IMG/VR virus record: IMGVR_UViG_3300044951_001863
Span: 1-54,076 of that record
Source: a virus
Length of the DNA: 54,076 bases
Reading direction: 5' to 3' (one strand)
Shown: positions 1 to 54,076 of the stretch, one piece after another
How the letters are laid out: each line of letters begins with the position of its first letter
Position numbering within the stretch: position 1 is the stretch's first letter
Translations under genes and position numbers: made by a program
The notes under the pieces: model-generated
Databases searched by the model: none
What the model saw: only the letters and a program-made list of their open reading frames with translations
Told to the model about the DNA's origin: nothing

Positions 1-110
1 AACAAATGATTGAAGTAACTATTCACTATAAACAAGAACAATCAAACGAATTTGACTTATTTATTGGTCAAGTATTAAAACAATTTAAAAATGCAACAAA
101 TAACATCTGA
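1..110 (+). CDS. 3' end of an unidentified gene, cut by the window edge
   Basis: An open frame runs from the window edge to TGA at 108-110. The first ATG is at 6 and would give 34 residues (MIEVTIHYKQ...), but the frame is open upstream, so it is probably the tail of a longer protein. Its end overlaps the thioredoxin gene start by 20 bases, typical of the tight packing here. No domain is recognisable. Confidence 0.45.
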   Translation, partial: QMIEVTIHYKQEQSNEFDLFIGQVLKQFKNATNNI

Positions 111-411
111 AGAATTAAAACAAAAAATTATTAACAAAGAAAGTTTTGTATTAGATTTATTCGCAACATGGTGTGGCCCATGTAAAGTAATGTTAGTTAA
201 CTTAGAAAAAGTTAATGAATCGTTAATTAAAGAATCTACAGGAACACCTACATATGGGGTGTATAAATTTGATATCGAAAGTGATATGGATTATATGAGA
301 GAGTTAGGAATCAGAAGCGTCCCAACAATAAAAGTCTTCAAGGAAGGAATGCAAACATTCTCCCAAGCGGGGATTTTACAACCAGACCAAGTACTTGCTT
401 TGTTAAACTAA
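91..411 (+). CDS. trx: Thioredoxin
   Basis: A 106-residue single-domain thioredoxin, the usual family length. The active site WCGPC is at residues 27-31 and the cis-proline loop (SVPT) is near residue 78. It would reduce disulfides in the cytoplasm. In phages such proteins can feed ribonucleotide reductase or assist a polymerase, but no reductase or polymerase gene is visible here. It is followed after 5 bases by a glutaredoxin-like gene, so the two form a redox pair. No Shine-Dalgarno is present. The family call is strong; the partner is unknown. Confidence 0.93.
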   Translation: MQQITSEELKQKIINKESFVLDLFATWCGPCKVMLVNLEKVNESLIKESTGTPTYGVYKFDIESDMDYMRELGIRSVPTIKVFKEGMQTFSQAGILQPDQVLALLN

Positions 412-416
412 TTAAA

Positions 417-716
417 ATGAAAGATTTAAATGTTATTGTGTACACGATGCAAGGTTGTCCATTTTGTACAGAGTTCAAAGAGTTATTAACTAAAGAAGGT
501 GTTGAATTTTTTGATAGAGATATTGAGGTCTATAAGGATGAATATGACACATTCAGTCAAATAACTGAAAACGATATGATTCCTGCATTATTAATTATTG
601 AAGGTGATGGTGAAAACCATGAATCTTTTTTATATGTTCCTGATAAAAATTATTATGAACTTACAGAAGCGGTTGATATTGTTAATCAACATAGAAAAAA
701 CGTAGGAATTATTTAG
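417..716 (+). CDS. Glutaredoxin-like protein
   Basis: 99 residues with an N-terminal beta strand followed by CPFC at residues 14-17, a dithiol active site. An IPALLI segment stands where glutaredoxins have the cis-proline loop. It probably reduces disulfides at the expense of glutathione or of the neighbouring thioredoxin system. The C-terminal part is slightly longer and more acidic than in classical glutaredoxins. It is co-directional with thioredoxin and its stop codon overlaps the convergent gene that ends at 713. Confidence 0.82.
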   Translation: MKDLNVIVYTMQGCPFCTEFKELLTKEGVEFFDRDIEVYKDEYDTFSQITENDMIPALLIIEGDGENHESFLYVPDKNYYELTEAVDIVNQHRKNVGII

Positions 717-1471
717 AATAAAATTAAATCTTTATTTTTTTCTTTAATTACAGAATATTCTTTAAGTGGATTTGTGAGTTCTATACTCCAATCCACTTTT
801 TTCATTTCAGTACTTAACCAAGACATATCAAAATCAAAAACATCTAAAATTGCGGAAACTAATCTATCGTCATTGGTTCCAAGATATGGGTTAAACACTT
901 TAAGTAGGTTATCACCATCTTCATCTTTTAATGTGGTTAAATTGAATGTTAATGATTGTGTTGAATAATCTGACGGAATACTATAAAATATGTGTTTACC
1001 GTAGTAATATAATAATCTACCTTGGCCGAGAGAATATCCATGAGGAAATTCAGATACAGTAACCAATTCTTCATTGGTTATTTTTTTAGGGACATATTCA
1101 TTAGTGTATGTACAATCCTCAGACTTAAATAAATCAATTTGTTTTTGATTATAAGCACAATTGTCGGTAAAATAATAAGTGTGAGTAATCTCTGATGTAG
1201 ATGACATATCAACACCATATTCAATTAAGTCAATCGAGTGACTTATTTTAACATCTTTAATTATTGATTTGTATTTTTTTTCAAATTCTGAAGTTAAAGT
1301 TGAAATGTCTAAAACTTCATTATAAGTTGTTTTTCCTTTAATTACAAAGAAGTTGGTACAATCAATCACTTTTATGATAGACTGTTCTTCTTTTGGTATT
1401 TTAGATAATATGAAATCTGCAAATAAATTTGTTGCAAAGATATTACTTCCGATTTTCTTTAAATTCATCAA
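713..1471 (-). CDS. Uncharacterised 252-residue protein
   Basis: A minus-strand gene convergent with the glutaredoxin gene (stop codons overlap). I do not recognise the family with confidence. A segment near residues 35-55 (VIDCTNFFVIKGKTTYNEV) is loosely reminiscent of the beta strand of S-adenosylmethionine synthetases, but the ATP- and metal-binding motifs of that family are not seen. The protein is mixed alpha/beta in character and has no membrane segment. The start at MMNLKKI is the first ATG after several stops; no TATTTAT or TTTG box precedes it. Confidence 0.7.
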   Translation of the reverse strand: MMNLKKIGSNIFATNLFADFILSKIPKEEQSIIKVIDCTNFFVIKGKTTYNEVLDISTLTSEFEKKYKSIIKDVKISHSIDLIEYGVDMSSTSEITHTYYFTDNCAYNQKQIDLFKSEDCTYTNEYVPKKITNEELVTVSEFPHGYSLGQGRLLYYYGKHIFYSIPSDYSTQSLTFNLTTLKDEDGDNLLKVFNPYLGTNDDRLVSAILDVFDFDMSWLSTEMKKVDWSIELTNPLKEYSVIKEKNKDLILF

Positions 1472-1545
1472 TAAGTTAAATTATTATTTATTGAGTGAAT
1501 AATAGGGATTTTAAAAAATAAAACGAATAGAAGATTATAAAAATA

Positions 1546-2538
1546 TTAAATATAATCAGGAAATAATTCATTTATATTTTTATCTACTTTTTGAAAATCA
1601 GGGTAATCTGGTGAGCGAACACCCAAACAATCAGCCCATTCTTTTAAAACATCTACGTAACTACCCCAATACTCTAAAGTACCTGAATTACCGTAACCTT
1701 TATTATCTTCTAAAAATTTAACAATATCGGATTCAAAATTGGCTATTGGTATGACAAAGTGTTGAACTTCGGTATCTTTTTTATATCTGTGAGGTCTTGA
1801 TACCCATTCGCCATGACCTATAAAGTAAGTACTAAGTTCATTCCAAACTTCTTCCCAAACAGTATCTTCATACGCATTATTATATGATTGACTATGAATA
1901 CTATACAATTCTCCGTGTAGTTCTGGTAATCCAGTGTCCCACAAATATTTTAATGTTTCTTCGTCTCTAATTATTTGAGTAACATTCTCATAATTAATGA
2001 TTGGATTTTCAGTTCCTTGGGATGTTGCAATGTCAGACAAAAGTTCGGTTTCTGGTTCAATTTCTTTACCCTCAAGATTAGATACAATGTATTCACCAAG
2101 AAGTTTTAAATTGTCTTCATTAAGCTCTTCAACAACATCTCTGTAAACATCATCGGTTGTGTTCCAATAAGGGTCCCAATCACTTTCACCGCTAAGAATA
2201 CCTTCAATAGTACTTCGTGAGATATCATTTCTACCATCACAAAATAATTTACTTAACTCACCTCTATCATCAACATCCAAATAATAAACACCGTCTTTAA
2301 AAATAACATCATTCAATAGAGGTGGTACCCATTTGTTAAAGGCGGTTTTATCATTATGGTATAACCATAACAAATATTCATTTTGCCATTGGTCACCATC
2401 AGTGGCATTATTTGGGTCTATTTCACTCATTAAACCTCTTTTCTTTAATACACTGAAGAAAGTCTCATAGTCGTTAAAATATTTTTCAACATCTAAATCT
2501 CCATTATTAAATTTTTCTACTATATCATTAAAATCCAT
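1546..2538 (-). CDS. Uncharacterised acidic protein (330 residues)
   Basis: I place the start at MDFNDIVEKF (2538). The more upstream ATG lies inside a terminator hairpin, and a TATTTAT box sits 4 bases before the chosen ATG, as for many genes here. The product is acidic, rich in Trp and Tyr, and has no recognisable catalytic motif. A C-terminal segment (EYWGSYVDVLKEWADCLGV) resembles the F...W helix pattern of the small paralogs elsewhere in this window, but only weakly. Confidence 0.75.
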   Translation of the reverse strand: MDFNDIVEKFNNGDLDVEKYFNDYETFFSVLKKRGLMSEIDPNNATDGDQWQNEYLLWLYHNDKTAFNKWVPPLLNDVIFKDGVYYLDVDDRGELSKLFCDGRNDISRSTIEGILSGESDWDPYWNTTDDVYRDVVEELNEDNLKLLGEYIVSNLEGKEIEPETELLSDIATSQGTENPIINYENVTQIIRDEETLKYLWDTGLPELHGELYSIHSQSYNNAYEDTVWEEVWNELSTYFIGHGEWVSRPHRYKKDTEVQHFVIPIANFESDIVKFLEDNKGYGNSGTLEYWGSYVDVLKEWADCLGVRSPDYPDFQKVDKNINELFPDYI

Positions 2539-2542
2539 ATGT

Positions 2543-2549
2543 ATAAATA
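2543..2549 (-). promoter_or_regulatory. TATTTAT box, 4 bases before ATG
   Basis: Minus-strand TATTTAT ends 4 bases before the start codon at 2538. Member of the recurrent box class described in the findings. Confidence 0.55.
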
Positions 2550-2550
2550 C

Positions 2551-2577
2551 AAAAAAAGGGGCAATTTTCATTGTCCC
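2551..2577 (-). terminator. Intrinsic terminator after the MSCGCKNK gene
   Basis: Read on the minus strand, an interrupted stem with arms GGGACAAT and ATTGCCCC around GAAA is followed by seven T. It ends the gene at 2601-2762 and sits just before the next gene's TATTTAT box. Confidence 0.7.
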
Positions 2578-2600
2578 TCTGTTAATTTATGTAAAATTCC

Positions 2601-2762
2601 TTAGTTAGAGGTTTTATTTACATTGTAGTACTTCTCAACAGTTTTCTTGATAGCTTGTTTAATGCTTTCAGTTTGTTGTTGTTTAACAGCTTGTGCCTGT
2701 TGAACTTGAGCGGTTTGTTGCTCAGGTGTTTGATTTTGCTTATTTTTGCATCCACACGACAT
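2601..2762 (-). CDS. Small Cys/Gln-rich protein (53 residues)
   Basis: The minus-strand frame reads MSCGCKNKQNQ, then a Gln-rich linker and an amphipathic Lys-rich helix ending KKTVEKYYNVNKTSN. The CxC near the N-terminus could bind a metal. It is followed by an intrinsic terminator, which supports it being a real transcribed gene. From general memory, similar short proteins starting MSCGCK occur in large aquatic phages; I cannot verify this here. Function unknown. Confidence 0.7.
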   Translation of the reverse strand: MSCGCKNKQNQTPEQQTAQVQQAQAVKQQQTESIKQAIKKTVEKYYNVNKTSN

Positions 2763-2777
2763 AGTGATTCGTTTTTT

Positions 2778-3368
2778 TTAGTTTATTATATTAAAATTAT
2801 GTTTATAACAAGTTTTTCTTATTGTTTCTGTTTTACTTCCATTGTTAACTTTAATCCCCCTAAGCGAGTTTGATAATTTCATTCTCACATTCCGAGATTT
2901 CCCTTTTGCAAATCCATTTTGAATTAAATAATTGGCGCCGTCAACTAATGTATTAAATGTGTGTTCTTTATTAGTTTGAATATTAGTTAGTGAATATGTA
3001 TTAAAATTACCATTCTTGGTTAAATTATATTTAGACAATTTAACTTTAACTTCATTATTATATGTATTTCTTCTAAATTCATTTACGGTTGCCAAATTAT
3101 AACCAAACTCGCTATTGTTAGATTTATATTTAAAAATATGATAATTTTCTTTAATTATTAAATCTTTATTATTACATTCTTCTAATACTTCAAATATAAA
3201 TGAATCCTCACCAAATTTATTGTAACTATGTTGGAGATGACAATTATCGTGAATCCCTTTTTTTAACATCCAAAAATGTTTTTGTTTTCGGCTAATAATA
3301 TTAATAGAACTTCCGATATAAACTTTACCATCAATTAAATTTTCTATCTTGTAAATCCCTCCTACCAT
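2778..3368 (-). CDS. GIY-YIG homing endonuclease
   Basis: From the start at MVGGIYKIEN, the GIY motif is at residues 4-6 and YIG at 17-19, with the downstream Arg (residue 27) expected of the nuclease core. The C-terminal half contains NUMOD-like DNA-binding helices (ANYLIQNG, then a basic region). Such enzymes nick or cut DNA to spread themselves, and this one stands free between genes rather than in an intron. An alternative ATG lies 9 bases upstream. A TATTTAT box (3391-3397) lies 14 to 23 bases upstream. Confidence 0.88.
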   Translation of the reverse strand: MVGGIYKIENLIDGKVYIGSSINIISRKQKHFWMLKKGIHDNCHLQHSYNKFGEDSFIFEVLEECNNKDLIIKENYHIFKYKSNNSEFGYNLATVNEFRRNTYNNEVKVKLSKYNLTKNGNFNTYSLTNIQTNKEHTFNTLVDGANYLIQNGFAKGKSRNVRMKLSNSLRGIKVNNGSKTETIRKTCYKHNFNIIN

Positions 3369-3390
3369 ATTAAACAATAACTTTATTACT

Positions 3391-3397
3391 ATAAATA
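3391..3397 (-). promoter_or_regulatory. TATTTAT box upstream of the GIY-YIG gene
   Basis: Minus-strand TATTTATAGTAATAAAG, with the box 13 bases before the upstream ATG at 3377. It belongs to the longer-spacing group of these boxes. Confidence 0.45.
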
Positions 3398-3429
3398 GTG
3401 ATTATGGTTTAATTATAATATAAAAATGA

Positions 3430-3436
3430 TATTTAT
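3430..3436 (+). promoter_or_regulatory. TATTTAT box, 14 bases before ATG
   Basis: TATTTATTAAATAAAAGATTA precedes the ATG at 3451. Nearly the same sequence with the same 14-base spacing precedes the gene at 8668. Confidence 0.5.
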
Positions 3437-3450
3437 TAAATAAAAGATTA

Positions 3451-5223
3451 ATGGATTTTTTAAAATTAATACAAGAAGGAAGAGTTGATGACTTTAAATC
3501 CAAGTATGGAAAGAAATTTTCACCTGAAAATTTGAACAAAATTATTGAGAAAGTACCACAAAAATATTTTGAGTGGGTAGGCAAGGTATCTGACAACATT
3601 AACTTTGATGAGAACTTTACCAAATTAGTAGATGCTCTTGAAAGGTTTGATAAGATTTCAACAAACCTACCAAAAACTGATATTACACAATATCAAAATG
3701 CTGATGAATTAATAAACTCAATTGTGAACTATCATAATAGGGCTCGGAGAGATGTTAAAAAAGTTGAGGGTGGTAATGTTGTTTATGATGATGGAAAGTT
3801 TTTTGTTGTTAATCCATTAACACATGACGCTTCGTGTTATTATGGTAAAGGTACCAAGTGGTGTACTGCGGCAGAATCTGATTACCAATTCAAAAGATAT
3901 AATGAAGATGGAAAGTTATTCTACATTTTAGATAGAACTAAAGCAACCAGTGACCCATTGTATAAAGTTGCGTTATTAAGAAAATTTGATGGGGGTACAA
4001 TTTATTATGACGCGAAAGATGAGGCAATTAAAAATGGATGGATACTCAACACAAACAAAATTAATGAAATAATATCTTCAGTTGATTCTTATTTACAACA
4101 AGAATACGGAGAACAACTTAAAATATATTCTGATATTGCTTCTGCCAAAAAAGAAAAAGAAAGACTTGAAAGATTAAGAGAACAACAGAGAGTTCAAGGA
4201 ATGAGGGAAGACGCTCAAGAGAGAAGAGAAGATGAGGAATGGGATTTGAATGGTGATTGTCCTGATGAAGGATTAGAGGCCCATGCATTACTAAACTTTC
4301 TTGTTGAAAATTCAGATGTTAGTGTATTAACTAATGATGACAGGGCGGATATTCTAAGAATTAATAATGAGATAGAGGTACTTAAAAGAAGATATGATGA
4401 TGATGAAAGAGAAGGAGAACCTGATGAAAATGTTGAAATATTAGATGAAATTGAAGCTCTTGAGGATGAATTAACAACTTATGATGGACATATTGATGTG
4501 TACAACATTGTTCCTGTGGGACAACATTATGACTTAACTGAATTTGAAGTTATTGATGCTGATTTAGATGGTAGAAGATATGGGGTTGGTGATGATGATG
4601 ATATGCAAAAAAGTTGTTATGACTACGTGGATAATTTAATTGATGATATTGGTTATACAGGATTTAACTCAGGATTTGCTCAAGGGTATTTGGACACCGA
4701 AGCTATTGTTAAAGAAGCGGAAGATGTTTATGAAAATGATGTGAGAGATAGTCCTGAATCTTATTTTAGTGATGAGGATAGAATGTTATCTGAAGACCAA
4801 GAAGAAAAAATTGAAATCTTGAATAATAAAATTGAAAAACTTGAAAACCATATTAATGACATGGAAAGTCATATGGATGGTGGTGAAGGAGATGAAAGTA
4901 TTCAAGACAAGATTGATGAATTAAATGAACTTATTGAAGAATTTAAAGAAGAGATTGAAGAAATAGAAACCAATCCTGACGGAGACTTCCCTGAGGATAT
5001 GATTGAAGATAAGATTAATGAGTTAGTTCGTGATGTTAATTATGACCCGGAAGAATTCATGCAAAATTATGGGTTAGATTGGGAGAATTATATTGACAAA
5101 GATGATTTTATCCAAGGAGTGATAAATGCTGATGGGTATGGTGCAACTATAAGTAGTTATGATGGTAGTGCTGATGAGATTTATGTGAAAGATGAGTTAT
5201 TTTATGTAATCAGAATTGATTAA
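3451..5223 (+). CDS. Large acidic protein with a GTKWCTA motif
   Basis: 590 residues. The N-terminal half (to about residue 220) is a folded domain carrying GKGTKWCTAAES near residues 132-143 and a following FYILDR strand. The rest is highly acidic and coiled-coil-like (EEKIEILNNKIEKLENHIND and similar) with many Asp/Glu runs. Proteins with this WCTA signature are, from general memory, frequent in large environmental phages and lack a known function. It has its own TATTTAT promoter-like box. I infer a virion or late role only from that box. The acidic tail could mimic DNA or bind cations. Confidence 0.8.
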   Translation: MDFLKLIQEGRVDDFKSKYGKKFSPENLNKIIEKVPQKYFEWVGKVSDNINFDENFTKLVDALERFDKISTNLPKTDITQYQNADELINSIVNYHNRARRDVKKVEGGNVVYDDGKFFVVNPLTHDASCYYGKGTKWCTAAESDYQFKRYNEDGKLFYILDRTKATSDPLYKVALLRKFDGGTIYYDAKDEAIKNGWILNTNKINEIISSVDSYLQQEYGEQLKIYSDIASAKKEKERLERLREQQRVQGMREDAQERREDEEWDLNGDCPDEGLEAHALLNFLVENSDVSVLTNDDRADILRINNEIEVLKRRYDDDEREGEPDENVEILDEIEALEDELTTYDGHIDVYNIVPVGQHYDLTEFEVIDADLDGRRYGVGDDDDMQKSCYDYVDNLIDDIGYTGFNSGFAQGYLDTEAIVKEAEDVYENDVRDSPESYFSDEDRMLSEDQEEKIEILNNKIEKLENHINDMESHMDGGEGDESIQDKIDELNELIEEFKEEIEEIETNPDGDFPEDMIEDKINELVRDVNYDPEEFMQNYGLDWENYIDKDDFIQGVINADGYGATISSYDGSADEIYVKDELFYVIRID

Positions 5224-5249
5224 TTTATCATTAATTGTATTATTGAAAA

Positions 5250-6029
5250 ATGGGAAGAAAGAAAAAAATATCATTTAAGTTAAATCCTGAGTGGATGTTC
5301 AAAGAGCCTATTGATTTTGAATATAACAAATATACTTTATTAGATTACTTACAAAAATGTGAAAAAGGATTTGATAAGTTGGAAATATATCCTGACTTTG
5401 TTGAATTGTCGCTACATTTGGCGAACTTACAATCTATTGTTAAAGAAAATACATTATTACTGACTAATAAAAAATTTGAGTCGTGTGATGATGAAATCCT
5501 TGTTAAAGAACTTATTTCAAAAAAACCAAGACAATTATCAAATGATGAAGAAAGTGAGTTAGATAAGACTCTTACATTTTCAGGTGGAAAATTATTTGAT
5601 GCGTTTAATATTGCAAAATCAATATGGAATTTAGCCTATGATAGTACAGACATTTTTCTTAAAAAAAACAAAAAAGGATTAATCTCTGGTATGGGTTATA
5701 TGTTTTATTTTGATAAAGAAAATGAAAAATTAATGGTTTGGGAATATGAAATAAAAAAACCAAAAGGGGATACTCATAATAATAAAACTTATATTAATTT
5801 AATTTACGATAATACTTTGAATGGGATGACACTAACTAGTGTTATCAATACTTTCACAAAATGGAATCATACAGATTCTTATAAAGACCTTCCAATATTT
5901 GAGATGAAATGTTCTCAAAAACTACCAATGGAACAAACCATGATTCCAATCATGAAAAGAAAACTAATGGCATACATTTTTCAAATTGTTAACCTTGAAA
6001 AGATGAATTCCTTTGACTCTGAAAAATAA
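5250..6029 (+). CDS. Uncharacterised 259-residue protein
   Basis: It starts with a basic MGRKKKISFKLNP and is otherwise mixed in charge; no membrane segment or known catalytic motif is visible. It lies 26 bases after the large acidic protein and is co-directional with a run of short genes, so it probably shares their transcript. The C-terminal part (MEQTMIPIMKRKLMAYIFQI) is an amphipathic helix. Confidence 0.75.
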   Translation: MGRKKKISFKLNPEWMFKEPIDFEYNKYTLLDYLQKCEKGFDKLEIYPDFVELSLHLANLQSIVKENTLLLTNKKFESCDDEILVKELISKKPRQLSNDEESELDKTLTFSGGKLFDAFNIAKSIWNLAYDSTDIFLKKNKKGLISGMGYMFYFDKENEKLMVWEYEIKKPKGDTHNNKTYINLIYDNTLNGMTLTSVINTFTKWNHTDSYKDLPIFEMKCSQKLPMEQTMIPIMKRKLMAYIFQIVNLEKMNSFDSEK

Positions 6030-6046
6030 GTTTCTTATAATTACTT

Positions 6047-6262
6047 ATGGGATTTAATAAACGATGGGTTACTCTTGAAGGAAGTATTAATGCTTTAAAC
6101 AATGGTAGGCTAAAACAATATTATGGTAAGAGTGATGCTTTAATCTTTGAAGATAAGATGGGTGATTTTATTCATAAGTTATATTGTAAAGGTAAGTCAG
6201 ATAAAGAAATTCTTATAATTATTAACAATAAAAAACACGGAGGAAACAATGAAGTGCATTAA
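6047..6262 (+). CDS. Uncharacterised small basic protein (71 residues)
   Basis: Begins MGFNKRWVTLEGSINALNNG. It overlaps the next gene by 14 bases and follows the previous one by 17, so it is part of the operon from 5250 to 8609. No family recognised. Confidence 0.6.
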   Translation: MGFNKRWVTLEGSINALNNGRLKQYYGKSDALIFEDKMGDFIHKLYCKGKSDKEILIIINNKKHGGNNEVH

Positions 6263-6476
6263 ATTAATTAGACAAACAAAAGGTAGAGAATTAGGGGAAG
6301 TTATGAGAACTACCGACTATGACGCTGGAATTAGAGTAAAAGGTGGTAACTGGGCTTACACACCAAAATCAGATTGGAAAGAATACAGAGGTAAAGTTAA
6401 AAAGACCGACCAAGTAACCGACCAAGTAACCGACCAAGTACCGACTAAGAGAGGAAAACGAAGTGATAACCAATAA
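6249..6476 (+). CDS. Small protein with TDQV repeats
   Basis: 75 residues. The C-terminal half holds three tandem TDQV units encoded by near-identical repeats, then a basic tail. The start is preceded by GGAGGAAACA, a Shine-Dalgarno sequence that is unusual in this genome, where nearly all genes lack one. The middle segment (KGGNWAYTPKSDWKEYR) looks like a small beta domain. Function unknown. Confidence 0.65.
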   Translation: MKCIKLIRQTKGRELGEVMRTTDYDAGIRVKGGNWAYTPKSDWKEYRGKVKKTDQVTDQVTDQVPTKRGKRSDNQ

Positions 6477-6481
6477 TCATT

Positions 6482-6703
6482 ATGTGTATATCTAAGAAAA
6501 CATATTATATTGGTAGTGGTTGTAGTCAAACTGTGATTAGAGTATTTGATTATTCTATTTTATTTAGTACTTCACCATCAGGATGGTCTATTAGATTTAA
6601 TAATGGGTTTGGAATTAATGTGACCACAAAACCATTGTTTTCTGTTAGAAATGGCCATAAAAAGTCTCTTAAATTGGGGAAATATTACATAGTGAAATTA
6701 TGA
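6482..6703 (+). CDS. Uncharacterised small basic protein (73 residues)
   Basis: Begins MCISKKTYYIGSGCSQTVI and is rich in beta-prone residues. Its stop overlaps the DUF3310 gene start by 4 bases, consistent with translational coupling. No family recognised. Confidence 0.6.
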   Translation: MCISKKTYYIGSGCSQTVIRVFDYSILFSTSPSGWSIRFNNGFGINVTTKPLFSVRNGHKKSLKLGKYYIVKL

Positions 6704-6930
6704 GTAAAAATAAAGAAATGGTTAACCACCCAGAACATTACGGTGGTCAGGATAATCCATATGAAGTTGTAAAAGTTTGCGAGGCTTGGGGGCTTGATAA
6801 AGATGCTTACATCTTCAATGTTGTTAAGTATGTTGCGAGAGCGGGTAAAAAAGACTCGGATAAAGAACTCCAAGATTTAAAGAAAGCTTTATGGTATTTG
6901 GAGAGAAAAATTAAAAACTTAGAAAAATGA
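6700..6930 (+). CDS. DUF3310 protein (SaV-like)
   Basis: 76 residues with the family hallmarks: NHPEHYGG near the N-terminus, then a helix ending in NVVKYVARAGKKD and a Leu/Lys helix KKALWYLERKI. DUF3310 proteins are common in phages and are often annotated as nucleotide kinases on weak evidence. The gene overlaps both neighbours by 4 bases. The family call is good; the biochemical role is not established. Confidence 0.85.
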   Translation: MSKNKEMVNHPEHYGGQDNPYEVVKVCEAWGLDKDAYIFNVVKYVARAGKKDSDKELQDLKKALWYLERKIKNLEK

Positions 6931-7358
6931 TTTATTGGTTAACAGGACAACCTGGTGCAGGTAAGACAACATTGGCAAAATCAATTATGGAGTTAAGGTA
7001 CTTCAATAATTGGTACCATATTGATGGTGATGATATTAGAGAATTATTTGATAATAAAGATTATTCAAAAGAAGGACGAATGAAGAATATACAATTAGCT
7101 CAACATTTGGCTCAATATCTTCACTCCAAAGGACAAAATGTTTTAGTATCATTAGTGTCTCCTTACAAAGGACAAAGAGATGCATTCAAAGAGAAACTTG
7201 AAAATGCAATAAAAGAAGTTTATGTTTATACTTCAGAGGTAAGAGGTAGGGAACAATTCTTTGTTCAAGACTATGAACCACCAACAGAAAATTACATTGA
7301 CATGTGCACCGACAACATCACTGTTGCCGAATGTGTTGAAAAAATATTTAAAAAATAA
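6927..7358 (+). CDS. Adenylylsulfate (APS) kinase-like P-loop kinase
   Basis: 143 residues with a P-loop GQPGAGKTT at 7-15, then HIDGDDIRE, which matches the APS-kinase segment binding the substrate, and a later LVSPYKGQRDAF region. APS kinase makes PAPS, the sulfate donor. The protein is shorter than cellular CysC (about 200 residues), so another small-molecule kinase activity is possible. It overlaps DUF3310 by 4 bases and is followed after one base by a nucleotidyltransferase, which suggests a coupled activation reaction. Confidence 0.8.
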   Translation: MIYWLTGQPGAGKTTLAKSIMELRYFNNWYHIDGDDIRELFDNKDYSKEGRMKNIQLAQHLAQYLHSKGQNVLVSLVSPYKGQRDAFKEKLENAIKEVYVYTSEVRGREQFFVQDYEPPTENYIDMCTDNITVAECVEKIFKK

Positions 7359-7359
7359 T

Positions 7360-7761
7360 ATGGAAAAGATACACATAGAAGGAGACCCAAAATTAAAAAA
7401 TAACCCTGGTAAACAATTCTCAATGTTTATTGGAAGATGGCAACCATGGCACGATGGGCACAGATGGTTGATAGACCAAAGACTTGAACAAGGTAAGAAT
7501 GTTTTAATCTGTGTTAGAGACATAGAACCTAACGAACAGAACCCATTCACAGCACAAGAAGTTTATGAAAATATCCTTATCAAGTTATATGATTTAATTA
7601 TTGAGGGAAGAGTTAAGGTTATGGTAATCCCTGATGTTGAATCGGTAAATTTTGGAAGAGGAGTTGGTTACGATATAATAGAGCATTTACCACCTCAAGA
7701 AGTGAGTGATATCTCAGCCACCAAAATAAGAGAACAATTAAAACAAGAAGGTAAATTATAA
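7360..7761 (+). CDS. NadM-like nucleotidyltransferase
   Basis: 133 residues from MEKIHIEGDP; the longer upstream reading only overlaps the kinase gene. GRWQPWHDGH (25-34) is the HxGH nucleotidyltransferase signature in the form typical of archaeal-type NMN adenylyltransferase. ENPFTA-type (QNPFTAQE) and ISATKIRE segments follow, as in that family. It probably transfers a nucleotide to a phosphorylated small molecule. Beside an APS-kinase-like gene, an ATP-sulfurylase-like role is an alternative, but the motifs favour NadM. Confidence 0.78.
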   Translation: MEKIHIEGDPKLKNNPGKQFSMFIGRWQPWHDGHRWLIDQRLEQGKNVLICVRDIEPNEQNPFTAQEVYENILIKLYDLIIEGRVKVMVIPDVESVNFGRGVGYDIIEHLPPQEVSDISATKIREQLKQEGKL

Positions 7762-8609
7762 TGTTAGAAACAAAAAGAATTATTCAAGGAGATTGTATTG
7801 TTGAGATGGCTAAACTTCCTGAGTCAACTATTGATTTAATTGTAACCTCTCCACCATATAATGTTGGTATTGATTATGATAGTCATGACGATAGAATGAT
7901 GATGGATGAGTATTGGGAATTTACAGAACAATGGTTGACACAGGCATATCGGTTAATAAAAGATGATGGTAGAGTTGCAATAAACATACCTTATGAAGTA
8001 AATGTACAAGATAGAGGTGGTAGAGTATTATTTATGTCTGAATTTTGGGCGGTGATGAAGAAAGTTGGATTTAAATTCTATGGGCTTGTAGACCTTGATG
8101 AGAACTCACCACACAGAAGTAAAACCACAGCTTGGGGTTCATGGATGTCACCAAGTAGTCCATACATTTATAATCCAAAAGAGTGTGTAGTATTGGCCTA
8201 TAAGAAAGACCGTATTAAAAAGGTTAAGGGTGAATCACAATGGAAAGGAGAATTGGTTGATTTAGAACAAGAGGATGGTACTATTAAACAAAAGATGATG
8301 TATCAAGATGAGGATAAGAAAGAGTTTATGAGTTTAGTATATGGACAATGGGAATATTTTGCAGATACTAAACAACAAACCAAAGCGACATTCTCAATGG
8401 ATATACCATTAAAGGCAATCAAAATATTAACATATAGGAATGATATTGTTTTGGACCCATTCACAGGTAGTGGTACTAGTTTAGTTGCTGCTGAAGTAAG
8501 TGGAAGACGATGGATAGGGATTGAATTAAGTGAGAATTATACCAAAGTGGCCACTGATAGAGTTCAACACTTTATAGATAAAAACAAACAAATAGAATTA
8601 GATTTATAA
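7761..8609 (+). CDS. DNA methyltransferase (N4-cytosine or N6-adenine)
   Basis: 282 residues. The catalytic motif TSPPYN is at 29-34 and the AdoMet-binding motif DPFTGSGT at 232-239, so the order is that of beta-class amino-methyltransferases. SPPY is more usual for N4-cytosine enzymes, but N6-adenine enzymes also carry it. No cognate restriction gene is adjacent, so it probably protects phage DNA or regulates. The ATG overlaps the previous stop by one base, and a strong terminator follows. Confidence 0.9.
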   Translation: MLETKRIIQGDCIVEMAKLPESTIDLIVTSPPYNVGIDYDSHDDRMMMDEYWEFTEQWLTQAYRLIKDDGRVAINIPYEVNVQDRGGRVLFMSEFWAVMKKVGFKFYGLVDLDENSPHRSKTTAWGSWMSPSSPYIYNPKECVVLAYKKDRIKKVKGESQWKGELVDLEQEDGTIKQKMMYQDEDKKEFMSLVYGQWEYFADTKQQTKATFSMDIPLKAIKILTYRNDIVLDPFTGSGTSLVAAEVSGRRWIGIELSENYTKVATDRVQHFIDKNKQIELDL

Positions 8610-8637
8610 TAAAAGGGTCATTGACCCTTTTTTTTGT
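8609..8637 (+). terminator. Intrinsic terminator
   Basis: AAAAGGGTCA pairs with TGACCCTTTT, followed by a run of T. It closes the transcription unit ending in the methyltransferase. Confidence 0.9.
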
Positions 8638-8646
8638 TTCTACGAA

Positions 8647-8653
8647 TATTTAT
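8647..8653 (+). promoter_or_regulatory. TATTTAT box, 14 bases before ATG
   Basis: Lies just after the terminator and 14 bases before the start at 8668, so it is the only visible candidate promoter for the tagged genes 8668-11519. Confidence 0.6.
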
Positions 8654-8667
8654 TAATAAAAGATTAA

Positions 8668-9732
8668 ATGAGTGAAATTATAATTACTGAACACCAATTA
8701 AAATTAATTAAAGAATCCATCATTAAAGATAAAAATGGTGAGAAAACAATTAATGAGGCGTGGTATAACAATGTGATGGATATTGTCGGTATCATAGACC
8801 CAACACCAATCACCGATTCAATCAATGCTATTTCTTATTTTATACAAGGAGATACCCTTTTTGGTGTCTTAAGTTTAGTAGCTGCGGTTCCATTTTTTGT
8901 TGGTGACATTGTCGCTAAGCCTGTTATGGGAGCAATGAAAATTGGCTCCAAAGCAACAAAAGAATTAGAAGCGGCAATAAAACTATCTAAAACTAATCCT
9001 GCAAAAGCAACTGAAATGATTTCAAGTCTTGCTAAAGACCCAGGACCTGTTGGTAAATTCTTACAAAGTGCTGGTGGTACTGGTGGATGGGCAGAAAAAG
9101 TTAATAGTTTTTTAAAAGAACTTCCTGTGGGACCATTCAAAGGTATGAAGAACACTATTATGGATTATTTCACTTTATTGGGTAGAGCGGGTACTAAAAG
9201 TAAAGGTGTTAGTGGTTTGGCAAAATCATTAGAAGCCGACATGAAGTTAGGTAAAGCTAAAATTCATGATATTCAGGCACTTAAAGATTTGATGAAAGAT
9301 AGTAAAGTATTTGATGTTGCGGCACTATCTAAACCTGGATTTTTGAGTCAAACATTCTTCGGAGGAATTCCAAGAGTGTTCCGAAGCCCTGAAGGTAGAA
9401 GATTAAAGATTATGATGCAGCAAACCAAATGGTGGTTAGGGTTCTTGGATTATATTGGTATTGGAAATTGGGTAGGAGCGGAAGAAGTTATTAAAAAATT
9501 AGGTAGTGAAAATGAAATGATTAAGTCAATGGAAGATTATCAGAAAACTCCCGAATCTAAAGAATATTTTAATCAATCGTTTAAAGAAGGAAACTCACCA
9601 GTAGACCCTATCAAAAATACCGCAGATGATATATCACAGAGTGTGTCAAGTGACAATGTCACAGGTGACCCATTCGCTAAATTCTTAAGAGGTTTATTCA
9701 CGGGACAAGTAAATCCAATCCCTGGAATGTAA
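8668..9732 (+). CDS. Tagged protein with hydrophobic helices, possibly virion-borne
   Basis: 354 residues. The N-terminus MSEIIITEHQLKLIKES carries the I-T-E tag seen in many proteins of this window. Residues around 35-85 (IIDPTPITDSINAISY, then FGVLSLVAAVPFFVGD) form hydrophobic helices resembling the pre-toxin or translocation regions of polymorphic toxins. The rest is helical, Lys- and Gly-rich, ending in a Pro-rich tail. No catalytic motif is visible. It heads an operon with a peptidoglycan-binding protein and a DHH phosphoesterase. I infer a role during DNA entry, such as membrane interaction. Confidence 0.75.
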   Translation: MSEIIITEHQLKLIKESIIKDKNGEKTINEAWYNNVMDIVGIIDPTPITDSINAISYFIQGDTLFGVLSLVAAVPFFVGDIVAKPVMGAMKIGSKATKELEAAIKLSKTNPAKATEMISSLAKDPGPVGKFLQSAGGTGGWAEKVNSFLKELPVGPFKGMKNTIMDYFTLLGRAGTKSKGVSGLAKSLEADMKLGKAKIHDIQALKDLMKDSKVFDVAALSKPGFLSQTFFGGIPRVFRSPEGRRLKIMMQQTKWWLGFLDYIGIGNWVGAEEVIKKLGSENEMIKSMEDYQKTPESKEYFNQSFKEGNSPVDPIKNTADDISQSVSSDNVTGDPFAKFLRGLFTGQVNPIPGM

Positions 9733-9755
9733 ATTAATACAAATTAAAAAATAAA

Positions 9756-10103
9756 ATGGCAAAAAGAATTATAAGATTAACAGAATCAGATTTAACTAAA
9801 TTAGTTAGAAGAGTTATTAAAGAACAAAATCAACTAAGTAGTCAAGAAGTGTTTGAATTACAAACGGCTCTTAATGATTATTTTAAAATGAAAAAAGTTG
9901 GGGTGAATGGTAAATTATTCCAAATACCTGTGGATGAAAAATGGGGACCAACTACGGTTAACGCTCTTAAAAAATTCCAAGAAAAAGAGAATATTAACCC
10001 TGACGGAATTCCAGGACCTGACACATATACAGCATTACATAAATTAGGATTGGACCAAGACATTATTGATAAAGCTGTTGCTTGGATAAGTAAATTATTT
10101 TAA
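9756..10103 (+). CDS. Tagged peptidoglycan-binding domain protein
   Basis: 115 residues. Residues 1-24 are a tag of the form RIIRLTESDLTKLVRRVIKE, containing L-T-E and I-K-E. The remainder is a PG_binding_1 domain: ELQTALNDYF, then GPTTVNALKKFQ and DGIPGPDTYTAL. Such domains bind the cell wall and usually accompany a lytic enzyme, but no lytic domain is present here. It sits in an operon 24 bases after the helix-rich tagged gene. Confidence 0.85.
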   Translation: MAKRIIRLTESDLTKLVRRVIKEQNQLSSQEVFELQTALNDYFKMKKVGVNGKLFQIPVDEKWGPTTVNALKKFQEKENINPDGIPGPDTYTALHKLGLDQDIIDKAVAWISKLF

Positions 10104-10106
10104 TTT

Positions 10107-11519
10107 ATGAAAAGAATTATATCAGAATCAGGGTTGAGAAATATCAACGCCTTAAAGAAAAGATATCAAAAAGCTGAGATTTATTTTCACCAAGACCTTG
10201 ATGGGGTAACAACAGCGATTGCGATGAAAAAATACCTTGAAGACAACGGTATTGATGTTGTTGGTGCCCATATTATACAATATGGTGATAAGGAGTTCTC
10301 GGTTAAAAAGAATGACGCTCAAGGGGATACAATGCCTGTTCTAGTAGATTTTGCTCATGGTAAACCAATGTTTGTGATTCACACAGACCATCACGATAAA
10401 CAAGTTGGTGTTGAAAAGGGTACCTCCAAACAATTTAGAGGGGCTCGTTCAAATGTTGAGACTATTTCTCAAGTAGTTTCACCAACAGATTTATTCCCAT
10501 CATCTGATATATTATTGATTAATACCGTGGATTCTGCGGATTATGCAAAACATGATATTACACCAAAAGAAGTGGTTAATTATATCTACAGAATAGATAA
10601 AGACTCTTCATTACAAAAGAATAAAATGTTATTAGGTTTAGTAATAAACAAATTACTTTTAGCTTTTAAAAACAAACCAGGATTTTTAGAAGGATTGGTT
10701 ATGGATTCTGAACCTTCTTTATTGTCTATACTAAATAACATTAGAGCTTGGATGACAAAAACAAATGCCGCCAAACCTGAAGACTTACAAAAAAATGCAC
10801 AAGATTATGCAGACAAAATGGCAGACTATCCAACAGTGTCTGATAACATTATTTTTCAATACGGTGGGGGTAGTATGTTTAAGCCTGGGTCTTACGACAG
10901 ATATACACCATTCAGAAATAATCCTGAGGCGGATTTTCTTATCATGGCTTGGCCGATGGGTCTTGTTCAAGCATCTTGTAATCCGTTTAAAAAAGAAAGA
11001 GAACTTAAAGGGGTTAATCTTGGGGAGATAGCTCAAGAAGTTTTGGTTAGATGGGAATCTCAATTAAAGGATAGGAAAATTCCTTTGTCAACTATGAAAT
11101 GGGTTAGTGAAACAAGTGCTGGACCTGAAAGTGTTGGTTTTACTTTTAAAGACTTTGACGCTCTTTACGGTGGAAAATTTGTATTCATGGACGGTGGAGA
11201 AGAAGCCTTAGGAAAAATTGAAAGAATGATGGAAAAACCATTCAATGAATTATCTGAACAAGAACTTGAATTGATGGATAAAATTGGTATTAATGCTTGG
11301 GATTTAATTCAGTCTAATTCTGGTGGTCACAAATGTATTACCAATATCTCAGGACTTAATTATTTAGGTAGAGGTAAAAGACCACCACAAGGTAAGTATA
11401 AGTATGATTCTGAGAAAGATGATTCACCATCAGTTAAGTTTACAAAAATGATTGCTACTGAATTTCAAAAAGTATTAAAGAAAAAAATTGAGGAGTCTAA
11501 AAATTCTTCGGAGGATTAA
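10107..11519 (+). CDS. Tagged DHH-family phosphoesterase
   Basis: 470 residues. After a short tag (MKRIISES, with I-S-E) come the DHH motifs: HQDLDG at 28-33, VDFAHG near 81-85, TDHHD at 93-97 and NTVDSADYA. The C-terminal region has GGHKCITNISG, matching the DHHA1-type GGH substrate motif. The family includes RecJ and nanoRNases/oligonucleotide phosphodiesterases that use two metals. It probably degrades nucleic acids or cyclic dinucleotides. The tag suggests it may be packaged in the virion and delivered, which is inference. Confidence 0.83.
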   Translation: MKRIISESGLRNINALKKRYQKAEIYFHQDLDGVTTAIAMKKYLEDNGIDVVGAHIIQYGDKEFSVKKNDAQGDTMPVLVDFAHGKPMFVIHTDHHDKQVGVEKGTSKQFRGARSNVETISQVVSPTDLFPSSDILLINTVDSADYAKHDITPKEVVNYIYRIDKDSSLQKNKMLLGLVINKLLLAFKNKPGFLEGLVMDSEPSLLSILNNIRAWMTKTNAAKPEDLQKNAQDYADKMADYPTVSDNIIFQYGGGSMFKPGSYDRYTPFRNNPEADFLIMAWPMGLVQASCNPFKKERELKGVNLGEIAQEVLVRWESQLKDRKIPLSTMKWVSETSAGPESVGFTFKDFDALYGGKFVFMDGGEEALGKIERMMEKPFNELSEQELELMDKIGINAWDLIQSNSGGHKCITNISGLNYLGRGKRPPQGKYKYDSEKDDSPSVKFTKMIATEFQKVLKKKIEESKNSSED

Positions 11520-11869
11520 GATAAGTCGTAAGTGATACTATCACCCGGTTGAATGTTGAGGATTTCACAAGAACCACCCTCAAGTTCTAATACAATATTA
11601 CCGTTTCCACAATAGGAAGGACAATCAAATTCATTATTACATGGAGGACAATCGTGATGTATATTTACAATCACATTGTTCTTTATAATGATTATGTCTA
11701 ATGGAATTACACAACCCTTCATCCAAAAACATTGTTTCTTACCATCCATTAAGAATAACAATCCATTAAAAGTTCCATCAAATGCTTTACCCATCATCCC
11801 AATTGATTGGGATTCTCTATCAATTAATGTTTTTACATTAAAACTGTTATCGTTAATTCTTACCTTCAT
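11516..11869 (-). CDS. DUF192 family protein
   Basis: 117 residues from MKVRINDNSF, a start supported by a TATTTAT box 5 bases upstream; the longer upstream reading is hydrophobic and unlikely. The FWMKGCVIPLDIIII segment is the DUF192 signature (usually WMKNT.IPLDIIFI). A Cys cluster (CPPC...CPSYC) follows. The stop codon overlaps the convergent DHH gene by 4 bases. The family has no agreed biochemical role. Confidence 0.85.
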   Translation of the reverse strand: MKVRINDNSFNVKTLIDRESQSIGMMGKAFDGTFNGLLFLMDGKKQCFWMKGCVIPLDIIIIKNNVIVNIHHDCPPCNNEFDCPSYCGNGNIVLELEGGSCEILNIQPGDSITYDLS

Positions 11870-11874
11870 ATCAA

Positions 11875-11881
11875 ATAAATA
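11875..11881 (-). promoter_or_regulatory. TATTTAT box, 5 bases before ATG
   Basis: Minus-strand TATTTAT five bases before the DUF192 start at 11869. Confidence 0.55.
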
Positions 11882-12021
11882 CTTTAGAAAACATAATAGT
11901 ATTTGAATTTTTATTTGACATTTCAATAATATTATTGTATTTTTAAAAAAAAGGACATATTTATATGTTCATGTCCGAAAGGACAAACACCCCAGAAAAT
12001 GTTTCGCGGTTAAAAAAAGAT

Positions 12022-12052
12022 TTGACAGTTCAAAAAAACTTTCCTATCTTTG
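12022..12052 (+). promoter_or_regulatory. Bacteroidetes-type promoter P1 of the stable-RNA block
   Basis: TTGACA at 12022-12027 and TATCTTTG at 12045-12052, with 20 bases between TTG and TA: a full match to the Bacteroidetes -33/-7 consensus. It drives the leader and the two tRNA genes. Confidence 0.88.
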
Positions 12053-12060
12053 TGAAACAA

Positions 12061-12110
12061 ATCCCGCAAGTGTGAGTTTGAGAAAACCCTTGTAGCTTGT
12101 GGGATTTTTT
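12061..12110 (+). promoter_or_regulatory. Leader hairpin with T-run before the tRNA genes
   Basis: ATCCCGCAAG (12061-12070) pairs with CTTGTGGGAT (12096-12105), one G-U, followed by six T. Alone it looks like a terminator or attenuator. It is followed at 12118 by a boxA-like motif, so it may be a leader structure read through by antitermination. Confidence 0.6.
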
Positions 12111-12117
12111 ATCTGAA

Positions 12118-12129
12118 GTTCTTTAAAAT
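12118..12129 (+). promoter_or_regulatory. boxA-like antitermination motif 1
   Basis: GTTCTTTAAAAT resembles the rRNA-leader boxA (E. coli GCTCTTTAACAAT). It lies 12 bases before the first tRNA. Two similar motifs follow at 12521 and 12708. Confidence 0.5.
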
Positions 12130-12140
12130 AATGATATATC

Positions 12141-12211
12141 GCGAGGGGGAGGTAAGGTATCTCACTGGTCTCATAAGCCAGTCCAAGTCGGTTCGTTTCC
12201 GGCCCTACGCA
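12141..12211 (+). tRNA. tRNA with CAT anticodon (Met or Ile2)
   Basis: The anticodon stem CTGGT/GCCAG encloses CTCATAA, so the anticodon is CAT. The T arm is GTCGG, TTCGTTT, CCGGC. The acceptor GCGAGGG/CCTACGC has one A-A mismatch and a G-U pair; the D arm is short (GAG/CTC). CCA is not encoded. CAT could be elongator Met or, with lysidine, Ile; the sequence alone does not decide. Confidence 0.82.
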
Positions 12212-12226
12212 ACTAACAACAAACAT

Positions 12227-12299
12227 CGTGGGATAGAGCAGTTGGCAGCTCGTGTGGCTCATAACCATAAGGTCGGAGGTTCGAGTCCTTCTCCCGCTA
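12227..12299 (+). tRNA. tRNA-Met (CAT), possibly initiator-like
   Basis: Acceptor CGTGGGA/TCCCGCT leaves position 1-72 as C-U, unpaired as in bacterial initiator tRNAs. D arm GAGC/GCTC, anticodon stem TGTGG/CCATA around CTCATAA, T arm GGAGG/CCTTC around TTCGAGT. The anticodon stem lacks the three G-C pairs of a true initiator, so elongator Met remains possible. CCA is not encoded. Confidence 0.85.
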
Positions 12300-12327
12300 C
12301 TAATTAAAAAAAAGTTTTAAAAAGTGT

Positions 12328-12358
12328 TTGATTAATTGAAAAGTTATTCATATCTTTG
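12328..12358 (+). promoter_or_regulatory. Bacteroidetes-type promoter P2
   Basis: TTG at 12328-12330, 20 bases, TATCTTTG at 12351-12358. It starts a short untranslated transcript. Confidence 0.8.
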
Positions 12359-12361
12359 TAA

Positions 12362-12460
12362 AACAATTGGAGATAACCCCAAGACCATGAAAGAGGGTGT
12401 GTTATAAAATATGGTTTTTGACTTTGGTCATTAAAAAAATAAACACAAAATTTCTAAAAA
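12362..12460 (+). ncRNA. Putative small RNA or leader after P2
   Basis: No gene. ATAACCCC (12373-12380) can pair with GGG and GTTAT (12395-12405), and GACC (12383-12386) with GGTC (12426-12429). It runs into promoter P3. It may be a small RNA or simply an upstream leader. Confidence 0.35.
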
Positions 12461-12465
12461 AAGAT

Positions 12466-12496
12466 TTGACAGTTCAAAAAAACTTTCTTATCTTTG
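12466..12496 (+). promoter_or_regulatory. Bacteroidetes-type promoter P3
   Basis: TTGACA at 12466 and TATCTTTG at 12489-12496 with 20 bases between TTG and TA. The sequence is nearly identical to P1 over about 30 bases, which suggests duplication. Confidence 0.88.
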
Positions 12497-12499
12497 TAA

Positions 12500-12579
12500 A
12501 CCAAACGGGTAACACTATTTGGTCTTTAACAATCACCGAAATCAAATCTCACTATCGGTAGTAACAGAGTAAGATTGTT
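12500..12579 (+). ncRNA. Putative small structured RNA after P3, with boxA-like motif 2
   Basis: ACCAAA (12500-12505) pairs with TTTGGT (12518-12523). This runs into GGTCTTTAACAAT (12521-12533), differing at one base from the E. coli rrn boxA core. AACAATC (12528-12534) can then pair with GATTGTT (12573-12579), with ACCGA/TCGGT inside. No open frame. It may be a short RNA or an upstream leader for the long RNA. Confidence 0.45.
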
Positions 12580-12600
12580 AGAAAAAAGTTTTATAAAAAT

Positions 12601-12631
12601 TTGACAGTGTCAAAACTTTCATCTACCTTTG
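12601..12631 (+). promoter_or_regulatory. Bacteroidetes-type promoter P4 of the long ncRNA
   Basis: TTGACA at 12601 and TACCTTTG at 12624-12631, 20 bases between TTG and TA. Transcription should start near 12636-12638, just before the first leader hairpin. Confidence 0.87.
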
Positions 12632-12707
12632 TAAAACAATTGAAATGAAGGAAGGGTTAAAATCCCACTTCGGTAAGGTTGACCTTTCCTTCATTAATAT
12701 GAATTAC

Positions 12708-12720
12708 GTTCTTTGAAAAT
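12708..12720 (+). promoter_or_regulatory. boxA-like antitermination motif 3
   Basis: GTTCTTTGAAAAT lies 12 bases after the first leader hairpin of the long ncRNA. It is close to the sequence at the start of many Bacteroidetes rRNA leaders. Confidence 0.5.
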
Positions 12721-13594
12721 ATTATTATCCATTTAGATGTTGATATCAAGACCTTCGGGTTGACATTGAGACTAATTTAATAAACGATAATCGGCTGTAT
12801 ATGGTCGTCAAATAAACCTCGAAAGGGGGATAAAGTGAACCTGTTGTGTTAACAGGATTGCGGTTTCAGAAATGGAACTCGAGTATACAAGTGACATATC
12901 ATCCGACCTTGAGTATTGAGGGCGACGCTTTAGGGAAAGTGGTTGGATGGTTTGGGAATGTGGGTTCCTGAACTGAGTTTGGAAAAACAATAAGAATAAG
13001 TCACAGGGGTCAAGCAAAAAATATTGTTCCAACAATATTATTGCGGACTCCAATATGAGAGGGGACTTAAAACCGAAAGGTAAGTTAGAGAACGAGTGGT
13101 GTCGCTACTAACCTTACAAAACATCTACCAAGGTGTTCGTTTGAAGTAATCTTAAAATATGGAGATAGGGATATCTCACCGAGTAGACAGGTATTTTGTT
13201 GTTCAAAAGATAACGAAGCCTAAGACGGACCTCTACTTGGACTCATCCACAACACAAACCAAACTTTTCAATAGGTGAAAAACTAACAGAAAAACGGAAA
13301 AGTGTTCGTCAGGTGATAACGAAAGTTGCCTACACAGTCACGGGCGGTCCGTGGCACGAAAGAATCCCAAGTTCAATCGTATTTTTACCAAAAACCTCTA
13401 AGGAGTCGAATCCTGAGTTAGCTCGCAAGGTTGAAGAGAGTAGAGTAGTAAGAGAGTGGTTATTACCTTAAGGAGTGATTAGTCTAACTAATCGGCAATG
13501 AGGATTACTATCCAAAAGATAGTGGAAACGAAGGGAAACAATAATCCTTCTAAAGATTCTCAATAAGACGAGTATTCTCATCGTATTAGCCAAG

Positions 13595-13627
13595 AAGGTG
13601 TTACAGTGATGTAACACCTTTTTTTGT
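13595..13627 (+). terminator. Perfect terminator of the long ncRNA
   Basis: AAGGTGTTAC (13595-13604) pairs perfectly with GTAACACCTT (13611-13620), followed by a T-run. Confidence 0.93.
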
Positions 13628-13658
13628 TTAATTATTTTTTTACTAAAGAAATAATGTT

Positions 13659-13666
13659 TATCTTTG
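13659..13666 (+). promoter_or_regulatory. TAnnTTTG -7 element
   Basis: TATCTTTG between the ncRNA terminator and the gene at 13685. A clear TTG at -33 is missing (TTT instead), so it is a weaker match. Confidence 0.6.
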
Positions 13667-13684
13667 TAATCTAAACAAAGGGAT

Positions 13685-13966
13685 ATGAACATGAACTCAC
13701 ATAACATTAAGATTCAACACGAAACATTCGGTGTACTTTTGAGCGAAACATTTGTAAACGCGACTCAATTCAAACTGTTTTTGAAAATGGTTCAAGGTTG
13801 TATTGAACTTAAGAATGATTTAACATTCTTTAACGGAACTGATTTTTTAGTTCATGTTCCTCACAAACACTTGGTTAATTCAATTATCACAACTAATGTT
13901 GATAATTACACACTGGCAGAACATCTTATTAATAAATCTAAAATGGAGGCGTTAGAAACAAAATGA
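13685..13966 (+). CDS. Uncharacterised 93-residue protein
   Basis: Starts MNMNSHNIKIQ 18 bases after a host-type -7 element, so it is the first gene of a three-gene unit (13685-14549) with 4-base overlaps. A second in-frame ATG 6 bases later is an alternative start. No known domain. Confidence 0.72.
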   Translation: MNMNSHNIKIQHETFGVLLSETFVNATQFKLFLKMVQGCIELKNDLTFFNGTDFLVHVPHKHLVNSIITTNVDNYTLAEHLINKSKMEALETK

Positions 13967-14256
13967 GTAGAGACACATTATTAGGAGGAATCCTTAAAAT
14001 CGCAGGAGCGGGAGCTCTTCTATACGGAGCATATAAACTTGGTGAGAGTCATGCTAACAAACAAATCAAAAAAAATATTCCTGAACCAATCATTCCTTTG
14101 GATGTGATTAAGGAGGAAGTTAAAGAAAAAACAGAGGAAGAAACTGTTATTGAGCTTATTAAGGAGTTACGAAATAAACCAAACAAAAGTAAAAACGACA
14201 GATTTAATATTGATTTATTAGAGGTTAAGTTAAAACAAATTAGAAATCAAAAATGA
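13963..14256 (+). CDS. Small single-pass membrane protein
   Basis: 97 residues. Residues about 7-26 (LGGILKIAGAGALLYGAYKL) form one Gly/Ala-rich membrane helix, followed by a charged cytoplasmic helix with Glu and Lys runs. It overlaps both neighbours by 4 bases. Function unknown. Confidence 0.72.
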   Translation: MSRDTLLGGILKIAGAGALLYGAYKLGESHANKQIKKNIPEPIIPLDVIKEEVKEKTEEETVIELIKELRNKPNKSKNDRFNIDLLEVKLKQIRNQK

Positions 14257-14549
14257 TAACAATTCAAAATATAATTGATTGGTCAAAACAACATCCTGTA
14301 AGAGAGAAAGGGCGAATTACGGTTATTAGTAACGATGTTATTAAGTTTTCTATTGTAGGTGGTTGTCAAGGATTATATGGGGATTTTATTAATACATTTG
14401 AATTAGCAATTATTAATTTGGAAACGGGTGAATTTATGACTAATTTCTTTTGTCCTGATGATGGAGAGGTTGCTGGTTACATGTCGGGTAAAAGATTAGA
14501 AGAATTAGTGAATCAAATTTTTAGAGATAATGATTTCCAAGTTAGATAA
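14253..14549 (+). CDS. Uncharacterised 98-residue protein
   Basis: Mixed alpha/beta, begins MITIQNIIDWSKQHPV, last gene of the unit that ends at the bidirectional-looking terminator near 14590-14615. No family recognised. Confidence 0.7.
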   Translation: MITIQNIIDWSKQHPVREKGRITVISNDVIKFSIVGGCQGLYGDFINTFELAIINLETGEFMTNFFCPDDGEVAGYMSGKRLEELVNQIFRDNDFQVR

Positions 14550-14589
14550 AACTTGGTGGTGGAATCTGTACTAAAACGGTACGGCCCTA

Positions 14590-14615
14590 AAGAGAGACTT
14601 CGGTCTCTCTTTTTT
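14590..14615 (+). terminator. UUCG-capped intrinsic terminator
   Basis: AGAGAGAC, TTCG, GTCTCTCT and a T-run. It separates the plus-strand unit from the convergent minus-strand gene ending at 14614. Confidence 0.9.
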
Positions 14616-15111
14616 ATTGTTCATCCCACCAAATGCCAAACCCACAATTTCTATACATAAAATCATTACATTGAGTTTTTATGTATTCAACAAGTTCTTC
14701 ATATTCTCCCCAATCTCCCATGTCAGTCTCTTCAGATATTTGGTCCATGGTTTTGTAAATTTCATTACCATCCTCGTCTGAGGTTAATAATTTAGTTTCT
14801 CCCCAACTCCATCTTGAAAGTACTGTTGTGTCGTCATTCTCTAAAGAAACATGAGGGTTTTCAAGTTTAATGTATGCATATTCACCATAGTCTCCATCAT
14901 TAACGGTAACTCTAATTCCTTTACCACCATTATAAACTTTACTTATAGCCCTTTCAATAAAGTCATTGGCACCATCTTCACCAACCTCATTAACTAAGTC
15001 AGGTAATAAATCATATAAGTCGTAATCTACCATTCTGAAAATAGAATCTAAGTCAGGATTTGGGTAACCAACTTTATTTAAGACTTTTAAAAATGTTTTT
15101 ATATTACTCAT
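14614..15111 (-). CDS. Uncharacterised acidic protein (165 residues)
   Basis: Acidic, with an N-terminal helix (SNIKTFLKVLNKVGYP) and a C-terminal Trp/Tyr/Cys-containing helix (CNDFMYRNCGFGIWWDEQ). It is the last gene of a three-gene minus unit starting at 16357; spacing to the upstream gene is 2 bases. No family recognised. Confidence 0.72.
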   Translation of the reverse strand: MSNIKTFLKVLNKVGYPNPDLDSIFRMVDYDLYDLLPDLVNEVGEDGANDFIERAISKVYNGGKGIRVTVNDGDYGEYAYIKLENPHVSLENDDTTVLSRWSWGETKLLTSDEDGNEIYKTMDQISEETDMGDWGEYEELVEYIKTQCNDFMYRNCGFGIWWDEQ

Positions 15112-15113
15112 AA

Positions 15114-15965
15114 TTATCCTTCGTATCGTATCATATCACTATCATCCATCCAAATTTTATAATCTGATGAATAACTTTTATGTAATTCTGGTTCATCACT
15201 ATAGTTGGAACAATAAACTTCGTTAGTTTGTATTCCGTCAATAAATCTTTGATAAGATTCTTGATATCCTAATACAATAAAATCGTCTCTTAATCTATCA
15301 AAATCATATTCAGATAAAGCTGGTTCAAGGGTCTCAGCTCTTAATTCACATCGGTCCTTAATAAATGTGTCCCAAGTACAAATAACATAATAGTCATATA
15401 ATAATTTATCGGTTTCAATCTCACCTGTTGAATCACAACTATAACAAAGTTCTTTTCCGTCATTACAATTGTCACAATCTAACTCAGCATCTCCGTGACA
15501 TGAACCACATGTTCTAACACCTGAACCATTACATTCAGAACATTGTTCTTCTGGGTTATTGCTATCTACCCCACTACCAAGACATTCATCACATTCTACT
15601 TCTCCTGTACCATAACATTCATCACATTCTACTTCCCCTGACCCGTCACAACTACTACAATCCACTTCACCATTACCACCACAATCTGAACAAGTTTCAA
15701 GGTAATTATCTCCTTGAGTTATAAATAAACTAGCAAACCCTATTTTGTTTAACATTAAATCGGCTAACTTAAAATTATTTGTTTTGTTGTAAGAGTATAT
15801 GTAGAATATTAATTTAATAATATCTGATGGGTCAAAATTAAAAAAATAGTCTTTTTGTTGTTTGTATATGTCTTTAAATAAATCATAATATACTTGAGGT
15901 GATGAAGCATCTTTGGGGAATAATTCCGCCATTTTTATTGATAGTCTTTGTAATTTTTCGCTCAT
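15114..15965 (-). CDS. DnaJ-type zinc-finger repeat protein without a J domain
   Basis: 283 residues. Residues 92-182 hold eight CxxC units, mostly CxxCxGxG (CSDCGGNG, CSSCDGSG, CDECYGTG, CDECLGSG, CSECNGSG, CGSCHGDA, CDNCNDGK, CYSCDST). DnaJ/Hsp40 proteins have four such units, so this is about double the usual cluster, with no HPD-bearing J domain. The flanks are helical and unrecognised. It may hold a substrate or partner through zinc fingers; a chaperone role is possible but unproven. It lies in an operon with 2-base gaps. Confidence 0.85.
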   Translation of the reverse strand: MSEKLQRLSIKMAELFPKDASSPQVYYDLFKDIYKQQKDYFFNFDPSDIIKLIFYIYSYNKTNNFKLADLMLNKIGFASLFITQGDNYLETCSDCGGNGEVDCSSCDGSGEVECDECYGTGEVECDECLGSGVDSNNPEEQCSECNGSGVRTCGSCHGDAELDCDNCNDGKELCYSCDSTGEIETDKLLYDYYVICTWDTFIKDRCELRAETLEPALSEYDFDRLRDDFIVLGYQESYQRFIDGIQTNEVYCSNYSDEPELHKSYSSDYKIWMDDSDMIRYEG

Positions 15966-15967
15966 AA

Positions 15968-16357
15968 TTAATCTTCTTTATTTGGTACAATTAGGTAAGA
16001 CATATCAAAAATATGTCTTTCATCTGCAGCGAAATCTAATGTCCAAATATCACCTTCACTTATGGAAGTATTTTCACCTCCTTGTATTAATTTACCTTTG
16101 GAGTCTATCACATATTTGCTAATAATATTACGCATTTTTTCAGACATTCTTGTAATATCTTTAGTGAAATAATGTAAATCAGGGTCAATAGCATTATTAT
16201 AATCAAATTTAACAAAAACACGATACGATTCAATTGTTAATTTGTCGTTAGATAAATAATCCATTTCTAATGAGACATCCATAATCTCAAATTCTTTTCC
16301 TGATTCAGAGATTATAATATATTTAATTTTTTCTGTTAAAATTTCTTCATTAATCAT
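15968..16357 (-). CDS. Uncharacterised 129-residue protein, first gene of the zinc-finger operon
   Basis: Starts MINEEILTEKIKYIIISES, 4 bases after a TATTTAT box on the minus strand. The N-terminus contains L-T-E and resembles the tag only loosely. Beta-rich, no catalytic motif seen. Confidence 0.72.
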   Translation of the reverse strand: MINEEILTEKIKYIIISESGKEFEIMDVSLEMDYLSNDKLTIESYRVFVKFDYNNAIDPDLHYFTKDITRMSEKMRNIISKYVIDSKGKLIQGGENTSISEGDIWTLDFAADERHIFDMSYLIVPNKED

Positions 16358-16361
16358 ATTA

Positions 16362-16368
16362 ATAAATA
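16362..16368 (-). promoter_or_regulatory. TATTTAT box, 4 bases before ATG
   Basis: Minus-strand TATTTATTAAT directly before the ATG at 16357; heads the three-gene minus operon 16357-14614. Confidence 0.58.
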
Positions 16369-16395
16369 CCTTTGTTTTCTAATAGTTAATTTCTA

Positions 16396-16402
16396 TATTT
16401 AT
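16396..16402 (+). promoter_or_regulatory. TATTTAT box, 17 bases before ATG
   Basis: TATTTATAAAAAAATATTAT precedes the ATG at 16420. Confidence 0.4.
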
Positions 16403-16419
16403 AAAAAAATATTATCACT

Positions 16420-16668
16420 ATGGAAATATTAGTTACTTTAACAGAAAAAGAAATTTTGGAAACACCAAATAATGAGATGCTTGGTGAAAAAGTCCGAAAT
16501 AAATATTGGGAGGCAAAGAGAAACTCTGAACAACCACAATATGATAAATGTGTAATATGCGGTAAAGATACGCCTTATTTAATATCTACACACATAGACT
16601 TGAGGGATGGTTATCTTGAAGGTGCTGGTCAAGGTTGTTACCAAGAACATATTTGTAAAAATAAATAA
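16420..16668 (+). CDS. Small zinc-ribbon-like protein (82 residues)
   Basis: CVICGKD in the middle and CYQEHIC at the end could form a four-ligand zinc site. The N-terminal part is helical and charged. The start is 17 bases after a TATTTAT box. Function unknown. Confidence 0.68.
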   Translation: MEILVTLTEKEILETPNNEMLGEKVRNKYWEAKRNSEQPQYDKCVICGKDTPYLISTHIDLRDGYLEGAGQGCYQEHICKNK

Positions 16669-16673
16669 AAGTT

Positions 16674-16703
16674 TTGGTAGTTCGGAATTAAACCTTATCT
16701 TTG
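16674..16703 (+). promoter_or_regulatory. Bacteroidetes-type promoter, duplicated leader copy A
   Basis: TTG at 16674-16676, 19 bases, TATCTTTG at 16696-16703. From 16695 to 16730 the sequence matches 18115-18150 with one difference, covering box, leader and start codon. Confidence 0.8.
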
Positions 16704-16725
16704 TATACACAAAAACGATAAGACT

Positions 16726-17178
16726 ATGACAACTACAAACACCATCATCAAAGTAACAGAAGGAACATTAGCTGGAGATGTATTCTACGGCACTTTCAAC
16801 ACTACAGTAAAAAACAAAAGAGTTTCTGTAATGGTTTCTAACCACATCAAAGACCAAGACAAAGACTACGAATTCCGTATTGCAAATAAATGTCAAGCGG
16901 GGTTCATCAATATCCACGATACTAAAGGAACTGCATCTGAAGTTATCAGAGGATACGGAAAAAATTCTTTAGTTAACATCCAAGTAAAAAATGAGTACGG
17001 TCATTGGATGAATGTTTACACAACTAAAAGCGGTAAATGGTACTCAATTGACAAAGGGTTTTTGAATGTGTTAACCGTAGGAACAATGAGAGAATCATTC
17101 CCTGACATGTGTGACATGGAATTATGGGGTAGAATGGGAGCTAAAACTTGGGCGGATAAAGCATTCGCCCAAAATTAA
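16726..17178 (+). CDS. Uncharacterised beta-rich protein (150 residues)
   Basis: Starts MTTTNTIIKVTEGTLAG after a strong host-type promoter with a 22-base leader. Its leader and ATG are copied at the gene at 18146. Alternating strand pattern, no catalytic motif. It heads a unit with the HD hydrolase and two small genes. Codon choice here is somewhat richer in C-ending codons than in neighbours, which may reflect high expression. Confidence 0.75.
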   Translation: MTTTNTIIKVTEGTLAGDVFYGTFNTTVKNKRVSVMVSNHIKDQDKDYEFRIANKCQAGFINIHDTKGTASEVIRGYGKNSLVNIQVKNEYGHWMNVYTTKSGKWYSIDKGFLNVLTVGTMRESFPDMCDMELWGRMGAKTWADKAFAQN

Positions 17179-17189
17179 TAAATAAGATT

Positions 17190-17759
17190 ATGGATATGCA
17201 ACAATGGTGTATTGAACAACACCGAAAAACAAATCATATGTACGATACCTATCTTCCATATGAGATACACTTACGAATGGTTAATGAAGTTGGTAAAGAG
17301 TTCAAACATCTTTTGGATGGTACTTTGGACTATTTTACGGGAGAGCCGTTTCGTGGTCCATTACAAGACCAAATTACTTTAAGAGCTGCTTGTATGAGAG
17401 CCATTTGGGGTCATGACCTTATAGAGGACTGTAGAGTGTCTTACAATGATGTTATGAACCAAATTGGACAGGAAGCTGCAGATATTGTCTTTGCGGTGAC
17501 TAACGACAAAGGTAAGAACCGTAAAGAAAGAGCGGGAGACAAATATTACGAAGGTATTAGAAACACATCAGGTGCGGTGTTCGTCAAACTTTGTGACCGT
17601 ATTGCAAATGTGCAGTATTCAAAGATGACTAAATCTCGTATGTTTGAGATGTATAAAAATGAGAATGATAATTTCATCGTTCAGTTAGGATGGGATAGAA
17701 AAGAGAATCACCCATATGGTGAAATGTTTAGATATTTGAATAATTTATTTAAAGACTAA
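17190..17759 (+). CDS. HD-domain hydrolase, MESH1/SpoT-like
   Basis: 189 residues. His27 (HLRMV), HDLIED at 75-80 and a later KLCDRIANV with Asp136 match the metal-binding and catalytic residues of MESH1/SpoT-type (p)ppGpp hydrolases. Those enzymes remove the 3'-pyrophosphate from the alarmone, which would blunt the host stringent response; MESH1 also hydrolyses NADPH. The length is that of a single-domain small alarmone hydrolase. No synthetase domain is present. It is co-transcribed behind a strong host-type promoter, so early expression is likely. Confidence 0.82.
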   Translation: MDMQQWCIEQHRKTNHMYDTYLPYEIHLRMVNEVGKEFKHLLDGTLDYFTGEPFRGPLQDQITLRAACMRAIWGHDLIEDCRVSYNDVMNQIGQEAADIVFAVTNDKGKNRKERAGDKYYEGIRNTSGAVFVKLCDRIANVQYSKMTKSRMFEMYKNENDNFIVQLGWDRKENHPYGEMFRYLNNLFKD

Positions 17760-17763
17760 AAAT

Positions 17764-17985
17764 ATGAAAGGAATATTAGAGTTTGATTTGAACGAGCCTG
17801 ATGATGTAACAGCTCACAAAAGATGTGTTAAGGCTTTGGATTTATCATTGGCACTTTGGGATATTGACCAATATCTTAGAAGTGAGTCCAAGTATAAAGA
17901 TAATGAAATGGCTCAAGAAATTAGAGAAAAAGTATCCGAAATAATGGGTGAATACGGATTAGCCTTTGACGATTTAATTCAATAG
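17764..17985 (+). CDS. Uncharacterised helical protein (73 residues)
   Basis: Starts MKGILEFDLNEPDD, then an amphipathic helical stretch (VKALDLSLALWDIDQYLRSE). It lies 4 bases after the HD hydrolase and probably shares its transcript. Unrecognised. Confidence 0.68.
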   Translation: MKGILEFDLNEPDDVTAHKRCVKALDLSLALWDIDQYLRSESKYKDNEMAQEIREKVSEIMGEYGLAFDDLIQ

Positions 17986-17991
17986 TAGAGT

Positions 17992-18084
17992 ATGATGTAT
18001 ATTGTAGTGTTTTTTATCGGATTTGTGTTTGGAGCGGTAAGAGAGAGAGTCTTTGGAGACTTAAAAAAAGGTGGAAAAAAATAA
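17992..18084 (+). CDS. Tiny single-pass membrane protein (30 residues)
   Basis: Frame MMYIVVFFIGFVFGAVRERV followed by a basic tail FGDLKKGGKK. One membrane helix at residues 3-16 with a positively charged end. It follows the previous gene by 6 bases. Short, so support comes from the clear membrane/basic pattern and the tight spacing. Confidence 0.5.
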   Translation: MMYIVVFFIGFVFGAVRERVFGDLKKGGKK

Positions 18085-18115
18085 AAATAAATTAGGAGTA
18101 GTTTAGAAAAAAGAT

Positions 18116-18123
18116 TATCTTTG
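18116..18123 (+). promoter_or_regulatory. TAnnTTTG -7 element, duplicated leader copy B
   Basis: TATCTTTG and the following 27 bases match those at 16696 almost perfectly. The -33 position reads TTA rather than TTG. Confidence 0.65.
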
Positions 18124-18145
18124 TATTCACAAAAACGATAAGACT

Positions 18146-18724
18146 ATGACACAGACTACTACTACATCAGACAAAGTTAAAAATTACAAAGGTACTAATT
18201 CATTCATTGTTAAAATGAACGATGTTATTACAAAGTACGGTGGTTTAACACCAAACCAAGACGCGGCGGTTGTTAGGATTCTTGAAAAAGAAGCGAACGA
18301 AAGAACAATCCAAGTGAATTGGCCAACGCCAGGTGAAACTGTAATTATTGGTCGTAGAATTGGTCAACAATTGAAAGAGACCTACGGATTGGAATTTAAC
18401 CCAACTTTAATTGACATCACCCGTTTATTAGGTGTTGGACCAAGAGAAGTCAAATTCGCAGGAAAAATGACAATTAAAAGAGGTAAAATTTGTACTTCTT
18501 GTATGAGAGACTTGACTGATGAGTTTTCAATGTTAACAGGTATGGGTAAGACTTGTGCTAAACACATGAAAGTAGAGTATATCAAAGATGCGTCTGAAGC
18601 TACTCGTTTTCGTGAGGATTACCTAAAAAGAGTTGAGGAGATTGGAGTGATGGAATTTACCATCCCAAAAAGTCAAATCAAAAAATGGGAAGGTATGACT
18701 GAAGCCATTGTGAGAACAATGTAA
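18146..18724 (+). CDS. Uncharacterised zinc-site protein (192 residues)
   Basis: Residues about 113-134 contain CTSCMRD and CAKHM, a plausible zinc knuckle. The N-terminal part is a mixed domain with PTPGETVIIGRRIG. It is a monocistronic unit with its own promoter and a strong terminator directly after. No family recognised; a nucleic-acid-binding role is only a guess from the zinc site. Confidence 0.75.
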   Translation: MTQTTTTSDKVKNYKGTNSFIVKMNDVITKYGGLTPNQDAAVVRILEKEANERTIQVNWPTPGETVIIGRRIGQQLKETYGLEFNPTLIDITRLLGVGPREVKFAGKMTIKRGKICTSCMRDLTDEFSMLTGMGKTCAKHMKVEYIKDASEATRFREDYLKRVEEIGVMEFTIPKSQIKKWEGMTEAIVRTM

Positions 18725-18727
18725 TTC

Positions 18728-18756
18728 AAAAGGGGAGTTTAACTCCCCTTTTTTTA
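18728..18756 (+). terminator. Intrinsic terminator
   Basis: AAAAGGGGAGTTT pairs with AACTCCCCTTTT and is followed by T. Confidence 0.92.
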
Positions 18757-18784
18757 GATTAATAATTTTAACTTTAATAAACAG

Positions 18785-19126
18785 ATGACAAAAATTTCAC
18801 CATATTTGAAAGAAAATAAAATGATTGATGAAATAATAGAAAACTTTGATTTTTTCAAATGTTATGGGGTCATGAAGGTTCTTAATTGGCAATGGAGAGG
18901 TGATGGAGTACCAACTATAGAGATGTTAAAAAGTTCTGCGGTTAATAGACTTAGGAGTGCAATAGATGGTGTTAAAGATAAGGAAAATAAAGTTGCTGCT
19001 GATTGTGAGTATCACAGTTCAAGTGGAGGACTTAAAGCAACGGCATGGAAAAATCGTTACGGTCATATTGAAGGTGTTAGGTTGGAATTTGTGTTAACTG
19101 AATGGGATTCTGATGGGGATGATTAA
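18785..19126 (+). CDS. Uncharacterised 113-residue protein
   Basis: Contains NWQWRGDGVPTIE and ATAWKNRYGHIEGVRLEFVL, the pattern of a conserved phage protein type I have seen without known function (Trp-Gly-Asp-Gly followed by a beta hairpin). No promoter box is evident upstream. Confidence 0.7.
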   Translation: MTKISPYLKENKMIDEIIENFDFFKCYGVMKVLNWQWRGDGVPTIEMLKSSAVNRLRSAIDGVKDKENKVAADCEYHSSSGGLKATAWKNRYGHIEGVRLEFVLTEWDSDGDD

Positions 19127-19133
19127 ATAATAT

Positions 19134-19164
19134 TTGACAAATACAATTTATTGTTTTATTATTG
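19134..19164 (+). promoter_or_regulatory. Host-type promoter, TATTATTG variant
   Basis: TTGACA at 19134, 20 bases between TTG and TA, TATTATTG at 19157-19164. Confidence 0.55.
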
Positions 19165-19185
19165 AATAGTAAGTTAGAAAATTCA

Positions 19186-19674
19186 ATGGGGAAATTATTA
19201 CCTGTACCATATCCAGGACAATCAATAGAGGATTACAGAGAACAATTGGTTAATTTCCAAAAGAACTATTGGAGTTTTTTAAAACCGTCCAAAGGAGGAA
19301 GTAAATTGATACCACTACCACCATTAAATTTAATAAAAAAAACAAAAGAAATGAGTTCAAGAAAATTAAGCGAACACGTTGAAGAAGAATTATTCAACAA
19401 AGAAAAAAGAAACACACCTAAAATTGTAAAAGATTCTAAAGATTTTTTATCAGAAGAATCAAAAACAAAAATAGTTAAAAACATCACTGAGAATGGTGAG
19501 TATTCTGCTCCTGTTAAAAAGAAAAAACCATACTATAAAAAGAGATACAATAAACCAAAACCTGTTGAGGTGATTGAAGAGCCGGTTAAATCAAACGATT
19601 CGATTAAGGCATTTACAATTGGATTAATTTTAGGAGTAGTTGCGACTTTTATAGTTATTAATTTAATAAATTAA
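19186..19674 (+). CDS. Tail-anchored membrane protein
   Basis: 162 residues from MGKLLPVPYPGQS; a TTG start 24 bases upstream would fall in the promoter -7 box. The protein is basic (KKKKPYYKKRYNKPKP) and ends in one hydrophobic helix (FTIGLILGVVATFIVINLI), so it is probably anchored by its C-terminus with a charged cytoplasmic domain. Confidence 0.72.
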   Translation: MGKLLPVPYPGQSIEDYREQLVNFQKNYWSFLKPSKGGSKLIPLPPLNLIKKTKEMSSRKLSEHVEEELFNKEKRNTPKIVKDSKDFLSEESKTKIVKNITENGEYSAPVKKKKPYYKKRYNKPKPVEVIEEPVKSNDSIKAFTIGLILGVVATFIVINLIN

Positions 19675-19684
19675 AAAATAAAAT

Positions 19685-20122
19685 ATGAATATTAAAAAGG
19701 CGTTAAAAGAGAAAAACCGATTGGTTAAAGAGATTTTAGATTTACACACTAGAGTGGCAACATACAACTCGGTTGAGGTTGGTAATGTTAGACCATATTC
19801 GGCAAAAGAATCAATGGAATTACTTAATCAAAAGAGTAATGAGTTAGTGGAACTTAAAACAAACATCCACAGAGCAAATGGTCCAGTGTATCAACACATT
19901 TTTAGATTGTCGGAATTGAAGTCTATGATTGCGAGAATTAAAAACTTGGATTGTAATGAGGGGATTGTTCAAGATTACTACTCAAGAAATCGTGAGACAC
20001 CTGCGGTGAAAGAGACGGAAATCTCAATTGTTGAAAGAGACGAGATGGTTAAACATATGGAAGGACAAATTGAAGAAATTCAAGATATTTTGGATTACCA
20101 TAACCAAATCACCGAAATATAA
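19685..20122 (+). CDS. Coiled-coil protein (145 residues)
   Basis: Almost entirely helical with heptad-like spacing (ALKEKNRLVKEILDLHTRV, later EEIQDILDYHNQI). No enzymatic motif. It lies 10 bases after the membrane protein gene. Confidence 0.7.
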   Translation: MNIKKALKEKNRLVKEILDLHTRVATYNSVEVGNVRPYSAKESMELLNQKSNELVELKTNIHRANGPVYQHIFRLSELKSMIARIKNLDCNEGIVQDYYSRNRETPAVKETEISIVERDEMVKHMEGQIEEIQDILDYHNQITEI

Positions 20123-20123
20123 T

Positions 20124-20312
20124 ATGAGTGGTGATGTGGAGTTTGACGAATGTGATTTTTGTCATATAGAAAAACCGATTGAGAGAACTTATCTAAGACC
20201 AACCAAATATGTTAAGCCGGAAAACCCTGAGGAATATTTGAAGTTGTATAACGAAGGTGGATATTTCATCATTGTTAGAACTTGTTTCGAGTGTGGGGTT
20301 CCTAAAGTATAG
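20124..20312 (+). CDS. Small zinc-ribbon protein (62 residues)
   Basis: Start at MSGDVEFDEC, one base after the previous stop. CDFC near the N-terminus and CFEC near the C-terminus can form a four-Cys zinc ribbon. Function unknown. Confidence 0.65.
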   Translation: MSGDVEFDECDFCHIEKPIERTYLRPTKYVKPENPEEYLKLYNEGGYFIIVRTCFECGVPKV

Positions 20313-20502
20313 TTCGGCGTTCGGGAGGAATATAATGTAATGTATATGGACTATTCCGTATTACCTACAAACTATTAACAGAGTCCTCGACGTTTTGATG
20401 ATGATAAAGTACTCAAACCTCAACACTCAGCAGTTCAAAATTAATTTGTCAAAACTTAAAACTCTTTTTGATTTACTTATTGAACTTCCAACCTGACTAT
20501 AG
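20313..20502. other. Gap with no convincing gene
   Basis: About 190 bases without a supported frame. It contains short stop-broken frames only and ends at the terminator at 20503. Confidence 0.5.
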
Positions 20503-20527
20503 AAACCCTCGAGAAATCGGGGGTTTT
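20503..20527 (+). terminator. Intrinsic terminator
   Basis: AAACCCTCGA, GAAA and TCGGGGGTTTT form an imperfect stem with a T-rich tail, just before the TATTTAT box at 20532. Confidence 0.75.
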
Positions 20528-20531
20528 GTTA

Positions 20532-20538
20532 TATTTAT
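20532..20538 (+). promoter_or_regulatory. TATTTAT box, 5 bases before ATG
   Basis: TATATTTATAAATAATG places the box 5 bases before the start codon at 20544. Confidence 0.58.
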
Positions 20539-20543
20539 AAATA

Positions 20544-21512
20544 ATGAAAGTATCCATAAAAAAAACAGATAAGTCTTTAGATGAAAAAAGTACTTCTACC
20601 ATAAAGAAGTTTCTTAATTTTTTACAGAACAAATTATCATTAACTGATGATGTCAAATTTGTCTTTGTTGATAAGCGTAATAATGGCATGACTACAGGTG
20701 TTAGATTACCTAATCATACCATTCATGTATTATCCAAAGGAAGACTATTAATTGACATCTTAAGGACTATCTCACATGAATGGGTACATGAGTACCAACA
20801 TCAAAAGATGGGGTATAAAGATACCGATAAAATCCAAGATATCGGTGGTCCTGAAGAGAATATGTCTAATGTATTGTCAGGTATATTCATGAAACAATTT
20901 CAAAAGACATATCCTGATTTAAATAAAGTTGTTTACAATGAATCTATTTTATCAAAGTCCAATGGAACAAAAGGGTTTCTAAAATTAATGAAAGAAAATC
21001 CTGATGTCATGAATGAATTAGGGTTTAAAAACTTTGATAGATTAGAGGACTATGTTATCACAGGTACTAATGAAGAGTTTTTAGAACTTAAAAATGAATT
21101 AAACGAGATTCATAAGAAAAAAGATAAGTACATTGACGGTGAGATGGATGAGATTGAAAGAGCAGTACAAGACTTAAGTAGAGATGGTGATATTGAGACT
21201 ACAGTTAAAGATGTTGTATCTGCATTTACTAAAGCCAAAAAAGTTGATTTAACAAAAGATATATGGTCTAAACTTGAGAACACCGAATCTAATAAGTTTA
21301 AAAAAGGTGATATCAAAAAAGTTAATGCTCTTGCATTAAAATACAATAAAACATCACCATTAAAACTTAAAAAGGCACTTCTTAGTGGTGATTACGACTC
21401 TCCTATGATATTACAGTTTGGGGATAGGTATCATTTAGTGGCCGGTAACACAAGACTTTCAACAGCAGCGGCTTTAGGGATTACTCCAAAAGTTCTAATC
21501 GGTAAAATTTAA
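20544..21512 (+). CDS. Zinc metalloprotease fused to a ParB-like C-terminal segment
   Basis: 322 residues. HEWVH at 78-82 is an HExxH zinc site, with GGPEEN at 101-106 offering a third ligand. A long charged linker follows, and the last ~45 residues (ILQFGDRYHLVAGNTRLSTA, then LGITPKVLIG) match the end of the ParB/sulfiredoxin fold, where R in GNTR and the ALG element are conserved. So it combines a minimal protease with a DNA- or nucleotide-related module. Its TATTTAT box suggests late expression. Substrate unknown. Confidence 0.75.
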   Translation: MKVSIKKTDKSLDEKSTSTIKKFLNFLQNKLSLTDDVKFVFVDKRNNGMTTGVRLPNHTIHVLSKGRLLIDILRTISHEWVHEYQHQKMGYKDTDKIQDIGGPEENMSNVLSGIFMKQFQKTYPDLNKVVYNESILSKSNGTKGFLKLMKENPDVMNELGFKNFDRLEDYVITGTNEEFLELKNELNEIHKKKDKYIDGEMDEIERAVQDLSRDGDIETTVKDVVSAFTKAKKVDLTKDIWSKLENTESNKFKKGDIKKVNALALKYNKTSPLKLKKALLSGDYDSPMILQFGDRYHLVAGNTRLSTAAALGITPKVLIGKI

Positions 21513-21566
21513 TCCTGTTAACATTTTACAATGTGATTTATTCTATCTATTTTTATAAAAAAAAAG

Positions 21567-21953
21567 ATGGAAAAAATAAAAAAGTTTTTTGAGTTTAGTG
21601 GAACAATTTCTGGGTTAAATTATTTCCTTAGAATATTATTAGCATCAGTTATCGCTTACTTGGGCGGATTTACTTTGGGTTACGGTATAGGTACAAATAA
21701 CATGGGTTTATTAACTTTAGGTTTGGTGATTTTGGCTCCAACATTTTGGTTTAACTTCACAACCATCTATAAAAGATGTAACGCTTTGTTTGGAGAAAAC
21801 GCAACTGTTTATACTATAAGTCTAATCACATTACAGGTATTAAATCAATTTGTTGAGAAAGAAACGGTTGGTAAAGTTGGTGGTTTAGTTTTATTAATAA
21901 TTGGATGTATATTAATCTTCAAAAATTCAAAAATAGAATCTCACAATGGATAA
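21567..21953 (+). CDS. Four-helix membrane protein, DUF805-like
   Basis: 128 residues with about four hydrophobic helices (IAYLGGFTLGYGI, LLTLGLVILAPTFWF, ISLITLQVLNQFV, LVLLIIGCILIF). FSGTISGLNYF and FNFTTIYKRC sit where DUF805 proteins have FxGRxxR and RRLHD. The match is loose. A TATTTTTATAA box lies upstream, and the gene overlaps the next by 8 bases. Confidence 0.65.
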   Translation: MEKIKKFFEFSGTISGLNYFLRILLASVIAYLGGFTLGYGIGTNNMGLLTLGLVILAPTFWFNFTTIYKRCNALFGENATVYTISLITLQVLNQFVEKETVGKVGGLVLLIIGCILIFKNSKIESHNG

Positions 21954-22353
21954 TAAGGTTAAAAGAGGTATAACTGCTAGTACATTTGATTTATTACACG
22001 CAGGTCATATCTTAATGTTGAAAGAGGCAAAATCGGTTTGTGATTATCTTATTGTTGCGTTACAGGTTGACCCAACAATTGATAGACCAACTAAAAACCA
22101 ACCAGTTCAATCGTTTTATGAAAGATGGGTTCAGTTATCTTCGGTGAAATATGTGGATGAGGTAATACCTTATAGTAGTGAGAGTGAATTACTGACTATC
22201 TTACAGAATTACAATATTGATATTAGAATATTAGGTGATGAATATGAACATAAAATCTTTACGGGTAGGGAATTACATATGGAATACCATTATAATAAAA
22301 GAACTCACGGGTATAGTTCAACAGAGTTGAGAGAAAGAATTAAAAATGTTTAG
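21946..22353 (+). CDS. TagD-like cytidylyltransferase
   Basis: 135 residues. TASTFDLLHAGH (HAGH at 18-21) and YSSTELRERI near the C-terminus are the HxGH and RTxGISST-type motifs of glycerol-3-phosphate cytidylyltransferase and related enzymes. It would activate a phosphorylated polyol or sugar with CTP or ATP. Two other nucleotidyltransferases of this superfamily are in the window (7360 and 53467), suggesting surface-glycan or cofactor chemistry. Confidence 0.87.
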   Translation: MDNKVKRGITASTFDLLHAGHILMLKEAKSVCDYLIVALQVDPTIDRPTKNQPVQSFYERWVQLSSVKYVDEVIPYSSESELLTILQNYNIDIRILGDEYEHKIFTGRELHMEYHYNKRTHGYSSTELRERIKNV

Positions 22354-22355
22354 GA

Positions 22356-22775
22356 TTACCAATTAAAATCTTTTCTAATATTATTGGTGTCAAACTGTAT
22401 ACTAATTGGTAGACCTGTTGATTTCATTAACATTTGTTTAATATCCTCAATAACATTATCATAAGACTTATATTTCATAAAATCATATTCAATTATAAGA
22501 TGTAATATGATTGATGTTGTTTTTGTGGAATCATTGTAAGGGTGATGGTTAGAAGTGGCATACTCAAAGTTAACAACTCTAATATTTTCAATTGTTGAAA
22601 CTTCATCACAAGAATCAAATGAGATATCGTTTGGATAATTATCAGCATTATATTCGTCGCAATGTTTTTTAATATATTCTAACTTACCATTAATTAAGTC
22701 TTGGAATATTTCCATTTTATTGGATTTATTCTCCAATAATCTATCATATTGTGATTCTTTTATAATGTATTTCAT
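22356..22775 (-). CDS. Tagged small protein, F-W family (last gene of the minus operon)
   Basis: 139 residues, starting MKYIIKESQYDRLLE, the I-K-E form of the tag. The C-terminus (IKQMLMKSTGLPISIQF) matches the GLxV end of the F-W family but lacks the central W-E helix. It lies 2 bases after the upstream gene's stop in an operon of related genes. Function unknown. Confidence 0.75.
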   Translation of the reverse strand: MKYIIKESQYDRLLENKSNKMEIFQDLINGKLEYIKKHCDEYNADNYPNDISFDSCDEVSTIENIRVVNFEYATSNHHPYNDSTKTTSIILHLIIEYDFMKYKSYDNVIEDIKQMLMKSTGLPISIQFDTNNIRKDFNW

Positions 22776-22777
22776 GA

Positions 22778-23173
22778 TTAATCTATCGTTATTGTTTTAA
22801 CAGGTAATCCAAATTTGTCTTCAAACCATTTTCTCATTGGTTCTTTCCAATAACTACCAAACATACTACTAAATAGTTGATATTCGTGACCACCAACAAT
22901 TAATGTAGGGGCATTACTTTTCCAACTACTGTCGGAAGGACTATCGTTATAGTATTCTTTTTCAATATAGATGAAAGCAATTCCATTTTCATCGTAATCC
23001 CCAATATAATCCTTATAAAAATACTCTCGTATGTATGGATTTTCCCTGTCATCATGTTCATCATCATTCCAAGTGGTTGGATGAAAATAATCAATTGTTG
23101 ATAAATCGTAGGTATCATCAATATATTGATATATTGGATTGAATAATTTATTTTCTTTAATTAATACTTTCAT
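22778..23173 (-). CDS. Tagged small protein, F-W family
   Basis: 131 residues. Tag variant MKVLIKENKLF, then an acidic beta-rich middle, then the family signature MFGSYWKEPMRKWFEDKFGLPV. The signature is very close to the genes at 23811 and 48970. It abuts the neighbouring gene's stop codon. Confidence 0.78.
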   Translation of the reverse strand: MKVLIKENKLFNPIYQYIDDTYDLSTIDYFHPTTWNDDEHDDRENPYIREYFYKDYIGDYDENGIAFIYIEKEYYNDSPSDSSWKSNAPTLIVGGHEYQLFSSMFGSYWKEPMRKWFEDKFGLPVKTITID

Positions 23174-23809
23174 TTAGTCAACATATTTTACTTCAACACC
23201 AAATTTATGTTCAAACCATTCTTTAATAAAGTGATTAATTTCTTCTGCACTTTTATTAAATAAATCTATAAGGTTCTTTCTGAAATCTGTATCAAACCAT
23301 AATCTACCATCTTCATTATCATGTTCCATAATAATACCAGAGCTTCCACCATGAGTTTCAATTGTATCTTCAATTATAATGAATTGGTCAAAATCATATG
23401 AGTGTTTTGTTGACAACCAACTATCCAAATATTGGGTCATAAAATCATTTAGTTTGTTCTCTTTTATAATTTGTTTCAATGTTATTGACTCATCAAGAAC
23501 ATTTTTATAATCAATTCCCCAATCTGAATCTTGTTTACCAATATCAAGACCAAACATAGGATTGATATTATTTTTAATTTTTTTTAAGGTATAACTTGGA
23601 CTATGTGTTAATTTACCACTAATAAGTTCAACAGTAATTACATTTTTATGAATTGGATTCTCTTCAGATGTGACTTTATCATTGTTATAACCCCAAGTAT
23701 AACCTTTGGCCATTGTTGAGAATGTAACCCTTTTAACCATAGGGTATCTCTCAAGAATAAATCTCTCAATTAAATTATTAATTCTATTTTCGGTTATAAT
23801 ATATTTCAT
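23174..23809 (-). CDS. Tagged protein, F-W family (211 residues)
   Basis: Starts MKYIITENRINNLIE. Longer than its relatives, with an insert of beta strands, and ends IKEWFEHKFGVEVKYVD, the family signature. The stop is next to the following start in the operon. Function unknown. Confidence 0.78.
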   Translation of the reverse strand: MKYIITENRINNLIERFILERYPMVKRVTFSTMAKGYTWGYNNDKVTSEENPIHKNVITVELISGKLTHSPSYTLKKIKNNINPMFGLDIGKQDSDWGIDYKNVLDESITLKQIIKENKLNDFMTQYLDSWLSTKHSYDFDQFIIIEDTIETHGGSSGIIMEHDNEDGRLWFDTDFRKNLIDLFNKSAEEINHFIKEWFEHKFGVEVKYVD

Positions 23810-23810
23810 T

Positions 23811-24203
23811 TTAAATGTAATCGTCAGTTATTTGGTTTACAGTTAATCCTGTGTTTTCTTCAAACCATTTTTTAAATATGGGTTTCCACATATCGCCAAA
23901 ATAGTTACTCAATTGTTGACTAACTGCAGGATATACTAGTAATAAAGGACATTCATAATTATGTAAATGACCGTAATCCGCGAAGAATTCATCTTCTGGA
24001 CCATTGTTTGCATTACAGCCAAAATAAATGTAAGAATCAACATCATCTATGAAAAAAACAAGGTCGCCCCATTTATCAACATCATCTTGGTAAGTGCCAG
24101 CTTTCCGGCCATTTTCATACCATCCGTAATCAGGAATAAATTCTTTATCCAAATATTCTATGATTGCTTTCTCCAATCTACTTTCTGTTATAATGTATTT
24201 CAT
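23811..24203 (-). CDS. Tagged small protein, F-W family
   Basis: 130 residues. MKYIITESRLEKAII tag; C-terminal FGDMWKPIFKKWFEENTGLTV. The middle part (YIYFGCNANNGPEDEFF) parallels the gene at 48970 (WWVSCNNHD), so the two are close paralogs. Confidence 0.78.
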   Translation of the reverse strand: MKYIITESRLEKAIIEYLDKEFIPDYGWYENGRKAGTYQDDVDKWGDLVFFIDDVDSYIYFGCNANNGPEDEFFADYGHLHNYECPLLLVYPAVSQQLSNYFGDMWKPIFKKWFEENTGLTVNQITDDYI

Positions 24204-24206
24204 AAT

Positions 24207-24518
24207 TTACACATCAGTATGAAATACCATTCGTTTAATTTTGTAACCATACTTATTTTCTACCCAAGGTATCAGTATTTCACGAGACATTTGTTGGTCA
24301 AAACCAAACATATCCTCAAGTTCATCGGAGATTTTATGTTTAACCTCAATGATTTTAGTGTTTTTATGATAATTCATGAAGAACATTCCCTCATTTGTTG
24401 ATAAAAACTCATCATTTGGGTAACCTTGGAATTTACGCTTTCGTAAATCGCCATATCTATCATCCAACCATGTATTGGCGATACCATTCAATCTACTTTC
24501 TGTTATAATATATTTCAT
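24207..24518 (-). CDS. Tagged small protein, F-W family
   Basis: 103 residues from MKYIITESRLNG; the upstream ATG adds MMNIS and overlaps the previous gene, so I prefer the tag start. It ends LEDMFGFDQQ, then ILIPWVENKYGYKIKR, a divergent family signature. Confidence 0.75.
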   Translation of the reverse strand: MKYIITESRLNGIANTWLDDRYGDLRKRKFQGYPNDEFLSTNEGMFFMNYHKNTKIIEVKHKISDELEDMFGFDQQMSREILIPWVENKYGYKIKRMVFHTDV

Positions 24519-24519
24519 A

Positions 24520-24894
24520 CTAATATTCATCATTATTTATTGCGTAGTTATCGCTATCTACATATCGATAATCGTGAACATTAGTTTTAAAGTATTCGTT
24601 AAACCAATCCATAATTAAAACATTTGGTTCACCATCTTCACCGCCACTAACAGTCTCTTTACCAAACAGACTTATTAACTTTTTGTGAAAAAGTGAACTA
24701 ATTAGTAAATTACAGGTTTCTCCAAACTTATATTTAAAACAATTTACTATAAATGTTGGACCTTTATCCGTAGTATGTTCATATACCTCAAGAGGATATG
24801 ATTCATCGGTTGATTCTAAAATCCTCCAATCAATACTATCCAAATAATTTATAACAAGATTTTTCATCCTGTTTTCAGGTATTACGTATTTCAT
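24520..24894 (-). CDS. Tagged small protein, F-W family
   Basis: 124 residues from MKYVIPENRMKN, in which the tag Thr is replaced by Pro (I-P-E still fits I-x-E). It ends LISLFGKETV, then MDWFNEYFKTNVHDY. The start overlaps the stop of the ART-like gene, indicating translational coupling. Confidence 0.75.
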   Translation of the reverse strand: MKYVIPENRMKNLVINYLDSIDWRILESTDESYPLEVYEHTTDKGPTFIVNCFKYKFGETCNLLISSLFHKKLISLFGKETVSGGEDGEPNVLIMDWFNEYFKTNVHDYRYVDSDNYAINNDEY

Positions 24895-25769
24895 AATTGA
24901 TTTGATTCCCAAAACTTTTTAATATGTTCATAAAAGTTATTACGAATATATTGTTTTATTTGATTCCTGAATGTGATATACTCATCATCACCTAAGTTAG
25001 ATTCGTTAGACATCTCAATTGCTACATTATCTGCAATGTGTAAAATTAAATGTTCTAACGGTACAAAATATAAATCATTTTGAAGTTTAGACATCATAAG
25101 TTGATTATCAATTCTATGTTTCATATCACCTTCTCTTCTAAGTAATCGATACTTATCTTCTTTTAATATCCTAAATCTTAAAAGAGGTTTACCATTGATT
25201 GTTATATCACCTTTATCATTCTTATCTATTGTCTTAACAACAATTTTTTTATTCTTAAATTTTCCGCCCATTAGAGTGTCACCAACTTTGATATCTAACT
25301 TAATCATTTCTGTTAATGTTAACTCAGTTTCATCATTATGGTGATTCCAAGTGTCTCCACCTGTTCCTTCCTGAACTAATTTAATTGCTTCGACAGGGAT
25401 ATCTTCAAAGGTAACAATATGTTTAGTATCACCACCCTCAAAATGAGCGTCTTTATACCATTGGACTCCCGCGATTTCTGTATCAATAATCCATATGTCA
25501 TCATCATATGTTGAATCAAACATATCTTTTTTCTTTATACTATTTGTGGCAAATACTGCGGGAACACATTCTTCATCTTCACCGTAATTACTATCGGCAT
25601 AAATTAAATAACATTCACCCAAAGATACTTGAAGACCTGTGGTAGAAATGTTATCTCTATTTAAAGGGTTAGAAGTATGAACAACATATTTTCCTGGTGT
25701 AATTTCTTCACCTTTAACTCGTTGTTCTTGTAATTTTTGATATTGTGATTCAGTTATAATATATCTCAT
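24891..25769 (-). CDS. Tagged protein with an ADP-ribosyltransferase-like N-terminal domain
   Basis: 292 residues. The tag MRYIITESQYQKL is followed by KYVVHTSNPLNRDNISTTGL and, later, PAVFATNS. This order resembles the H-[YT]-S/T...GL...FA pattern of small ADP-ribosyltransferase or RNA 2'-phosphotransferase folds. VEAIKL strands follow, as in those domains. The C-terminal half is helical, with an F..W ending. Transfer of ADP-ribose to host proteins, as by T4 Alt, would fit a packaged protein. This is inference from sparse motifs. Confidence 0.68.
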   Translation of the reverse strand: MRYIITESQYQKLQEQRVKGEEITPGKYVVHTSNPLNRDNISTTGLQVSLGECYLIYADSNYGEDEECVPAVFATNSIKKKDMFDSTYDDDIWIIDTEIAGVQWYKDAHFEGGDTKHIVTFEDIPVEAIKLVQEGTGGDTWNHHNDETELTLTEMIKLDIKVGDTLMGGKFKNKKIVVKTIDKNDKGDITINGKPLLRFRILKEDKYRLLRREGDMKHRIDNQLMMSKLQNDLYFVPLEHLILHIADNVAIEMSNESNLGDDEYITFRNQIKQYIRNNFYEHIKKFWESNQL

Positions 25770-25774
25770 ATGTT

Positions 25775-26053
25775 TTAATCAATTACTTTAACTCGTGCGG
25801 ATGAGGAATGAACAGGAACACCAAACATATCTTCAACTCGTTGTGCTAAAATATGTTTATAAATATGATGTGGGAAATTTTCTTTATTTTTAACATAAAA
25901 AACAGGATATAGAATATAAGCACCTTTTTCATTTGAATATTCAATTTCAACATCAGTTTGAATTACTCGTTCTTCAATATATTGATTGGCAAATTTTTTC
26001 ATCAATTCCATCAATTTGTCATTCTGCTGTTCAGTTATAATGTACTTATTCAT
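25775..26053 (-). CDS. Tagged small protein, F-W family
   Basis: 92 residues. MNKYIITEQQNDKLM tag. The C-terminal part (LAQRVEDMFGVPVHSS) keeps the F-G-x-x-V end. A TATTTAT box is 5 bases upstream, so this is probably the first gene of the tagged operon 26053-22356. Confidence 0.75.
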   Translation of the reverse strand: MNKYIITEQQNDKLMELMKKFANQYIEERVIQTDVEIEYSNEKGAYILYPVFYVKNKENFPHHIYKHILAQRVEDMFGVPVHSSSARVKVID

Positions 26054-26058
26054 ATTTT

Positions 26059-26065
26059 ATAAATA
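26059..26065 (-). promoter_or_regulatory. TATTTAT box heading the tagged operon
   Basis: Minus-strand TATTTAT, 5 bases before the ATG at 26053. The eight genes downstream are separated by 6 bases or fewer or overlap, and have no such box of their own. Confidence 0.6.
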
Positions 26066-26083
26066 TAATGTAATACAACTAAT

Positions 26084-26347
26084 CTATTCAATTGTATTAA
26101 CTGTCAATTTATAAGTTTTGAAGAACCAAGCGTCAACGACTTTAAGGAGAACCTGAGAAATATATCCTTTACCATATTTTTTATACAAGGAGTCTTTAAC
26201 CTCATCACTAACATACATTGTACCTGATTTAATATCGAATAAAAAGAATTCATTTGCCCATGTTTGTTCCACTTTATCGTAATAAAGGTATGGGAATGCG
26301 AATTTATCCTCAATGAATTTAACTACGTGTTTTTCTATTGTTGTCAT
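26084..26347 (-). CDS. Untagged F-W family protein
   Basis: 87 residues, MTTIEKHVVKFIEDKF. It lacks the I-T-E tag but ends VVDAWFFKTYKLTVNTIE, the family signature. It has its own TATCTTTG element 5 bases before the ATG, so its mRNA is probably leaderless and it is expressed separately from the tagged operon. Confidence 0.72.
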   Translation of the reverse strand: MTTIEKHVVKFIEDKFAFPYLYYDKVEQTWANEFFLFDIKSGTMYVSDEVKDSLYKKYGKGYISQVLLKVVDAWFFKTYKLTVNTIE

Positions 26348-26352
26348 AGATA

Positions 26353-26360
26353 CAAAGATA
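26353..26360 (-). promoter_or_regulatory. TAnnTTTG -7 element, 5 bases before ATG
   Basis: Minus-strand TATCTTTG five bases before the ATG at 26347. No clear TTG at -33. Confidence 0.6.
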
Positions 26361-26379
26361 CGATAATAGAATAAATTAT

Positions 26380-27123
26380 CTATGAATTTGGGTACTCAAA
26401 AACCTTTAATTCCCACTTATTATTTTTTGTTAAAACAAGTGCGGAGAAGTTCTCAACCCAATCACCTGAGTTGTAATATTCAATACCGTTAATCACTTTA
26501 ACAGATGGGATATGGATGTGTCCACAGATTACGCCATCACAATTAAGGGTTTTAGCGTAATCACAAGCATTAACTTCAAAGTCATTAATGAACGATAATG
26601 CTTTCTTAAAGTTTTCTTTAATGATTTTAGAGATACTGTAGTATGGTTTTCCTGTGAGTTCTCGGTATTTGTTATACCAAGTATTAAGTCTAAGGGCGAA
26701 GTCATAACCTATGGAACCAATTTGAGTAAGTAATTTATATTTGGTTGTAACATCTATCCTATCACCATGAAATATAAAATACTTTTTATCGTTAACGGTA
26801 TAGATATAATCTTCCACAAATTTAATATTACCAAGAAATGTATGGTATAAATCCTTAACATCATTATCATGATTCCCTCTGATATAGATAATCTCTGTAT
26901 CTTTGGACATCTCCAATAGTTTGATAACAACTTTCATGTGTTTACCTTTCCACTTGGAACCACGACGAAGAGCGTCGATATCAATTATATCACCATTCAG
27001 GATTAACGTCTCTGTCTTTATGGATTCAAGGAACTTAAGAATCTTTTTAGGTTTACAATCTGCCATTCCCAAATGTAAATCGGAAAGGATTACACATTTA
27101 TATTTTCCAGTAGTTGTGGTCAT
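26380..27123 (-). CDS. Calcineurin-like metallophosphoesterase, LpxH-like
   Basis: 247 residues. SDLHLG (D15, H17), NGDIID (44-45), RGNHDND (83-86), FHGDRID and GHIHIP near residue 200 make a complete metallophosphoesterase motif set. The order and length match UDP-2,3-diacylglucosamine hydrolases (LpxH) of lipid A synthesis. It overlaps the glycosyltransferase gene start-to-end by 26 bases, so the pair is translationally coupled and may modify host lipid A or a related glycolipid. Confidence 0.85.
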   Translation of the reverse strand: MTTTTGKYKCVILSDLHLGMADCKPKKILKFLESIKTETLILNGDIIDIDALRRGSKWKGKHMKVVIKLLEMSKDTEIIYIRGNHDNDVKDLYHTFLGNIKFVEDYIYTVNDKKYFIFHGDRIDVTTKYKLLTQIGSIGYDFALRLNTWYNKYRELTGKPYYSISKIIKENFKKALSFINDFEVNACDYAKTLNCDGVICGHIHIPSVKVINGIEYYNSGDWVENFSALVLTKNNKWELKVFEYPNS

Positions 27124-27799
27124 TTCTAAAGAAGTTATCGTTATTTCTGTTTATGTAACCTAAGAATGCCATCTTCATCATATACAACAATCCTTTATTT
27201 CTGAATCTTCTATCGGTTGTGTATATTTTATGTGGAGCAACTGAGAAACGACGAGGGTCTATCTTCATACTAAGATGGAAATCCTCACCAAATTTATCTT
27301 CATTAACAAATCCACCAACTTTATTAAATTCTGATAGTTTAAACAACATATAACCTCCAATAGCACATGGCGCTTTTGACGCGATTAAGTTTCTAAAAAA
27401 TTCAAACACAGGAAAAATGAATGAGTATACCCCTTTAACTCTAAATTTGGTTGTAACTAAATGAAGACGATTGTTTTGAGTAATTCTAAGTGTTTCATAG
27501 ATTGTGTGTCTATCAGTTAAGAATATGTCGGCGTCCAAAAACAAAACATAATCGGTTTTAACTAGTTTAGCTCCATTATTTCTTGCAACACTTGGAAGAC
27601 CACCATCAATAACTTCAAGGTTTAAGTTTTTATACTTTCCTGATAATACAATGTTTACAGTCATATCGTCAGAACAATCTGCAACGATTACACGAGTACC
27701 TTTAATACCGTATTGGTTGTTAAGATGAGATAAAGTAATATCAATTACATCGGCTTCATTTTTTGCAGGAATTACAATAGTTAATTTGTCTTTTATCAT
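27098..27799 (-). CDS. Family 2 glycosyltransferase
   Basis: 233 residues. TIVIPAKNEAD at the N-terminus, VADCSDD and the catalytic FLDAD (residues 88-91) define a GT2 domain of the GT-A fold. It would transfer a sugar from a nucleotide donor. There is a TATTTAT box 4 bases upstream. With the LpxH-like gene it suggests remodelling of the host cell surface. Confidence 0.9.
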   Translation of the reverse strand: MIKDKLTIVIPAKNEADVIDITLSHLNNQYGIKGTRVIVADCSDDMTVNIVLSGKYKNLNLEVIDGGLPSVARNNGAKLVKTDYVLFLDADIFLTDRHTIYETLRITQNNRLHLVTTKFRVKGVYSFIFPVFEFFRNLIASKAPCAIGGYMLFKLSEFNKVGGFVNEDKFGEDFHLSMKIDPRRFSVAPHKIYTTDRRFRNKGLLYMMKMAFLGYINRNNDNFFRNDHNYWKI

Positions 27800-27803
27800 A
27801 ATA

Positions 27804-27810
27804 ATAAATA
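27804..27810 (-). promoter_or_regulatory. TATTTAT box, 4 bases before ATG
   Basis: Minus-strand TATTTATTATT before the ATG at 27799. Confidence 0.55.
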
Positions 27811-27824
27811 GTTAGTTGGTTGAT

Positions 27825-28208
27825 TCAATTTTGTTCTATCCATTCTAAACCCTCAAGAATAGTTGATTTTTCACCCACAGATGGGAAGAATAAGATTCGT
27901 GGTTTATTACCATCCCAAGAAGTAACAACTGATTTAAGTAAAGAAGAACAATTATCAATTATGTGGTTAACAATCTTCTTCTCAACCCTATCATCCATAA
28001 GTTCACAGAAATGGAGAGGGGAAACATAAATGTTAATTTTTAATAAGTTTTTATCTCTTCGGGAGGTACCACTACTACTATGGTTAATTGTGGGGCTAAA
28101 TGTATACGGGTCATATAGTTCCTCACCAACATAAACACTATCCACTTCCAAAATAAATGGAAATAGTTTCTTCATGTATTTATTTAATATCAGGAGCTCT
28201 GAGGTCAT
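27825..28208 (-). CDS. Uncharacterised 127-residue protein
   Basis: The start MTSELLILNKYM lies 5 bases after a complete host-type promoter, so a leaderless mRNA is likely; MKKLFPFILE 33 bases downstream is an alternative start. Contains a polar Ser-rich middle and a C-terminal strand-helix. Divergent from the gene at 28272. Confidence 0.68.
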   Translation of the reverse strand: MTSELLILNKYMKKLFPFILEVDSVYVGEELYDPYTFSPTINHSSSGTSRRDKNLLKINIYVSPLHFCELMDDRVEKKIVNHIIDNCSSLLKSVVTSWDGNKPRILFFPSVGEKSTILEGLEWIEQN

Positions 28209-28213
28209 ATTTA

Positions 28214-28244
28214 CAAAGATAGATAATTAAAATCAATTTGACAA
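28214..28244 (-). promoter_or_regulatory. Complete host-type promoter for a leaderless gene
   Basis: On the minus strand, TTG (28244-28242), 20 bases, TATCTTTG (28221-28214), then 5 bases to the ATG at 28208. Confidence 0.8.
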
Positions 28245-28259
28245 ATAGGTGCGTTAAGG

Positions 28260-28266
28260 TATTTAT
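28260..28266 (+). promoter_or_regulatory. TATTTAT box, 5 bases before ATG
   Basis: TATTTAT before the ATG at 28272; divergent from the host-type promoter at 28214-28244. Confidence 0.52.
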
Positions 28267-28271
28267 AATGG

Positions 28272-28646
28272 ATGAGAGAACTTATTAGACGAATAATAAA
28301 AGAAGAAACAGAGAAAGATTTATCTCCAATGATAACCAAGTTATTGGAAACAAATTTTTTACCCTCACATGATGGAATTGTTTGTGGTGTGAAAGTTATT
28401 GCACCACACAACAGGGAATTGGCATCAAATCAAGAATTTGGATTCTCACATTACAGAATAGATGTTAAAGTTATTGGTGGCCATGGGACCAAATATTTTC
28501 CTGTGACACAAGCTGACCGTAAAATGTATGATGATATAATTGATGAGATTTGGCAATTAGTTTATAGTTATGTCGGGGAACCAACAGACATTTATGTTAA
28601 AAAAGTAAAAAACTGTGATAATACATTACCAATCACCACAAGATAA
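28272..28646 (+). CDS. Uncharacterised protein with a tag-like N-terminus (124 residues)
   Basis: MRELIRRIIKEETEKD is close to the second half of the long tags (LVRRVIKE) and contains I-K-E. The following domain is beta-rich (FGFSHYRIDVKVIGG) and unrecognised. Own TATTTAT box; ends before a perfect AGATAAACC/GGTTTATCT hairpin. Confidence 0.72.
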   Translation: MRELIRRIIKEETEKDLSPMITKLLETNFLPSHDGIVCGVKVIAPHNRELASNQEFGFSHYRIDVKVIGGHGTKYFPVTQADRKMYDDIIDEIWQLVYSYVGEPTDIYVKKVKNCDNTLPITTR

Positions 28647-28669
28647 ACCCCAAATTATGAGGTTTATCT
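28641..28669 (+). terminator. Hairpin after the 124-residue gene
   Basis: AGATAAACC (28641-28649) pairs with GGTTTATCT (28661-28669). There is no T-run, so the terminator assignment is tentative. Confidence 0.45.
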
Positions 28670-28743
28670 TACCATGAAAGGTAATATTGTTTTGTGTGAA
28701 AGTTATAATAAAGTGTTGTGTAAAAATTAGTTTTTGATGAGGT

Positions 28744-28792
28744 ATTACACATTTTGGTAATAATGGAGATTATTACACATTTTGGTAATAAT
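28744..28792. repeat. Tandem 21-base repeat, each copy self-complementary
   Basis: Two identical 21-base copies at 28744-28764 and 28772-28792, each starting ATTACACA and ending GGTAATAAT. ATTAC and GTAAT in each copy can pair. A T-run follows at the 3' end of the convergent gene (28798). A double terminator or regulatory site are both possible. Confidence 0.7.
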
Positions 28793-28797
28793 CTTTT

Positions 28798-29301
28798 TTA
28801 CTCCTCATATACTCTCTTTACACTAACAGGAGCAACAAAAGACATATCATATTCAACAATCTCTTTCTTAAGACCTGCAAGTTCCTCACGATTATAATAC
28901 GGAGCAAAGGTCGGTCGGTCTCGGAATGACATTTGTTCACGGCTTTCCCATACATCCAACTTATGATTGATATCACTAACTGTGGAGGTAAGATAATCAT
29001 ATTGTTTCCATTTCTCATAATCTTCCTCAGAGACAATGTACATTACATTGCCGTAGTTCTCAATCTCAGAAAGGTTTGGGTTTGTGGAATAGATATCCAC
29101 AATACCATCATAACCATCGTATTGGTTACAAAGTTCTTGAAGGGAATGTAAGTTATTAACATTCTGTTTCCATTGTCGTCCATATGAACGAACATTACAA
29201 ATATAAAGATATCCATCCACATAAAAGTGTAAATGATTGTTGATTTCATTTTTTAAAGAAACAAGGTCTTCAATGCTGTATTTTGTAAGGTCTAATATCA
29301 T
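28798..29301 (-). CDS. Uncharacterised 167-residue protein
   Basis: Start at MILDLTKYSIEDL, 4 bases after a host-type promoter on the minus strand. The longer upstream frame would cross the promoter and is rejected. Contains helical N-terminal (VSLKNEINNHLHFYVDG) and Tyr-rich segments. No family recognised. Confidence 0.75.
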   Translation of the reverse strand: MILDLTKYSIEDLVSLKNEINNHLHFYVDGYLYICNVRSYGRQWKQNVNNLHSLQELCNQYDGYDGIVDIYSTNPNLSEIENYGNVMYIVSEEDYEKWKQYDYLTSTVSDINHKLDVWESREQMSFRDRPTFAPYYNREELAGLKKEIVEYDMSFVAPVSVKRVYEE

Positions 29302-29305
29302 ACGA

Positions 29306-29335
29306 CAAAGATAATAAAATATTTGGTTAGGACAA
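29306..29335 (-). promoter_or_regulatory. Host-type promoter for a leaderless gene (minus)
   Basis: TTG (29335-29333), 19 bases, TATCTTTG (29313-29306), 4 bases, ATG at 29301. It overlaps the plus-strand promoter below, so the two divergent promoters share sequence. Confidence 0.8.
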
Positions 29336-29353
29336 ATAATAATGTTATCTTTG
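29323..29353 (+). promoter_or_regulatory. Host-type promoter (plus), overlapping the divergent one
   Basis: TTG at 29323-29325, 20 bases, TATCTTTG at 29346-29353. It drives the gene run starting at 29375. Confidence 0.85.
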
Positions 29354-29374
29354 TACTTAATAAAAAGATGAGTT

Positions 29375-29608
29375 ATGTTTGAAAGAATCGCAACAATAAT
29401 TACGGCAATCGGTTTCATGGGTACATTAATTTTAGGATTAATAATAACTATTATTGATTTAATATCATATAGTATTACGGGGCATCAATTTACACCTGTA
29501 TCTCCAGTTGTACTTCTTACTTCTTTGATTTTGTCTCCTCCTGCATATCTTATTCTTATTTATTTAGGGGTCGGATTAGACAAGATTTTTAAATTTAAAA
29601 AGAAATAA
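29375..29608 (+). CDS. Small two-helix membrane protein
   Basis: 77 residues with two hydrophobic spans (ATIITAIGFMGTLILGLIIT and LTSLILSPPAYLILIYLGVG) and a basic C-terminus. First gene of a plus-strand run to 32833. Function unknown. Confidence 0.75.
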   Translation: MFERIATIITAIGFMGTLILGLIITIIDLISYSITGHQFTPVSPVVLLTSLILSPPAYLILIYLGVGLDKIFKFKKK

Positions 29609-29611
29609 GAT

Positions 29612-29821
29612 ATGGACTTTATAACAGAACTAGCAAAGTGGGGTTACAATAAAGGTAACTCAATTGATGTTGAAATATTAGTTAATGAAATACTACCAAG
29701 TTTATTTTCTCAACAAGAAAGAAGTTATAGTAAGGAAGAAGTATTAAAATTATTAATTAGGTGTCCTTATGTACTTCCAAGTGACGTAAAAAATTGGTTT
29801 GAACAATTAAAAAACAAATAG
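29612..29821 (+). CDS. Uncharacterised 69-residue protein
   Basis: Helical. Its C-terminal IRCPYVLPSDVKNWFEQLKNK resembles the interrupted frame at 30344-30484 (FYPCILPNELFEWLEENYE), so these are probably paralogs. Gap to the upstream gene 3 bases. Confidence 0.7.
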   Translation: MDFITELAKWGYNKGNSIDVEILVNEILPSLFSQQERSYSKEEVLKLLIRCPYVLPSDVKNWFEQLKNK

Positions 29822-29824
29822 ATT

Positions 29825-30331
29825 ATGAAAGGTAAATTAGTAAAACTTTACGGTAGTTGGTTCATTCAGTACGATATTTTAGGAGCGTTACCATTGCATT
29901 CAAATTTTGTTACAATGACTGATTATGTTTGGATTAGTGGTGTTGCGGTTTATGATGGAGATGAGGTTGAGTTTACTGAAGTATTGGTTAATCCTATGGG
30001 AAGAGAAGTTGACCCAAATAATTCAGGTCAAAACCACTCAAAATGTATATGGCATGCTAGACCTTATTTAGTTGAAAAAGAAGATTTAATGATGGAAGTA
30101 CCAATGGCTCAATATCCAAAAGAAGAAATTAAAATTGAGGACATTTTCAACGATGAGAAAAGAGAAGGTGCTAAAAGAGTGATTCGACAACACAAAGTTC
30201 TAAAAGGTTTAAGTTTAATCAACCCTATTCATTTATTTAGGGTAAGTGACGGTCATGGTGAATTTCCTGATGGTTATAAATTAACTGAAAAAGGTATTCA
30301 ATATATTATTGAACAATTAAATAAAGATTAA
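29825..30331 (+). CDS. Uncharacterised 168-residue protein
   Basis: N-terminal beta domain (KLVKLYGSWFIQYD), a CIWHARPYL segment, and a C-terminal helix resembling a small winged-helix end (YKLTEKGIQYIIEQL). Three bases after the preceding gene. No known family. Confidence 0.72.
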   Translation: MKGKLVKLYGSWFIQYDILGALPLHSNFVTMTDYVWISGVAVYDGDEVEFTEVLVNPMGREVDPNNSGQNHSKCIWHARPYLVEKEDLMMEVPMAQYPKEEIKIEDIFNDEKREGAKRVIRQHKVLKGLSLINPIHLFRVSDGHGEFPDGYKLTEKGIQYIIEQLNKD

Positions 30332-30343
30332 GAAACATATTGT

Positions 30344-30484
30344 ATGGAAGAAAATAATGAAAACGATTAGGAAGAAATCTTATTTGATTTTATAGATTTT
30401 TACCCATGTATATTACCCAACGAATTATTTGAGTGGTTAGAAGAAAATTACGAAATACCAAAGAAGAAAAATGAAATCAATTAG
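30344..30484 (+). pseudogene. Short gene broken by an in-frame TAG
   Basis: Frame MEENNEND, TAG (30368-30370), then 37 sense codons including FDFIDFYPCILPNELFEWLE before the final TAG. The second part resembles the C-terminus of the gene at 29612. Either the gene is broken or the amber codon is read through. Both tRNAs here have CAT anticodons, so no suppressor is seen. The end overlaps the next gene start by 14 bases. Confidence 0.5.
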
Positions 30485-30767
30485 ATTAGGAAATAGTACA
30501 TATGTTCATGTGTTTTTACATGAGATAAATGTAACATTAGAAGAGGCTGTTATATCAAGTGAAACATGGAGTATACCAAACTACGAAGAACAAGCCAATC
30601 AATATATTGATGCTTTAGAAGACCATCACTGTGTGGCATTTTTAGAAGAATTACACAAAGTATGTGCTCAAAGAATTGTAGAACATTGGGAAGAGTTTGC
30701 TCCTAACCAATTAGAAGAAGAACATAATAAACAATATTTAAAGTTTAAAAAAGATGGAAAAGATTAA
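30471..30767 (+). CDS. Uncharacterised acidic protein (98 residues)
   Basis: Starts MKSIRLGNSTYVHVF, mostly helical after residue 40. It overlaps the HAD gene by 14 bases. No family recognised. Confidence 0.7.
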   Translation: MKSIRLGNSTYVHVFLHEINVTLEEAVISSETWSIPNYEEQANQYIDALEDHHCVAFLEELHKVCAQRIVEHWEEFAPNQLEEEHNKQYLKFKKDGKD

Positions 30768-31254
30768 GGTTATATTTTTAGATATAGATGGAGTGTTGAA
30801 TGTGTATTCTCAAGGTCACGACGAATATGGTGGTACCTTCCATCAACATTTAGTTGATAATCTTAAAAGAGTTATCGAAGAAACAGGTGCAAAAATTGTG
30901 ATATCCTCAACTTGGAGATTTGGCGGATTACAGAGAATGAAAGATATGTGGGAGTTTAGAGGGTTACCTGGTGAGGTTATTGATATCACACCGGATTGTA
31001 ATGACTTATTTAACGAAGGTTCATTTGTATTTTTAGACCAAATTGAAAGAGGTCACGAAGTTGAATATTGGTTGGATGAACATCCTGAAGTGGAAAAATA
31101 TGTTATCTTTGATGATGATAATGATTTCTTACAACACCAAAGAGGGAATTTTGTTAGAACCGCCAATAATATTAATCACCCTGATTGTGTGGACATAGGT
31201 TATGGATTAACAAATGAATGTGCCAACAGAGCGATACGAATATTAAAATCATAA
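30754..31254 (+). CDS. HAD-family phosphatase
   Basis: 166 residues. FLDIDGVLN (D10, D12), SSTWR (51-55) and a FDDDNDF segment near residue 116 are HAD motifs I, II and IV. The SSTWR form is typical of the HAD domain seen in Swiss-Army-Knife RNA repair proteins and their phage relatives. It may dephosphorylate nucleic-acid ends or a small molecule. Tightly packed with neighbours. Confidence 0.85.
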   Translation: MEKIKVIFLDIDGVLNVYSQGHDEYGGTFHQHLVDNLKRVIEETGAKIVISSTWRFGGLQRMKDMWEFRGLPGEVIDITPDCNDLFNEGSFVFLDQIERGHEVEYWLDEHPEVEKYVIFDDDNDFLQHQRGNFVRTANNINHPDCVDIGYGLTNECANRAIRILKS

Positions 31255-31257
31255 TAG

Positions 31258-31389
31258 ATGGAGAAACAAGAATCGGAATGTAATCACACATTTAAGATGG
31301 ATGAGGTTTGGGACACGGATAAAATTGCGAAATGTATTAAATGTGGGAAACCATTAACAGAATTAACACCAAAAGTTAAAAAGAAATAA
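31258..31389 (+). CDS. Tiny zinc-ribbon-like protein (43 residues)
   Basis: Frame MEKQESECNHTFKMDEVWD continues to KCIKCGKPLTEL. CNH and CIKC can bind zinc. It starts 3 bases after the HAD gene and ends 5 bases before the next start, which supports it as a gene. Confidence 0.6.
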   Translation: MEKQESECNHTFKMDEVWDTDKIAKCIKCGKPLTELTPKVKKK

Positions 31390-31394
31390 TCAAA

Positions 31395-31790
31395 ATGAAA
31401 GTAAAAATTAAAGTAGAGAAAGAAGTTGAAATTACAATGGTAAAAGTTGATGTTGCGGTAAGGTATGATGAAGAAGACATACCTAACAATTTTCCATTAA
31501 GAAAAGGTGATATGTGGTCCGCAGTTATTAACATTGATGAAGGTAGAGTAATAGATTGGCCTAAAGGTGAAACAGGTCATCTGAGTATGAAAGTTTGTGA
31601 TGAAGGTTCATACTTTCTTTTAGATTCAGAAGGGAATACTATATTGTCAATTGAGGAAGATTATGTGCCTAACGCATTACTTCCTGGCAAATACGGTGAT
31701 TACATTGATTTACATATTGGTGAAAATGGATTGATTTCAAATTGGTATAGTAAACCATCAATTTCGGATTTCATTTCTGATGAAGATTAA
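31395..31790 (+). CDS. Uncharacterised acidic beta-rich protein (131 residues)
   Basis: N-terminal strand KVKIKVEKEVEITMVKVDV, then LRKGDMWSAVINIDEG and similar strands. No catalytic motif. Part of the gene run. Confidence 0.72.
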   Translation: MKVKIKVEKEVEITMVKVDVAVRYDEEDIPNNFPLRKGDMWSAVINIDEGRVIDWPKGETGHLSMKVCDEGSYFLLDSEGNTILSIEEDYVPNALLPGKYGDYIDLHIGENGLISNWYSKPSISDFISDED

Positions 31791-31801
31791 AGGAAATAAA
31801 A

Positions 31802-32440
31802 ATGACAAACTTAGATGAATACAAGAAATTAGAAGATTTAGGGGTATATTTTCATTATAGTCCTGAGCATTACGGTAATGGCTGTAACTTAAATTTTTCC
31901 ATAGAGTTTAGAAACTATAAAACACAGACGGGATGGTATAATGATAACCATGAGTTTGGAGATGTTTATAATACAATGACTAAATCAATCCAAATGGCTT
32001 ATTGGTATTTGGAGAACCCTAAAAGAATAGAGATAATAAATTCGGGGTATCATAATCCTGAATATATGTCTTACCAAGTTGAGGTTGGCAAATTCGTACA
32101 TTCAATCACTAACACTATTGATAATGTATATGATAATTTTATTCATAACCCATCGTATAACAGTGAAAACTATAGTGATTTAATATCTTCTCAGGCGGGT
32201 CAATTGGTTAAATGCCCAACCAAAGAAGATTTTATAACCAAATTATTGACAGACGACGAATTCTACGAAAGATGGGGAGATGATTGTTGTGAAGAGTTGA
32301 CTTACATTGAAAGATATAACATATGGATTGGAAATAACTATGAGACAGGCGTTGAATATAACCCTGAAATTATTCCTCAATTTGATAACGAGTATTATGA
32401 ACCAACGCCAAAAAGAAAATTAAGGAATGAAAAAAAATAA
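31802..32440 (+). CDS. Uncharacterised 212-residue protein
   Basis: Rich in Asn, Tyr and Glu. Middle helix (HSITNTIDNVYDNFIHN) and a DDCCEEL site. Overlaps the next gene by 14 bases. No family recognised. Confidence 0.72.
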   Translation: MTNLDEYKKLEDLGVYFHYSPEHYGNGCNLNFSIEFRNYKTQTGWYNDNHEFGDVYNTMTKSIQMAYWYLENPKRIEIINSGYHNPEYMSYQVEVGKFVHSITNTIDNVYDNFIHNPSYNSENYSDLISSQAGQLVKCPTKEDFITKLLTDDEFYERWGDDCCEELTYIERYNIWIGNNYETGVEYNPEIIPQFDNEYYEPTPKRKLRNEKK

Positions 32441-32609
32441 TATTAAGTGGTGGTTATGTTTATTGGTTATTACTTTAGTGATAGACAGTTGCTCTACCTG
32501 TCACTCAAGGCGTAGAAGACAGAACAGGAAATGGTATGTGGAGGTCGGAGTGAAGAAGTATTTAAATAAGAAATTAAGAGCGACCCAAACACAATTGGTC
32601 CTTAAGTAG
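32427..32609 (+). CDS. Small membrane or lipoprotein-like basic protein
   Basis: 60 residues: MKKNNIKWWLCLLVITLVID followed by SCSTC and a strongly basic tail. The hydrophobic N-terminal span with a following Cys resembles a lipoprotein signal, though the lipobox is imperfect. Confidence 0.55.
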   Translation: MKKNNIKWWLCLLVITLVIDSCSTCHSRRRRQNRKWYVEVGVKKYLNKKLRATQTQLVLK

Positions 32610-32632
32610 ATGTCTGACATAAAAAAATAGTA

Positions 32633-32833
32633 ATGGAAACAAATGAATATATTAAGTATATGGAAATTAACAATATTCCTTATACAATTGACACAAGTCC
32701 TAATCAAGAAACAACAAACCGAACGAAGGTTGTTATTGAGACAATAGAAAACAAAGAAAAACTTTGGTACCATATGGATTCTATCATAACCAAAAAAGGA
32801 TATAAAGTTGACCTTTATGGAGAGGTAAAATAA
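32633..32833 (+). CDS. Uncharacterised 66-residue protein
   Basis: METNEYIKYMEINNIPYTID and a C-terminal strand. Last gene before the terminator at 32839. No family recognised. Confidence 0.62.
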   Translation: METNEYIKYMEINNIPYTIDTSPNQETTNRTKVVIETIENKEKLWYHMDSIITKKGYKVDLYGEVK

Positions 32834-32838
32834 ATAAT

Positions 32839-32866
32839 AACCCTCACAGAAATGTGGGGGTTTTTT
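32839..32866 (+). terminator. Intrinsic terminator
   Basis: AACCCTCACA, GAAA, TGTGGGGGTT and a T-run. Confidence 0.9.
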
Positions 32867-32876
32867 ATTATCCGTA

Positions 32877-32883
32877 TATTTAT
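32877..32883 (+). promoter_or_regulatory. TATTTAT box, 5 bases before ATG
   Basis: TATATTTATTAATAATG directly after the terminator; only candidate promoter for the genes 32889-34405. Confidence 0.6.
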
Positions 32884-32888
32884 TAATA

Positions 32889-33878
32889 ATGAAAACAATT
32901 ACCACAATATCGGAAGAGTCCAATGAGCCATCATTAAAAGTGGTTTCCAAGCTATTCAAGTTATTAGACGAGGAGAAGAAAAAAAATAGAACGAGAGCAT
33001 CTTTATTGACCGTCATCAAACACATGGCGCCATATATGGGAATACCTGAAGGGTTTGAACAATATATTTTGGAATTGTATGTGTTAAACTTTAAAAAAGA
33101 TGGTGACTATTCAAATCTAACAAAGGAGAACTTTGTTGACCCAAGAAAACAAAAGGGTAAAGTTATATCAAATCCAAATGCGAAGTTATACACAATAGCC
33201 CAATTACCTTTCAGGGGTTCAAACTTAGAGGGTTATTGGACTGAAGACCCAAAAGGAATTCCATACTACAAAGTTGCATCATACGGATGGTACCCAGTTT
33301 ACATATTCAAAGATGATAAGTGGTATGAGGTAACTGCAAATTATTCTTCATCCACGAGTAGACAAATGAGTAATTCCAATCCTGTATCGTGGGACAATAA
33401 AGAGTTTGACAATTTGTACACATTAACTCCTGAGGAGATGAAACTATTAGAAAGAGGATATAGTCACGAGGAGATAATGAAGAATAAGGTACAGAAATTA
33501 AAAAATATTGAACCTGATTTAAAAAAGAGAAAGAAAACTGCAAAGACGTTCAACTATTGGAATCGGGACCCAGAACAAATGGTTCCAAATACAAATATAA
33601 AGTTCCAAGTAAAGAATATAGATGTGAATGATGACAAAGCTTTCGTGGACATAGATGTATATGATGTTCTTAAAAGAGAAAACAACACCCAAGTGACTAC
33701 ACCACAAAACTATTTAAAGGGGGAGATTCCTAACCTTGATTCAACTAAGGTGGAAGACGCAATCAAAATCAAAATGAGGGGAGAACTTAAAGACTATATT
33801 GGTAAGAGATTCAGATGGAAGGCGGAAGACCCAAAAGGAGCGAAGATAGAATTTAGATTTAAACATTTAAAACAATAA
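32889..33878 (+). CDS. Uncharacterised 329-residue protein, possibly tagged
   Basis: Starts MKTITTISEESNEPS, with I-S-E near the N-terminus. A basic, Lys-rich helical region (RKQKGKVISNPNAKLYTIAQ) and a beta C-terminus follow. It shares a unit with the DUF6321-like tagged gene, so a virion role is plausible. No known domain recognised. Confidence 0.72.
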   Translation: MKTITTISEESNEPSLKVVSKLFKLLDEEKKKNRTRASLLTVIKHMAPYMGIPEGFEQYILELYVLNFKKDGDYSNLTKENFVDPRKQKGKVISNPNAKLYTIAQLPFRGSNLEGYWTEDPKGIPYYKVASYGWYPVYIFKDDKWYEVTANYSSSTSRQMSNSNPVSWDNKEFDNLYTLTPEEMKLLERGYSHEEIMKNKVQKLKNIEPDLKKRKKTAKTFNYWNRDPEQMVPNTNIKFQVKNIDVNDDKAFVDIDVYDVLKRENNTQVTTPQNYLKGEIPNLDSTKVEDAIKIKMRGELKDYIGKRFRWKAEDPKGAKIEFRFKHLKQ

Positions 33879-33883
33879 ATAAT

Positions 33884-34405
33884 ATGACAAAGATTATTAA
33901 ACTTACTGAAGGAGATTTGATTCATTTAATCAAACGTGTTCTTGCAGAAGAAACTGAAATGACTGAAGGTTGTTGGAAAGGTTATACCAAAAAAGGGATG
34001 AAAACAATGTTTGGTAAAAGATATCCAAATTGCGTTAAGAATGAATCTGAAGAGATTGAAGAGACCTCAAAAAATAAAACTTTGTATGAGGATAAGTATG
34101 GTTCAGTTGAAGAAACCAACTTTGTTATTGGTGATTTGTTAACCGAAGCTGAATACCAAGGGCGTAAGGTCCAACTTGGTAAAATTATGCAAGGTGATGT
34201 TAAGAAGTCAAAGGTATATGTTAAAAACGATAAGGGTAAGGTTGTAAAGGTTAACTTTGGGTTTGGAGGAAAATCTGCTCATGGTAAAATAATGAGGATT
34301 AAAAAGAATAATCCTGAAAGAAGAAAATCATTTAGGGCTAGACATAATTGTGATAACCCTGGACCAAGATGGAAACCAAGATATTGGGCATGTAGAACAT
34401 GGTAA
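33884..34405 (+). CDS. Tagged protein with CWKGY and RKSFRARHNC domains (DUF5872/DUF6321-like)
   Basis: 173 residues. The tag MTKIIKLTEGDLIHLIKRVL is followed by EGCWKGYTKKGMK...YPNCV and a C-terminal ERRKSFRARHNCDNPGPRWK...YWACRTW. These two Cys-bearing modules are, from memory, DUF5872 and DUF6321, which recur in large aquatic phages beside structural genes. The conserved Cys and His may bind zinc. Structural or packaged role inferred. Confidence 0.8.
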   Translation: MTKIIKLTEGDLIHLIKRVLAEETEMTEGCWKGYTKKGMKTMFGKRYPNCVKNESEEIEETSKNKTLYEDKYGSVEETNFVIGDLLTEAEYQGRKVQLGKIMQGDVKKSKVYVKNDKGKVVKVNFGFGGKSAHGKIMRIKKNNPERRKSFRARHNCDNPGPRWKPRYWACRTW

Positions 34406-34420
34406 AATAATACATCATAC

Positions 34421-34490
34421 TCACTCACTACATAAGGAGACCATACAAGGTCTCCTTTTTCGTTCACTCCTATGTTGTATCATTTTTAAC
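34421..34490 (+). terminator. Terminator cassette, copy A
   Basis: AAGGAGACC (34434-34442) pairs with GGTCTCCTT (34449-34457) before a T-run. The flanks (TCACTCACTACA before, TTCGTTCA and GTATCATTTT after) recur around the terminator at 37031-37100, so the whole ~70-base cassette is duplicated. Confidence 0.85.
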
Positions 34491-34564
34491 TACTATTCAC
34501 AAGAGTGGGGGATAAATAACCATAATTCACCACAAATACCTATAATTCACCACACTATTTTAAT
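34491..34564. other. Short spacer with a duplicated motif
   Basis: Contains two copies of ATAATTCACCACA followed by AATACC or CTATTTT. No gene. Confidence 0.5.
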
Positions 34565-34595
34565 TTGACAAAATAAATACCTATGATTATTATTG
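34565..34595 (+). promoter_or_regulatory. Host-type promoter, leaderless, TATTATTG variant
   Basis: TTGACA at 34565, 20 bases between TTG and TA, TATTATTG at 34588-34595, then 4 bases to the ATG at 34600. Confidence 0.65.
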
Positions 34596-34599
34596 TCAT

Positions 34600-34881
34600 A
34601 TGAATTTACCAATAGACTACACGAAATTAACTCAGCCACAAAGAAGAGAGGTTAGGTTACAATATATCAAAGAACAGAACAATTTATGTATGTATTGTGG
34701 GGAGACATTAGACAGTCCCGCACCTGAGAGAATAACAAAGAGACGAATCAATCTAAAACTATTCCCTGATGGATTCTTGGACCATCCGATACATCTACAA
34801 CATTGTCATAAAACCAATATGACTGAAGGAGCGGTACATGCTTATTGTAACGCGGTACTATGGGAATACGAAGGTAGGTAA
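34600..34881 (+). CDS. HNH-type endonuclease
   Basis: 93 residues. CMYCGE in the middle and HLQHCHKTNMTEGAVHAYCN near the C-terminus form a compact HNH nuclease with a zinc knuckle; the final helix (AVLWEYEGR) is typical of phage HNH proteins. It could be a homing enzyme or a packaging-linked nuclease; no terminase is nearby. Own host-type promoter and terminator. Confidence 0.8.
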   Translation: MNLPIDYTKLTQPQRREVRLQYIKEQNNLCMYCGETLDSPAPERITKRRINLKLFPDGFLDHPIHLQHCHKTNMTEGAVHAYCNAVLWEYEGR

Positions 34882-34889
34882 AATAAAAC

Positions 34890-34918
34890 AAAGGGAGATA
34901 ACATTCTCCTTTTTTTTA
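34890..34918 (+). terminator. Intrinsic terminator
   Basis: AAGGGAGA and TCTCCTTT around TAACAT, followed by a T-run. Confidence 0.85.
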
Positions 34919-34925
34919 TATTTAT
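34919..34925 (+). promoter_or_regulatory. TATTTAT box, 4 bases before ATG
   Basis: It begins immediately after the terminator T-run and ends 4 bases before the ATG at 34930. Confidence 0.58.
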
Positions 34926-34929
34926 TAAT

Positions 34930-35703
34930 ATGAACTTACAAGAAAACATACAAAGAATAAGAGAGATGATGATTGCCGAAGAGATGGTTCAGTCCGACGC
35001 ATGGAAATCAATCAAGAAAACATTAGATATTCTTAAAGATAAAAAGAAAGTTTTAATCTTAAGTTGTTCCAATAGATATAATTGGGATAAGGAGAACGAA
35101 GATATTCCAAAATCAAAGGCGATTGCCATGTACCTTAACGATGAGTTAAAAGATACATCAGTTTTAATTGATGTTTCCGAACTTAATATAGTTCCTTGTG
35201 AAGGGAATGTATCAAGAAAAGATGGGAATAGTTGTGGGGTGTTAAAATCCATGCTTAAAGATAAGAAGAAAAATCCATCAGGTGACCATAGATGTTGGGC
35301 AAGTTATAACAATCCAAAGGATGAACTATGGAAGATATCAAAAGAGTTATTTGAATCTGACGCAGTTATATTTTTTAGTTCCATCAGGTGGGGACAAACC
35401 AATATGTTCTACCAAAACTTAATCGAGAGACTAACTTGGATTGAGAATAGACACGCAACATTGGGGGAATCAAATCTTGTTAAGGATATAGAGACAGGGT
35501 TTATTTGTGTTGGACAGAATTGGAATGGTGAGAACGTAACTGAAATACAAAAAAAGGTTCATGAGTTCTATGGTTTCAAACCAAACGATGATTTATATTG
35601 GAATTGGCAATACACCAAAGATGTGAACGATGAAACTCAAAAATCATATAAAGCTTCACATAACAAATTTGTTAAAGACACCAAACTACCTGACTTTAAA
35701 TAA
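34930..35703 (+). CDS. Tagged flavodoxin-fold / FMN reductase-like protein
   Basis: 257 residues. A second tag type MNLQENIQRIREMM opens the protein and is shared with the next gene. The core begins KKVLILSCSNRYNW and has an SDAVIFFSSIRWGQTNMFYQN segment, as in NADPH-dependent FMN reductases and flavodoxin-like WrbA relatives. It also has a cysteine-bearing GNSCGVLKS segment. Redox activity with FMN is likely; substrate unknown. Confidence 0.78.
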   Translation: MNLQENIQRIREMMIAEEMVQSDAWKSIKKTLDILKDKKKVLILSCSNRYNWDKENEDIPKSKAIAMYLNDELKDTSVLIDVSELNIVPCEGNVSRKDGNSCGVLKSMLKDKKKNPSGDHRCWASYNNPKDELWKISKELFESDAVIFFSSIRWGQTNMFYQNLIERLTWIENRHATLGESNLVKDIETGFICVGQNWNGENVTEIQKKVHEFYGFKPNDDLYWNWQYTKDVNDETQKSYKASHNKFVKDTKLPDFK

Positions 35704-35704
35704 T

Positions 35705-36268
35705 ATGAACTTACAAGAGAACATACATAGGATACAATCAATGATGGGAGGGGTTATTAACGAACAATCCGATTCAAAAAAAGATGCATTAAAATCCATG
35801 TTAAAACAATCAGGGATACAAATTACATCTAAACTAATGGGTGGAATTGATAATTTAATAAATGTTCTTTATGATGGAGATATTATGATGTTCAGTGAAG
35901 ATACTCATACACCACTTGTTTATATGTCTGTAGACAAAACAGCGCTATACATACATGAAGCGTTGGTTGAAAAACTTGGACTAAATGATAATTTACGACC
36001 ACTACATCGTGGTGAAAAAGAATTAGGGGACTTTTCATTCGGACCTAAGGGTGGTTTAAGATATAAATTCACCGCAAGATTATATCCGACAAATCTTCAC
36101 GACCAACCATATTACAAAGTGGTGGGATTAAGTGGTGATTCAGGATTTGGTTATGGATTCATTAGTAAAAAGAACATATTGGGTTCAAGATACAGACAAC
36201 AAATCTTCAAACAGATTATAGACAAATATAATTTGGGGCCGTACATGGAATTAAAATCATTCTATTAA
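35705..36268 (+). CDS. Tagged protein with the MNLQENI tag (187 residues)
   Basis: Start at MNLQENIHRIQSMMGG, the same tag as its neighbour; the longer upstream frame only overlaps the previous gene. The tag is followed by INEQ, as in tags ending in an acidic residue. The body is mixed alpha/beta with Gly-rich loops (GDSGFGYGFIS). Function unknown. Confidence 0.74.
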   Translation: MNLQENIHRIQSMMGGVINEQSDSKKDALKSMLKQSGIQITSKLMGGIDNLINVLYDGDIMMFSEDTHTPLVYMSVDKTALYIHEALVEKLGLNDNLRPLHRGEKELGDFSFGPKGGLRYKFTARLYPTNLHDQPYYKVVGLSGDSGFGYGFISKKNILGSRYRQQIFKQIIDKYNLGPYMELKSFY

Positions 36269-36270
36269 TA

Positions 36271-36297
36271 CAACCCTCACTTAACGGTGGGGGTTTT
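36271..36297 (+). terminator. Intrinsic terminator
   Basis: AACCCTCACTTAACGGTGGG and GGTTTTT. Confidence 0.85.
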
Positions 36298-36343
36298 TAA
36301 TTTAAAGGGGGTTGGGGATTAACGCCTCGGACCATATGATAGA

Positions 36344-36661
36344 TTAATTATGTATCCAACTAAATTGATGGTCATTAATTGTTGATATTTTAGATATATC
36401 TAATTTGTAAATAGATTCTAACCACTCTGACATTAACAGGGATACTTTTGTATACGATAAATCAAAAAAATTCTCTAAAAATCTCCAAACAATACTATAC
36501 CTTATATGAACTTCTTTAGTTACCCAATTGTATACAATTATTTTTTCACCCTTTAAAAAATAAAAAACATAATATTCACATTCCTCTGTTTTATAAGGGG
36601 GTAAATTACCATACTCGGTGGTAAGAAAGTTAAAGATAGCATGTTTAAGATTGTCGGTCAT
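36344..36661 (-). CDS. Untagged F-W family protein (105 residues)
   Basis: Start at MTDNLKHAIFNFLT, 5 bases after a complete minus-strand host-type promoter. N-terminal helix, a YYVFYFLKGEK and VTKEVHI strand pair, then FLENFFDLSYTKV and MSEWLESIYKLDI. The pattern equals that of 40695, 42733 and the N-terminus of 45733. Function unknown. Confidence 0.75.
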   Translation of the reverse strand: MTDNLKHAIFNFLTTEYGNLPPYKTEECEYYVFYFLKGEKIIVYNWVTKEVHIRYSIVWRFLENFFDLSYTKVSLLMSEWLESIYKLDISKISTINDHQFSWIHN

Positions 36662-36666
36662 ATGTG

Positions 36667-36696
36667 CAAAGATAATGATTAATATGACTATATCAA
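36667..36696 (-). promoter_or_regulatory. Host-type promoter for a leaderless gene (minus)
   Basis: TTG (36696-36694), 19 bases, TATCTTTG (36674-36667), 5 bases to the ATG at 36661. Confidence 0.8.
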
Positions 36697-36717
36697 TAAG
36701 GAAAATCATAAACCTTA

Positions 36718-36748
36718 TTGACAATAAAAACAAATATTAATATATTTG
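36718..36748 (+). promoter_or_regulatory. Host-type promoter for a leaderless gene (plus)
   Basis: TTGACA at 36718, 20 bases between TTG and TA, TATATTTG at 36741-36748, 4 bases, ATG at 36753. Confidence 0.82.
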
Positions 36749-36752
36749 CGTT

Positions 36753-37019
36753 ATGAAGAAAATATACAGAGTAGTTAAACATACACACTACGAGAAAGGG
36801 GAGATAAATAAAGAACATTATACAGTACAATGTCAATCAAAGTTCTTATGGTGGAAACTATGGGAGAATATAACAGATGTGGAATGTCATAATGGGGATT
36901 GTCAATCTTATCCACTTACATTCAATACTGAAATAGAAGCCACCAATATGATTACCAATTTACAAAATGGTAATAAGATAACAGGGTGGGACAAAGAGAT
37001 TGTAACTGTAGTAAAATAA
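36753..37019 (+). CDS. Uncharacterised 88-residue protein
   Basis: Basic, beta-rich: MKKIYRVVKHTHYEKGEI, then YTVQCQSKFLWWKLWENI and a final strand. Leaderless start behind a complete promoter and a strong terminator behind it, so it is a monocistronic unit. No family recognised. Confidence 0.72.
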   Translation: MKKIYRVVKHTHYEKGEINKEHYTVQCQSKFLWWKLWENITDVECHNGDCQSYPLTFNTEIEATNMITNLQNGNKITGWDKEIVTVVK

Positions 37020-37030
37020 TCCAATCCATT

Positions 37031-37100
37031 CACTCACTACAAAGGGAGACTCCATTCGGGTCTCCTTTTTTCGTTCATTCATGTATCGTATCATTTTCGG
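37031..37100 (+). terminator. Terminator cassette, copy B
   Basis: AAAGGGAGAC pairs with GTCTCCTTT before a T-run. Both flanks match copy A at 34421-34490 (TCACTCACTACA, TTCGTTCA, GTATCATTTT). Confidence 0.85.
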
Positions 37101-37798
37101 ATATTATCGTATAAATACGGATATAAGTCCTGAACCTTATAAACATATATTATCAGTCTATAACCTTATTATTACCTATAACCCGATAATAATTATATGT
37201 TCCCCGCCCAACATATGTGGTCCCCACCTAAACGAAGAGACATATGTGGTGGTATTAGTAATCGTTATATGTAATGACATATAAAAGTAATGGTCTACGA
37301 CCATTTATATGTGATGTCATATAATTACACGATGATATAATAACTTATGTTTCATATCAGTGTAGTCAGTTTAAAACTCACATGAGTGATATGAATAGTA
37401 AGTTTCCCCACTACTTACCACTAATGAGTTGTCTCCACTACGAAAGGATGTTACATGGTCTATACGAGGGGGACATATAGTGTATCGGTTCACTCCTTAG
37501 GTCGGTCTGTGACACTCGTTGAAGTAATAAAAGTCCTTCTATAACACTCGTAAACTCGTTTCCACGCGTCTTTCACTTACTACTCCCTTTTTCGCTAGGA
37601 AATACACATAGTAAAAAACTGGTCCTGTAGGGGTCGTCAGGGGGAAAAAAGTGGTCTTTACACTATCCACATGACACTATCGGTGGTAAAAAGTGGTAGA
37701 CTGTGTAACCACGGTGGGGGTTAAATGCGGGGAAAGGGATTATCCCCTATCGAGAGCTCCCCTGACATTTTGACAAATCCAAATAATTTACCCTAAAG
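37101..37798. other. Gene-poor control region, left part
   Basis: About 700 bases without a supported gene. A 67-codon open frame at 37081-37284 overlaps the terminator cassette and has repeat-driven composition, so I do not call it. The stretch has repeated ACATATGTGGT (near 37218 and 37249) and an inverted repeat ACATATA...TATATGT (37277-37312) enclosing AATGGTC/GACCATT. AAAAAGTGGT occurs twice (near 37650 and 37690). It reads like a control or replication region. Confidence 0.6.
37277..37312. repeat. Two-part palindrome
   Basis: ACATATA/TATATGT outside and AATGGTC/GACCATT inside, around TAC; ATGAC/GTCAT extends it outward. Could form a hairpin or a protein-binding dyad. Confidence 0.6.
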
Positions 37799-37860
37799 TT
37801 ATCAACAATTAACATTTATTTTTCCTTATGACAGACTGTCAGGACCAAAAGTTATCAACA
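37799..37860. other. DnaA-box-like sites and a TGACAG palindrome
   Basis: TTATCAACA at 37799-37807 and 37852-37860 (one mismatch from TTATCCACA), with the perfect dyad TGACAGACTGTCA at 37829-37841 between them. Similar sites recur at 39077-39131. Candidate replication-origin elements. Confidence 0.5.
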
Positions 37861-37923
37861 CCCCAACTGTTAATACATCCTAATCGGATGGTTTCACCTT
37901 TATTTTATATGTTCCCCAACCTA

Positions 37924-37930
37924 TATTTAT
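37924..37930 (+). promoter_or_regulatory. TATTTAT box, 4 bases before ATG
   Basis: TATATTTATGATTATG; the box ends 4 bases before the chosen ATG at 37935. Confidence 0.5.
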
Positions 37931-37934
37931 GATT

Positions 37935-38207
37935 ATGGATATAACAGTAGACAATTTGACATATGAATTATCCCCAATGGATGAGGGAGTAATAAGAATA
38001 GTAATCTCAGATGGTGGGGGAATGGAGTTAGGTTCTCTATATTTCGAGAGGGCAAAGAAAACCTTCCAACGTAAACCAATAGGAATGGATGCGTGGGGAT
38101 GTGTGGATGCCAAGATAGAAGGACTCTATGAATATGGCGGGGACAACATTACCCCCAAGGATATAGTGGGTAAGTGTCAGGAACTAATAAGGGAGTATGT
38201 AAAATAA
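37935..38207 (+). CDS. Uncharacterised acidic protein (90 residues)
   Basis: MDITVDNLTYELSPMDEG; an upstream ATG adds MI only. Beta-rich, then a C-terminal helix (IVGKCQELIREYVK). The gene lies inside the otherwise gene-poor region and uses noticeably more G-run codons than its distant neighbours. Ends at a terminator shared with the small convergent gene. Confidence 0.7.
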   Translation: MDITVDNLTYELSPMDEGVIRIVISDGGGMELGSLYFERAKKTFQRKPIGMDAWGCVDAKIEGLYEYGGDNITPKDIVGKCQELIREYVK

Positions 38208-38230
38208 GAGGGGGACATCAATGTCCCTCT
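38206..38230. terminator. Shared bidirectional hairpin terminator
   Basis: GAGGGGGACA and TGTCCCTC flank TCAA. It lies between the convergent genes ending at 38207 and 38232. Confidence 0.7.
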
Positions 38231-38231
38231 G

Positions 38232-38387
38232 TTATTTCTTTGTAAGGTGGTTATAAACCCCAACTACTACATACCCAACAAACAATGCTTTAAGGAAACC
38301 TTTCATGACTAATGATTTAAATGTGTAAGAGATGACGGCGACTATCACCGTCAAGACACAAATATACAAACAAATTATGACATTCAC
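38232..38387 (-). CDS. Small membrane protein with GTG start (51 residues)
   Basis: The minus frame begins GTG and reads (M)NVIICLYICVLTVIVAVIS, then FKSLVMKGFLKALFVGYVVVG and a basic end NHLTKK. Two hydrophobic spans and a positively charged tail are characteristic of real membrane proteins. No ATG precedes the frame's upstream stops. A host-type promoter (38555-38585) points at it across about 170 bases of structured leader. Confidence 0.55.
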   Translation of the reverse strand: MNVIICLYICVLTVIVAVISYTFKSLVMKGFLKALFVGYVVVGVYNHLTKK

Positions 38388-38399
38388 AAAGAATGGGGG

Positions 38400-38550
38400 A
38401 TTTCATTAGTAATAATTTTCTCTTAGTTAAAGGTACCATTATGATATTCGTAACAAAGGTGGGGGATTTATATTAAAAATATAAAGCGCTGCTCCGTCCA
38501 CTCTCCCCAACCTTACTTGCGCCCCCTGTCGGAGTGGTTACCGATTCAGT
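38400..38550 (-). ncRNA. Structured leader or small RNA upstream of the 51-residue gene
   Basis: Downstream of the minus-strand promoter, CCACTC can pair with GAGTGG around a G-rich loop, and an AT-rich TTTATATT/AATATAAA stem follows. No open frame. It is either a long 5' leader or a separate small RNA; a tRNA fold was not found. Confidence 0.4.
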
Positions 38551-38554
38551 GATA

Positions 38555-38585
38555 CAAAGGTACGGATAATAAATGTAACCCCCAA
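38555..38585 (-). promoter_or_regulatory. Host-type promoter pointing left
   Basis: TTG (38585-38583), 20 bases, TACCTTTG (38562-38555). Same -7 variant as promoter P4 of the giant RNA. Confidence 0.75.
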
Positions 38586-38598
38586 ACAATATATCATA

Positions 38599-38605
38599 TA
38601 TTTAT
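38599..38605 (+). promoter_or_regulatory. TATTTAT box, 22 bases before ATG
   Basis: In ATATTTATCATTAATATATT, upstream of the ATG at 38628; spacing longer than usual. Confidence 0.35.
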
Positions 38606-38627
38606 CATTAATATATTATACAACACT

Positions 38628-39050
38628 ATGGCAGTTAGAAATGTAATGACCCCCGATGAATTAAGAAACAACTATGAGTTCAAGGTTGTAAGGAAGGCCC
38701 TTATGAATGAGAACAAATGGATTAAGGATGTGATTATAAATGAGGATGAGGTAAACCTTTATAATGTAATCTTCTTAGAACTTATCGTGGACCCAATACA
38801 AATGGCCAATGAATATGAGAGACCATTCCTTCCATGGGTAACTAGGGACCTTGATAGTGGGAAAGGTTATAGAGCCACATACCCATCACTACTATTGGAC
38901 ATGTCATATGAAGAAGGAGATAACCTCATCACATCTCCCATGAATCAGATGATGGAAGACATACATAGCTCCCCCGCCTTACCCGTGGAACTTAGACTAC
39001 CACAAGGTCGGTCATTCCACATCGGGTCATTCATTGTCCCCGAACAATAG
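38628..39050 (+). CDS. Uncharacterised 140-residue protein
   Basis: MAVRNVMTPDELRNNYEF, then a helical middle and a beta C-terminus (GRSFHIGSFIVPEQ). It sits between the two clusters of DnaA-box-like sites. No DNA-binding motif is recognisable. C-rich codons differ from the AT-rich neighbours. Confidence 0.72.
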   Translation: MAVRNVMTPDELRNNYEFKVVRKALMNENKWIKDVIINEDEVNLYNVIFLELIVDPIQMANEYERPFLPWVTRDLDSGKGYRATYPSLLLDMSYEEGDNLITSPMNQMMEDIHSSPALPVELRLPQGRSFHIGSFIVPEQ

Positions 39051-39536
39051 TTAACAAACAATATCATACCATAAAGTTATCCACAGTAATATGTTGATAA
39101 CTTTTTTTTTATCACCCTGTCATGTTGATAACTAATGGGGAGGGGGGATAACATTGTTAATAACTTATACTGACAGACCACCCCTCTGGCATGGGGTCTA
39201 CCCCCCTATGGGGCCCCCCTCCCCCCCGTATCCCCCCTTACTATACTGTCAGAATGTCATATAGGGGGGATAATCCCCTAAATCAAATAAAATAATTTTT
39301 GGGTAAAAATTTACCCCTCCGGTTAGATGGTCGGGGGAATAAATCCCCCACCCTTTAATGGGTGAATAACTCCTATCCGGAAATAATGATTCATTACCCG
39401 GAAATTTTCCGGATATAAACCCTACCTACGGGGTGGAGTATTGGTCCGGGGAACACGACCCCTTCTTTTTAAATGTCCCTTCAATGACAAAAATAATTTT
39501 TGGGGAAAAAATGTTCTTTGTTTGGTATTTATTTCT
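39051..39536. other. Gene-poor control region, right part: candidate origin
   Basis: TTATCCACA (39077-39085, a consensus DnaA box) is followed by TGTTGATAA at 39092-39100 and 39123-39131. CTGTCA/TGACAG sites and a cluster of C and G tracts (39180-39260) also lie here. The 9-base inverted repeat ATCCGGAAA/TTTCCGGAT is at 39375-39383 and 39406-39414. No supported gene. Confidence 0.55.
39526..39532 (+). promoter_or_regulatory. TATTTAT box, 4 bases before ATG
   Basis: GGTATTTATTTCTATGG; box 4 bases before the ATG at 39537. Confidence 0.58.
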
Positions 39537-39857
39537 ATGGAATATATTATAAGTGAGAAGAGGTTATTTAGTGTTATCCTTAAATGGTTACGAAAGGAGT
39601 TTCCAAATTTAAAACGGGAAGACATAGGTCCTAACATTATTTTTTCGGAAAGTGATGGTAATATTATTTTCTTGTATAAGAAGAAACCTATGGAATTGTT
39701 TATTTCATCTGATGACAGTAGAATACATTTTTCGTTAATGGATTTTTTTAAATTAAATGAAAAACAAATCCATAAGGTAATTAAGTTATGGGTAAAGAAA
39801 GATTATAGACTACCTGTAAAAGATGTTATTATAAGAAAAAGATTCAAGTCTAATTAA
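39537..39857 (+). CDS. Tagged small protein, F-W family
   Basis: 106 residues from MEYIISEKRLFSVIL (tag with I-S-E); a longer upstream reading crosses the promoter box and is rejected. Ends LMDFFKLNEKQIHKVIKLWV, then KDYRLPVKDV, the family signature. Very basic C-terminus. Confidence 0.78.
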   Translation: MEYIISEKRLFSVILKWLRKEFPNLKREDIGPNIIFSESDGNIIFLYKKKPMELFISSDDSRIHFSLMDFFKLNEKQIHKVIKLWVKKDYRLPVKDVIIRKRFKSN

Positions 39858-39860
39858 TAT

Positions 39861-39888
39861 AACCCCCTCCCAACAGAGGGGTTTTTTT
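39861..39888 (+). terminator. Intrinsic terminator
   Basis: AACCCCCTC and GAGGGGTT around CCAACA, then a T-run. Confidence 0.9.
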
Positions 39889-40023
39889 ATGTCCAATCTC
39901 GGAAGTAACAATTACTCTCGTATGATGAACGGGGTCGTTCTTTACTCTCGTCTACTATTCTGTAAAGTGGACCCCCCTTTTTATTTTACCCTCTTCAAGG
40001 ACAAAAAAAATTTTTGGAAAATT

Positions 40024-40054
40024 TTGTGAGAAATGGGGAAATGTTATATCTTTG
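40024..40054 (+). promoter_or_regulatory. Host-type promoter
   Basis: TTG at 40024-40026, 20 bases, TATCTTTG at 40047-40054, 25 bases before the ATG at 40080. Confidence 0.78.
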
Positions 40055-40079
40055 TTGACTAATATAAAATAAAGGTGTA

Positions 40080-40625
40080 ATGGTATTGGATTATTTACAG
40101 TTGGCGAAACTTAAATTTGGTCAAAGGAAGGATGTTGATTTTGGGTTAAAGTTAAAGGATTTTATTTGTGACTGTTATGTTAGGTTATTACCGTGTTCTT
40201 ATGGTAAGAGGATTGAACAGAAAATTATACGGGAGTTTGGTATGGAGTCAGTTAAAACTCGTATGAATCGGGGGGACTCTAAGAAGAATGGAAAACACTT
40301 TGAGATTAAGGTTAGTTTTTTATCCAATCTTTCTAACGCTTATAATCTAACCCATCTTAGGCCGTGGCAGTTAATTGATTATTATTTATTTTGTTTTGTT
40401 GATTGTGAGAATGATTTCACCCCCATGTTTTTTGTAATCCCTAAACATATGATTTATAAGTTTAAAATATGTCCTATGAATGGTACTGAACTTTCTAATG
40501 AGAATAACCATAACATTGAGATGAGGTCTACTATTAATAAGGGGACAAAGGAGTATAAAGATTTATTGAAATATAATTTATTGTTTGATACATCGGCGAA
40601 ATCGTTAATGGAGTTTTTGGGGTAA
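40080..40625 (+). CDS. Possible PD-(D/E)XK nuclease
   Basis: 181 residues. RGDSKKN (D66) followed by HFEIKVS (E75-x-K77) fits the D...ExK core of restriction-type nucleases, with an N-terminal helical region and a C-terminal mixed domain (FVIPKHMIYKF). The spacing between D and ExK is short, as in some type II enzymes. It stands alone behind a host-type promoter and directly before a dispersed repeat. A homing or host-DNA-degrading enzyme is possible. The assignment is moderate. Confidence 0.6.
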   Translation: MVLDYLQLAKLKFGQRKDVDFGLKLKDFICDCYVRLLPCSYGKRIEQKIIREFGMESVKTRMNRGDSKKNGKHFEIKVSFLSNLSNAYNLTHLRPWQLIDYYLFCFVDCENDFTPMFFVIPKHMIYKFKICPMNGTELSNENNHNIEMRSTINKGTKEYKDLLKYNLLFDTSAKSLMEFLG

Positions 40626-40683
40626 TTCGTATACCGCCCGGCGGAGACTCACTTCGTTCGGGGTAATCCCAGCCCTTTTTTTT
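40621..40683 (+). repeat. Dispersed repeat, copy 1
   Basis: Carries GGTAATTCGT, TACCGCCCG, ACTCACTTCGTTCG, AATCCCAGCCC and a T-run. CCCG and CGGG around the conserved ACTCACTTCG can pair. It begins at the stop codon of the nuclease gene, and its T-rich end suggests a terminator role. Confidence 0.8.
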
Positions 40684-40694
40684 AAAACTATATT

Positions 40695-41090
40695 ATGGAA
40701 AAACTGATTACTAAAGTTCTTAATGATACTATCTCGGGATACGTGTGGTATGAGTATAGGGGTTCACACTGGATAATTAACCCCGACAATAAAACATGGG
40801 TTGTTACGGTTAGTTATACGGGATATACTTTTTATAATTATTTTTTCTTCCATAACTTATTTTCTTATATGTCTTTGGTGGTGCCGGGTAATGATAGTTA
40901 TATTTCTAATTGGATTCGTAATGGTTTGGGGATGAATTTTGTTGGCAAACATTGTTATCCTGATTATCTTCCCACCGTATATGATTGGAGAAAAGACTTT
41001 GAGGTTGATAAGGTTATTGAGAGGGGAGTTATTGTGGCCAGTCGTCCGACCTCACTTTGTTCGGGGGAATCCCAGCCCTTTTTTTCATAA
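40695..41090 (+). CDS. F-W family protein truncated by the repeat
   Basis: 131 residues. MEKLITKVLNDTISGYVWYE, HWIINPDNKTWVVTV and FFHNLFSYMSLVV, then YISNWIRNGLGMNF closely match the N-terminal 80 residues of the protein at 45733. The C-terminus reaches DKVIERGV, the first half of an ENGVKE repeat. It then becomes VASRPTSLCSGESQPF, which is repeat copy 2 translated. So the gene was cut short by repeat insertion or recombination. Confidence 0.72.
   Translation: MEKLITKVLNDTISGYVWYEYRGSHWIINPDNKTWVVTVSYTGYTFYNYFFFHNLFSYMSLVVPGNDSYISNWIRNGLGMNFVGKHCYPDYLPTVYDWRKDFEVDKVIERGVIVASRPTSLCSGESQPFFS
41033..41086 (+). repeat. Dispersed repeat, copy 2, inside a coding frame
   Basis: GTCGTCCGAC, CTCACTTTGTTCG, GGAATCCCAGCCC and a T-run. 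It aligns with copies 1 and 3 but lacks their first 20 bases. CCGA/TCGG can pair. Confidence 0.78.
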
Positions 41091-41095
41091 TATAT

Positions 41096-41126
41096 TTGGT
41101 GGATTAAATTCTTTGTTATATCTTCG
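41096..41126 (+). promoter_or_regulatory. Host-type promoter, TTCG variant
   Basis: TTG at 41096-41098, 20 bases, TATCTTCG at 41119-41126. Confidence 0.6.
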
Positions 41127-41144
41127 CTTTCTAAATAAAGAATT

Positions 41145-41582
41145 ATGGAAAAAGAATTTGTACCTTATGAGCAATCATTGGAATTAAAAGAATTGGGATT
41201 TAATGAACCTTGTTTTGGTTGGTTCAGGTCAACACTAATACCAAGTAATTTTACTGAATATTTTTTAGAGACAGAATTCGGTATGAATGAAAGCCCAAGT
41301 GATTGGGTGAATAGTAATTGTTTAGATAAGGCGTGTAGTGCTCCACTTTACAGACAAGCGTTTAGATGGTTTAGAGAGAAGTACAATCTGCATGCTGAGC
41401 CATATACATCCGATATGGGAGCAATAGAATATTGTTTTCAGATAAGAGATTTATACTCGGAAAAATACATATATGATAATTTTGTAGGGTCAGGTTCGTC
41501 TTATAGTGGTACATTTAATACTCCCGAAGAATCAGAGCTTGAATGTCTAAAAAAATTAATAGAAATCGCAAAAGAGAAATAA
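41145..41582 (+). CDS. MEKEFV-family protein, copy 1
   Basis: 145 residues. MEKEFVPYEQSLELKELGFN, CFGWFRS, PLYRQAFRWFREKYNL and a C-terminal PEESELECLKKLIEIA. The next gene is a close paralog, so this is a tandem duplication. I have seen such MEKEFV...KELGFDEPCF proteins in phages and Bacteroidetes; function unknown. The stop overlaps the next ATG by one base. Confidence 0.8.
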   Translation: MEKEFVPYEQSLELKELGFNEPCFGWFRSTLIPSNFTEYFLETEFGMNESPSDWVNSNCLDKACSAPLYRQAFRWFREKYNLHAEPYTSDMGAIEYCFQIRDLYSEKYIYDNFVGSGSSYSGTFNTPEESELECLKKLIEIAKEK

Positions 41583-41959
41583 TGGAAAAAGAATTTGTGA
41601 CTTACGAACAATCATTATCGTTAAAAGAATTAGGCTTTGATGAGGATTGTTTTGGATTTTATAATGATATGGAGAATAATAAACCAATGGGGGGTAATTT
41701 TCCTTGTGATGGAAGAAATTCAGCACCACTTTACCAACAAGCATTTAGATGGTTTAGAGAGAAGTATAAAATACATAGTTCTACTTTTTGGATGAAAATA
41801 GATAAGTCTATTTATTGGAATTATCGTTACAGTTATTTGGATGATAAGAGCACTGAATCAGTAAATAGAAGTATAGTTTATTTTATATCTCCCGAAGAAG
41901 CGGAACTTGCTTGTCTTAAAAAATTAATTGAAATAGTAAAAAATAATGTGGAATTCTAA
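41582..41959 (+). CDS. MEKEFV-family protein, copy 2
   Basis: 125 residues from MEKEFVTYEQSL; a longer upstream reading overlaps copy 1 out of frame. It keeps CFGFYND, PLYQQAFRWFREKYKI and PEEAELACLKKLIEIV. It lost about 20 residues relative to copy 1. Confidence 0.8.
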   Translation: MEKEFVTYEQSLSLKELGFDEDCFGFYNDMENNKPMGGNFPCDGRNSAPLYQQAFRWFREKYKIHSSTFWMKIDKSIYWNYRYSYLDDKSTESVNRSIVYFISPEEAELACLKKLIEIVKNNVEF

Positions 41960-42269
41960 ACCAAAGACAACTGAAACCTTATCTCGAATTGATATATTGA
42001 ACGAGTATAAGAAAAAACGAAACCAATATTATTATGAACTAATTAAATCCATTATGGATGGCGCTGTTAGTCAATGTACTATTGTTGTTCTATTGGAACC
42101 AATTAAACAACATTATCCACATTACTCATACAATAGTGTGGTGATTTATTATGACGATACTATTCATAAAATGTTATTGGATGATGATATCGCTTCGTAT
42201 GCCGATAGTAGTGGTAACATTGTGGTGACAATAGACCCACAAAGGGTTTCACAATTCAAAAAGAAATAA
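41946..42269 (+). CDS. Uncharacterised 107-residue protein
   Basis: MWNSKPKTTETLSRIDILNE, a helical N-terminal half and a beta C-terminal half. Overlaps the previous gene by 14 bases. No family recognised. Confidence 0.7.
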   Translation: MWNSKPKTTETLSRIDILNEYKKKRNQYYYELIKSIMDGAVSQCTIVVLLEPIKQHYPHYSYNSVVIYYDDTIHKMLLDDDIASYADSSGNIVVTIDPQRVSQFKKK

Positions 42270-42270
42270 G

Positions 42271-42459
42271 GTGAAAAAGAAAATAACTATTACGGGAATC
42301 TTTAATGATTTCTTCACAAATTACGAAGATAAGGAAAGTAGTGTTTCATTTGAGATTGATGATGATAAGGATTGCTCTTGTTATAAGGGTAATGGAAGAT
42401 GTTTGATTCATTTTCCACCTGAAGGTTATGTGATGTCCAATATTGATGAAACAACATAA
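42271..42459 (+). CDS. Uncharacterised small protein, GTG start
   Basis: 62 residues, starting GTG one base after the previous stop. KKKITITGIFNDFFTNYEDK, then CSCYKGNGRCLIHF, whose three Cys and His could bind metal. The ATG of the next gene overlaps its stop codon. Confidence 0.58.
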   Translation: MKKKITITGIFNDFFTNYEDKESSVSFEIDDDKDCSCYKGNGRCLIHFPPEGYVMSNIDETT

Positions 42460-42743
42460 TGGAAAAATTGGTTAATGAATATCTTAATTCTACGGTTGGG
42501 GGTAACCCCACCTTATCTGTATCAAAACAAAAAATTCATTTTGGTGGGTACAGGGGGAATATGTTTAAGACCATTTATTCTGTTAATGGAATTGTGGTTG
42601 GTTCTCGTAAGGATGGTGTTAAGAGAATATCTATGAGGTCTGAGTTATACCGTAGTGTAAGAATACTATTTTGTTTAAGTCATACAGATACTTCACGATA
42701 TTTTAATGAATGGTTAAATAATATACCGAAAGATGACAGATAG
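42459..42743 (+). CDS. F-W family protein, short form
   Basis: 94 residues. MEKLVNEYLNSTVGGN, then a beta hairpin and SRYFNEWLNNIPKDD. A shortened relative of the untagged family members. Overlaps the next gene by 11 bases. Confidence 0.65.
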   Translation: MEKLVNEYLNSTVGGNPTLSVSKQKIHFGGYRGNMFKTIYSVNGIVVGSRKDGVKRISMRSELYRSVRILFCLSHTDTSRYFNEWLNNIPKDDR

Positions 42744-43176
42744 GTTAAAGGAATTTATATTTAAAAAGTTGAGTGAGGATTTATCCCATGCGGAAGTAAT
42801 TCTACATCGGGGTAACATTTGGTTTATTGATAGGGAGAACAAGTATTGGTATTTTGAATTTCAGGAATCAGGTAGACTATTTTGGAGGTGGGGATTCTTT
42901 GATAATTTCTTTAAGTTATTTGATATTGGTTATAAAGAATATGAACCCCTGATAACAGAATGGTTTGAATTGTTTTTACATGGTAAGGTAGAGGCCACCC
43001 AAAACTTGCCACTCCCACACGTTGTGTTGTTGGAATCCGTTTTACGTAATGGGGTAAAAAAGACAATGGATTGTGGTACGGGTATGTATAGTCAGATAGA
43101 TTTGATTCTTGGTAATATTACTCCCCGACAGAAGTCCGATAATAATCATAATGTAATGGTGAGGATGTTTGGGTAA
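42733..43176 (+). CDS. Untagged F-W family protein with one ENGVKE-like unit
   Basis: 147 residues. LKEFIFKKLSED, IWFIDRENKYWYFEF, FFDNFFKLFDIG and ITEWFELFLHG match the N-terminal domain of the protein at 45733. The C-terminal part has ESVLRNGVKKTMD, one unit of the repeat that is amplified there. It links the family and the repeat protein. Confidence 0.75.
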   Translation: MTDRLKEFIFKKLSEDLSHAEVILHRGNIWFIDRENKYWYFEFQESGRLFWRWGFFDNFFKLFDIGYKEYEPLITEWFELFLHGKVEATQNLPLPHVVLLESVLRNGVKKTMDCGTGMYSQIDLILGNITPRQKSDNNHNVMVRMFG

Positions 43177-43221
43177 AACGATTATCCTTGTGGTAGAGTT
43201 GATATCTTGGTAATATTATGT

Positions 43222-43285
43222 GGTAATTCGTGTACCGCCCGACGGAAACTCACTTCGTTCGTGGGAATCCCCAGCCCCTTTTTTT
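43222..43285 (+). repeat. Dispersed repeat, copy 3
   Basis: GGTAATTCGT, TACCGCCCGACGGA, ACTCACTTCGTTCG, GGAATCCCCAGCCCC and T-run; near-identical to copy 1 over the whole length. Confidence 0.82.
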
Positions 43286-43295
43286 GATAGTTGAG

Positions 43296-43302
43296 TATTT
43301 AT
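43296..43302 (+). promoter_or_regulatory. TATTTAT box, 4 bases before ATG
   Basis: TATTTATCATTATGG precedes the gene at 43307. Confidence 0.58.
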
Positions 43303-43306
43303 CATT

Positions 43307-43612
43307 ATGGAATATATTATTAAAGAATCACAGGTTAAGAATTTAATGTGGAAATATTTTGATTCTCCTGATTATAATGTTAAGGAAACACAACATTATC
43401 TTTCCCTTGAAAACAACCATGGCAATCAGACTTGGCATTATAAGATTTATAATAATAAATTATTGGTTTCTAATGATATCATCTTTGGGTTTGCGGCCAT
43501 GTTTAATGTTTCGGGTGAGGACGCTTTGGAATATGCTGGTGAATGGTTTGAAGAAACGTATGATTATCCTGTTAATGAGATTGTTAATTGGGACTTTAGT
43601 GATGATGATTAA
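43307..43612 (+). CDS. Tagged small protein, F-W family
   Basis: 101 residues. MEYIIKESQVKNLMWKYFD tag, then FAAMFNVSGEDALEYAGEWF and ETYDYPVNEI. Own TATTTAT box. Very acidic C-terminus. Confidence 0.78.
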   Translation: MEYIIKESQVKNLMWKYFDSPDYNVKETQHYLSLENNHGNQTWHYKIYNNKLLVSNDIIFGFAAMFNVSGEDALEYAGEWFEETYDYPVNEIVNWDFSDDD

Positions 43613-43645
43613 TTTTTTTGATAATGACGATAATTGGGGATAGTA

Positions 43646-43652
43646 TATTTAT
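43646..43652 (+). promoter_or_regulatory. TATTTAT box, 15 bases before ATG
   Basis: TATATTTATTATAAAATACT upstream of the 38-residue gene at 43668. Confidence 0.45.
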
Positions 43653-43667
43653 TATAAAATACTAACT

Positions 43668-43784
43668 ATGTCAAAATCAAGAAAAATTGGTAAACCTAAA
43701 AAGAATAGAAGAAATGTTCTTAAGGAATTGAAGAGAACGAATAAGAACAATGAAATCCTTAGTCGTTTAAAAAAAGAATTTTAA
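43668..43784 (+). CDS. Tiny very basic protein (38 residues)
   Basis: MSKSRKIGKPKKNRRNVLKE and a Lys/Arg-rich helix to the end. It has a TATTTAT box before it and a terminator directly behind it, which supports a real gene. Probably binds nucleic acid or acidic proteins; unproven. Confidence 0.6.
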   Translation: MSKSRKIGKPKKNRRNVLKELKRTNKNNEILSRLKKEF

Positions 43785-43791
43785 TTTAATA

Positions 43792-43820
43792 AAACCTCAT
43801 CTTAATCGTTGAGGTTTTTT
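43792..43820 (+). terminator. Intrinsic terminator
   Basis: AACCTCA and TGAGGTT around a 10-base loop, then T-run. Confidence 0.85.
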
Positions 43821-43836
43821 ATTTAAAGTCTTCTTA

Positions 43837-43843
43837 TATTTAT
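43837..43843 (+). promoter_or_regulatory. TATTTAT box, 5 bases before ATG
   Basis: TATATTTATCATTAATG precedes the gene at 43849. Confidence 0.6.
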
Positions 43844-43848
43844 CATTA

Positions 43849-44967
43849 ATGAAATACGTATTAACAGAATCTCAATATAAAAAATTAAACGAAGCGGTTG
43901 GTGTCCCAACTAATATCGTTGACATTGCCAGACAACTATACGACAAAATGATGTCGGAACTTAAACCAACCACCAAATTAAAATCTTTCATAAAAAAACC
44001 AATAGTATTAAAGGGAAATTTTCAAATTAATGATTATAAGTTTGACACTATTAACTTGGAATTTAATGTTGATAGTTTAGATGAATATGATGTTAATGGG
44101 GATAGTAGACAAAAAATATATCTAAGAGGTATGACCCATCGTAGTACAGTGGAGATGAACAATAAATTCAATTACACTACTAATCGTGATATGGATGTAA
44201 TTGATTTGTCAATTAATATGACTTTAGATAATGACGCAACAACTCAAGATTTAATTGATGAGTTTAAAAAAGAAAAAGTAGTAATCATCTCAAGTTTGGC
44301 TCATGAGATAAAACACGGTTACGATGAATCTGTTAACCCAAACTTAAAAACCAATAAACGAGTTGAATATCAAATTGGAAGTCAAAGACAATTTGGAAAT
44401 ATACCACCATTAAATAAATTATTACATTATATGTATTTTGCTCATACCACAGAAAATTTGGTTAGAGCCACAGAATTGTATGCTGCGTTGGAGGAGGAAG
44501 GAATCACCAAAGAAGATTTTTATAAATTTATCACAAATAATAAAGTTTATGAGATTTATAAAGACGGAGCCAATTTAACTTATGAAAAACTAAGGGATGA
44601 TTTAAAAAAGATTATCCCCCAAATTAAAGAAACTTTTGACGATAATAATATTAATTATCCTGAAGATGCATCAGATGACGAAATGGTTGATGTAACATTA
44701 AAGGAGTTCTTTAAGACTTTATTGAATTGGAGAGCAGGCACAATGAAGTCATATTTAACACAAGAGTTTATTGAAGAACTCTTTGGGTTTAGTGGAAAGA
44801 AACAAAAATATTTTGACAAATATTTGGATAGGGTTACAAGATTTGGTGGTGACTATGAGAAATTCATCAAATACGAGATTAATCAGACAAGAAACATTTG
44901 TCTAAAAATGACAAAAAAATTAAGTAAATTATACTCTTTATTGAAAAACAAAAATAACCCACTTTAA
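43849..44967 (+). CDS. Tagged zinc-metalloprotease-like protein
   Basis: 372 residues. Tag MKYVLTESQYKKLNEA (L-T-E). The long N-terminal beta domain is followed by SLAHEIKHGYDE with HExxH at 152-156, and RATELYAALEEE supplies a third acidic ligand, as in gluzincin-type proteases. The C-terminal ~100 residues are helical. A packaged protease that cleaves host or virion proteins is a reasonable inference. Own TATTTAT box and terminator. Confidence 0.78.
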   Translation: MKYVLTESQYKKLNEAVGVPTNIVDIARQLYDKMMSELKPTTKLKSFIKKPIVLKGNFQINDYKFDTINLEFNVDSLDEYDVNGDSRQKIYLRGMTHRSTVEMNNKFNYTTNRDMDVIDLSINMTLDNDATTQDLIDEFKKEKVVIISSLAHEIKHGYDESVNPNLKTNKRVEYQIGSQRQFGNIPPLNKLLHYMYFAHTTENLVRATELYAALEEEGITKEDFYKFITNNKVYEIYKDGANLTYEKLRDDLKKIIPQIKETFDDNNINYPEDASDDEMVDVTLKEFFKTLLNWRAGTMKSYLTQEFIEELFGFSGKKQKYFDKYLDRVTRFGGDYEKFIKYEINQTRNICLKMTKKLSKLYSLLKNKNNPL

Positions 44968-44980
44968 TAGTGGGTTTTTT
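44955..44980 (+). terminator. Intrinsic terminator
   Basis: AACCCACTTTAATAGTGGGTT with a T-run, overlapping the gene end. Confidence 0.88.
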
Positions 44981-44993
44981 ATTTATAATTTAT

Positions 44994-45001
44994 TATCTTT
45001 G
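44994..45001 (+). promoter_or_regulatory. TAnnTTTG -7 element
   Basis: TATCTTTG 13 bases before the ATG at 45015. No TTG at -33. Confidence 0.55.
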
Positions 45002-45014
45002 TTAAAAATACAAA

Positions 45015-45290
45015 ATGGATAGTTTAACAGTTGCAGTAACACACAGACGAGGTGAAAATAAAAGAAATTATTTTGACATCGCTTTCCCAAAAGACCAAGA
45101 GTTATTATCGGTTAAGGAATCAACAATGATGTTAGCTGCTGGCATGTCTATGTTGATTAAAGCCGGACACAAAAGAGGTGATTTTAAAGATTACGAAATG
45201 TTTGAATATGTAATTGATTATATGAAAAGTGAGTTTGTGTCCACAGAGTCCTTTGAAGACACAACAATCCAACCAAACACAATTAGATAG
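45015..45290 (+). CDS. Uncharacterised 91-residue protein
   Basis: MDSLTVAVTHRRGENKRNYF, then a helical MMLAAGMSMLIKAGHKRGDF and a C-terminal acidic helix. First gene of a unit that runs to 47010. No family recognised. Confidence 0.7.
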   Translation: MDSLTVAVTHRRGENKRNYFDIAFPKDQELLSVKESTMMLAAGMSMLIKAGHKRGDFKDYEMFEYVIDYMKSEFVSTESFEDTTIQPNTIR

Positions 45291-45291
45291 T

Positions 45292-45732
45292 ATGGAAAAC
45301 GAGAATAATGACGATTATTATGAAATACCCAACGGACTCGTTCGTCGTGTGGTAAATGAAACAACAATTGGATTGAAAGATTCATATATGAATGTATGCG
45401 ATATTGAAATACCTGAAAGATTTAATACTGTAATTTTAAAATTGTGTCCTGAAATTAGAGAGGTTGTCACAATTGGTTATAAAAGTAATAGTGTTTATAA
45501 CCCTGTAAATTTTGAACCAATTTGGAAATTTTTGGTTGGTATTAATATATTTTTTAATGAAGACGATATACCAAAAGGTGATAAATCTCATTATGAAGAA
45601 TTATTTAATGATTATTTTAAAATGACCTATGGAGGAGAAATGGATTTTATAACATTCAAAGTTGAATCTATGATTGTTCCTCCGGTAAAAACTAATGAGG
45701 ATAAGTTTTTTGAATTATTCAAAAAGAAATAG
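45292..45732 (+). CDS. Uncharacterised 146-residue protein
   Basis: Start at MENENNDDYYEI, one base after the previous stop. Acidic N-terminus, then a beta domain and a helix YEELFNDYFKMTYGG. Directly precedes the repeat protein. Confidence 0.7.
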   Translation: MENENNDDYYEIPNGLVRRVVNETTIGLKDSYMNVCDIEIPERFNTVILKLCPEIREVVTIGYKSNSVYNPVNFEPIWKFLVGINIFFNEDDIPKGDKSHYEELFNDYFKMTYGGEMDFITFKVESMIVPPVKTNEDKFFELFKKK

Positions 45733-47010
45733 ATGGAAAAGATTATCAATAGATTAATAATTGAGGGTGTTGAAGGTTGTGATGTATATCATCATAATAA
45801 ATCTACTTGGTTAATATTCACGGATACAAAACAATGGGTTGTTGAGTTAACTAATGGTGGAACTTTATGGTACAATTATAGTTTTTTCAATAATTTATTT
45901 CAATATGTTTCTTTGGATGTTGTGGATAATCAACAATACATCACCAAATGGATGGAAAGTTTTATTAAAAAGGGGTTGAACCAAACATCAGACAATCCGT
46001 TTGAATTTAAAGATGTTATTGAAAATACGATTAAATATGGGTCTATTGATTCCGTTAAAGTAAGCGAATACTCCTTGGGGTTTGCCAAGAGGCAAAAGGA
46101 TTGTGAAGACACAATTCAAAATGGTGTGAGAAAAACCTTATGGATTTGTGCAGAACGAGAAAAGTTGGTTGAGACAACTCTTAATAATGGTGTAAAAGAA
46201 ACTAATCCTGTTGATGTGATGAAGTTTTTTGACAATAAAATGGAAGAGGTATTACAAAATGGGATAAAAAACACTCAGAATAACCCGTATCTTAATGAAA
46301 GTTGGATTGAAGGTGTTATTAAAAAGGGTGTAAAACATACCGAAGATGGTGATTGGTTAGTCGGTGATGTAAGGTTGGATGATATTATTGAAAATGGGGT
46401 GAAAGAAATTTACGATTATAAAGGTCATAGATGGGATGTTAAAGATGTTATTCAAGATGGGGTGAGAGATATTTCCCCAATGACACAATATACTGATTGG
46501 CAAGTTGAAGAAATAATTGAAAATGGTGTGAAAGAAACCCACGATGACGCATATCACCACAAAGGAAGAATAGATGGTGTGATTAATAATGGTGTTAAGG
46601 AAATTTATAATTATAAAGGTTTTAGACCACGCAACATAGATGATATCATTCAAACCGGTGTTAAGGAAACAAAGACACCCGGTAAAGATGGAGATATTAT
46701 GTCAACCGTTGAATGGATGAAAGAAAATAACTCAACTAGTTATCCCAAAATGATTGAAGATGTTATTAATAATGGTGTTAAAGAAACCCAACCATTACCA
46801 GAACAAAGTGGTGAACTAAGAGGTTATGGGGATTACTATAACCTAAAAGAAGATAGAACAAAAGCATTTATAGATTATCTTGAGGAAACAATTAAATTTG
46901 GTGTGAAAGAAGTTTATTGGTTACCAAAAGAACATAAACAAATTGACAGTAATGTTAACCCTATTGATGATGTTATTGAGAATGGTGTTAAAGAAGGAAC
47001 TTTAATTTAG
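45733..47010 (+). CDS. F-W domain fused to an ENGVKE repeat array
   Basis: 425 residues. Residues 1-80 are the untagged F-W domain (INRLIIEGVEGCDVYHHNK, TWLIFTDTKQWVVEL, FFNNLFQYVSLDV, YITKWMESFI). The remainder is about a dozen degenerate copies of [D/E]-x-I-x-N-G-V-K-E-[TI], spaced 20 to 40 residues apart. Clear units include DIIENGVKEI, DVIQDGVRDI, EIIENGVKET, DVINNGVKET and ETIKFGVKEV. This looks like a solenoid or bead-on-string array. Truncated or single-unit relatives are at 40695 and 42733. Function unknown; a scaffold or binding protein is plausible. Confidence 0.82.
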   Translation: MEKIINRLIIEGVEGCDVYHHNKSTWLIFTDTKQWVVELTNGGTLWYNYSFFNNLFQYVSLDVVDNQQYITKWMESFIKKGLNQTSDNPFEFKDVIENTIKYGSIDSVKVSEYSLGFAKRQKDCEDTIQNGVRKTLWICAEREKLVETTLNNGVKETNPVDVMKFFDNKMEEVLQNGIKNTQNNPYLNESWIEGVIKKGVKHTEDGDWLVGDVRLDDIIENGVKEIYDYKGHRWDVKDVIQDGVRDISPMTQYTDWQVEEIIENGVKETHDDAYHHKGRIDGVINNGVKEIYNYKGFRPRNIDDIIQTGVKETKTPGKDGDIMSTVEWMKENNSTSYPKMIEDVINNGVKETQPLPEQSGELRGYGDYYNLKEDRTKAFIDYLEETIKFGVKEVYWLPKEHKQIDSNVNPIDDVIENGVKEGTLI

Positions 47011-47012
47011 TA

Positions 47013-47019
47013 TATTTAT
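47013..47019 (+). promoter_or_regulatory. TATTTAT box, 14 bases before ATG
   Basis: TATATTTATAATAAAAAAAT upstream of the lipoprotein gene at 47034. Confidence 0.5.
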
Positions 47020-47033
47020 AATAAAAAAATGTT

Positions 47034-47567
47034 ATGAAAAAAGTATTATTAATTATTGGATTGTTTTTTCTTTTATCATCTTGTGTAGGATATCAAAATG
47101 TTTCATCCCAACCAAGAATAACACATATCTTGGCAGTTAATGAATTGGGCCAGCAAGTGCAAGTTCCATTATCCACATTTTCAAACCAATTAGACCCATA
47201 TTATTATAATAATTGGAGATTTTATTGGGGAAATAATTGGTATAATGGTTATAATTGGTGGTTTTATTTTGATGACCCTTATTGGAGACCAAGAATTTAT
47301 AATTATTATTATTCTTATCCGGTATATTATAATAATGGGTATAGAGTTGCAAGAAATAATGGTTATAGAGGAAGAGAATATCGTAGAGATGAAACACCAT
47401 CTGTTGGAGGACAAAGAGGTGGAAGACAAGAAACTCCGTCAGTAAGACCACAAAGAACAGAAACCCCGTCAGTAAGACCTCAACAAGAATATAGACCTGA
47501 AACACCTTCGGTTAGGCCACAAAGTGGTGGGAGAGGAACAACATCACCTTCATCAGGAAGACGATAA
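47034..47567 (+). CDS. Lipoprotein with Tyr-rich domain and ETPSVRPQ repeats
   Basis: 177 residues. MKKVLLIIGLFFLLSSC is a lipoprotein signal peptide with lipobox LSSC (Cys17), so it should be anchored in the host envelope. The middle is rich in Tyr, Trp and Asn (WRFYWGNNWYNGYNWW). The C-terminus has four or more ETPSVRPQ-type repeats rich in Arg and Pro. A phage lipoprotein of this sort may block superinfection by binding receptors; this is inference. TATTTAT box 14 bases upstream. Confidence 0.82.
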   Translation: MKKVLLIIGLFFLLSSCVGYQNVSSQPRITHILAVNELGQQVQVPLSTFSNQLDPYYYNNWRFYWGNNWYNGYNWWFYFDDPYWRPRIYNYYYSYPVYYNNGYRVARNNGYRGREYRRDETPSVGGQRGGRQETPSVRPQRTETPSVRPQQEYRPETPSVRPQSGGRGTTSPSSGRR

Positions 47568-47589
47568 ACTTTTTTTTCACATATTAAGG

Positions 47590-47596
47590 TATTTAT
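47590..47596 (+). promoter_or_regulatory. TATTTAT box, 13 bases before ATG
   Basis: GGTATTTATAATAAAAC upstream of the 54-residue gene at 47610. Confidence 0.5.
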
Positions 47597-47609
47597 AATA
47601 AAACAAAAC

Positions 47610-47774
47610 ATGAAACACATATTGAATAATTTATCGGAAGAAGAAAAAAATGCCATCCGTGAACAACACACAGGAGGAATGAAAGTAATGACTGAGAATT
47701 TCTCTAAATTAATAAATTCAAAGCTTGGTGATTCAAAACCATTGGTTAATGAACAAGAAAAAAAAGTGAAATAA
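47610..47774 (+). CDS. Small tagged-type protein (54 residues)
   Basis: MKHILNNLSEEEKNAIREQH is the LSEEEKNxIxEQH form of N-terminal tag, followed by TGGMKVMTENFSKLIN and ending NEQEKKVK. It lies 7 bases before the GH16-like gene and has its own TATTTAT box. It may be a tag-only scaffold-like protein. Confidence 0.65.
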   Translation: MKHILNNLSEEEKNAIREQHTGGMKVMTENFSKLINSKLGDSKPLVNEQEKKVK

Positions 47775-47781
47775 ACAATTT

Positions 47782-48642
47782 ATGAGTAAATTATCTAAAT
47801 TTTATGACCGAATAAAAAAACTATTTCGTCGTAATAAAAAATCATTATCATTAACAACTTATAATGTCACATTTGATTCAGATTGGACCAGCGATTGGTG
47901 TAATATGTCTCCAATAATTGAAAATTCAACCGTTACCTTTAATGCTGGTAGAGTTGTTTCAACCCATGGGTTTAAAAACATTTCTAAAATTACTGCAACA
48001 ATTGACCTATCAGGAATGGAACCAACCGAAATTCAAAAAAACAATTGGTTAAATGCTTCGTTTTATATGGTGAATAGTGCAACCCAACCTAAAGGGACTA
48101 ACTATTGTGACGCAGGTAATTCAGGGTCTCCATATTGTAATGAAATTGACTTTATGGAAACTAATGGTAATAGAATACTTCAACAAACAATTCATTTAAA
48201 TAACAAACAAAGATTTGAATATTCTTATAGTGAAGCAATTCTGAGTGATGATTGTTACACTCAAAGTAATTTATCTAATAACCCTGGTGAAGGAACTCAT
48301 AGTTTAGTTGATGTTATTGATGTAACAATTCCATTTGATATGGAAGTTACTTTTAATTCTGATTACACAAATATGAGTATTATTTTAACTCAAAATGGTG
48401 TGAGTATTTTAACATATGATGTATTAAACAATGGAGGTGCTGATGGTACAACCATAGATATGTCATCATTAAAATCGTCAATGTCTGTTGGTTGGTGGAT
48501 AACACCTTCATATTGGGAAGTATATTCCCCTAAAGGTCCTTATGATTCTCCTTGGTTTACAGGAGATTGTTATAACGATAAGTTATGTAATGCGGGATGG
48601 AAACTATCAAATGTGGTAGTGACCGCTGAATCACAAATATAA
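47782..48642 (+). CDS. GH16-like glycoside hydrolase
   Basis: 286 residues. After a basic N-terminus comes a concanavalin-like beta sandwich with EIDFME at 121-126, the ExDxxE catalytic motif of family GH16 (laminarinases, agarases and relatives). Several Cys pairs suggest disulfides. No secretion signal is seen. It could cut host capsule or exopolysaccharide, or act as a virion depolymerase. It follows the small tagged gene by 7 bases. Confidence 0.78.
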   Translation: MSKLSKFYDRIKKLFRRNKKSLSLTTYNVTFDSDWTSDWCNMSPIIENSTVTFNAGRVVSTHGFKNISKITATIDLSGMEPTEIQKNNWLNASFYMVNSATQPKGTNYCDAGNSGSPYCNEIDFMETNGNRILQQTIHLNNKQRFEYSYSEAILSDDCYTQSNLSNNPGEGTHSLVDVIDVTIPFDMEVTFNSDYTNMSIILTQNGVSILTYDVLNNGGADGTTIDMSSLKSSMSVGWWITPSYWEVYSPKGPYDSPWFTGDCYNDKLCNAGWKLSNVVVTAESQI

Positions 48643-48650
48643 TATTAACC

Positions 48651-48678
48651 AACCCCTCCCACAAAGAGGGGTTTTTTA
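48651..48678 (+). terminator. Intrinsic terminator
   Basis: AACCCCTC and GAGGGGTT around CCACAAA with a T-run. Confidence 0.9.
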
Positions 48679-48679
48679 T

Positions 48680-48709
48680 TTGACATATACAAATAAAAAC
48701 TTATTATTG
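48680..48709 (+). promoter_or_regulatory. Host-type promoter, leaderless, TATTATTG variant
   Basis: TTGACA at 48680, 19 bases between TTG and TA, TATTATTG at 48702-48709, then 4 bases to the ATG at 48714. Confidence 0.65.
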
Positions 48710-48713
48710 GTTT

Positions 48714-48935
48714 ATGGAAATGAATGTAATAATAGGAAAAGTTGATTATTTAATCACAGATGAAAGTACAATTCATCAAGGTGAAGAGTTAGTTTTTGAA
48801 ATAAGAAATCGTAGTAGTGATAATATTAATGATAGTTCATTTATTATTGGGGCCTTTGATGACTTATTAGGGGCACCAATTAAAAAAGTATGGAAAATTA
48901 TAGGAAAAACACCTGTAAAGGGCAATAAATCTTAA
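48714..48935 (+). CDS. Uncharacterised 73-residue protein
   Basis: MEMNVIIGKVDYLITDEST, a small beta-rich protein with a basic end (KKVWKIIGKTPVKGNKS). Leaderless start behind a host-type promoter. No family recognised. Confidence 0.65.
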   Translation: MEMNVIIGKVDYLITDESTIHQGEELVFEIRNRSSDNINDSSFIIGAFDDLLGAPIKKVWKIIGKTPVKGNKS

Positions 48936-48957
48936 TACCCAAACTAAAAGGTTAGAG

Positions 48958-48964
48958 TATTTAT
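48958..48964 (+). promoter_or_regulatory. TATTTAT box, 5 bases before ATG
   Basis: GAGTATTTATTAGAGATGG precedes the gene at 48970. Confidence 0.58.
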
Positions 48965-48969
48965 TAGAG

Positions 48970-49332
48970 ATGGAATATATTATAACCGAACAACAATTAA
49001 ATAATTGGAAGCGTAACAACGCCATTTTAGAATTTATCAATGATAAATTAATTCCATATGATGGATTTAAATCACCATATGATGATAATGAGCCTGAGTA
49101 TTTTTTTTCTTTGGTAGGGATGCCTGAATTTGACGACTACGACCATATGTGGTGGGTAAGTTGTAATAACCATGATATCAATACAAGTATGGATTGTCCA
49201 TTCTTGGTATTACCAAAAGGGATTTATGGGTCATTTGATGCTTATTTTGGTGAAGATTCTTGGAAACCAATGGTAAAAGAATGGTTTGAAGGACATACGG
49301 GTCTTCAAGTAAATGATGTTGGAACTTTTTAA
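48970..49332 (+). CDS. Tagged small protein, F-W family
   Basis: 120 residues. MEYIITEQQLNNWKRNNAIL tag; C-terminal YFGEDSWKPMVKEWFEGHTG and LQVNDV. Closest to the gene at 23811, on the other strand 25 kb away. Confidence 0.8.
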   Translation: MEYIITEQQLNNWKRNNAILEFINDKLIPYDGFKSPYDDNEPEYFFSLVGMPEFDDYDHMWWVSCNNHDINTSMDCPFLVLPKGIYGSFDAYFGEDSWKPMVKEWFEGHTGLQVNDVGTF

Positions 49333-49344
49333 TTAAAAATTAAT

Positions 49345-49379
49345 TTGTTTTGTCACAAATTTATTCTATATTTGTGACA
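49345..49379 (+). promoter_or_regulatory. Host-type promoter covered by a perfect operator-like dyad
   Basis: TTG (49345-49347), 19 bases, TATATTTG (49367-49374). The inverted repeat TGTCACAAAT (49351-49360) and ATTTGTGACA (49370-49379), 9 bases apart, spans the promoter. A dimeric repressor site is the simplest reading; no T-run follows, so it is not a terminator. Confidence 0.7.
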
Positions 49380-49401
49380 GTATAATTTAATAATTAAAAA
49401 T

Positions 49402-49572
49402 ATGACACCAGAAGTTTCAAAACAAGTAGAAGACTACGCAAAAAACAATTACAGACAATTATTTGGTAAAGATGACACCTTATTCATCAAGGAGTATGAT
49501 TCTCATTTCACAGTTGTGAAGAGTCAAACAGGTTCTCCGTTAATTTTGGGCAAATCAATTTTAGAGAATTAA
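49402..49572 (+). CDS. Small protein controlled by the dyad promoter (56 residues)
   Basis: MTPEVSKQVEDYAKNNYRQL, then LFIKEYDSHFTVVKSQTGSP and a short helix. It starts 22 bases after the dyad, and its stop overlaps the next ATG by one base. No recognisable DNA-binding motif. With the next gene it forms a two-gene operon. Confidence 0.68.
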   Translation: MTPEVSKQVEDYAKNNYRQLFGKDDTLFIKEYDSHFTVVKSQTGSPLILGKSILEN

Positions 49573-50129
49573 TGGCAAATACCATGACCACTTATGTTAA
49601 GGTTGAGAATCTTAACGAAGAAACTTTTATTAAATTAAAAGAACTTCTTGTAAGTAAAAGTGATGACACTTTATATGTGGATATTGTAAATAATATCAAT
49701 AAATTATACGGGACTGAGTTTAGTGAACCTGATAATTTTATGGATAGAGAATGGATGACCGAGAATGTTGGTTCCAAATGGATTACCATTGAATCTGAAA
49801 TAGACGAGTATTCATCAGATGTTGATTTAGTAATTGAGTCAGCTTGGAGTGTTCCGACAGAGTATTTACAAAAACTTGTTGAAGTACTTGGTGGAGACAC
49901 CGTTGTTTATGGAACATATGAAGATGAAGGGTATGCCCCTATTGGTGCATTTGTATACGCCGTAGACTACGACGATATTGAAGATTATGAAGAGGGGATT
50001 GATTTTGAAGAGATGATGAACGATGATGATTATCATGACGAAATTTATGATAACTTATATCAACTTAGAGATTCGTTATATGAGGGTTATCGTGAAGTGA
50101 TGGATGAACGAAAAATTGAAGAAAATTAA
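49572..50129 (+). CDS. Uncharacterised acidic protein (185 residues)
   Basis: MANTMTTYVKVENLNEETFI, then a mostly acidic body with Asp/Glu stretches (DYDDIEDYEEGIDFEEMMND). Coupled to the small gene before it. It resembles acidic DNA-mimic or anti-restriction proteins in charge only. Ends at a terminator. Confidence 0.75.
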   Translation: MANTMTTYVKVENLNEETFIKLKELLVSKSDDTLYVDIVNNINKLYGTEFSEPDNFMDREWMTENVGSKWITIESEIDEYSSDVDLVIESAWSVPTEYLQKLVEVLGGDTVVYGTYEDEGYAPIGAFVYAVDYDDIEDYEEGIDFEEMMNDDDYHDEIYDNLYQLRDSLYEGYREVMDERKIEEN

Positions 50130-50143
50130 CATAATGAAAAAAG

Positions 50144-50170
50144 AAACCCTCAACTATGTTGGGGGTTTTT
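50144..50170 (+). terminator. Intrinsic terminator
   Basis: AAACCCTCAACTATGTTGGG and GGTTTTT. Confidence 0.85.
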
Positions 50171-50181
50171 AATTTCAAAAC

Positions 50182-50188
50182 TATTTAT
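50182..50188 (+). promoter_or_regulatory. TATTTAT box, 5 bases before ATG
   Basis: CTATTTATTTAACATG precedes the gene at 50194. Confidence 0.58.
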
Positions 50189-50193
50189 TTAAC

Positions 50194-50787
50194 ATGAAAT
50201 ACATTATAACTGAAGAACAATATAAAAGATTTGTAAAAAGTAGTCCCGTGTTACAAAACGCAATTACAAAATACCTAAATCAATATATTGAAGAAGGTCA
50301 GAGAAAAATCACACAAAAATCTCGTAATTATGGTAATCTTCGGGAGGATTGGTGTGTTGATGGGGTAGAGGCGATTACAGCAATATTTTATTTTGAAGAT
50401 GAAAATTTTGAAGGGGGACACTTAATTGTTTCTAAAAACTTTATTAAAACAATACAATCTTTGTTTACCGTTAAAGAATCTTTTGTGCTACATGTGATTG
50501 AAGAGTGGTATGAAGATATTATGATACCTAAATTTGAAGAAATGGTTGGTGAAACGGGATTATATGTTGATGACATTGGTGTTGTTGAAAGAGACCATGA
50601 GTGTATACCTGAGCCAATAAAACCTGAAGGTATTACTGACGATGAAATGATTGACTTCATTGATAAAAATACAGGGTATAAAAGACAAGAAATTATTAAT
50701 CAAATTGAATCAGGAGAAAGAGACCTTGAAGATTTCTATTTAGATATTGTTGATACGGTTAAACGACACGAAATTTTAGGATTTTAA
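50194..50787 (+). CDS. Tagged protein, F-W family, extended (197 residues)
   Basis: MKYIITEEQYKRFVKSSPVL tag, then IQSLFTVKESFVLHVIEEWY and VGETGLYVDDIGVV. About 60 further residues follow with a small helical domain (DDEMIDFIDKNTGYKRQEII). Own TATTTAT box and terminator. Confidence 0.78.
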   Translation: MKYIITEEQYKRFVKSSPVLQNAITKYLNQYIEEGQRKITQKSRNYGNLREDWCVDGVEAITAIFYFEDENFEGGHLIVSKNFIKTIQSLFTVKESFVLHVIEEWYEDIMIPKFEEMVGETGLYVDDIGVVERDHECIPEPIKPEGITDDEMIDFIDKNTGYKRQEIINQIESGERDLEDFYLDIVDTVKRHEILGF

Positions 50788-50810
50788 ATTTTGAAATCAA
50801 ATAATAATAT

Positions 50811-50838
50811 AACCCTACTTTATTAAGTGGGGTTTTTT
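50811..50838 (+). terminator. Intrinsic terminator
   Basis: AACCCTACTTTATTAAGTGG and GGTTTTTT, with one bulge. Confidence 0.8.
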
Positions 50839-50841
50839 GTT

Positions 50842-50849
50842 TATTTTTG
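50842..50849 (+). promoter_or_regulatory. TAnnTTTG -7 element
   Basis: TATTTTTG 8 bases before the ATG at 50858; no TTG at -33. Confidence 0.45.
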
Positions 50850-50857
50850 TTTGTATT

Positions 50858-51028
50858 ATGGAATCTAGAGAATTTGAAGAGTATATGGAACTTAAATTGA
50901 CAAGAGGTCTTTACGAGTTTATGCTTACTCTTGACACTATTAGTGAAAAACAAAAAAACACAATTTATCGGGTTATGAATGGGATGACAAATAAAGTTGT
51001 GCATATCATTCCTAATGAGTATTTATAA
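50858..51028 (+). CDS. Small helical protein (56 residues)
   Basis: MESREFEEYMELKLTRGLYE; a longer upstream reading crosses the promoter. Amphipathic helices, last codons overlapping the next gene's TATTTAT box. Function unknown. Confidence 0.65.
   Translation: MESREFEEYMELKLTRGLYEFMLTLDTISEKQKNTIYRVMNGMTNKVVHIIPNEYL
51020..51026 (+). promoter_or_regulatory. TATTTAT box, 5 bases before ATG
   Basis: It lies within the last codons of the preceding gene and 5 bases before the ATG at 51032. Confidence 0.55.
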
Positions 51029-51031
51029 GTA

Positions 51032-51892
51032 ATGAAAAAAATACACACACTTACCGAATCTGACCTTGAGAAAGTTGTAAGAACTGTCTTAGAAAGTTTT
51101 AATCCAAAAGAATACCAGGATGAAGACTTTGTTGAAGTTTTTGTGAACTATTTTAGACCATGGGTTAAAAAAAACCACGGTGATGAAATAGGTCAATACC
51201 CTCTTTCTTTATTGATTAAAAATCATATGAAAGAATTTGCAGAAGATTATGGCGCTGCTGATGTGGTTACAGGTTATTATGGTGCTTATCGTACTATGGT
51301 TAATGTTGGAAGAGAATTAGCACAAAAAGGCGTTCACAAAATGCCAAGTCTTAAAAATGAAGGACTTTTTCTTGAAAGGTACAAAAAGGCGATTACTTTT
51401 TTTACTGATAGGTTAGAGTTACCTGAATGGATAACACTTAATTTAACTGAAGATTCTCCTTATGTTGTAAATGGTTTTTTTAGTGTTGATTTTGATAAGT
51501 CAATTCGTGATAAATCTGAAAAAAATTATCGAGCCGCGGAATTGGGAAATGACTTTATGGAAACATTAACTAATTTTATTGGTGTTGAAATTGGTAGTGT
51601 TACCCACGGAAAATTAGATTTAAATATGAGTGGTGCATTTGTATATCAGGGGGTCGATGAATGGGTCAAACAAACATTAAATAAAGAAATAAAAAAGAAA
51701 ATTAGAGCTCTCCCTAATTCCCAAGTATTACACTCAGTGAAATTTAATACATCAACTAATAATGTTGGTGGACTAATTAACTTAACTTTTAAAAGTAATG
51801 CGTGGAGACATACATCAACTTTTACTGAAGAAGTTCGTGAGTTAATACAAAGTTTGGGATATAATACCGATAGATTAAGAGTACAGCATTAA
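51032..51892 (+). CDS. Tagged protein (286 residues)
   Basis: MKKIHTLTESDLEKVVRTVL is the long tag form with L-T-E. The first ~100 residues after it are helical (EFAEDYGAADVVTGYYGAYR), followed by a mixed domain with NGFFSVDFDKS and a helical GVDEWVKQTLNKEIKKKI. No catalytic motif recognised. It is followed after one base by a nuclease-like gene, so they are probably coupled. Confidence 0.75.
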   Translation: MKKIHTLTESDLEKVVRTVLESFNPKEYQDEDFVEVFVNYFRPWVKKNHGDEIGQYPLSLLIKNHMKEFAEDYGAADVVTGYYGAYRTMVNVGRELAQKGVHKMPSLKNEGLFLERYKKAITFFTDRLELPEWITLNLTEDSPYVVNGFFSVDFDKSIRDKSEKNYRAAELGNDFMETLTNFIGVEIGSVTHGKLDLNMSGAFVYQGVDEWVKQTLNKEIKKKIRALPNSQVLHSVKFNTSTNNVGGLINLTFKSNAWRHTSTFTEEVRELIQSLGYNTDRLRVQH

Positions 51893-51893
51893 T

Positions 51894-52754
51894 ATGAAAT
51901 TAATAAAAGAACAAAGAGAAGGTGACCATGAGTCAATATTCAACTCGTTGAATAAGTTAAAATCTTGGTTATCAAGAAATGATGGTTTAGGTTTACAATC
52001 AATAATCGATAATATTCTTGATGAAATCAAAACAAATATTGGAGAAGATGATATTGAAAGATATATTATGGGGGTCAATATCTTAAAAGATAACGGTAAA
52101 ATCAATGATTACACTTATAATAGATTTTTGGAAAGTCTTCCAAGTAAAAGATTAGTTTATATTGATGGTAAATGGCATCCTGTTAACAAATTAAACACAA
52201 ATTTTTCCGATTTAGCTAAACTTTTAACCGATTTGTTATTTTTATCTAAAAATAATGGTCGTCCAGCCGCTACTGAAATTATTAACACAATAAGTAATTC
52301 CAAAGATGAAGATGAGGTAAAAGAAGTATTATTGAAGTATAAAGACAACTTATCAGGTCTTTTTAGTCAATATTTGAGTTCTCCCAATGAATTATTGGAT
52401 TACACTACCAATATTAGAAGAAATTCTGAATGGGGAGAAAAAATTGAAAATGAAGTTGCCGATACAATTGGGTCAATACCAGGTTATGAATTATTATACC
52501 AAGGTGGAGACGGAGATTTTATTGATATGATATTCTCAACAGATTTAATTTTCAAATCTTCAAGAGGTGAGGTAAAAACAATACAAGTGAAATCAAGTGA
52601 AGGACAAGGTGAGTCATTCAAGAAAGATGTTAGTAAAGGAAGACATAAAGCCGTGGACATTTTAATTTATCCACAGAAAGATGTGTTTGTAATTTACTCT
52701 GTTAAAGATAACGATACCAAAACAATTAAAAGAAAAAAACAACCCTTCTCCTAA
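51894..52754 (+). CDS. Nuclease-fold protein with tag-like start
   Basis: 286 residues. The N-terminus MKLIKEQREGDHES contains I-K-E. The helical body ends in a PD-(D/E)XK-like region: GDGDFIDMIF at about 205-214 and IQVKSSEGQGE at 230-240 (D...QxK), then HKAVDILIYPQKD strands. This order fits Holliday-junction-resolvase or restriction-type nucleases with Q in place of E. A terminator overlaps the stop codon. Confidence 0.68.
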   Translation: MKLIKEQREGDHESIFNSLNKLKSWLSRNDGLGLQSIIDNILDEIKTNIGEDDIERYIMGVNILKDNGKINDYTYNRFLESLPSKRLVYIDGKWHPVNKLNTNFSDLAKLLTDLLFLSKNNGRPAATEIINTISNSKDEDEVKEVLLKYKDNLSGLFSQYLSSPNELLDYTTNIRRNSEWGEKIENEVADTIGSIPGYELLYQGGDGDFIDMIFSTDLIFKSSRGEVKTIQVKSSEGQGESFKKDVSKGRHKAVDILIYPQKDVFVIYSVKDNDTKTIKRKKQPFS

Positions 52755-52766
52755 GAAGGGTTTTTT
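52741..52766 (+). terminator. Intrinsic terminator overlapping the gene end
   Basis: AACCCTTCTCCTAAGAAGGGTT with T-run; the stop codon is within the loop. Confidence 0.88.
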
Positions 52767-52802
52767 GTTTACAAATTTTGGTGATGAGATTACTTTTATC
52801 TT

Positions 52803-53189
52803 ATGGAAACACCCAAAGTTATTAATGTGATTGAATGTGATGGTTGCAAAATCCCAAAAGGTTGGGGCGAAGAAATCATTATTGCCAATCATGAATTATA
52901 TTGCGGAAAATTACTTCGGTTTAGACAAGGCGCAAAATTCTCAATGCATTATCATATGATTAAGGATGAGACTTGGTATGTGAATGAAGGTGAATTTATT
53001 TACCGATGGATTAATACCGAAACCGCAGAAGTAATTGAACAACATCTTAAAGTTGGTGATGTGGTTAGACAAAGACCAGGTCAACCTCATCAATTGGAAG
53101 CAATAACCGATGGGGTAGTGTTTGAAGTATCAACAGAACATTTTGATTCAGATTCATATAGAGTATGGAAGGGAGACAGCCAAAAGTAA
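52803..53189 (+). CDS. Cupin-domain protein
   Basis: 128 residues, a single cupin barrel: FSMHYHMIKDETWYVNEGEF (His-x-His and Glu ligands), then GDVVRQRPGQPHQLEA as motif 2. Similar to mannose-6-phosphate isomerase-type cupins. In this operon it may be a sugar-phosphate isomerase or epimerase of the heptose/surface-sugar route. Overlaps the HAD gene by 25 bases. Confidence 0.85.
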   Translation: METPKVINVIECDGCKIPKGWGEEIIIANHELYCGKLLRFRQGAKFSMHYHMIKDETWYVNEGEFIYRWINTETAEVIEQHLKVGDVVRQRPGQPHQLEAITDGVVFEVSTEHFDSDSYRVWKGDSQK

Positions 53190-53470
53190 TTTATGTAGAC
53201 ATCGATGGGACAATTTGCACAATAGCAAAACCTTATTCTGATGCAGCACCACGATTAGAACAGATATCTAAAATAAATAAATTGTATGACCAAGGTAATA
53301 CAATTGTTTATTATACTGCAAGAGGTGCGGCAACAAAAGTTGACTATGTAGAATTAACAAAACAACAACTTAACGATTGGGGATGTAAATTCCACGAACT
53401 AAGGATGAACCATAAACCACATTATGATTTATACATTTGTGATAAGTCAATAAGGATAGAAGAACTATGA
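53165..53470 (+). CDS. HAD-type phosphatase, small
   Basis: 101 residues. YVDIDGTICT (D12, D14), YYTARG and YDLYICDKS correspond to HAD motifs. Without a cap domain, it resembles the small HAD proteins found next to LPS-sugar genes, such as GmhB-type heptose bisphosphate phosphatases, though it is shorter. It overlaps both neighbours. Confidence 0.78.
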   Translation: MEGRQPKVIYVDIDGTICTIAKPYSDAAPRLEQISKINKLYDQGNTIVYYTARGAATKVDYVELTKQQLNDWGCKFHELRMNHKPHYDLYICDKSIRIEEL

Positions 53471-53868
53471 AAAAAGTTTGGGTAAATGGAACATTTGATG
53501 TTCTTCATGCCGGACATCTTAAGATGTTGGAATACGCCAAATCTTTAGGTGTGTTAGTGGTTGGAATAGATTCGGACAAAAGGGTGAAAGAACTTAAAGG
53601 TGAGAGTAGACCATTTAATAATGTTGAGGATAGAAAATATTTTCTTCAGTCATTAAAATTTGTGGATGAAGTCGTGGTGTTTGATTCAAGAGAAGAACTA
53701 ATTAATTGTGTGAAAGAATATCAACCTGATTATATGGTGGTTGGTGATGACTATAGGAATGAAATTGTTTATGGTAGTGAACACGCAAAAGAATTAGTGT
53801 TTTATAAAAAACTACTAGATTATAGTACAACAAAAATATTGAAGTATGAGAATAATAGTAATAGGTGA
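53467..53868 (+). CDS. HldE-type adenylyltransferase (heptose-1-phosphate)
   Basis: 133 residues. VNGTFDVLHAGHLKMLEYAK (HAGH at 14-17), a GESRPF segment and DYSTTKIL near the end are the signature of the RfaE/HldE C-terminal domain and of glycerol-3-phosphate cytidylyltransferase. The FNNVEDRKYFLQSLKFVDEV segment fits HldE. It overlaps the kinase gene by 23 bases, reproducing the two halves of bifunctional HldE as separate, reversed genes. Confidence 0.87.
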   Translation: MKKVWVNGTFDVLHAGHLKMLEYAKSLGVLVVGIDSDKRVKELKGESRPFNNVEDRKYFLQSLKFVDEVVVFDSREELINCVKEYQPDYMVVGDDYRNEIVYGSEHAKELVFYKKLLDYSTTKILKYENNSNR

Positions 53869-54076
53869 GTCGTGTTTAGATAGATTTATTTATGTGGAGA
53901 CAAAACGATTGTCTCCTGAAGCACCTGTGCCCGTATTAACTCCAATAGAAACAACGGAAAACAAAGGTATGTCAGGTAATGTTGTTGAGAACTTAAAATC
54001 TTTGAATAAAGATTTACATATCATTCATTGGTACCAAAACAAAGACATTACAAAAACAAGATATGTTGATAAGAAA
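53846..54076 (+). CDS. HldE-type sugar kinase, cut by the window edge
   Basis: The first 77 codons are present. MRIIVIGESCLDRFIYVETK, RLSPEAPVPVL and KGMSGNVVENL match the N-terminus of PfkB-family D-glycero-beta-D-manno-heptose-7-phosphate kinase (RfaE/HldE). With the genes before it, this gives kinase, phosphatase and adenylyltransferase steps towards ADP-heptose. Confidence 0.85.
   Translation, partial: MRIIVIGESCLDRFIYVETKRLSPEAPVPVLTPIETTENKGMSGNVVENLKSLNKDLHIIHWYQNKDITKTRYVDKK

What the first reader, a model, noticed from the sequence alone, without database searches (positions are those of the whole stretch)
12638..13627. A roughly 990-base protein-free structured RNA next to two tRNA genes
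The sequence shows a full promoter, many hairpins with UUCG and GAAA loops, no supported gene on either strand, and a perfect terminator. Known giant phage RNAs (GOLLD, ROOL) have similar size, ornate folding and tRNA neighbourhood. Membership in either, or in a new class, is inference.
Basis: partly seen in the sequence, partly recalled or inferred. Interest (0 to 1): 0.93.

Follow-up and report, generated by a model that had tools for sequence, protein, structure and literature searches.

The report
Phage GOLLD RNA with rRNA-like leader
The stretch is a new member of GOLLD, a known family of giant phage RNAs that build hollow RNA cages; comparing it with about 270 relatives suggests that most of this lineage is transcribed with the signal bacteria use for ribosomal RNA, and that GOLLD genes sit unusually often beside an initiator tRNA gene.

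Summary
In detail: 12638-13627 is a ~990-nt, protein-free structured RNA with its own promoter and terminator. It is GOLLD: Rfam RF02032 matches 13179-13584 over the full model at 323 bits (gathering score 150). The 5' domain that Rfam does not model (12792-13177) is also conserved; 44 diverse homologs support 20 helices by covariation (96.5% of cells paired, 0/500 shuffles reach it). Long-range pairs and a self-complementary loop used in the published 14-mer cage are kept.

Two things I did not find in the literature available here. (1) A boxA antitermination element (GTTCTTTGA, 12708) lies at the 5' end in 39 of 66 GOLLD clusters (0 after shuffling). It is identical to boxA in Bacteroidota rRNA operons. 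The adjacent tRNA unit also has a promoter-hairpin-boxA leader. (2) The tRNA nearest GOLLD is an initiator type in 25 of 45 clusters; elongator-Met tRNAs gave 0 of 64.

Best model: an RNA nanocage made through rRNA-style transcription, possibly linked to phage translation. The function is inference.

The parts
12021..12052 (+). Bacteroidota-type promoter of the tRNA unit (TTTG...TATCTTTG)
   Evidence: pattern scan; same promoter type in Bacteroidota rRNA leaders
12059..12108 (+). leader hairpin of the tRNA unit, followed by a U-run (possible attenuator)
   Evidence: z = -4.2; region conserved in relatives
12118..12128 (+). boxA of the tRNA unit, GTTCTTTAAAA
   Evidence: same 11-mer as a Legionella CRISPR-array boxA (PMC7862264)
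12141..12211 (+). CAU tRNA, atypical second family, 30.3 bits
   Evidence: relatives lie just downstream of other GOLLD genes
12227..12300 (+). initiator-type CAU tRNA (C1xU72, no 1:72 pair)
12327..12358 (+). additional Bacteroidota-type promoter
12465..12496 (+). additional Bacteroidota-type promoter; the ~100 nt behind it hold a boxA-like GGTCTTTAACAA (12521) and a hairpin
12600..12631 (+). promoter of GOLLD (TTTG...TACCTTTG)
12644..12695 (+). leader hairpin in front of boxA
   Evidence: z = -4.6; matched only in close relatives
12708..12719 (+). boxA antitermination element GTTCTTTGAAAA
   Evidence: identical core in Bacteroidota rrn leaders and spacers
12792..13177 (+). GOLLD 5' domain (cap), 20 covarying helices, last one a GGGA-loop hairpin 13162-13177
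13179..13584 (+). GOLLD 3' domain (ring), Rfam RF02032 full model
   Evidence: 323.2 bits, E 7.5e-92
13247..13250 (+). 5' flank of the linker that pairs with the 5'-domain hairpin loop 12960-12963 (inter-domain contact)
   Evidence: 100% paired, 39 cells with double change at slide -1
13251..13295 (+). A-rich variable linker, enclosed by pseudoknot 13224-13229/13305-13310; no tRNA inside here
13406..13409 (+). self-complementary UCGA loop in the position of L21a (published 14-mer bridge B8)
   Evidence: PMC12286853
13592..13627 (+). intrinsic terminator

Best explanation
A GOLLD RNA gene of a (probably Bacteroidota) phage. Shown: family membership; a two-domain fold kept by covariation in both halves; its own promoter, leader hairpin, boxA and terminator; a neighbouring initiator-type tRNA unit with the same promoter-hairpin-boxA leader. 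Inferred with good support: host NusB/S10-type antitermination acts at boxA so that this ~1 kb untranslated RNA is made in full and in quantity, as rRNA is; the RNA then self-assembles into the published 14-mer hollow cage. Inferred weakly: the cage serves phage translation (for example by holding or presenting initiator tRNA, other tRNAs or ribosomal particles), which would explain the genetic link to initiator tRNA.
For: Rfam GOLLD 323 bits over 1-416/416. 5' domain covariation: 105 pairs, 96.5% of cells paired, 83 pairs with changes on both sides against 54.1 +- 3.2 shuffled, slid versions 36-44% paired. Long-range contacts: 13224-13229/13305-13310 99.6% paired with 136 double changes; 13326-13330/13494-13498 99.5% with 111; loop 12960-12963 with linker flank 13247-13250 100% with 39. 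Interface loops switch together: GC loop with GGCA loop 96 sequences, UCGA with CGCAA 26, one mixed GC/CGCAA; this includes the GC/CG switch published for bridge B8 (PMC12286853). boxA at the expected distance: exact GTTCTTTGA in 39/66 clusters against 0 shuffled, GNTCTTTRA in 49/66 against 3; the same GTTCTTTGA stands before 16S and 23S in Persicobacter and Aureibacter rrn operons. Initiator tRNA: nearest tRNA in 25/45 clusters; of non-redundant cluster-by-tRNA-type combinations 27/87 within 500 nt against 13/314 beyond, Fisher p = 4e-11. Independent scan of phage tRNAs: GOLLD within 500 nt of 8/47 initiator clusters against 0/64 elongator-Met clusters (p = 7e-4).
Against: No expression or binding data exist for this RNA. 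The Streptococcus-type GOLLDs, which have another 5' domain, lack boxA at this position, so boxA is not universal. About two thirds of GOLLD lineages with full flanks show no initiator tRNA within 500 nt, although ARAGORN missed some. In loci with several tRNAs, shuffling tRNA labels within each locus explains much of the signal (28 observed, mean 24.8, 63 of 2000 shuffles as high). Literature reports GOLLD as dispensable for production of one Lactobacillus prophage (cited in PMC7567579).
Confidence: 0.8

Rival explanations
1. The GTTCTTTGA motif is not boxA but the 5' strand of a structural element of GOLLD (for example a closing stem with the AGGGAU/GGGGAC segment near 13167-13172).
For: RNAalifold paired these columns; the motif is almost invariant, as tertiary elements can be.
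Against: The proposed partner is the loop and closing pair of a hairpin with strong covariation of its own (13162-13177). The proposed stem has three U-G pairs and no double changes. The conservation runs on into the unpaired UGA. The same 9-mer stands in front of rRNA genes of the same phylum, and a boxA-like motif stands in front of the neighbouring tRNA unit.
Confidence: 0.15
2. The initiator tRNA link is hitchhiking: both genes simply share a stable-RNA island with rRNA-like promoters and have no joint function.
For: GOLLD lies in tRNA islands in general; boxA units sit side by side in the window; within-locus label shuffles reduce the excess.
Against: The excess is specific to initiator tRNA and falls steeply with distance (15/31 under 100 nt, 13/57 at 100-500 nt, 14/341 beyond). 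The tRNA stands upstream in some lineages and downstream in others, with at least 3 switches of side and 23 state changes in all on the GOLLD tree. Elongator Met tRNAs show nothing.
Confidence: 0.45
3. The adjacent tRNA serves only as a processing signal (RNase P or RNase Z) that cuts the ends of GOLLD.
For: In many loci the tRNA starts 2-18 nt after GOLLD or ends 19 nt before it, so the two are probably co-transcribed.
Against: Any tRNA would do, yet initiator types dominate. In the window GOLLD has its own promoter and terminator and the tRNAs lie 339-428 nt upstream of it.
Confidence: 0.2
4. A new class of giant RNA, or ROOL.
For: Only the 3' half is matched by Rfam.
Against: 323 bits to GOLLD over the full model and no ROOL match. 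The 5' half is found together with the GOLLD 3' domain in many loci.
Confidence: 0.01

Closest known systems
GOLLD RNA (Rfam RF02032; env-38 cryo-EM 14-mer, PMC12286853)
   Same: Full-length match of the conserved 3' domain; ~1 kb; 5' domain plus 3' domain with A-rich linker; phage-borne next to a CAU tRNA (env-38 was found downstream of a Met-tRNA); self-complementary L21a-like loop.
   Different: Window clade has UCGA/CGCAA loops instead of the commoner GC/GGCA pair; 5' domain not in Rfam; rRNA-like hairpin-boxA leader, which I did not find described; no tRNA in the linker.
ROOL RNA
   Same: Giant phage RNA near tRNAs; forms a cage (PMC12286853).
   Different: No covariance-model match here.
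boxA of bacterial rrn operons and CRISPR arrays (PMC5725501, PMC7862264)
   Same: GTTCTTTGA(A) before a long untranslated RNA, in the order promoter-hairpin-boxA; identical core in Persicobacter and Aureibacter rrn.
   Different: Would drive a phage structural RNA; no experiment yet.
Uncultured huge phages LR756502 and LR745206 (634-642 kb)
   Same: GOLLD at 67-71% identity and the upstream 470-aa DHH-like protein at 39-46%.
   Different: Different phages; no annotation or host given.

Membership tests
GOLLD (RF02032) | 3' domain scores above the gathering threshold (150 bits) | tested here: met
   323.2 bits, model 1-416/416
GOLLD (RF02032) | Long RNA (many over 800 nt) with a 5' domain beyond the Rfam model | tested here: met
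   ~990 nt from promoter to terminator; 5' domain homologous in 171 loci
GOLLD (RF02032) | Compensatory base changes across homologs | tested here: met
   0/500 shuffles reach the observed values
GOLLD (RF02032) | Phage-borne, near tRNA genes | tested here: met
   IMG/VR virus record; two tRNAs at -339 and -428 nt
GOLLD (RF02032) | Self-complementary dinucleotide in L21a (bridge B8) | tested here: met
   UCGA in the window; GC or UCGA in 128 of the 137 sequences long enough to score; position assigned by alignment, not from coordinates
GOLLD (RF02032) | Forms a D7 14-mer cage | not testable with these tools
   needs RNA
GOLLD (RF02032) | 5' domain homologous to that of env-38 | not tested
   the env-38 sequence could not be fetched
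ROOL | Rfam ROOL match | tested here: not met
   no ROOL hit at gathering or at E <= 5
boxA element | Matches the host-phylum rrn boxA, unpaired, near the 5' end of an untranslated RNA | tested here: met
   host phylum itself inferred from promoter type
boxA element | Binds NusB/S10 and prevents Rho termination | not testable with these tools
   experiment needed
Initiator tRNA (tRNA2, 12227-12300) | No Watson-Crick pair 1:72 | tested here: met
   C1xU72
Initiator tRNA (tRNA2, 12227-12300) | Three consecutive G:C pairs in the anticodon stem | tested here: not met
   two of three (UGG/CCA); several other GOLLD-linked tRNAs have all three; hence 'initiator-type' only

The most novel reading that the evidence does not exclude
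GOLLD cages are a phage translation-initiation device: made through the rRNA antitermination pathway and working with a phage initiator tRNA, which would give the first functional clue to a giant RNA whose role is still unknown.
Probability: 0.25. Interest if true: 0.88.

Novelty: new member of a known kind. Interest (0 to 1): 0.57.

Why it matters
The function of GOLLD is unknown although its 14-mer cage structure is solved. The boxA element suggests that most lineages of this type use the host's ribosomal-RNA transcription machinery, and the repeated, position-flexible pairing with initiator tRNA genes points to translation. Both ideas can be tested with simple mutants.

Tried and rejected
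Sigma-70 promoter scan: no excess over shuffles; the promoters are of the Bacteroidota type. RNAalifold's stem between the boxA motif and GGGGAC: replaced by a covarying hairpin. ORF-free gaps beside initiator tRNAs in phages without GOLLD: tRNA arrays, not ROOL or another known giant RNA. Degenerate tRNA remnants at every GOLLD: only a handful more found with a profile. GOLLD in cellular genomes: the pattern hit only Streptococcus genomes, so no host for the window lineage. Streptococcus test of a Gram-positive boxA 17-mer recalled from memory: no match. Plasmid search: the hits listed cover only the initiator tRNA. A candidate contact 12848-12850/13378-13380 was noise (61% paired). My first initiator classification included a second CAU family (GGAGGTAAGGTATCTCA); counts were redone without it.

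Full report
OBSERVATION. The stretch 12638-13627 lies between a Bacteroidota-type promoter (12600-12631, TTTG...TACCTTTG) and a 14-bp intrinsic terminator (13592-13627). It contains no ORF longer than 81 aa on either strand and folds better than 20 of 20 shuffles (z = -6.7). Two CAU tRNA genes lie upstream.

IDENTITY. Rfam's GOLLD model matches 13179-13584 over its whole length with 323.2 bits (gathering 150). Rfam covers only the 3' domain. Pattern scans of IMG/VR plus a few phage records gave 273 loci with a GOLLD 3' domain, 82 clusters at 90% identity. Of the loci held, 171 also have a near full-length match to the window's 5' domain.

5' DOMAIN. Forty-four representatives of the 5' domain (window 12702-13178; alignment A1) support 20 helices: 96.5% of cells paired, 83 of 105 pairs with changes on both sides (shuffled 54.1 +- 3.2), covariation 0.566 against 0.231, no shuffle of 500 as high, slid structures 36-44% paired. 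The structure was derived from the same alignment, which favours it over slid versions, but not to this degree. A mutual-information scan of 119 longer sequences, both domains included, and explicit counts add non-nested contacts. The pseudoknot 13224-13229/13305-13310 encloses the linker. 13326-13330/13494-13498 is a second. The third joins the two domains: a 5'-domain hairpin loop (12960-12963) with the 5' flank of the linker (13247-13250). I could not check which of these are already described in the cryo-EM paper or which are inter-chain.

CAGE FORMATION. It cannot be tested here. The loop in the L21a position of the solved GOLLD carries GC in 100 sequences and UCGA in 28, in both cases self-complementary; 9 of 137 scored sequences have something else. 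The neighbouring loop switches with it (96 GC+GGCA, 26 UCGA+CGCAA, one mixed). The paper reports the GC/CG switch as support for the inter-chain bridge B8. The window belongs to the UCGA type. The assignment of L21a is mine, by position.

BOXA. The first near-invariant block of the 5' domain is CGTTCTTTGAAAA (window 12707-12719). Across 218 loci in 66 clusters the exact 9-mer GTTCTTTGA stands 400-560 nt before the 3' domain in 39 clusters (0 in shuffled DNA), and the looser GNTCTTTRA in 49 (3 shuffled). The gamma-proteobacterial boxA consensus is GYTCTTTAANA (PMC5725501). In rRNA operons of two Bacteroidota (Persicobacter, Aureibacter) GTTCTTTGA stands 122-138 nt before 16S and again about 1.8 kb after the 16S start, in the 16S-23S spacer; Flammeovirga and Chryseobacterium leaders did not show the exact motif, and the Bacteroides record held too little leader to tell. 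In the window GOLLD has promoter, hairpin, boxA; the tRNA unit upstream has promoter (12021), hairpin (12059-12108), boxA (12118), tRNAs; Persicobacter rrn shows the same order of promoter and boxA. I read this as rRNA-type antitermination. GOLLDs of the Streptococcus type do not have it at this position. No held paper joins GOLLD and boxA in this sense (the four hits are plant papers), but the original 2009 description of GOLLD is not in the library, so novelty is not certain.

INITIATOR tRNA. The nearest tRNA within 500 nt of GOLLD is of initiator type (CAU, 1:72 not a G:C pair, second CAU family excluded) in 25 of 45 clusters; the next types have 3 each. Its share of cluster-by-type combinations falls from 15/31 (under 100 nt) and 13/57 (100-500 nt) to 5/123, 3/107 and 6/111 farther out; Fisher p = 4e-11, but clusters are related and the p-value is nominal. 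Shuffling labels within each locus gives mean 24.8 clusters against 28 observed (63/2000), so the signal rests partly on loci with few tRNAs. An independent scan starting from phage initiator tRNAs found GOLLD within 500 nt in 8 of 47 clusters; the matched scan of elongator Met tRNAs found 0 of 64 (p = 7e-4). That control may sample other phages. On the GOLLD tree the initiator tRNA comes and goes and changes side. The cryo-EM paper notes a Met-tRNA upstream of env-38 and tRNAs in some linkers; no held paper discusses GOLLD with initiator tRNA in this sense. In the window, tRNA2 lacks the 1:72 pair but has only two of the three classical G:C pairs, so I call it initiator-type; tRNA1 belongs to a second CAU family whose relatives also lie next to GOLLD.

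MECHANISM. Shown: gene structure, family, fold conservation. Well supported but untested: rRNA-style antitermination and cage assembly. Weak: a role in translation. The cage could hold or present tRNAs or ribosomal particles; the paper itself suggests tRNAs and ribosomes as cargo. Simple hitchhiking of stable-RNA genes is more likely than the specific initiation-device reading at present.

HOST. Inferred Bacteroidota from promoter type and boxA form; the nearest named records are unannotated huge phages. A GOLLD with the same score against the window query as the window itself lies on a 145.5-kb contig (L073), so the 54-kb window is probably a fragment of a larger genome.

VERDICT. Finding confirmed; the RNA is a new GOLLD. 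What lifts it above routine annotation is the boxA leader and the initiator tRNA link, both comparative results that need experiments.

Noticed in passing
window ORFs at 8668, 9756, 23809-, 24203-, 24530-, 25769-, 26053-, 33884, 43849, 48970, 50194, 51032: A dozen or more unrelated proteins share an N-terminal peptide such as MKYIITEsQyxxL or LTEsDLxxLVRRVIxE; it resembles capsid-targeting peptides cut by a T4-type prohead protease, which would make them packaged and injected proteins.
   Followed up: partly
window 12141-12211; L130, L131, L137, L150, L006, L126: A second family of CAU tRNAs (GGAGGTAAGGTATCTCA...) is repeatedly next to GOLLD; its identity (Met or lysidine Ile2) is unclear.
   Followed up: partly
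L115 and L230: tRNA-Ser and tRNA-Asn genes fall inside the GOLLD span, as reported for some linkers.
   Followed up: no
window 13251-13295 and flanks: The linker's 5' flank AUCNACNACA is conserved in 100 of 147 sequences although the linker stretch itself varies from 39 to 82 nt; part of it pairs with the 5' domain.
   Followed up: partly
window 12327-12592: Two more promoters with short downstream segments (about 100 nt each) between the tRNAs and GOLLD; parts are conserved in relatives and may be small RNAs or tandem leaders.
   Followed up: partly
L510-L516: In cellular genomes the pattern found GOLLD only in Streptococcus; the boxA type of this lineage seems confined to phage contigs in the collections searched.
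   Followed up: no

Follow-up and report, generated by a model that had tools for sequence, protein, structure and literature searches.

Host-type promoter boxes at start codons

All seven host-type boxes that the earlier note had placed just before genes are present in the window, i.e., the whole 54,076 nt stretch of viral DNA analysed, and each ends 4–5 nt upstream of an ATG; five of them read TAnnTTTG and two TATTATTG. The minus strand encodes four of the seven. The TATCTTTG box of the first one (26353..26360, minus strand, N5, ATG 26347) is the only one without a TTG at −33. The six others carry it 19–20 nt 5′ of the box, namely as TTG-N20-TATCTTTG at 28214..28244 (minus strand, N5, ATG 28208), as TTG-N19-TATCTTTG at 29306..29335 (minus strand, N4, ATG 29301) and 36667..36696 (minus strand, N5, ATG 36661), as TTG-N20-TATATTTG at 36718..36748 (plus strand, N4, ATG 36753), and in the promoter-like sequences TTG-N20-TATTATTG at 34565..34595 (plus strand, N4, ATG 34600) and TTG-N19-TATTATTG at 48680..48709 (plus strand, N4, ATG 48714). 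An additional eighth site, again of the promoter-like type TTG-N19-TATTATTG, is located at 5216..5245 (plus strand, N4, ATG 5250); no such box was seen in the three relatives listed for this gene. The proteins encoded by the seven genes have homologues mostly without known function.

Site 29301 is the strongest, as TAnnTTTG stands exactly 4 nt before the ATG in all seven diverged relatives listed (38–56% protein identity). At 34600, encoding an Endonuclease VII-like protein, the final G of the box is not kept in relative L004, and the relative at 86% identity has TATTATTC in place of TATTATTG. This protein has many relatives, most of them without a box at the start, so that the site gives the class no support. 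TATTATTG as a general box variant is weaker too, with no clear enrichment outside the window.

In an AT-rich phage, many boxes might come to lie near starts by composition alone; the window has a GC content of 32%, and its 106 TAnnTTTG matches compare with about 86 expected. We regard such an origin as extremely improbable. At N4–5, TAnnTTTG was found 5 times among the 95 called genes vs an expectation of 0.46 derived from more distal offsets (Poisson P ~1e-4), and [A/T]TTG boxes in the window 8 times vs 0.69 (P ~7e-7). The bipartite TTG-N18-21-TAnnTTTG has 23 sites in the window vs 6.8 ± 2.4 in shuffles, and the phage contigs contain 81 sites of TATCTTTG-N2-6-ATG vs 2 for the reversed pattern. 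Moreover, composition yields neither a bimodal spacing nor conservation between orthologues. Chance is therefore excluded for the class as a whole, but 34600, 48714, 5250, and 26347 may individually be random matches.

The spacing was surveyed in five related contigs (1.04 Mb). The distance from TATCTTTG to ATG was 4 nt in 20 cases, 5 nt in 6, 7–11 nt in none and 12–30 nt in 82, that is, a sharp peak at 4–5 nt and a broad hump at 12–30 nt. We refer to the two groups as leaderless-type and leadered. In the class logo both have the −33 TTTG in common; thus, the boxes are genuine promoter elements, as had been proposed. Comparing phages with hosts gave P = 0.09 for TATCTTTG alone and P = 2e-4 with the −33 filter. 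In Flavobacterium johnsoniae the box occupies −12..−5, and probable promoters lie 4–5 nt from the mapped start (PMC6847099). By analogy, the N4 spacing would put +1 on the A of the ATG, which agrees with the previous claim that these boxes are placed for transcription to begin at the start codon.

A late-type box with the same placing

TATTTAT boxes show the same placing at 4–5 nt, as had also been suggested, and they do so more often than the host-type boxes. On the minus strand of the window, they are found at 11875..11881 (N5, ATG 11869; kept in relatives), 16362..16368 (N4, ATG 16357), 26059..26065 (N5, ATG 26053), and 27804..27810 (N4, ATG 27799; kept in 4 relatives). On the plus strand, the spacer is N5 at 20532..20538 (ATG 20544; kept in most relatives, 31–52% identity), 28260..28266 (ATG 28272), 32877..32883 (ATG 32889; kept in G008 and L004), 43837..43843 (ATG 43849; kept in G008 at 34% identity), 48958..48964 (ATG 48970), 50182..50188 (ATG 50194; directly 3′ of a terminator-like stem and T-run), and 51020..51026 (ATG 51032), and N4 at 34919..34925 (ATG 34930; kept in L008 and L014), 39526..39532 (ATG 39537), and 43296..43302 (ATG 43307).

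Across the five contigs, TATTTAT precedes the ATG by 4 nt in 83 cases, 5 nt in 35, 6 nt in 7, 7–11 nt in 8, and 13–25 nt in 137. The start codons at N4–5 are almost exclusively ATG (145, vs GTG 1 and TTG 2). At the leadered late sites, an A peak (78%) occurs at the fifth base 3′ of the box. Upstream, a profile of the 8 nt 5′ of TATTTAT revealed no conserved base except A/G at −1. The start offset of this class probably resembles that of the host-type promoters; T4 numbering (box at −13..−6) would move +1 by 1–2 bases downstream.

Could TATTTAT at −11 to −5 instead be a translation-initiation element, A/U-rich and Kozak-like, or a regulator site, and no promoter? Start regions in Bacteroidota are indeed A/U-rich with Kozak-like preferences (PMC6847099), but we consider this very unlikely. 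The motif recurs, flanks included, 13–25 nt 5′ of other genes, leaving a gap at 7–11 nt, and in Flavobacteriaceae hosts TATTTAT was found 4–8 nt before ATG in 0 cases. Furthermore, it marks the first genes of transcription units (median same-strand gap ~52 nt vs 3 nt in unboxed genes), and it is enriched just 3′ of terminators. Genome compaction as the cause of leaderless starts was rejected, as the gap before late genes is alike for the leaderless-type (~52 nt) and the leadered (~47 nt) group, although terminators precede leaderless-type promoters (25 of 160) more often than leadered ones (10 of 203).

A further argument for a promoter is that the phages encode a putative gp55-like sigma factor. 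This assignment is weak by sequence and rests partly on the predicted fold: PHROG late-sigma matches were obtained in 4 of 5 members (best E 4e-4), the sequence search against PDB gave no match, and the matches of the fold search were almost exclusively sigma factors, with a TM of 0.7 for region 2. No such gene was detected in G001, G002, and G003, contigs that may be fragments, and searching with the protein for cultured relatives yielded none. In G013, the gp55-like protein is diverged (29%) and TATTTAT-N4-ATG occurs at only 3 sites vs 2 in the control; as a single case, this is consistent with TATTTAT being read by gp55. A search of eight related contigs detected the Gp23 major capsid protein in six (E 1e-62 to 1e-67; not found in G001 or G003). 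Judged from these relatives, the window comes from a phage of the T4 supergroup, and its promoter type points to Bacteroidota as the host phylum.

Conserved start mode and its possible meaning

Sequence comparison indicates that the start mode, leaderless or leadered, is conserved between diverged orthologues. Among late orthologue pairs with <85% identity, 48 were leaderless–leaderless, 17 mixed, and 57 leadered–leadered; for the host-type promoters the numbers were 13, 2, and 17, respectively (Fisher test; the pairs are not independent). The gene following the late sigma gene has TATTTAT-N4-6-ATG in 26 of 29 phages, with the other spacer bases drifting.

These alignments also bear on the possibility that the boxes are promoters and translation truly starts at a downstream in-frame codon, which would leave ordinary leaders and make the ATG at +1 incidental. 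The called ATG is indeed unreached in some alignments, and 71% of the late leaderless pairs align within 3 residues of both starts. However, 15 of 15 host-type leaderless-type pairs align from ≤3 residues of both starts, the protein encoded after the sigma gene begins with MxRPxKK at the boxed ATG throughout, and the nearly exclusive use of ATG argues in the same direction. We therefore give a downstream start little credence.

Leaderless translation had been expected to be the norm here, which turned out to be too strong, as most promoters of both classes are of the leadered type. Of the genes in the window, approximately 22 are leaderless-type and 16 follow a recognisable promoter at a greater distance, whereas the other 57, mostly operon-internal, have none adjacent; in the five contigs, leaderless-type sites make up about 20–22% of the host-type promoters and ~45% of the TATTTAT-headed genes. 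Shine-Dalgarno sequences are found in 4.1% of the phage genes, below the distal control (6.9%). Leaderlessness does not explain this absence, contrary to the earlier note, because leadered and operon-internal genes lack Shine-Dalgarno sequences equally. Hosts with mostly leadered mRNAs lack them likewise (F. johnsoniae: PMC6847099).

We consider it highly probable that two promoter systems operate in these phages, each with a distinct subset placed 4–5 nt before ATG that gives rise to leaderless mRNAs in a mode fixed for each gene. The first would be the host-type promoter TTTG/TAnnTTTG, with sigma-ABfr of the host or a phage-encoded sigma-A-like protein as its reader, and the second the phage late-type (A/G)TATTTAT, probably read by the gp55-like sigma, genes for which occur in the relatives. 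In the 4–5 nt subset, RNA polymerase would start at the A of the AUG or at the base preceding it, as suggested by the mapped F. johnsoniae starts and the A peak of the leadered late promoters, and ribosomes would initiate directly at the 5′-terminal AUG. The remaining promoters would produce leaders of ~8 nt or more, with very short leaders avoided, and the mode would have been kept gene by gene over long divergence.

A more far-reaching reading, which we consider rather unlikely, is that these phages deliberately reserve leaderless initiation for particular genes, in host-type as well as late transcription, perhaps in connection with ribosome changes at the time of infection; some relatives encode a bS21 homologue. 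If so, leaderless and leadered phage mRNAs would be translated differently during infection. Leaderless and leadered genes in the same infection would offer natural matched pairs for studying start-site choice by these ribosomes. In uncultured, barely annotated phages, the rule box-N4-5-ATG could fix start codons as well as transcription units. It also singles out TATTTAT as what is probably a new consensus for late promoters. With a layout rare or absent in the sampled hosts and T4, a T4-like phage of Bacteroidota would make built-in leaderless translation open to testing.

Comparison with known systems

The host-type class resembles the sigma-ABfr promoters of Bacteroidota (−33 TTTG/−7 TAnnTTTG; F. 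johnsoniae, F. psychrophilum, and B. thetaiotaomicron) in the box, the −33 element, and the lack of Shine-Dalgarno sequences. The mRNAs of these hosts, however, are mostly leadered: 5.5% are leaderless in F. psychrophilum, leaders of <10 nt occur in 3.7% in B. thetaiotaomicron, and leaders of >10 nt in 87% in F. johnsoniae (PMC6847099), whereas ~22% of such promoters are leaderless-type in the phages. No paper on leaderless mRNAs of Bacteroidota phages was found in the literature collection searched. Scanning the first 50 kb of crAss001 and of Tenacibaculum phage PTm1 did not reveal the layout, and a general trait of Bacteroidota phages was therefore rejected. Jumbo phage AR9 is likewise a large phage with phage-specific promoters, but its leaders span 26–491 nt (PMC5312081), unlike the box-N4-5-ATG layout.

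Like the late promoters of T4 (TATAAATA), for which gp55 is the reader, those of the late-type class have a short A/T box roughly one turn 5′ of the start, and Gp23 and a putative gp55-like sigma link the phage group with T4. In contrast to T4, the consensus here is (A/G)TATTTAT and thus does not match TATAAATA. Between 75 and 118 kb of T4, TATAAATA lies 14–28 nt from ATG, apart from a single copy at 73 nt, and never at 4–8 nt. The known leaderless systems of mycobacteria, haloarchaea, and lambda cI have in common with these phages a promoter set with +1 on the AUG; the present case would differ from them in being a T4-like phage, in a phylum with mostly leadered mRNAs, with two sigma classes using this layout at once and a zone of very short leaders avoided.

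Spacing between promoter boxes and start codons

The earlier note had placed seven host-type (Bacteroidota-like) promoter boxes 4–5 nt before an ATG, and all seven are present in the window: five of the form TAnnTTTG, at the genes starting at 26347(-), 28208(-), 29301(-), 36661(-) and 36753(+), and two of the form TATTATTG, at 34600(+) and 48714(+). A TTG lies 19–20 nt upstream of the box at six of the seven, the exception being 26347, and an eighth site, 5250(+), also has a TATTATTG box. Over the 95 called window genes, TAnnTTTG occurs five times at 4–5 nt where distal offsets predict 0.46; gene counts are approximate because a simple in-house script was used for calling. The TATTATTG form was not clearly enriched outside the window, and L004, a relative of 34600, has TATTATTC in its place.

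In five related phage contigs (1.04 Mb), each TATCTTTG was assigned to the first ATG opening at least 40 codons. The resulting distances were bimodal, with 20 at 4 nt, 6 at 5 nt, none at 7–11 nt and 82 at 12–30 nt. When a -33 TTG was required, 33 of 152 phage distances fell at 3–6 nt vs 2 of 68 for Flavobacterium and Polaribacter (1.2 Mb of DNA; P = 2e-4); without this filter the contrast was weaker (P = 0.09). In agreement with the distance test, TATCTTTG-N2-6-ATG occurred 81 times in the whole contigs vs twice for the reversed pattern, and TATCTTTG-N4-ATG had a density of ~19 per Mb in the five contigs vs ~1.9 per Mb in host genomes.

An unbiased position search upstream of the 1254 called phage genes returned TATTTAT, the probable late-class box, as the top 7-mer. 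It ended 4 nt before the ATG in 83 cases, 5 nt in 35, 6 nt in 7, 7–11 nt in 8 and 13–25 nt in 137. Both humps recur in 29 other phages picked by sigma sequence (<92% alike), with 41 at 4–6 nt, 5 at 7–10 and many at 11–18. In hosts, TATTTAT was never found 4–8 nt before an ATG, and whole host genomes contained it in only slight excess over the control.

Additionally, four similar 51-nt host-type promoters (TTGACAGTTCAAAAAAACTTTC..TATCTTTG) stand in series at 12011–12640(+), surrounding the tRNA genes and short segments that lack clear ORFs; this is probably a small-RNA/tRNA array. A full-length GOLLD RNA (RF02032, 323 bits) at 13179–13584(+) follows the two tRNA genes and precedes a TATCTTTG promoter. 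The region 37000–40100 is GC-richer (0.38 at 38–40 kb); long ORFs are scarce there, and short repeats, both direct and inverted, are numerous.

Promoter character and predicted transcription start

The boxes are promoters rather than translation signals. The -33 TTTG is common to leaderless-type (box 4–5 nt before the ATG) and leadered (promoter farther upstream) host-type sites, and the upstream flanks of TATTTAT are alike at both distances. The fifth base after TATTTAT peaks as A in 78% of leadered sites; in leaderless sites the A of the ATG occupies this position. Genes behind either box tend to head their unit: 37–38% are divergent vs 10% of box-less genes, and the median preceding gap is ~52 nt vs 3 nt. 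Leaderless promoters come after a terminator-like hairpin more often (25 of 160) than leadered promoters do (10 of 203).

The box of Flavobacterium johnsoniae occupies positions -12 to -5, with probable promoters lying 4–5 nt from the mapped start (PMC6847099); N4 would therefore set +1 on the A of the ATG, and N5 on the preceding base. We infer the start-site offset of TATTTAT; T4 late-box numbering (-13..-6) would shift +1 slightly downstream.

Start mode was compared between reciprocal-best orthologues (<85% identity) from the five contigs, pairs that are not independent. In the late class, both members were leaderless in 48 pairs and leadered in 57, and 17 pairs were mixed; the corresponding host-type counts were 13, 17 and 2. 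The start-codon count included 15 host-type leaderless pairs, and every one aligned within 3 residues of both ATGs. At 29301, TAnnTTTG-N4-ATG is retained in the seven relatives listed (38–56% identity) while other bases differ. Of 29 phages, 26 retain TATTTAT-N4-6-ATG at the gene after the gp55-like sigma; the remaining spacer varies in length, and the box sometimes abuts the sigma stop codon.

Most likely, the phage sets leaderless or leadered mRNA separately for each gene. Leaders of ~2–7 nt are apparently avoided, which would fit a ribosome able to use either a 5′-terminal AUG or a leader long enough for loading, but none between. Late-class proteins had a median of 152 aa when leaderless vs 228 aa when leadered (P = 0.002). 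Ribosomal protein bS21 (PF01165), reported to mask the anti-Shine-Dalgarno sequence in Flavobacterium, has homologues in four of nine related phage contigs (L253–L256).

Phage identity and sigma factors

The window derives from a virus record, and three of its box-bearing genes are shared at 100% identity with the 145.5-kb contig G001. From the traits of related contigs, six of eight of which encode Gp23 (the T4 major capsid protein), we infer that the window phage belongs to the T4 supergroup. A sigma-A-like protein of ~265 aa (L237:1078-1875 and equivalents) is encoded by all four statistics contigs searched for it, the five less G002, in addition to a second, gp55-like sigma present in six of nine contigs. 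The latter matches the PHROG late sigma weakly in sequence (E down to 2e-4); the structures matched by its predicted model (mean pLDDT 75.6, pTM 0.43) were largely sigma factors, among them isolated region 2 (TM ~0.7). In contig G014 this gene forms three matching pieces (L249, L251, L252) with partly different frames and internal stops, and looks broken or misassembled there. A conserved ~120-aa protein (MxRPxKKxI...; example L331:10760-11122) is encoded after the gp55-like sigma gene in 29 of 29 phages; it had no PHROG match and is a candidate late-transcription partner.

Extent of leaderless starts

From these boxes together with the TATTTAT class, leaderless translation had been proposed as the norm, matching the near absence of Shine-Dalgarno sequences. 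Neither part was borne out. Approximately 22 window genes are leaderless-type, 16 are leadered and 57 lack a recognisable promoter; the 1254 genes of the five contigs include 160 of leaderless type and 203 with a leader. Every gene class is poor in Shine-Dalgarno 4-mers, as are hosts, whose mRNAs are mostly leadered, and leaderless starts therefore do not account for the absence of these motifs.

No published description of this layout was found in the open literature, the scope of our search. In T4 (75–118 kb), late boxes lie 14–28 nt from the ATG, with one at 73. Over the first 50 kb of each genome, host-type boxes of crAss001 filtered for the -33 element lie at 19–35 nt, and Tenacibaculum phage PTm1 has no distance peak. 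Thus, the layout does not extend to T4 or, within this small sample, to Bacteroidota phages in general.
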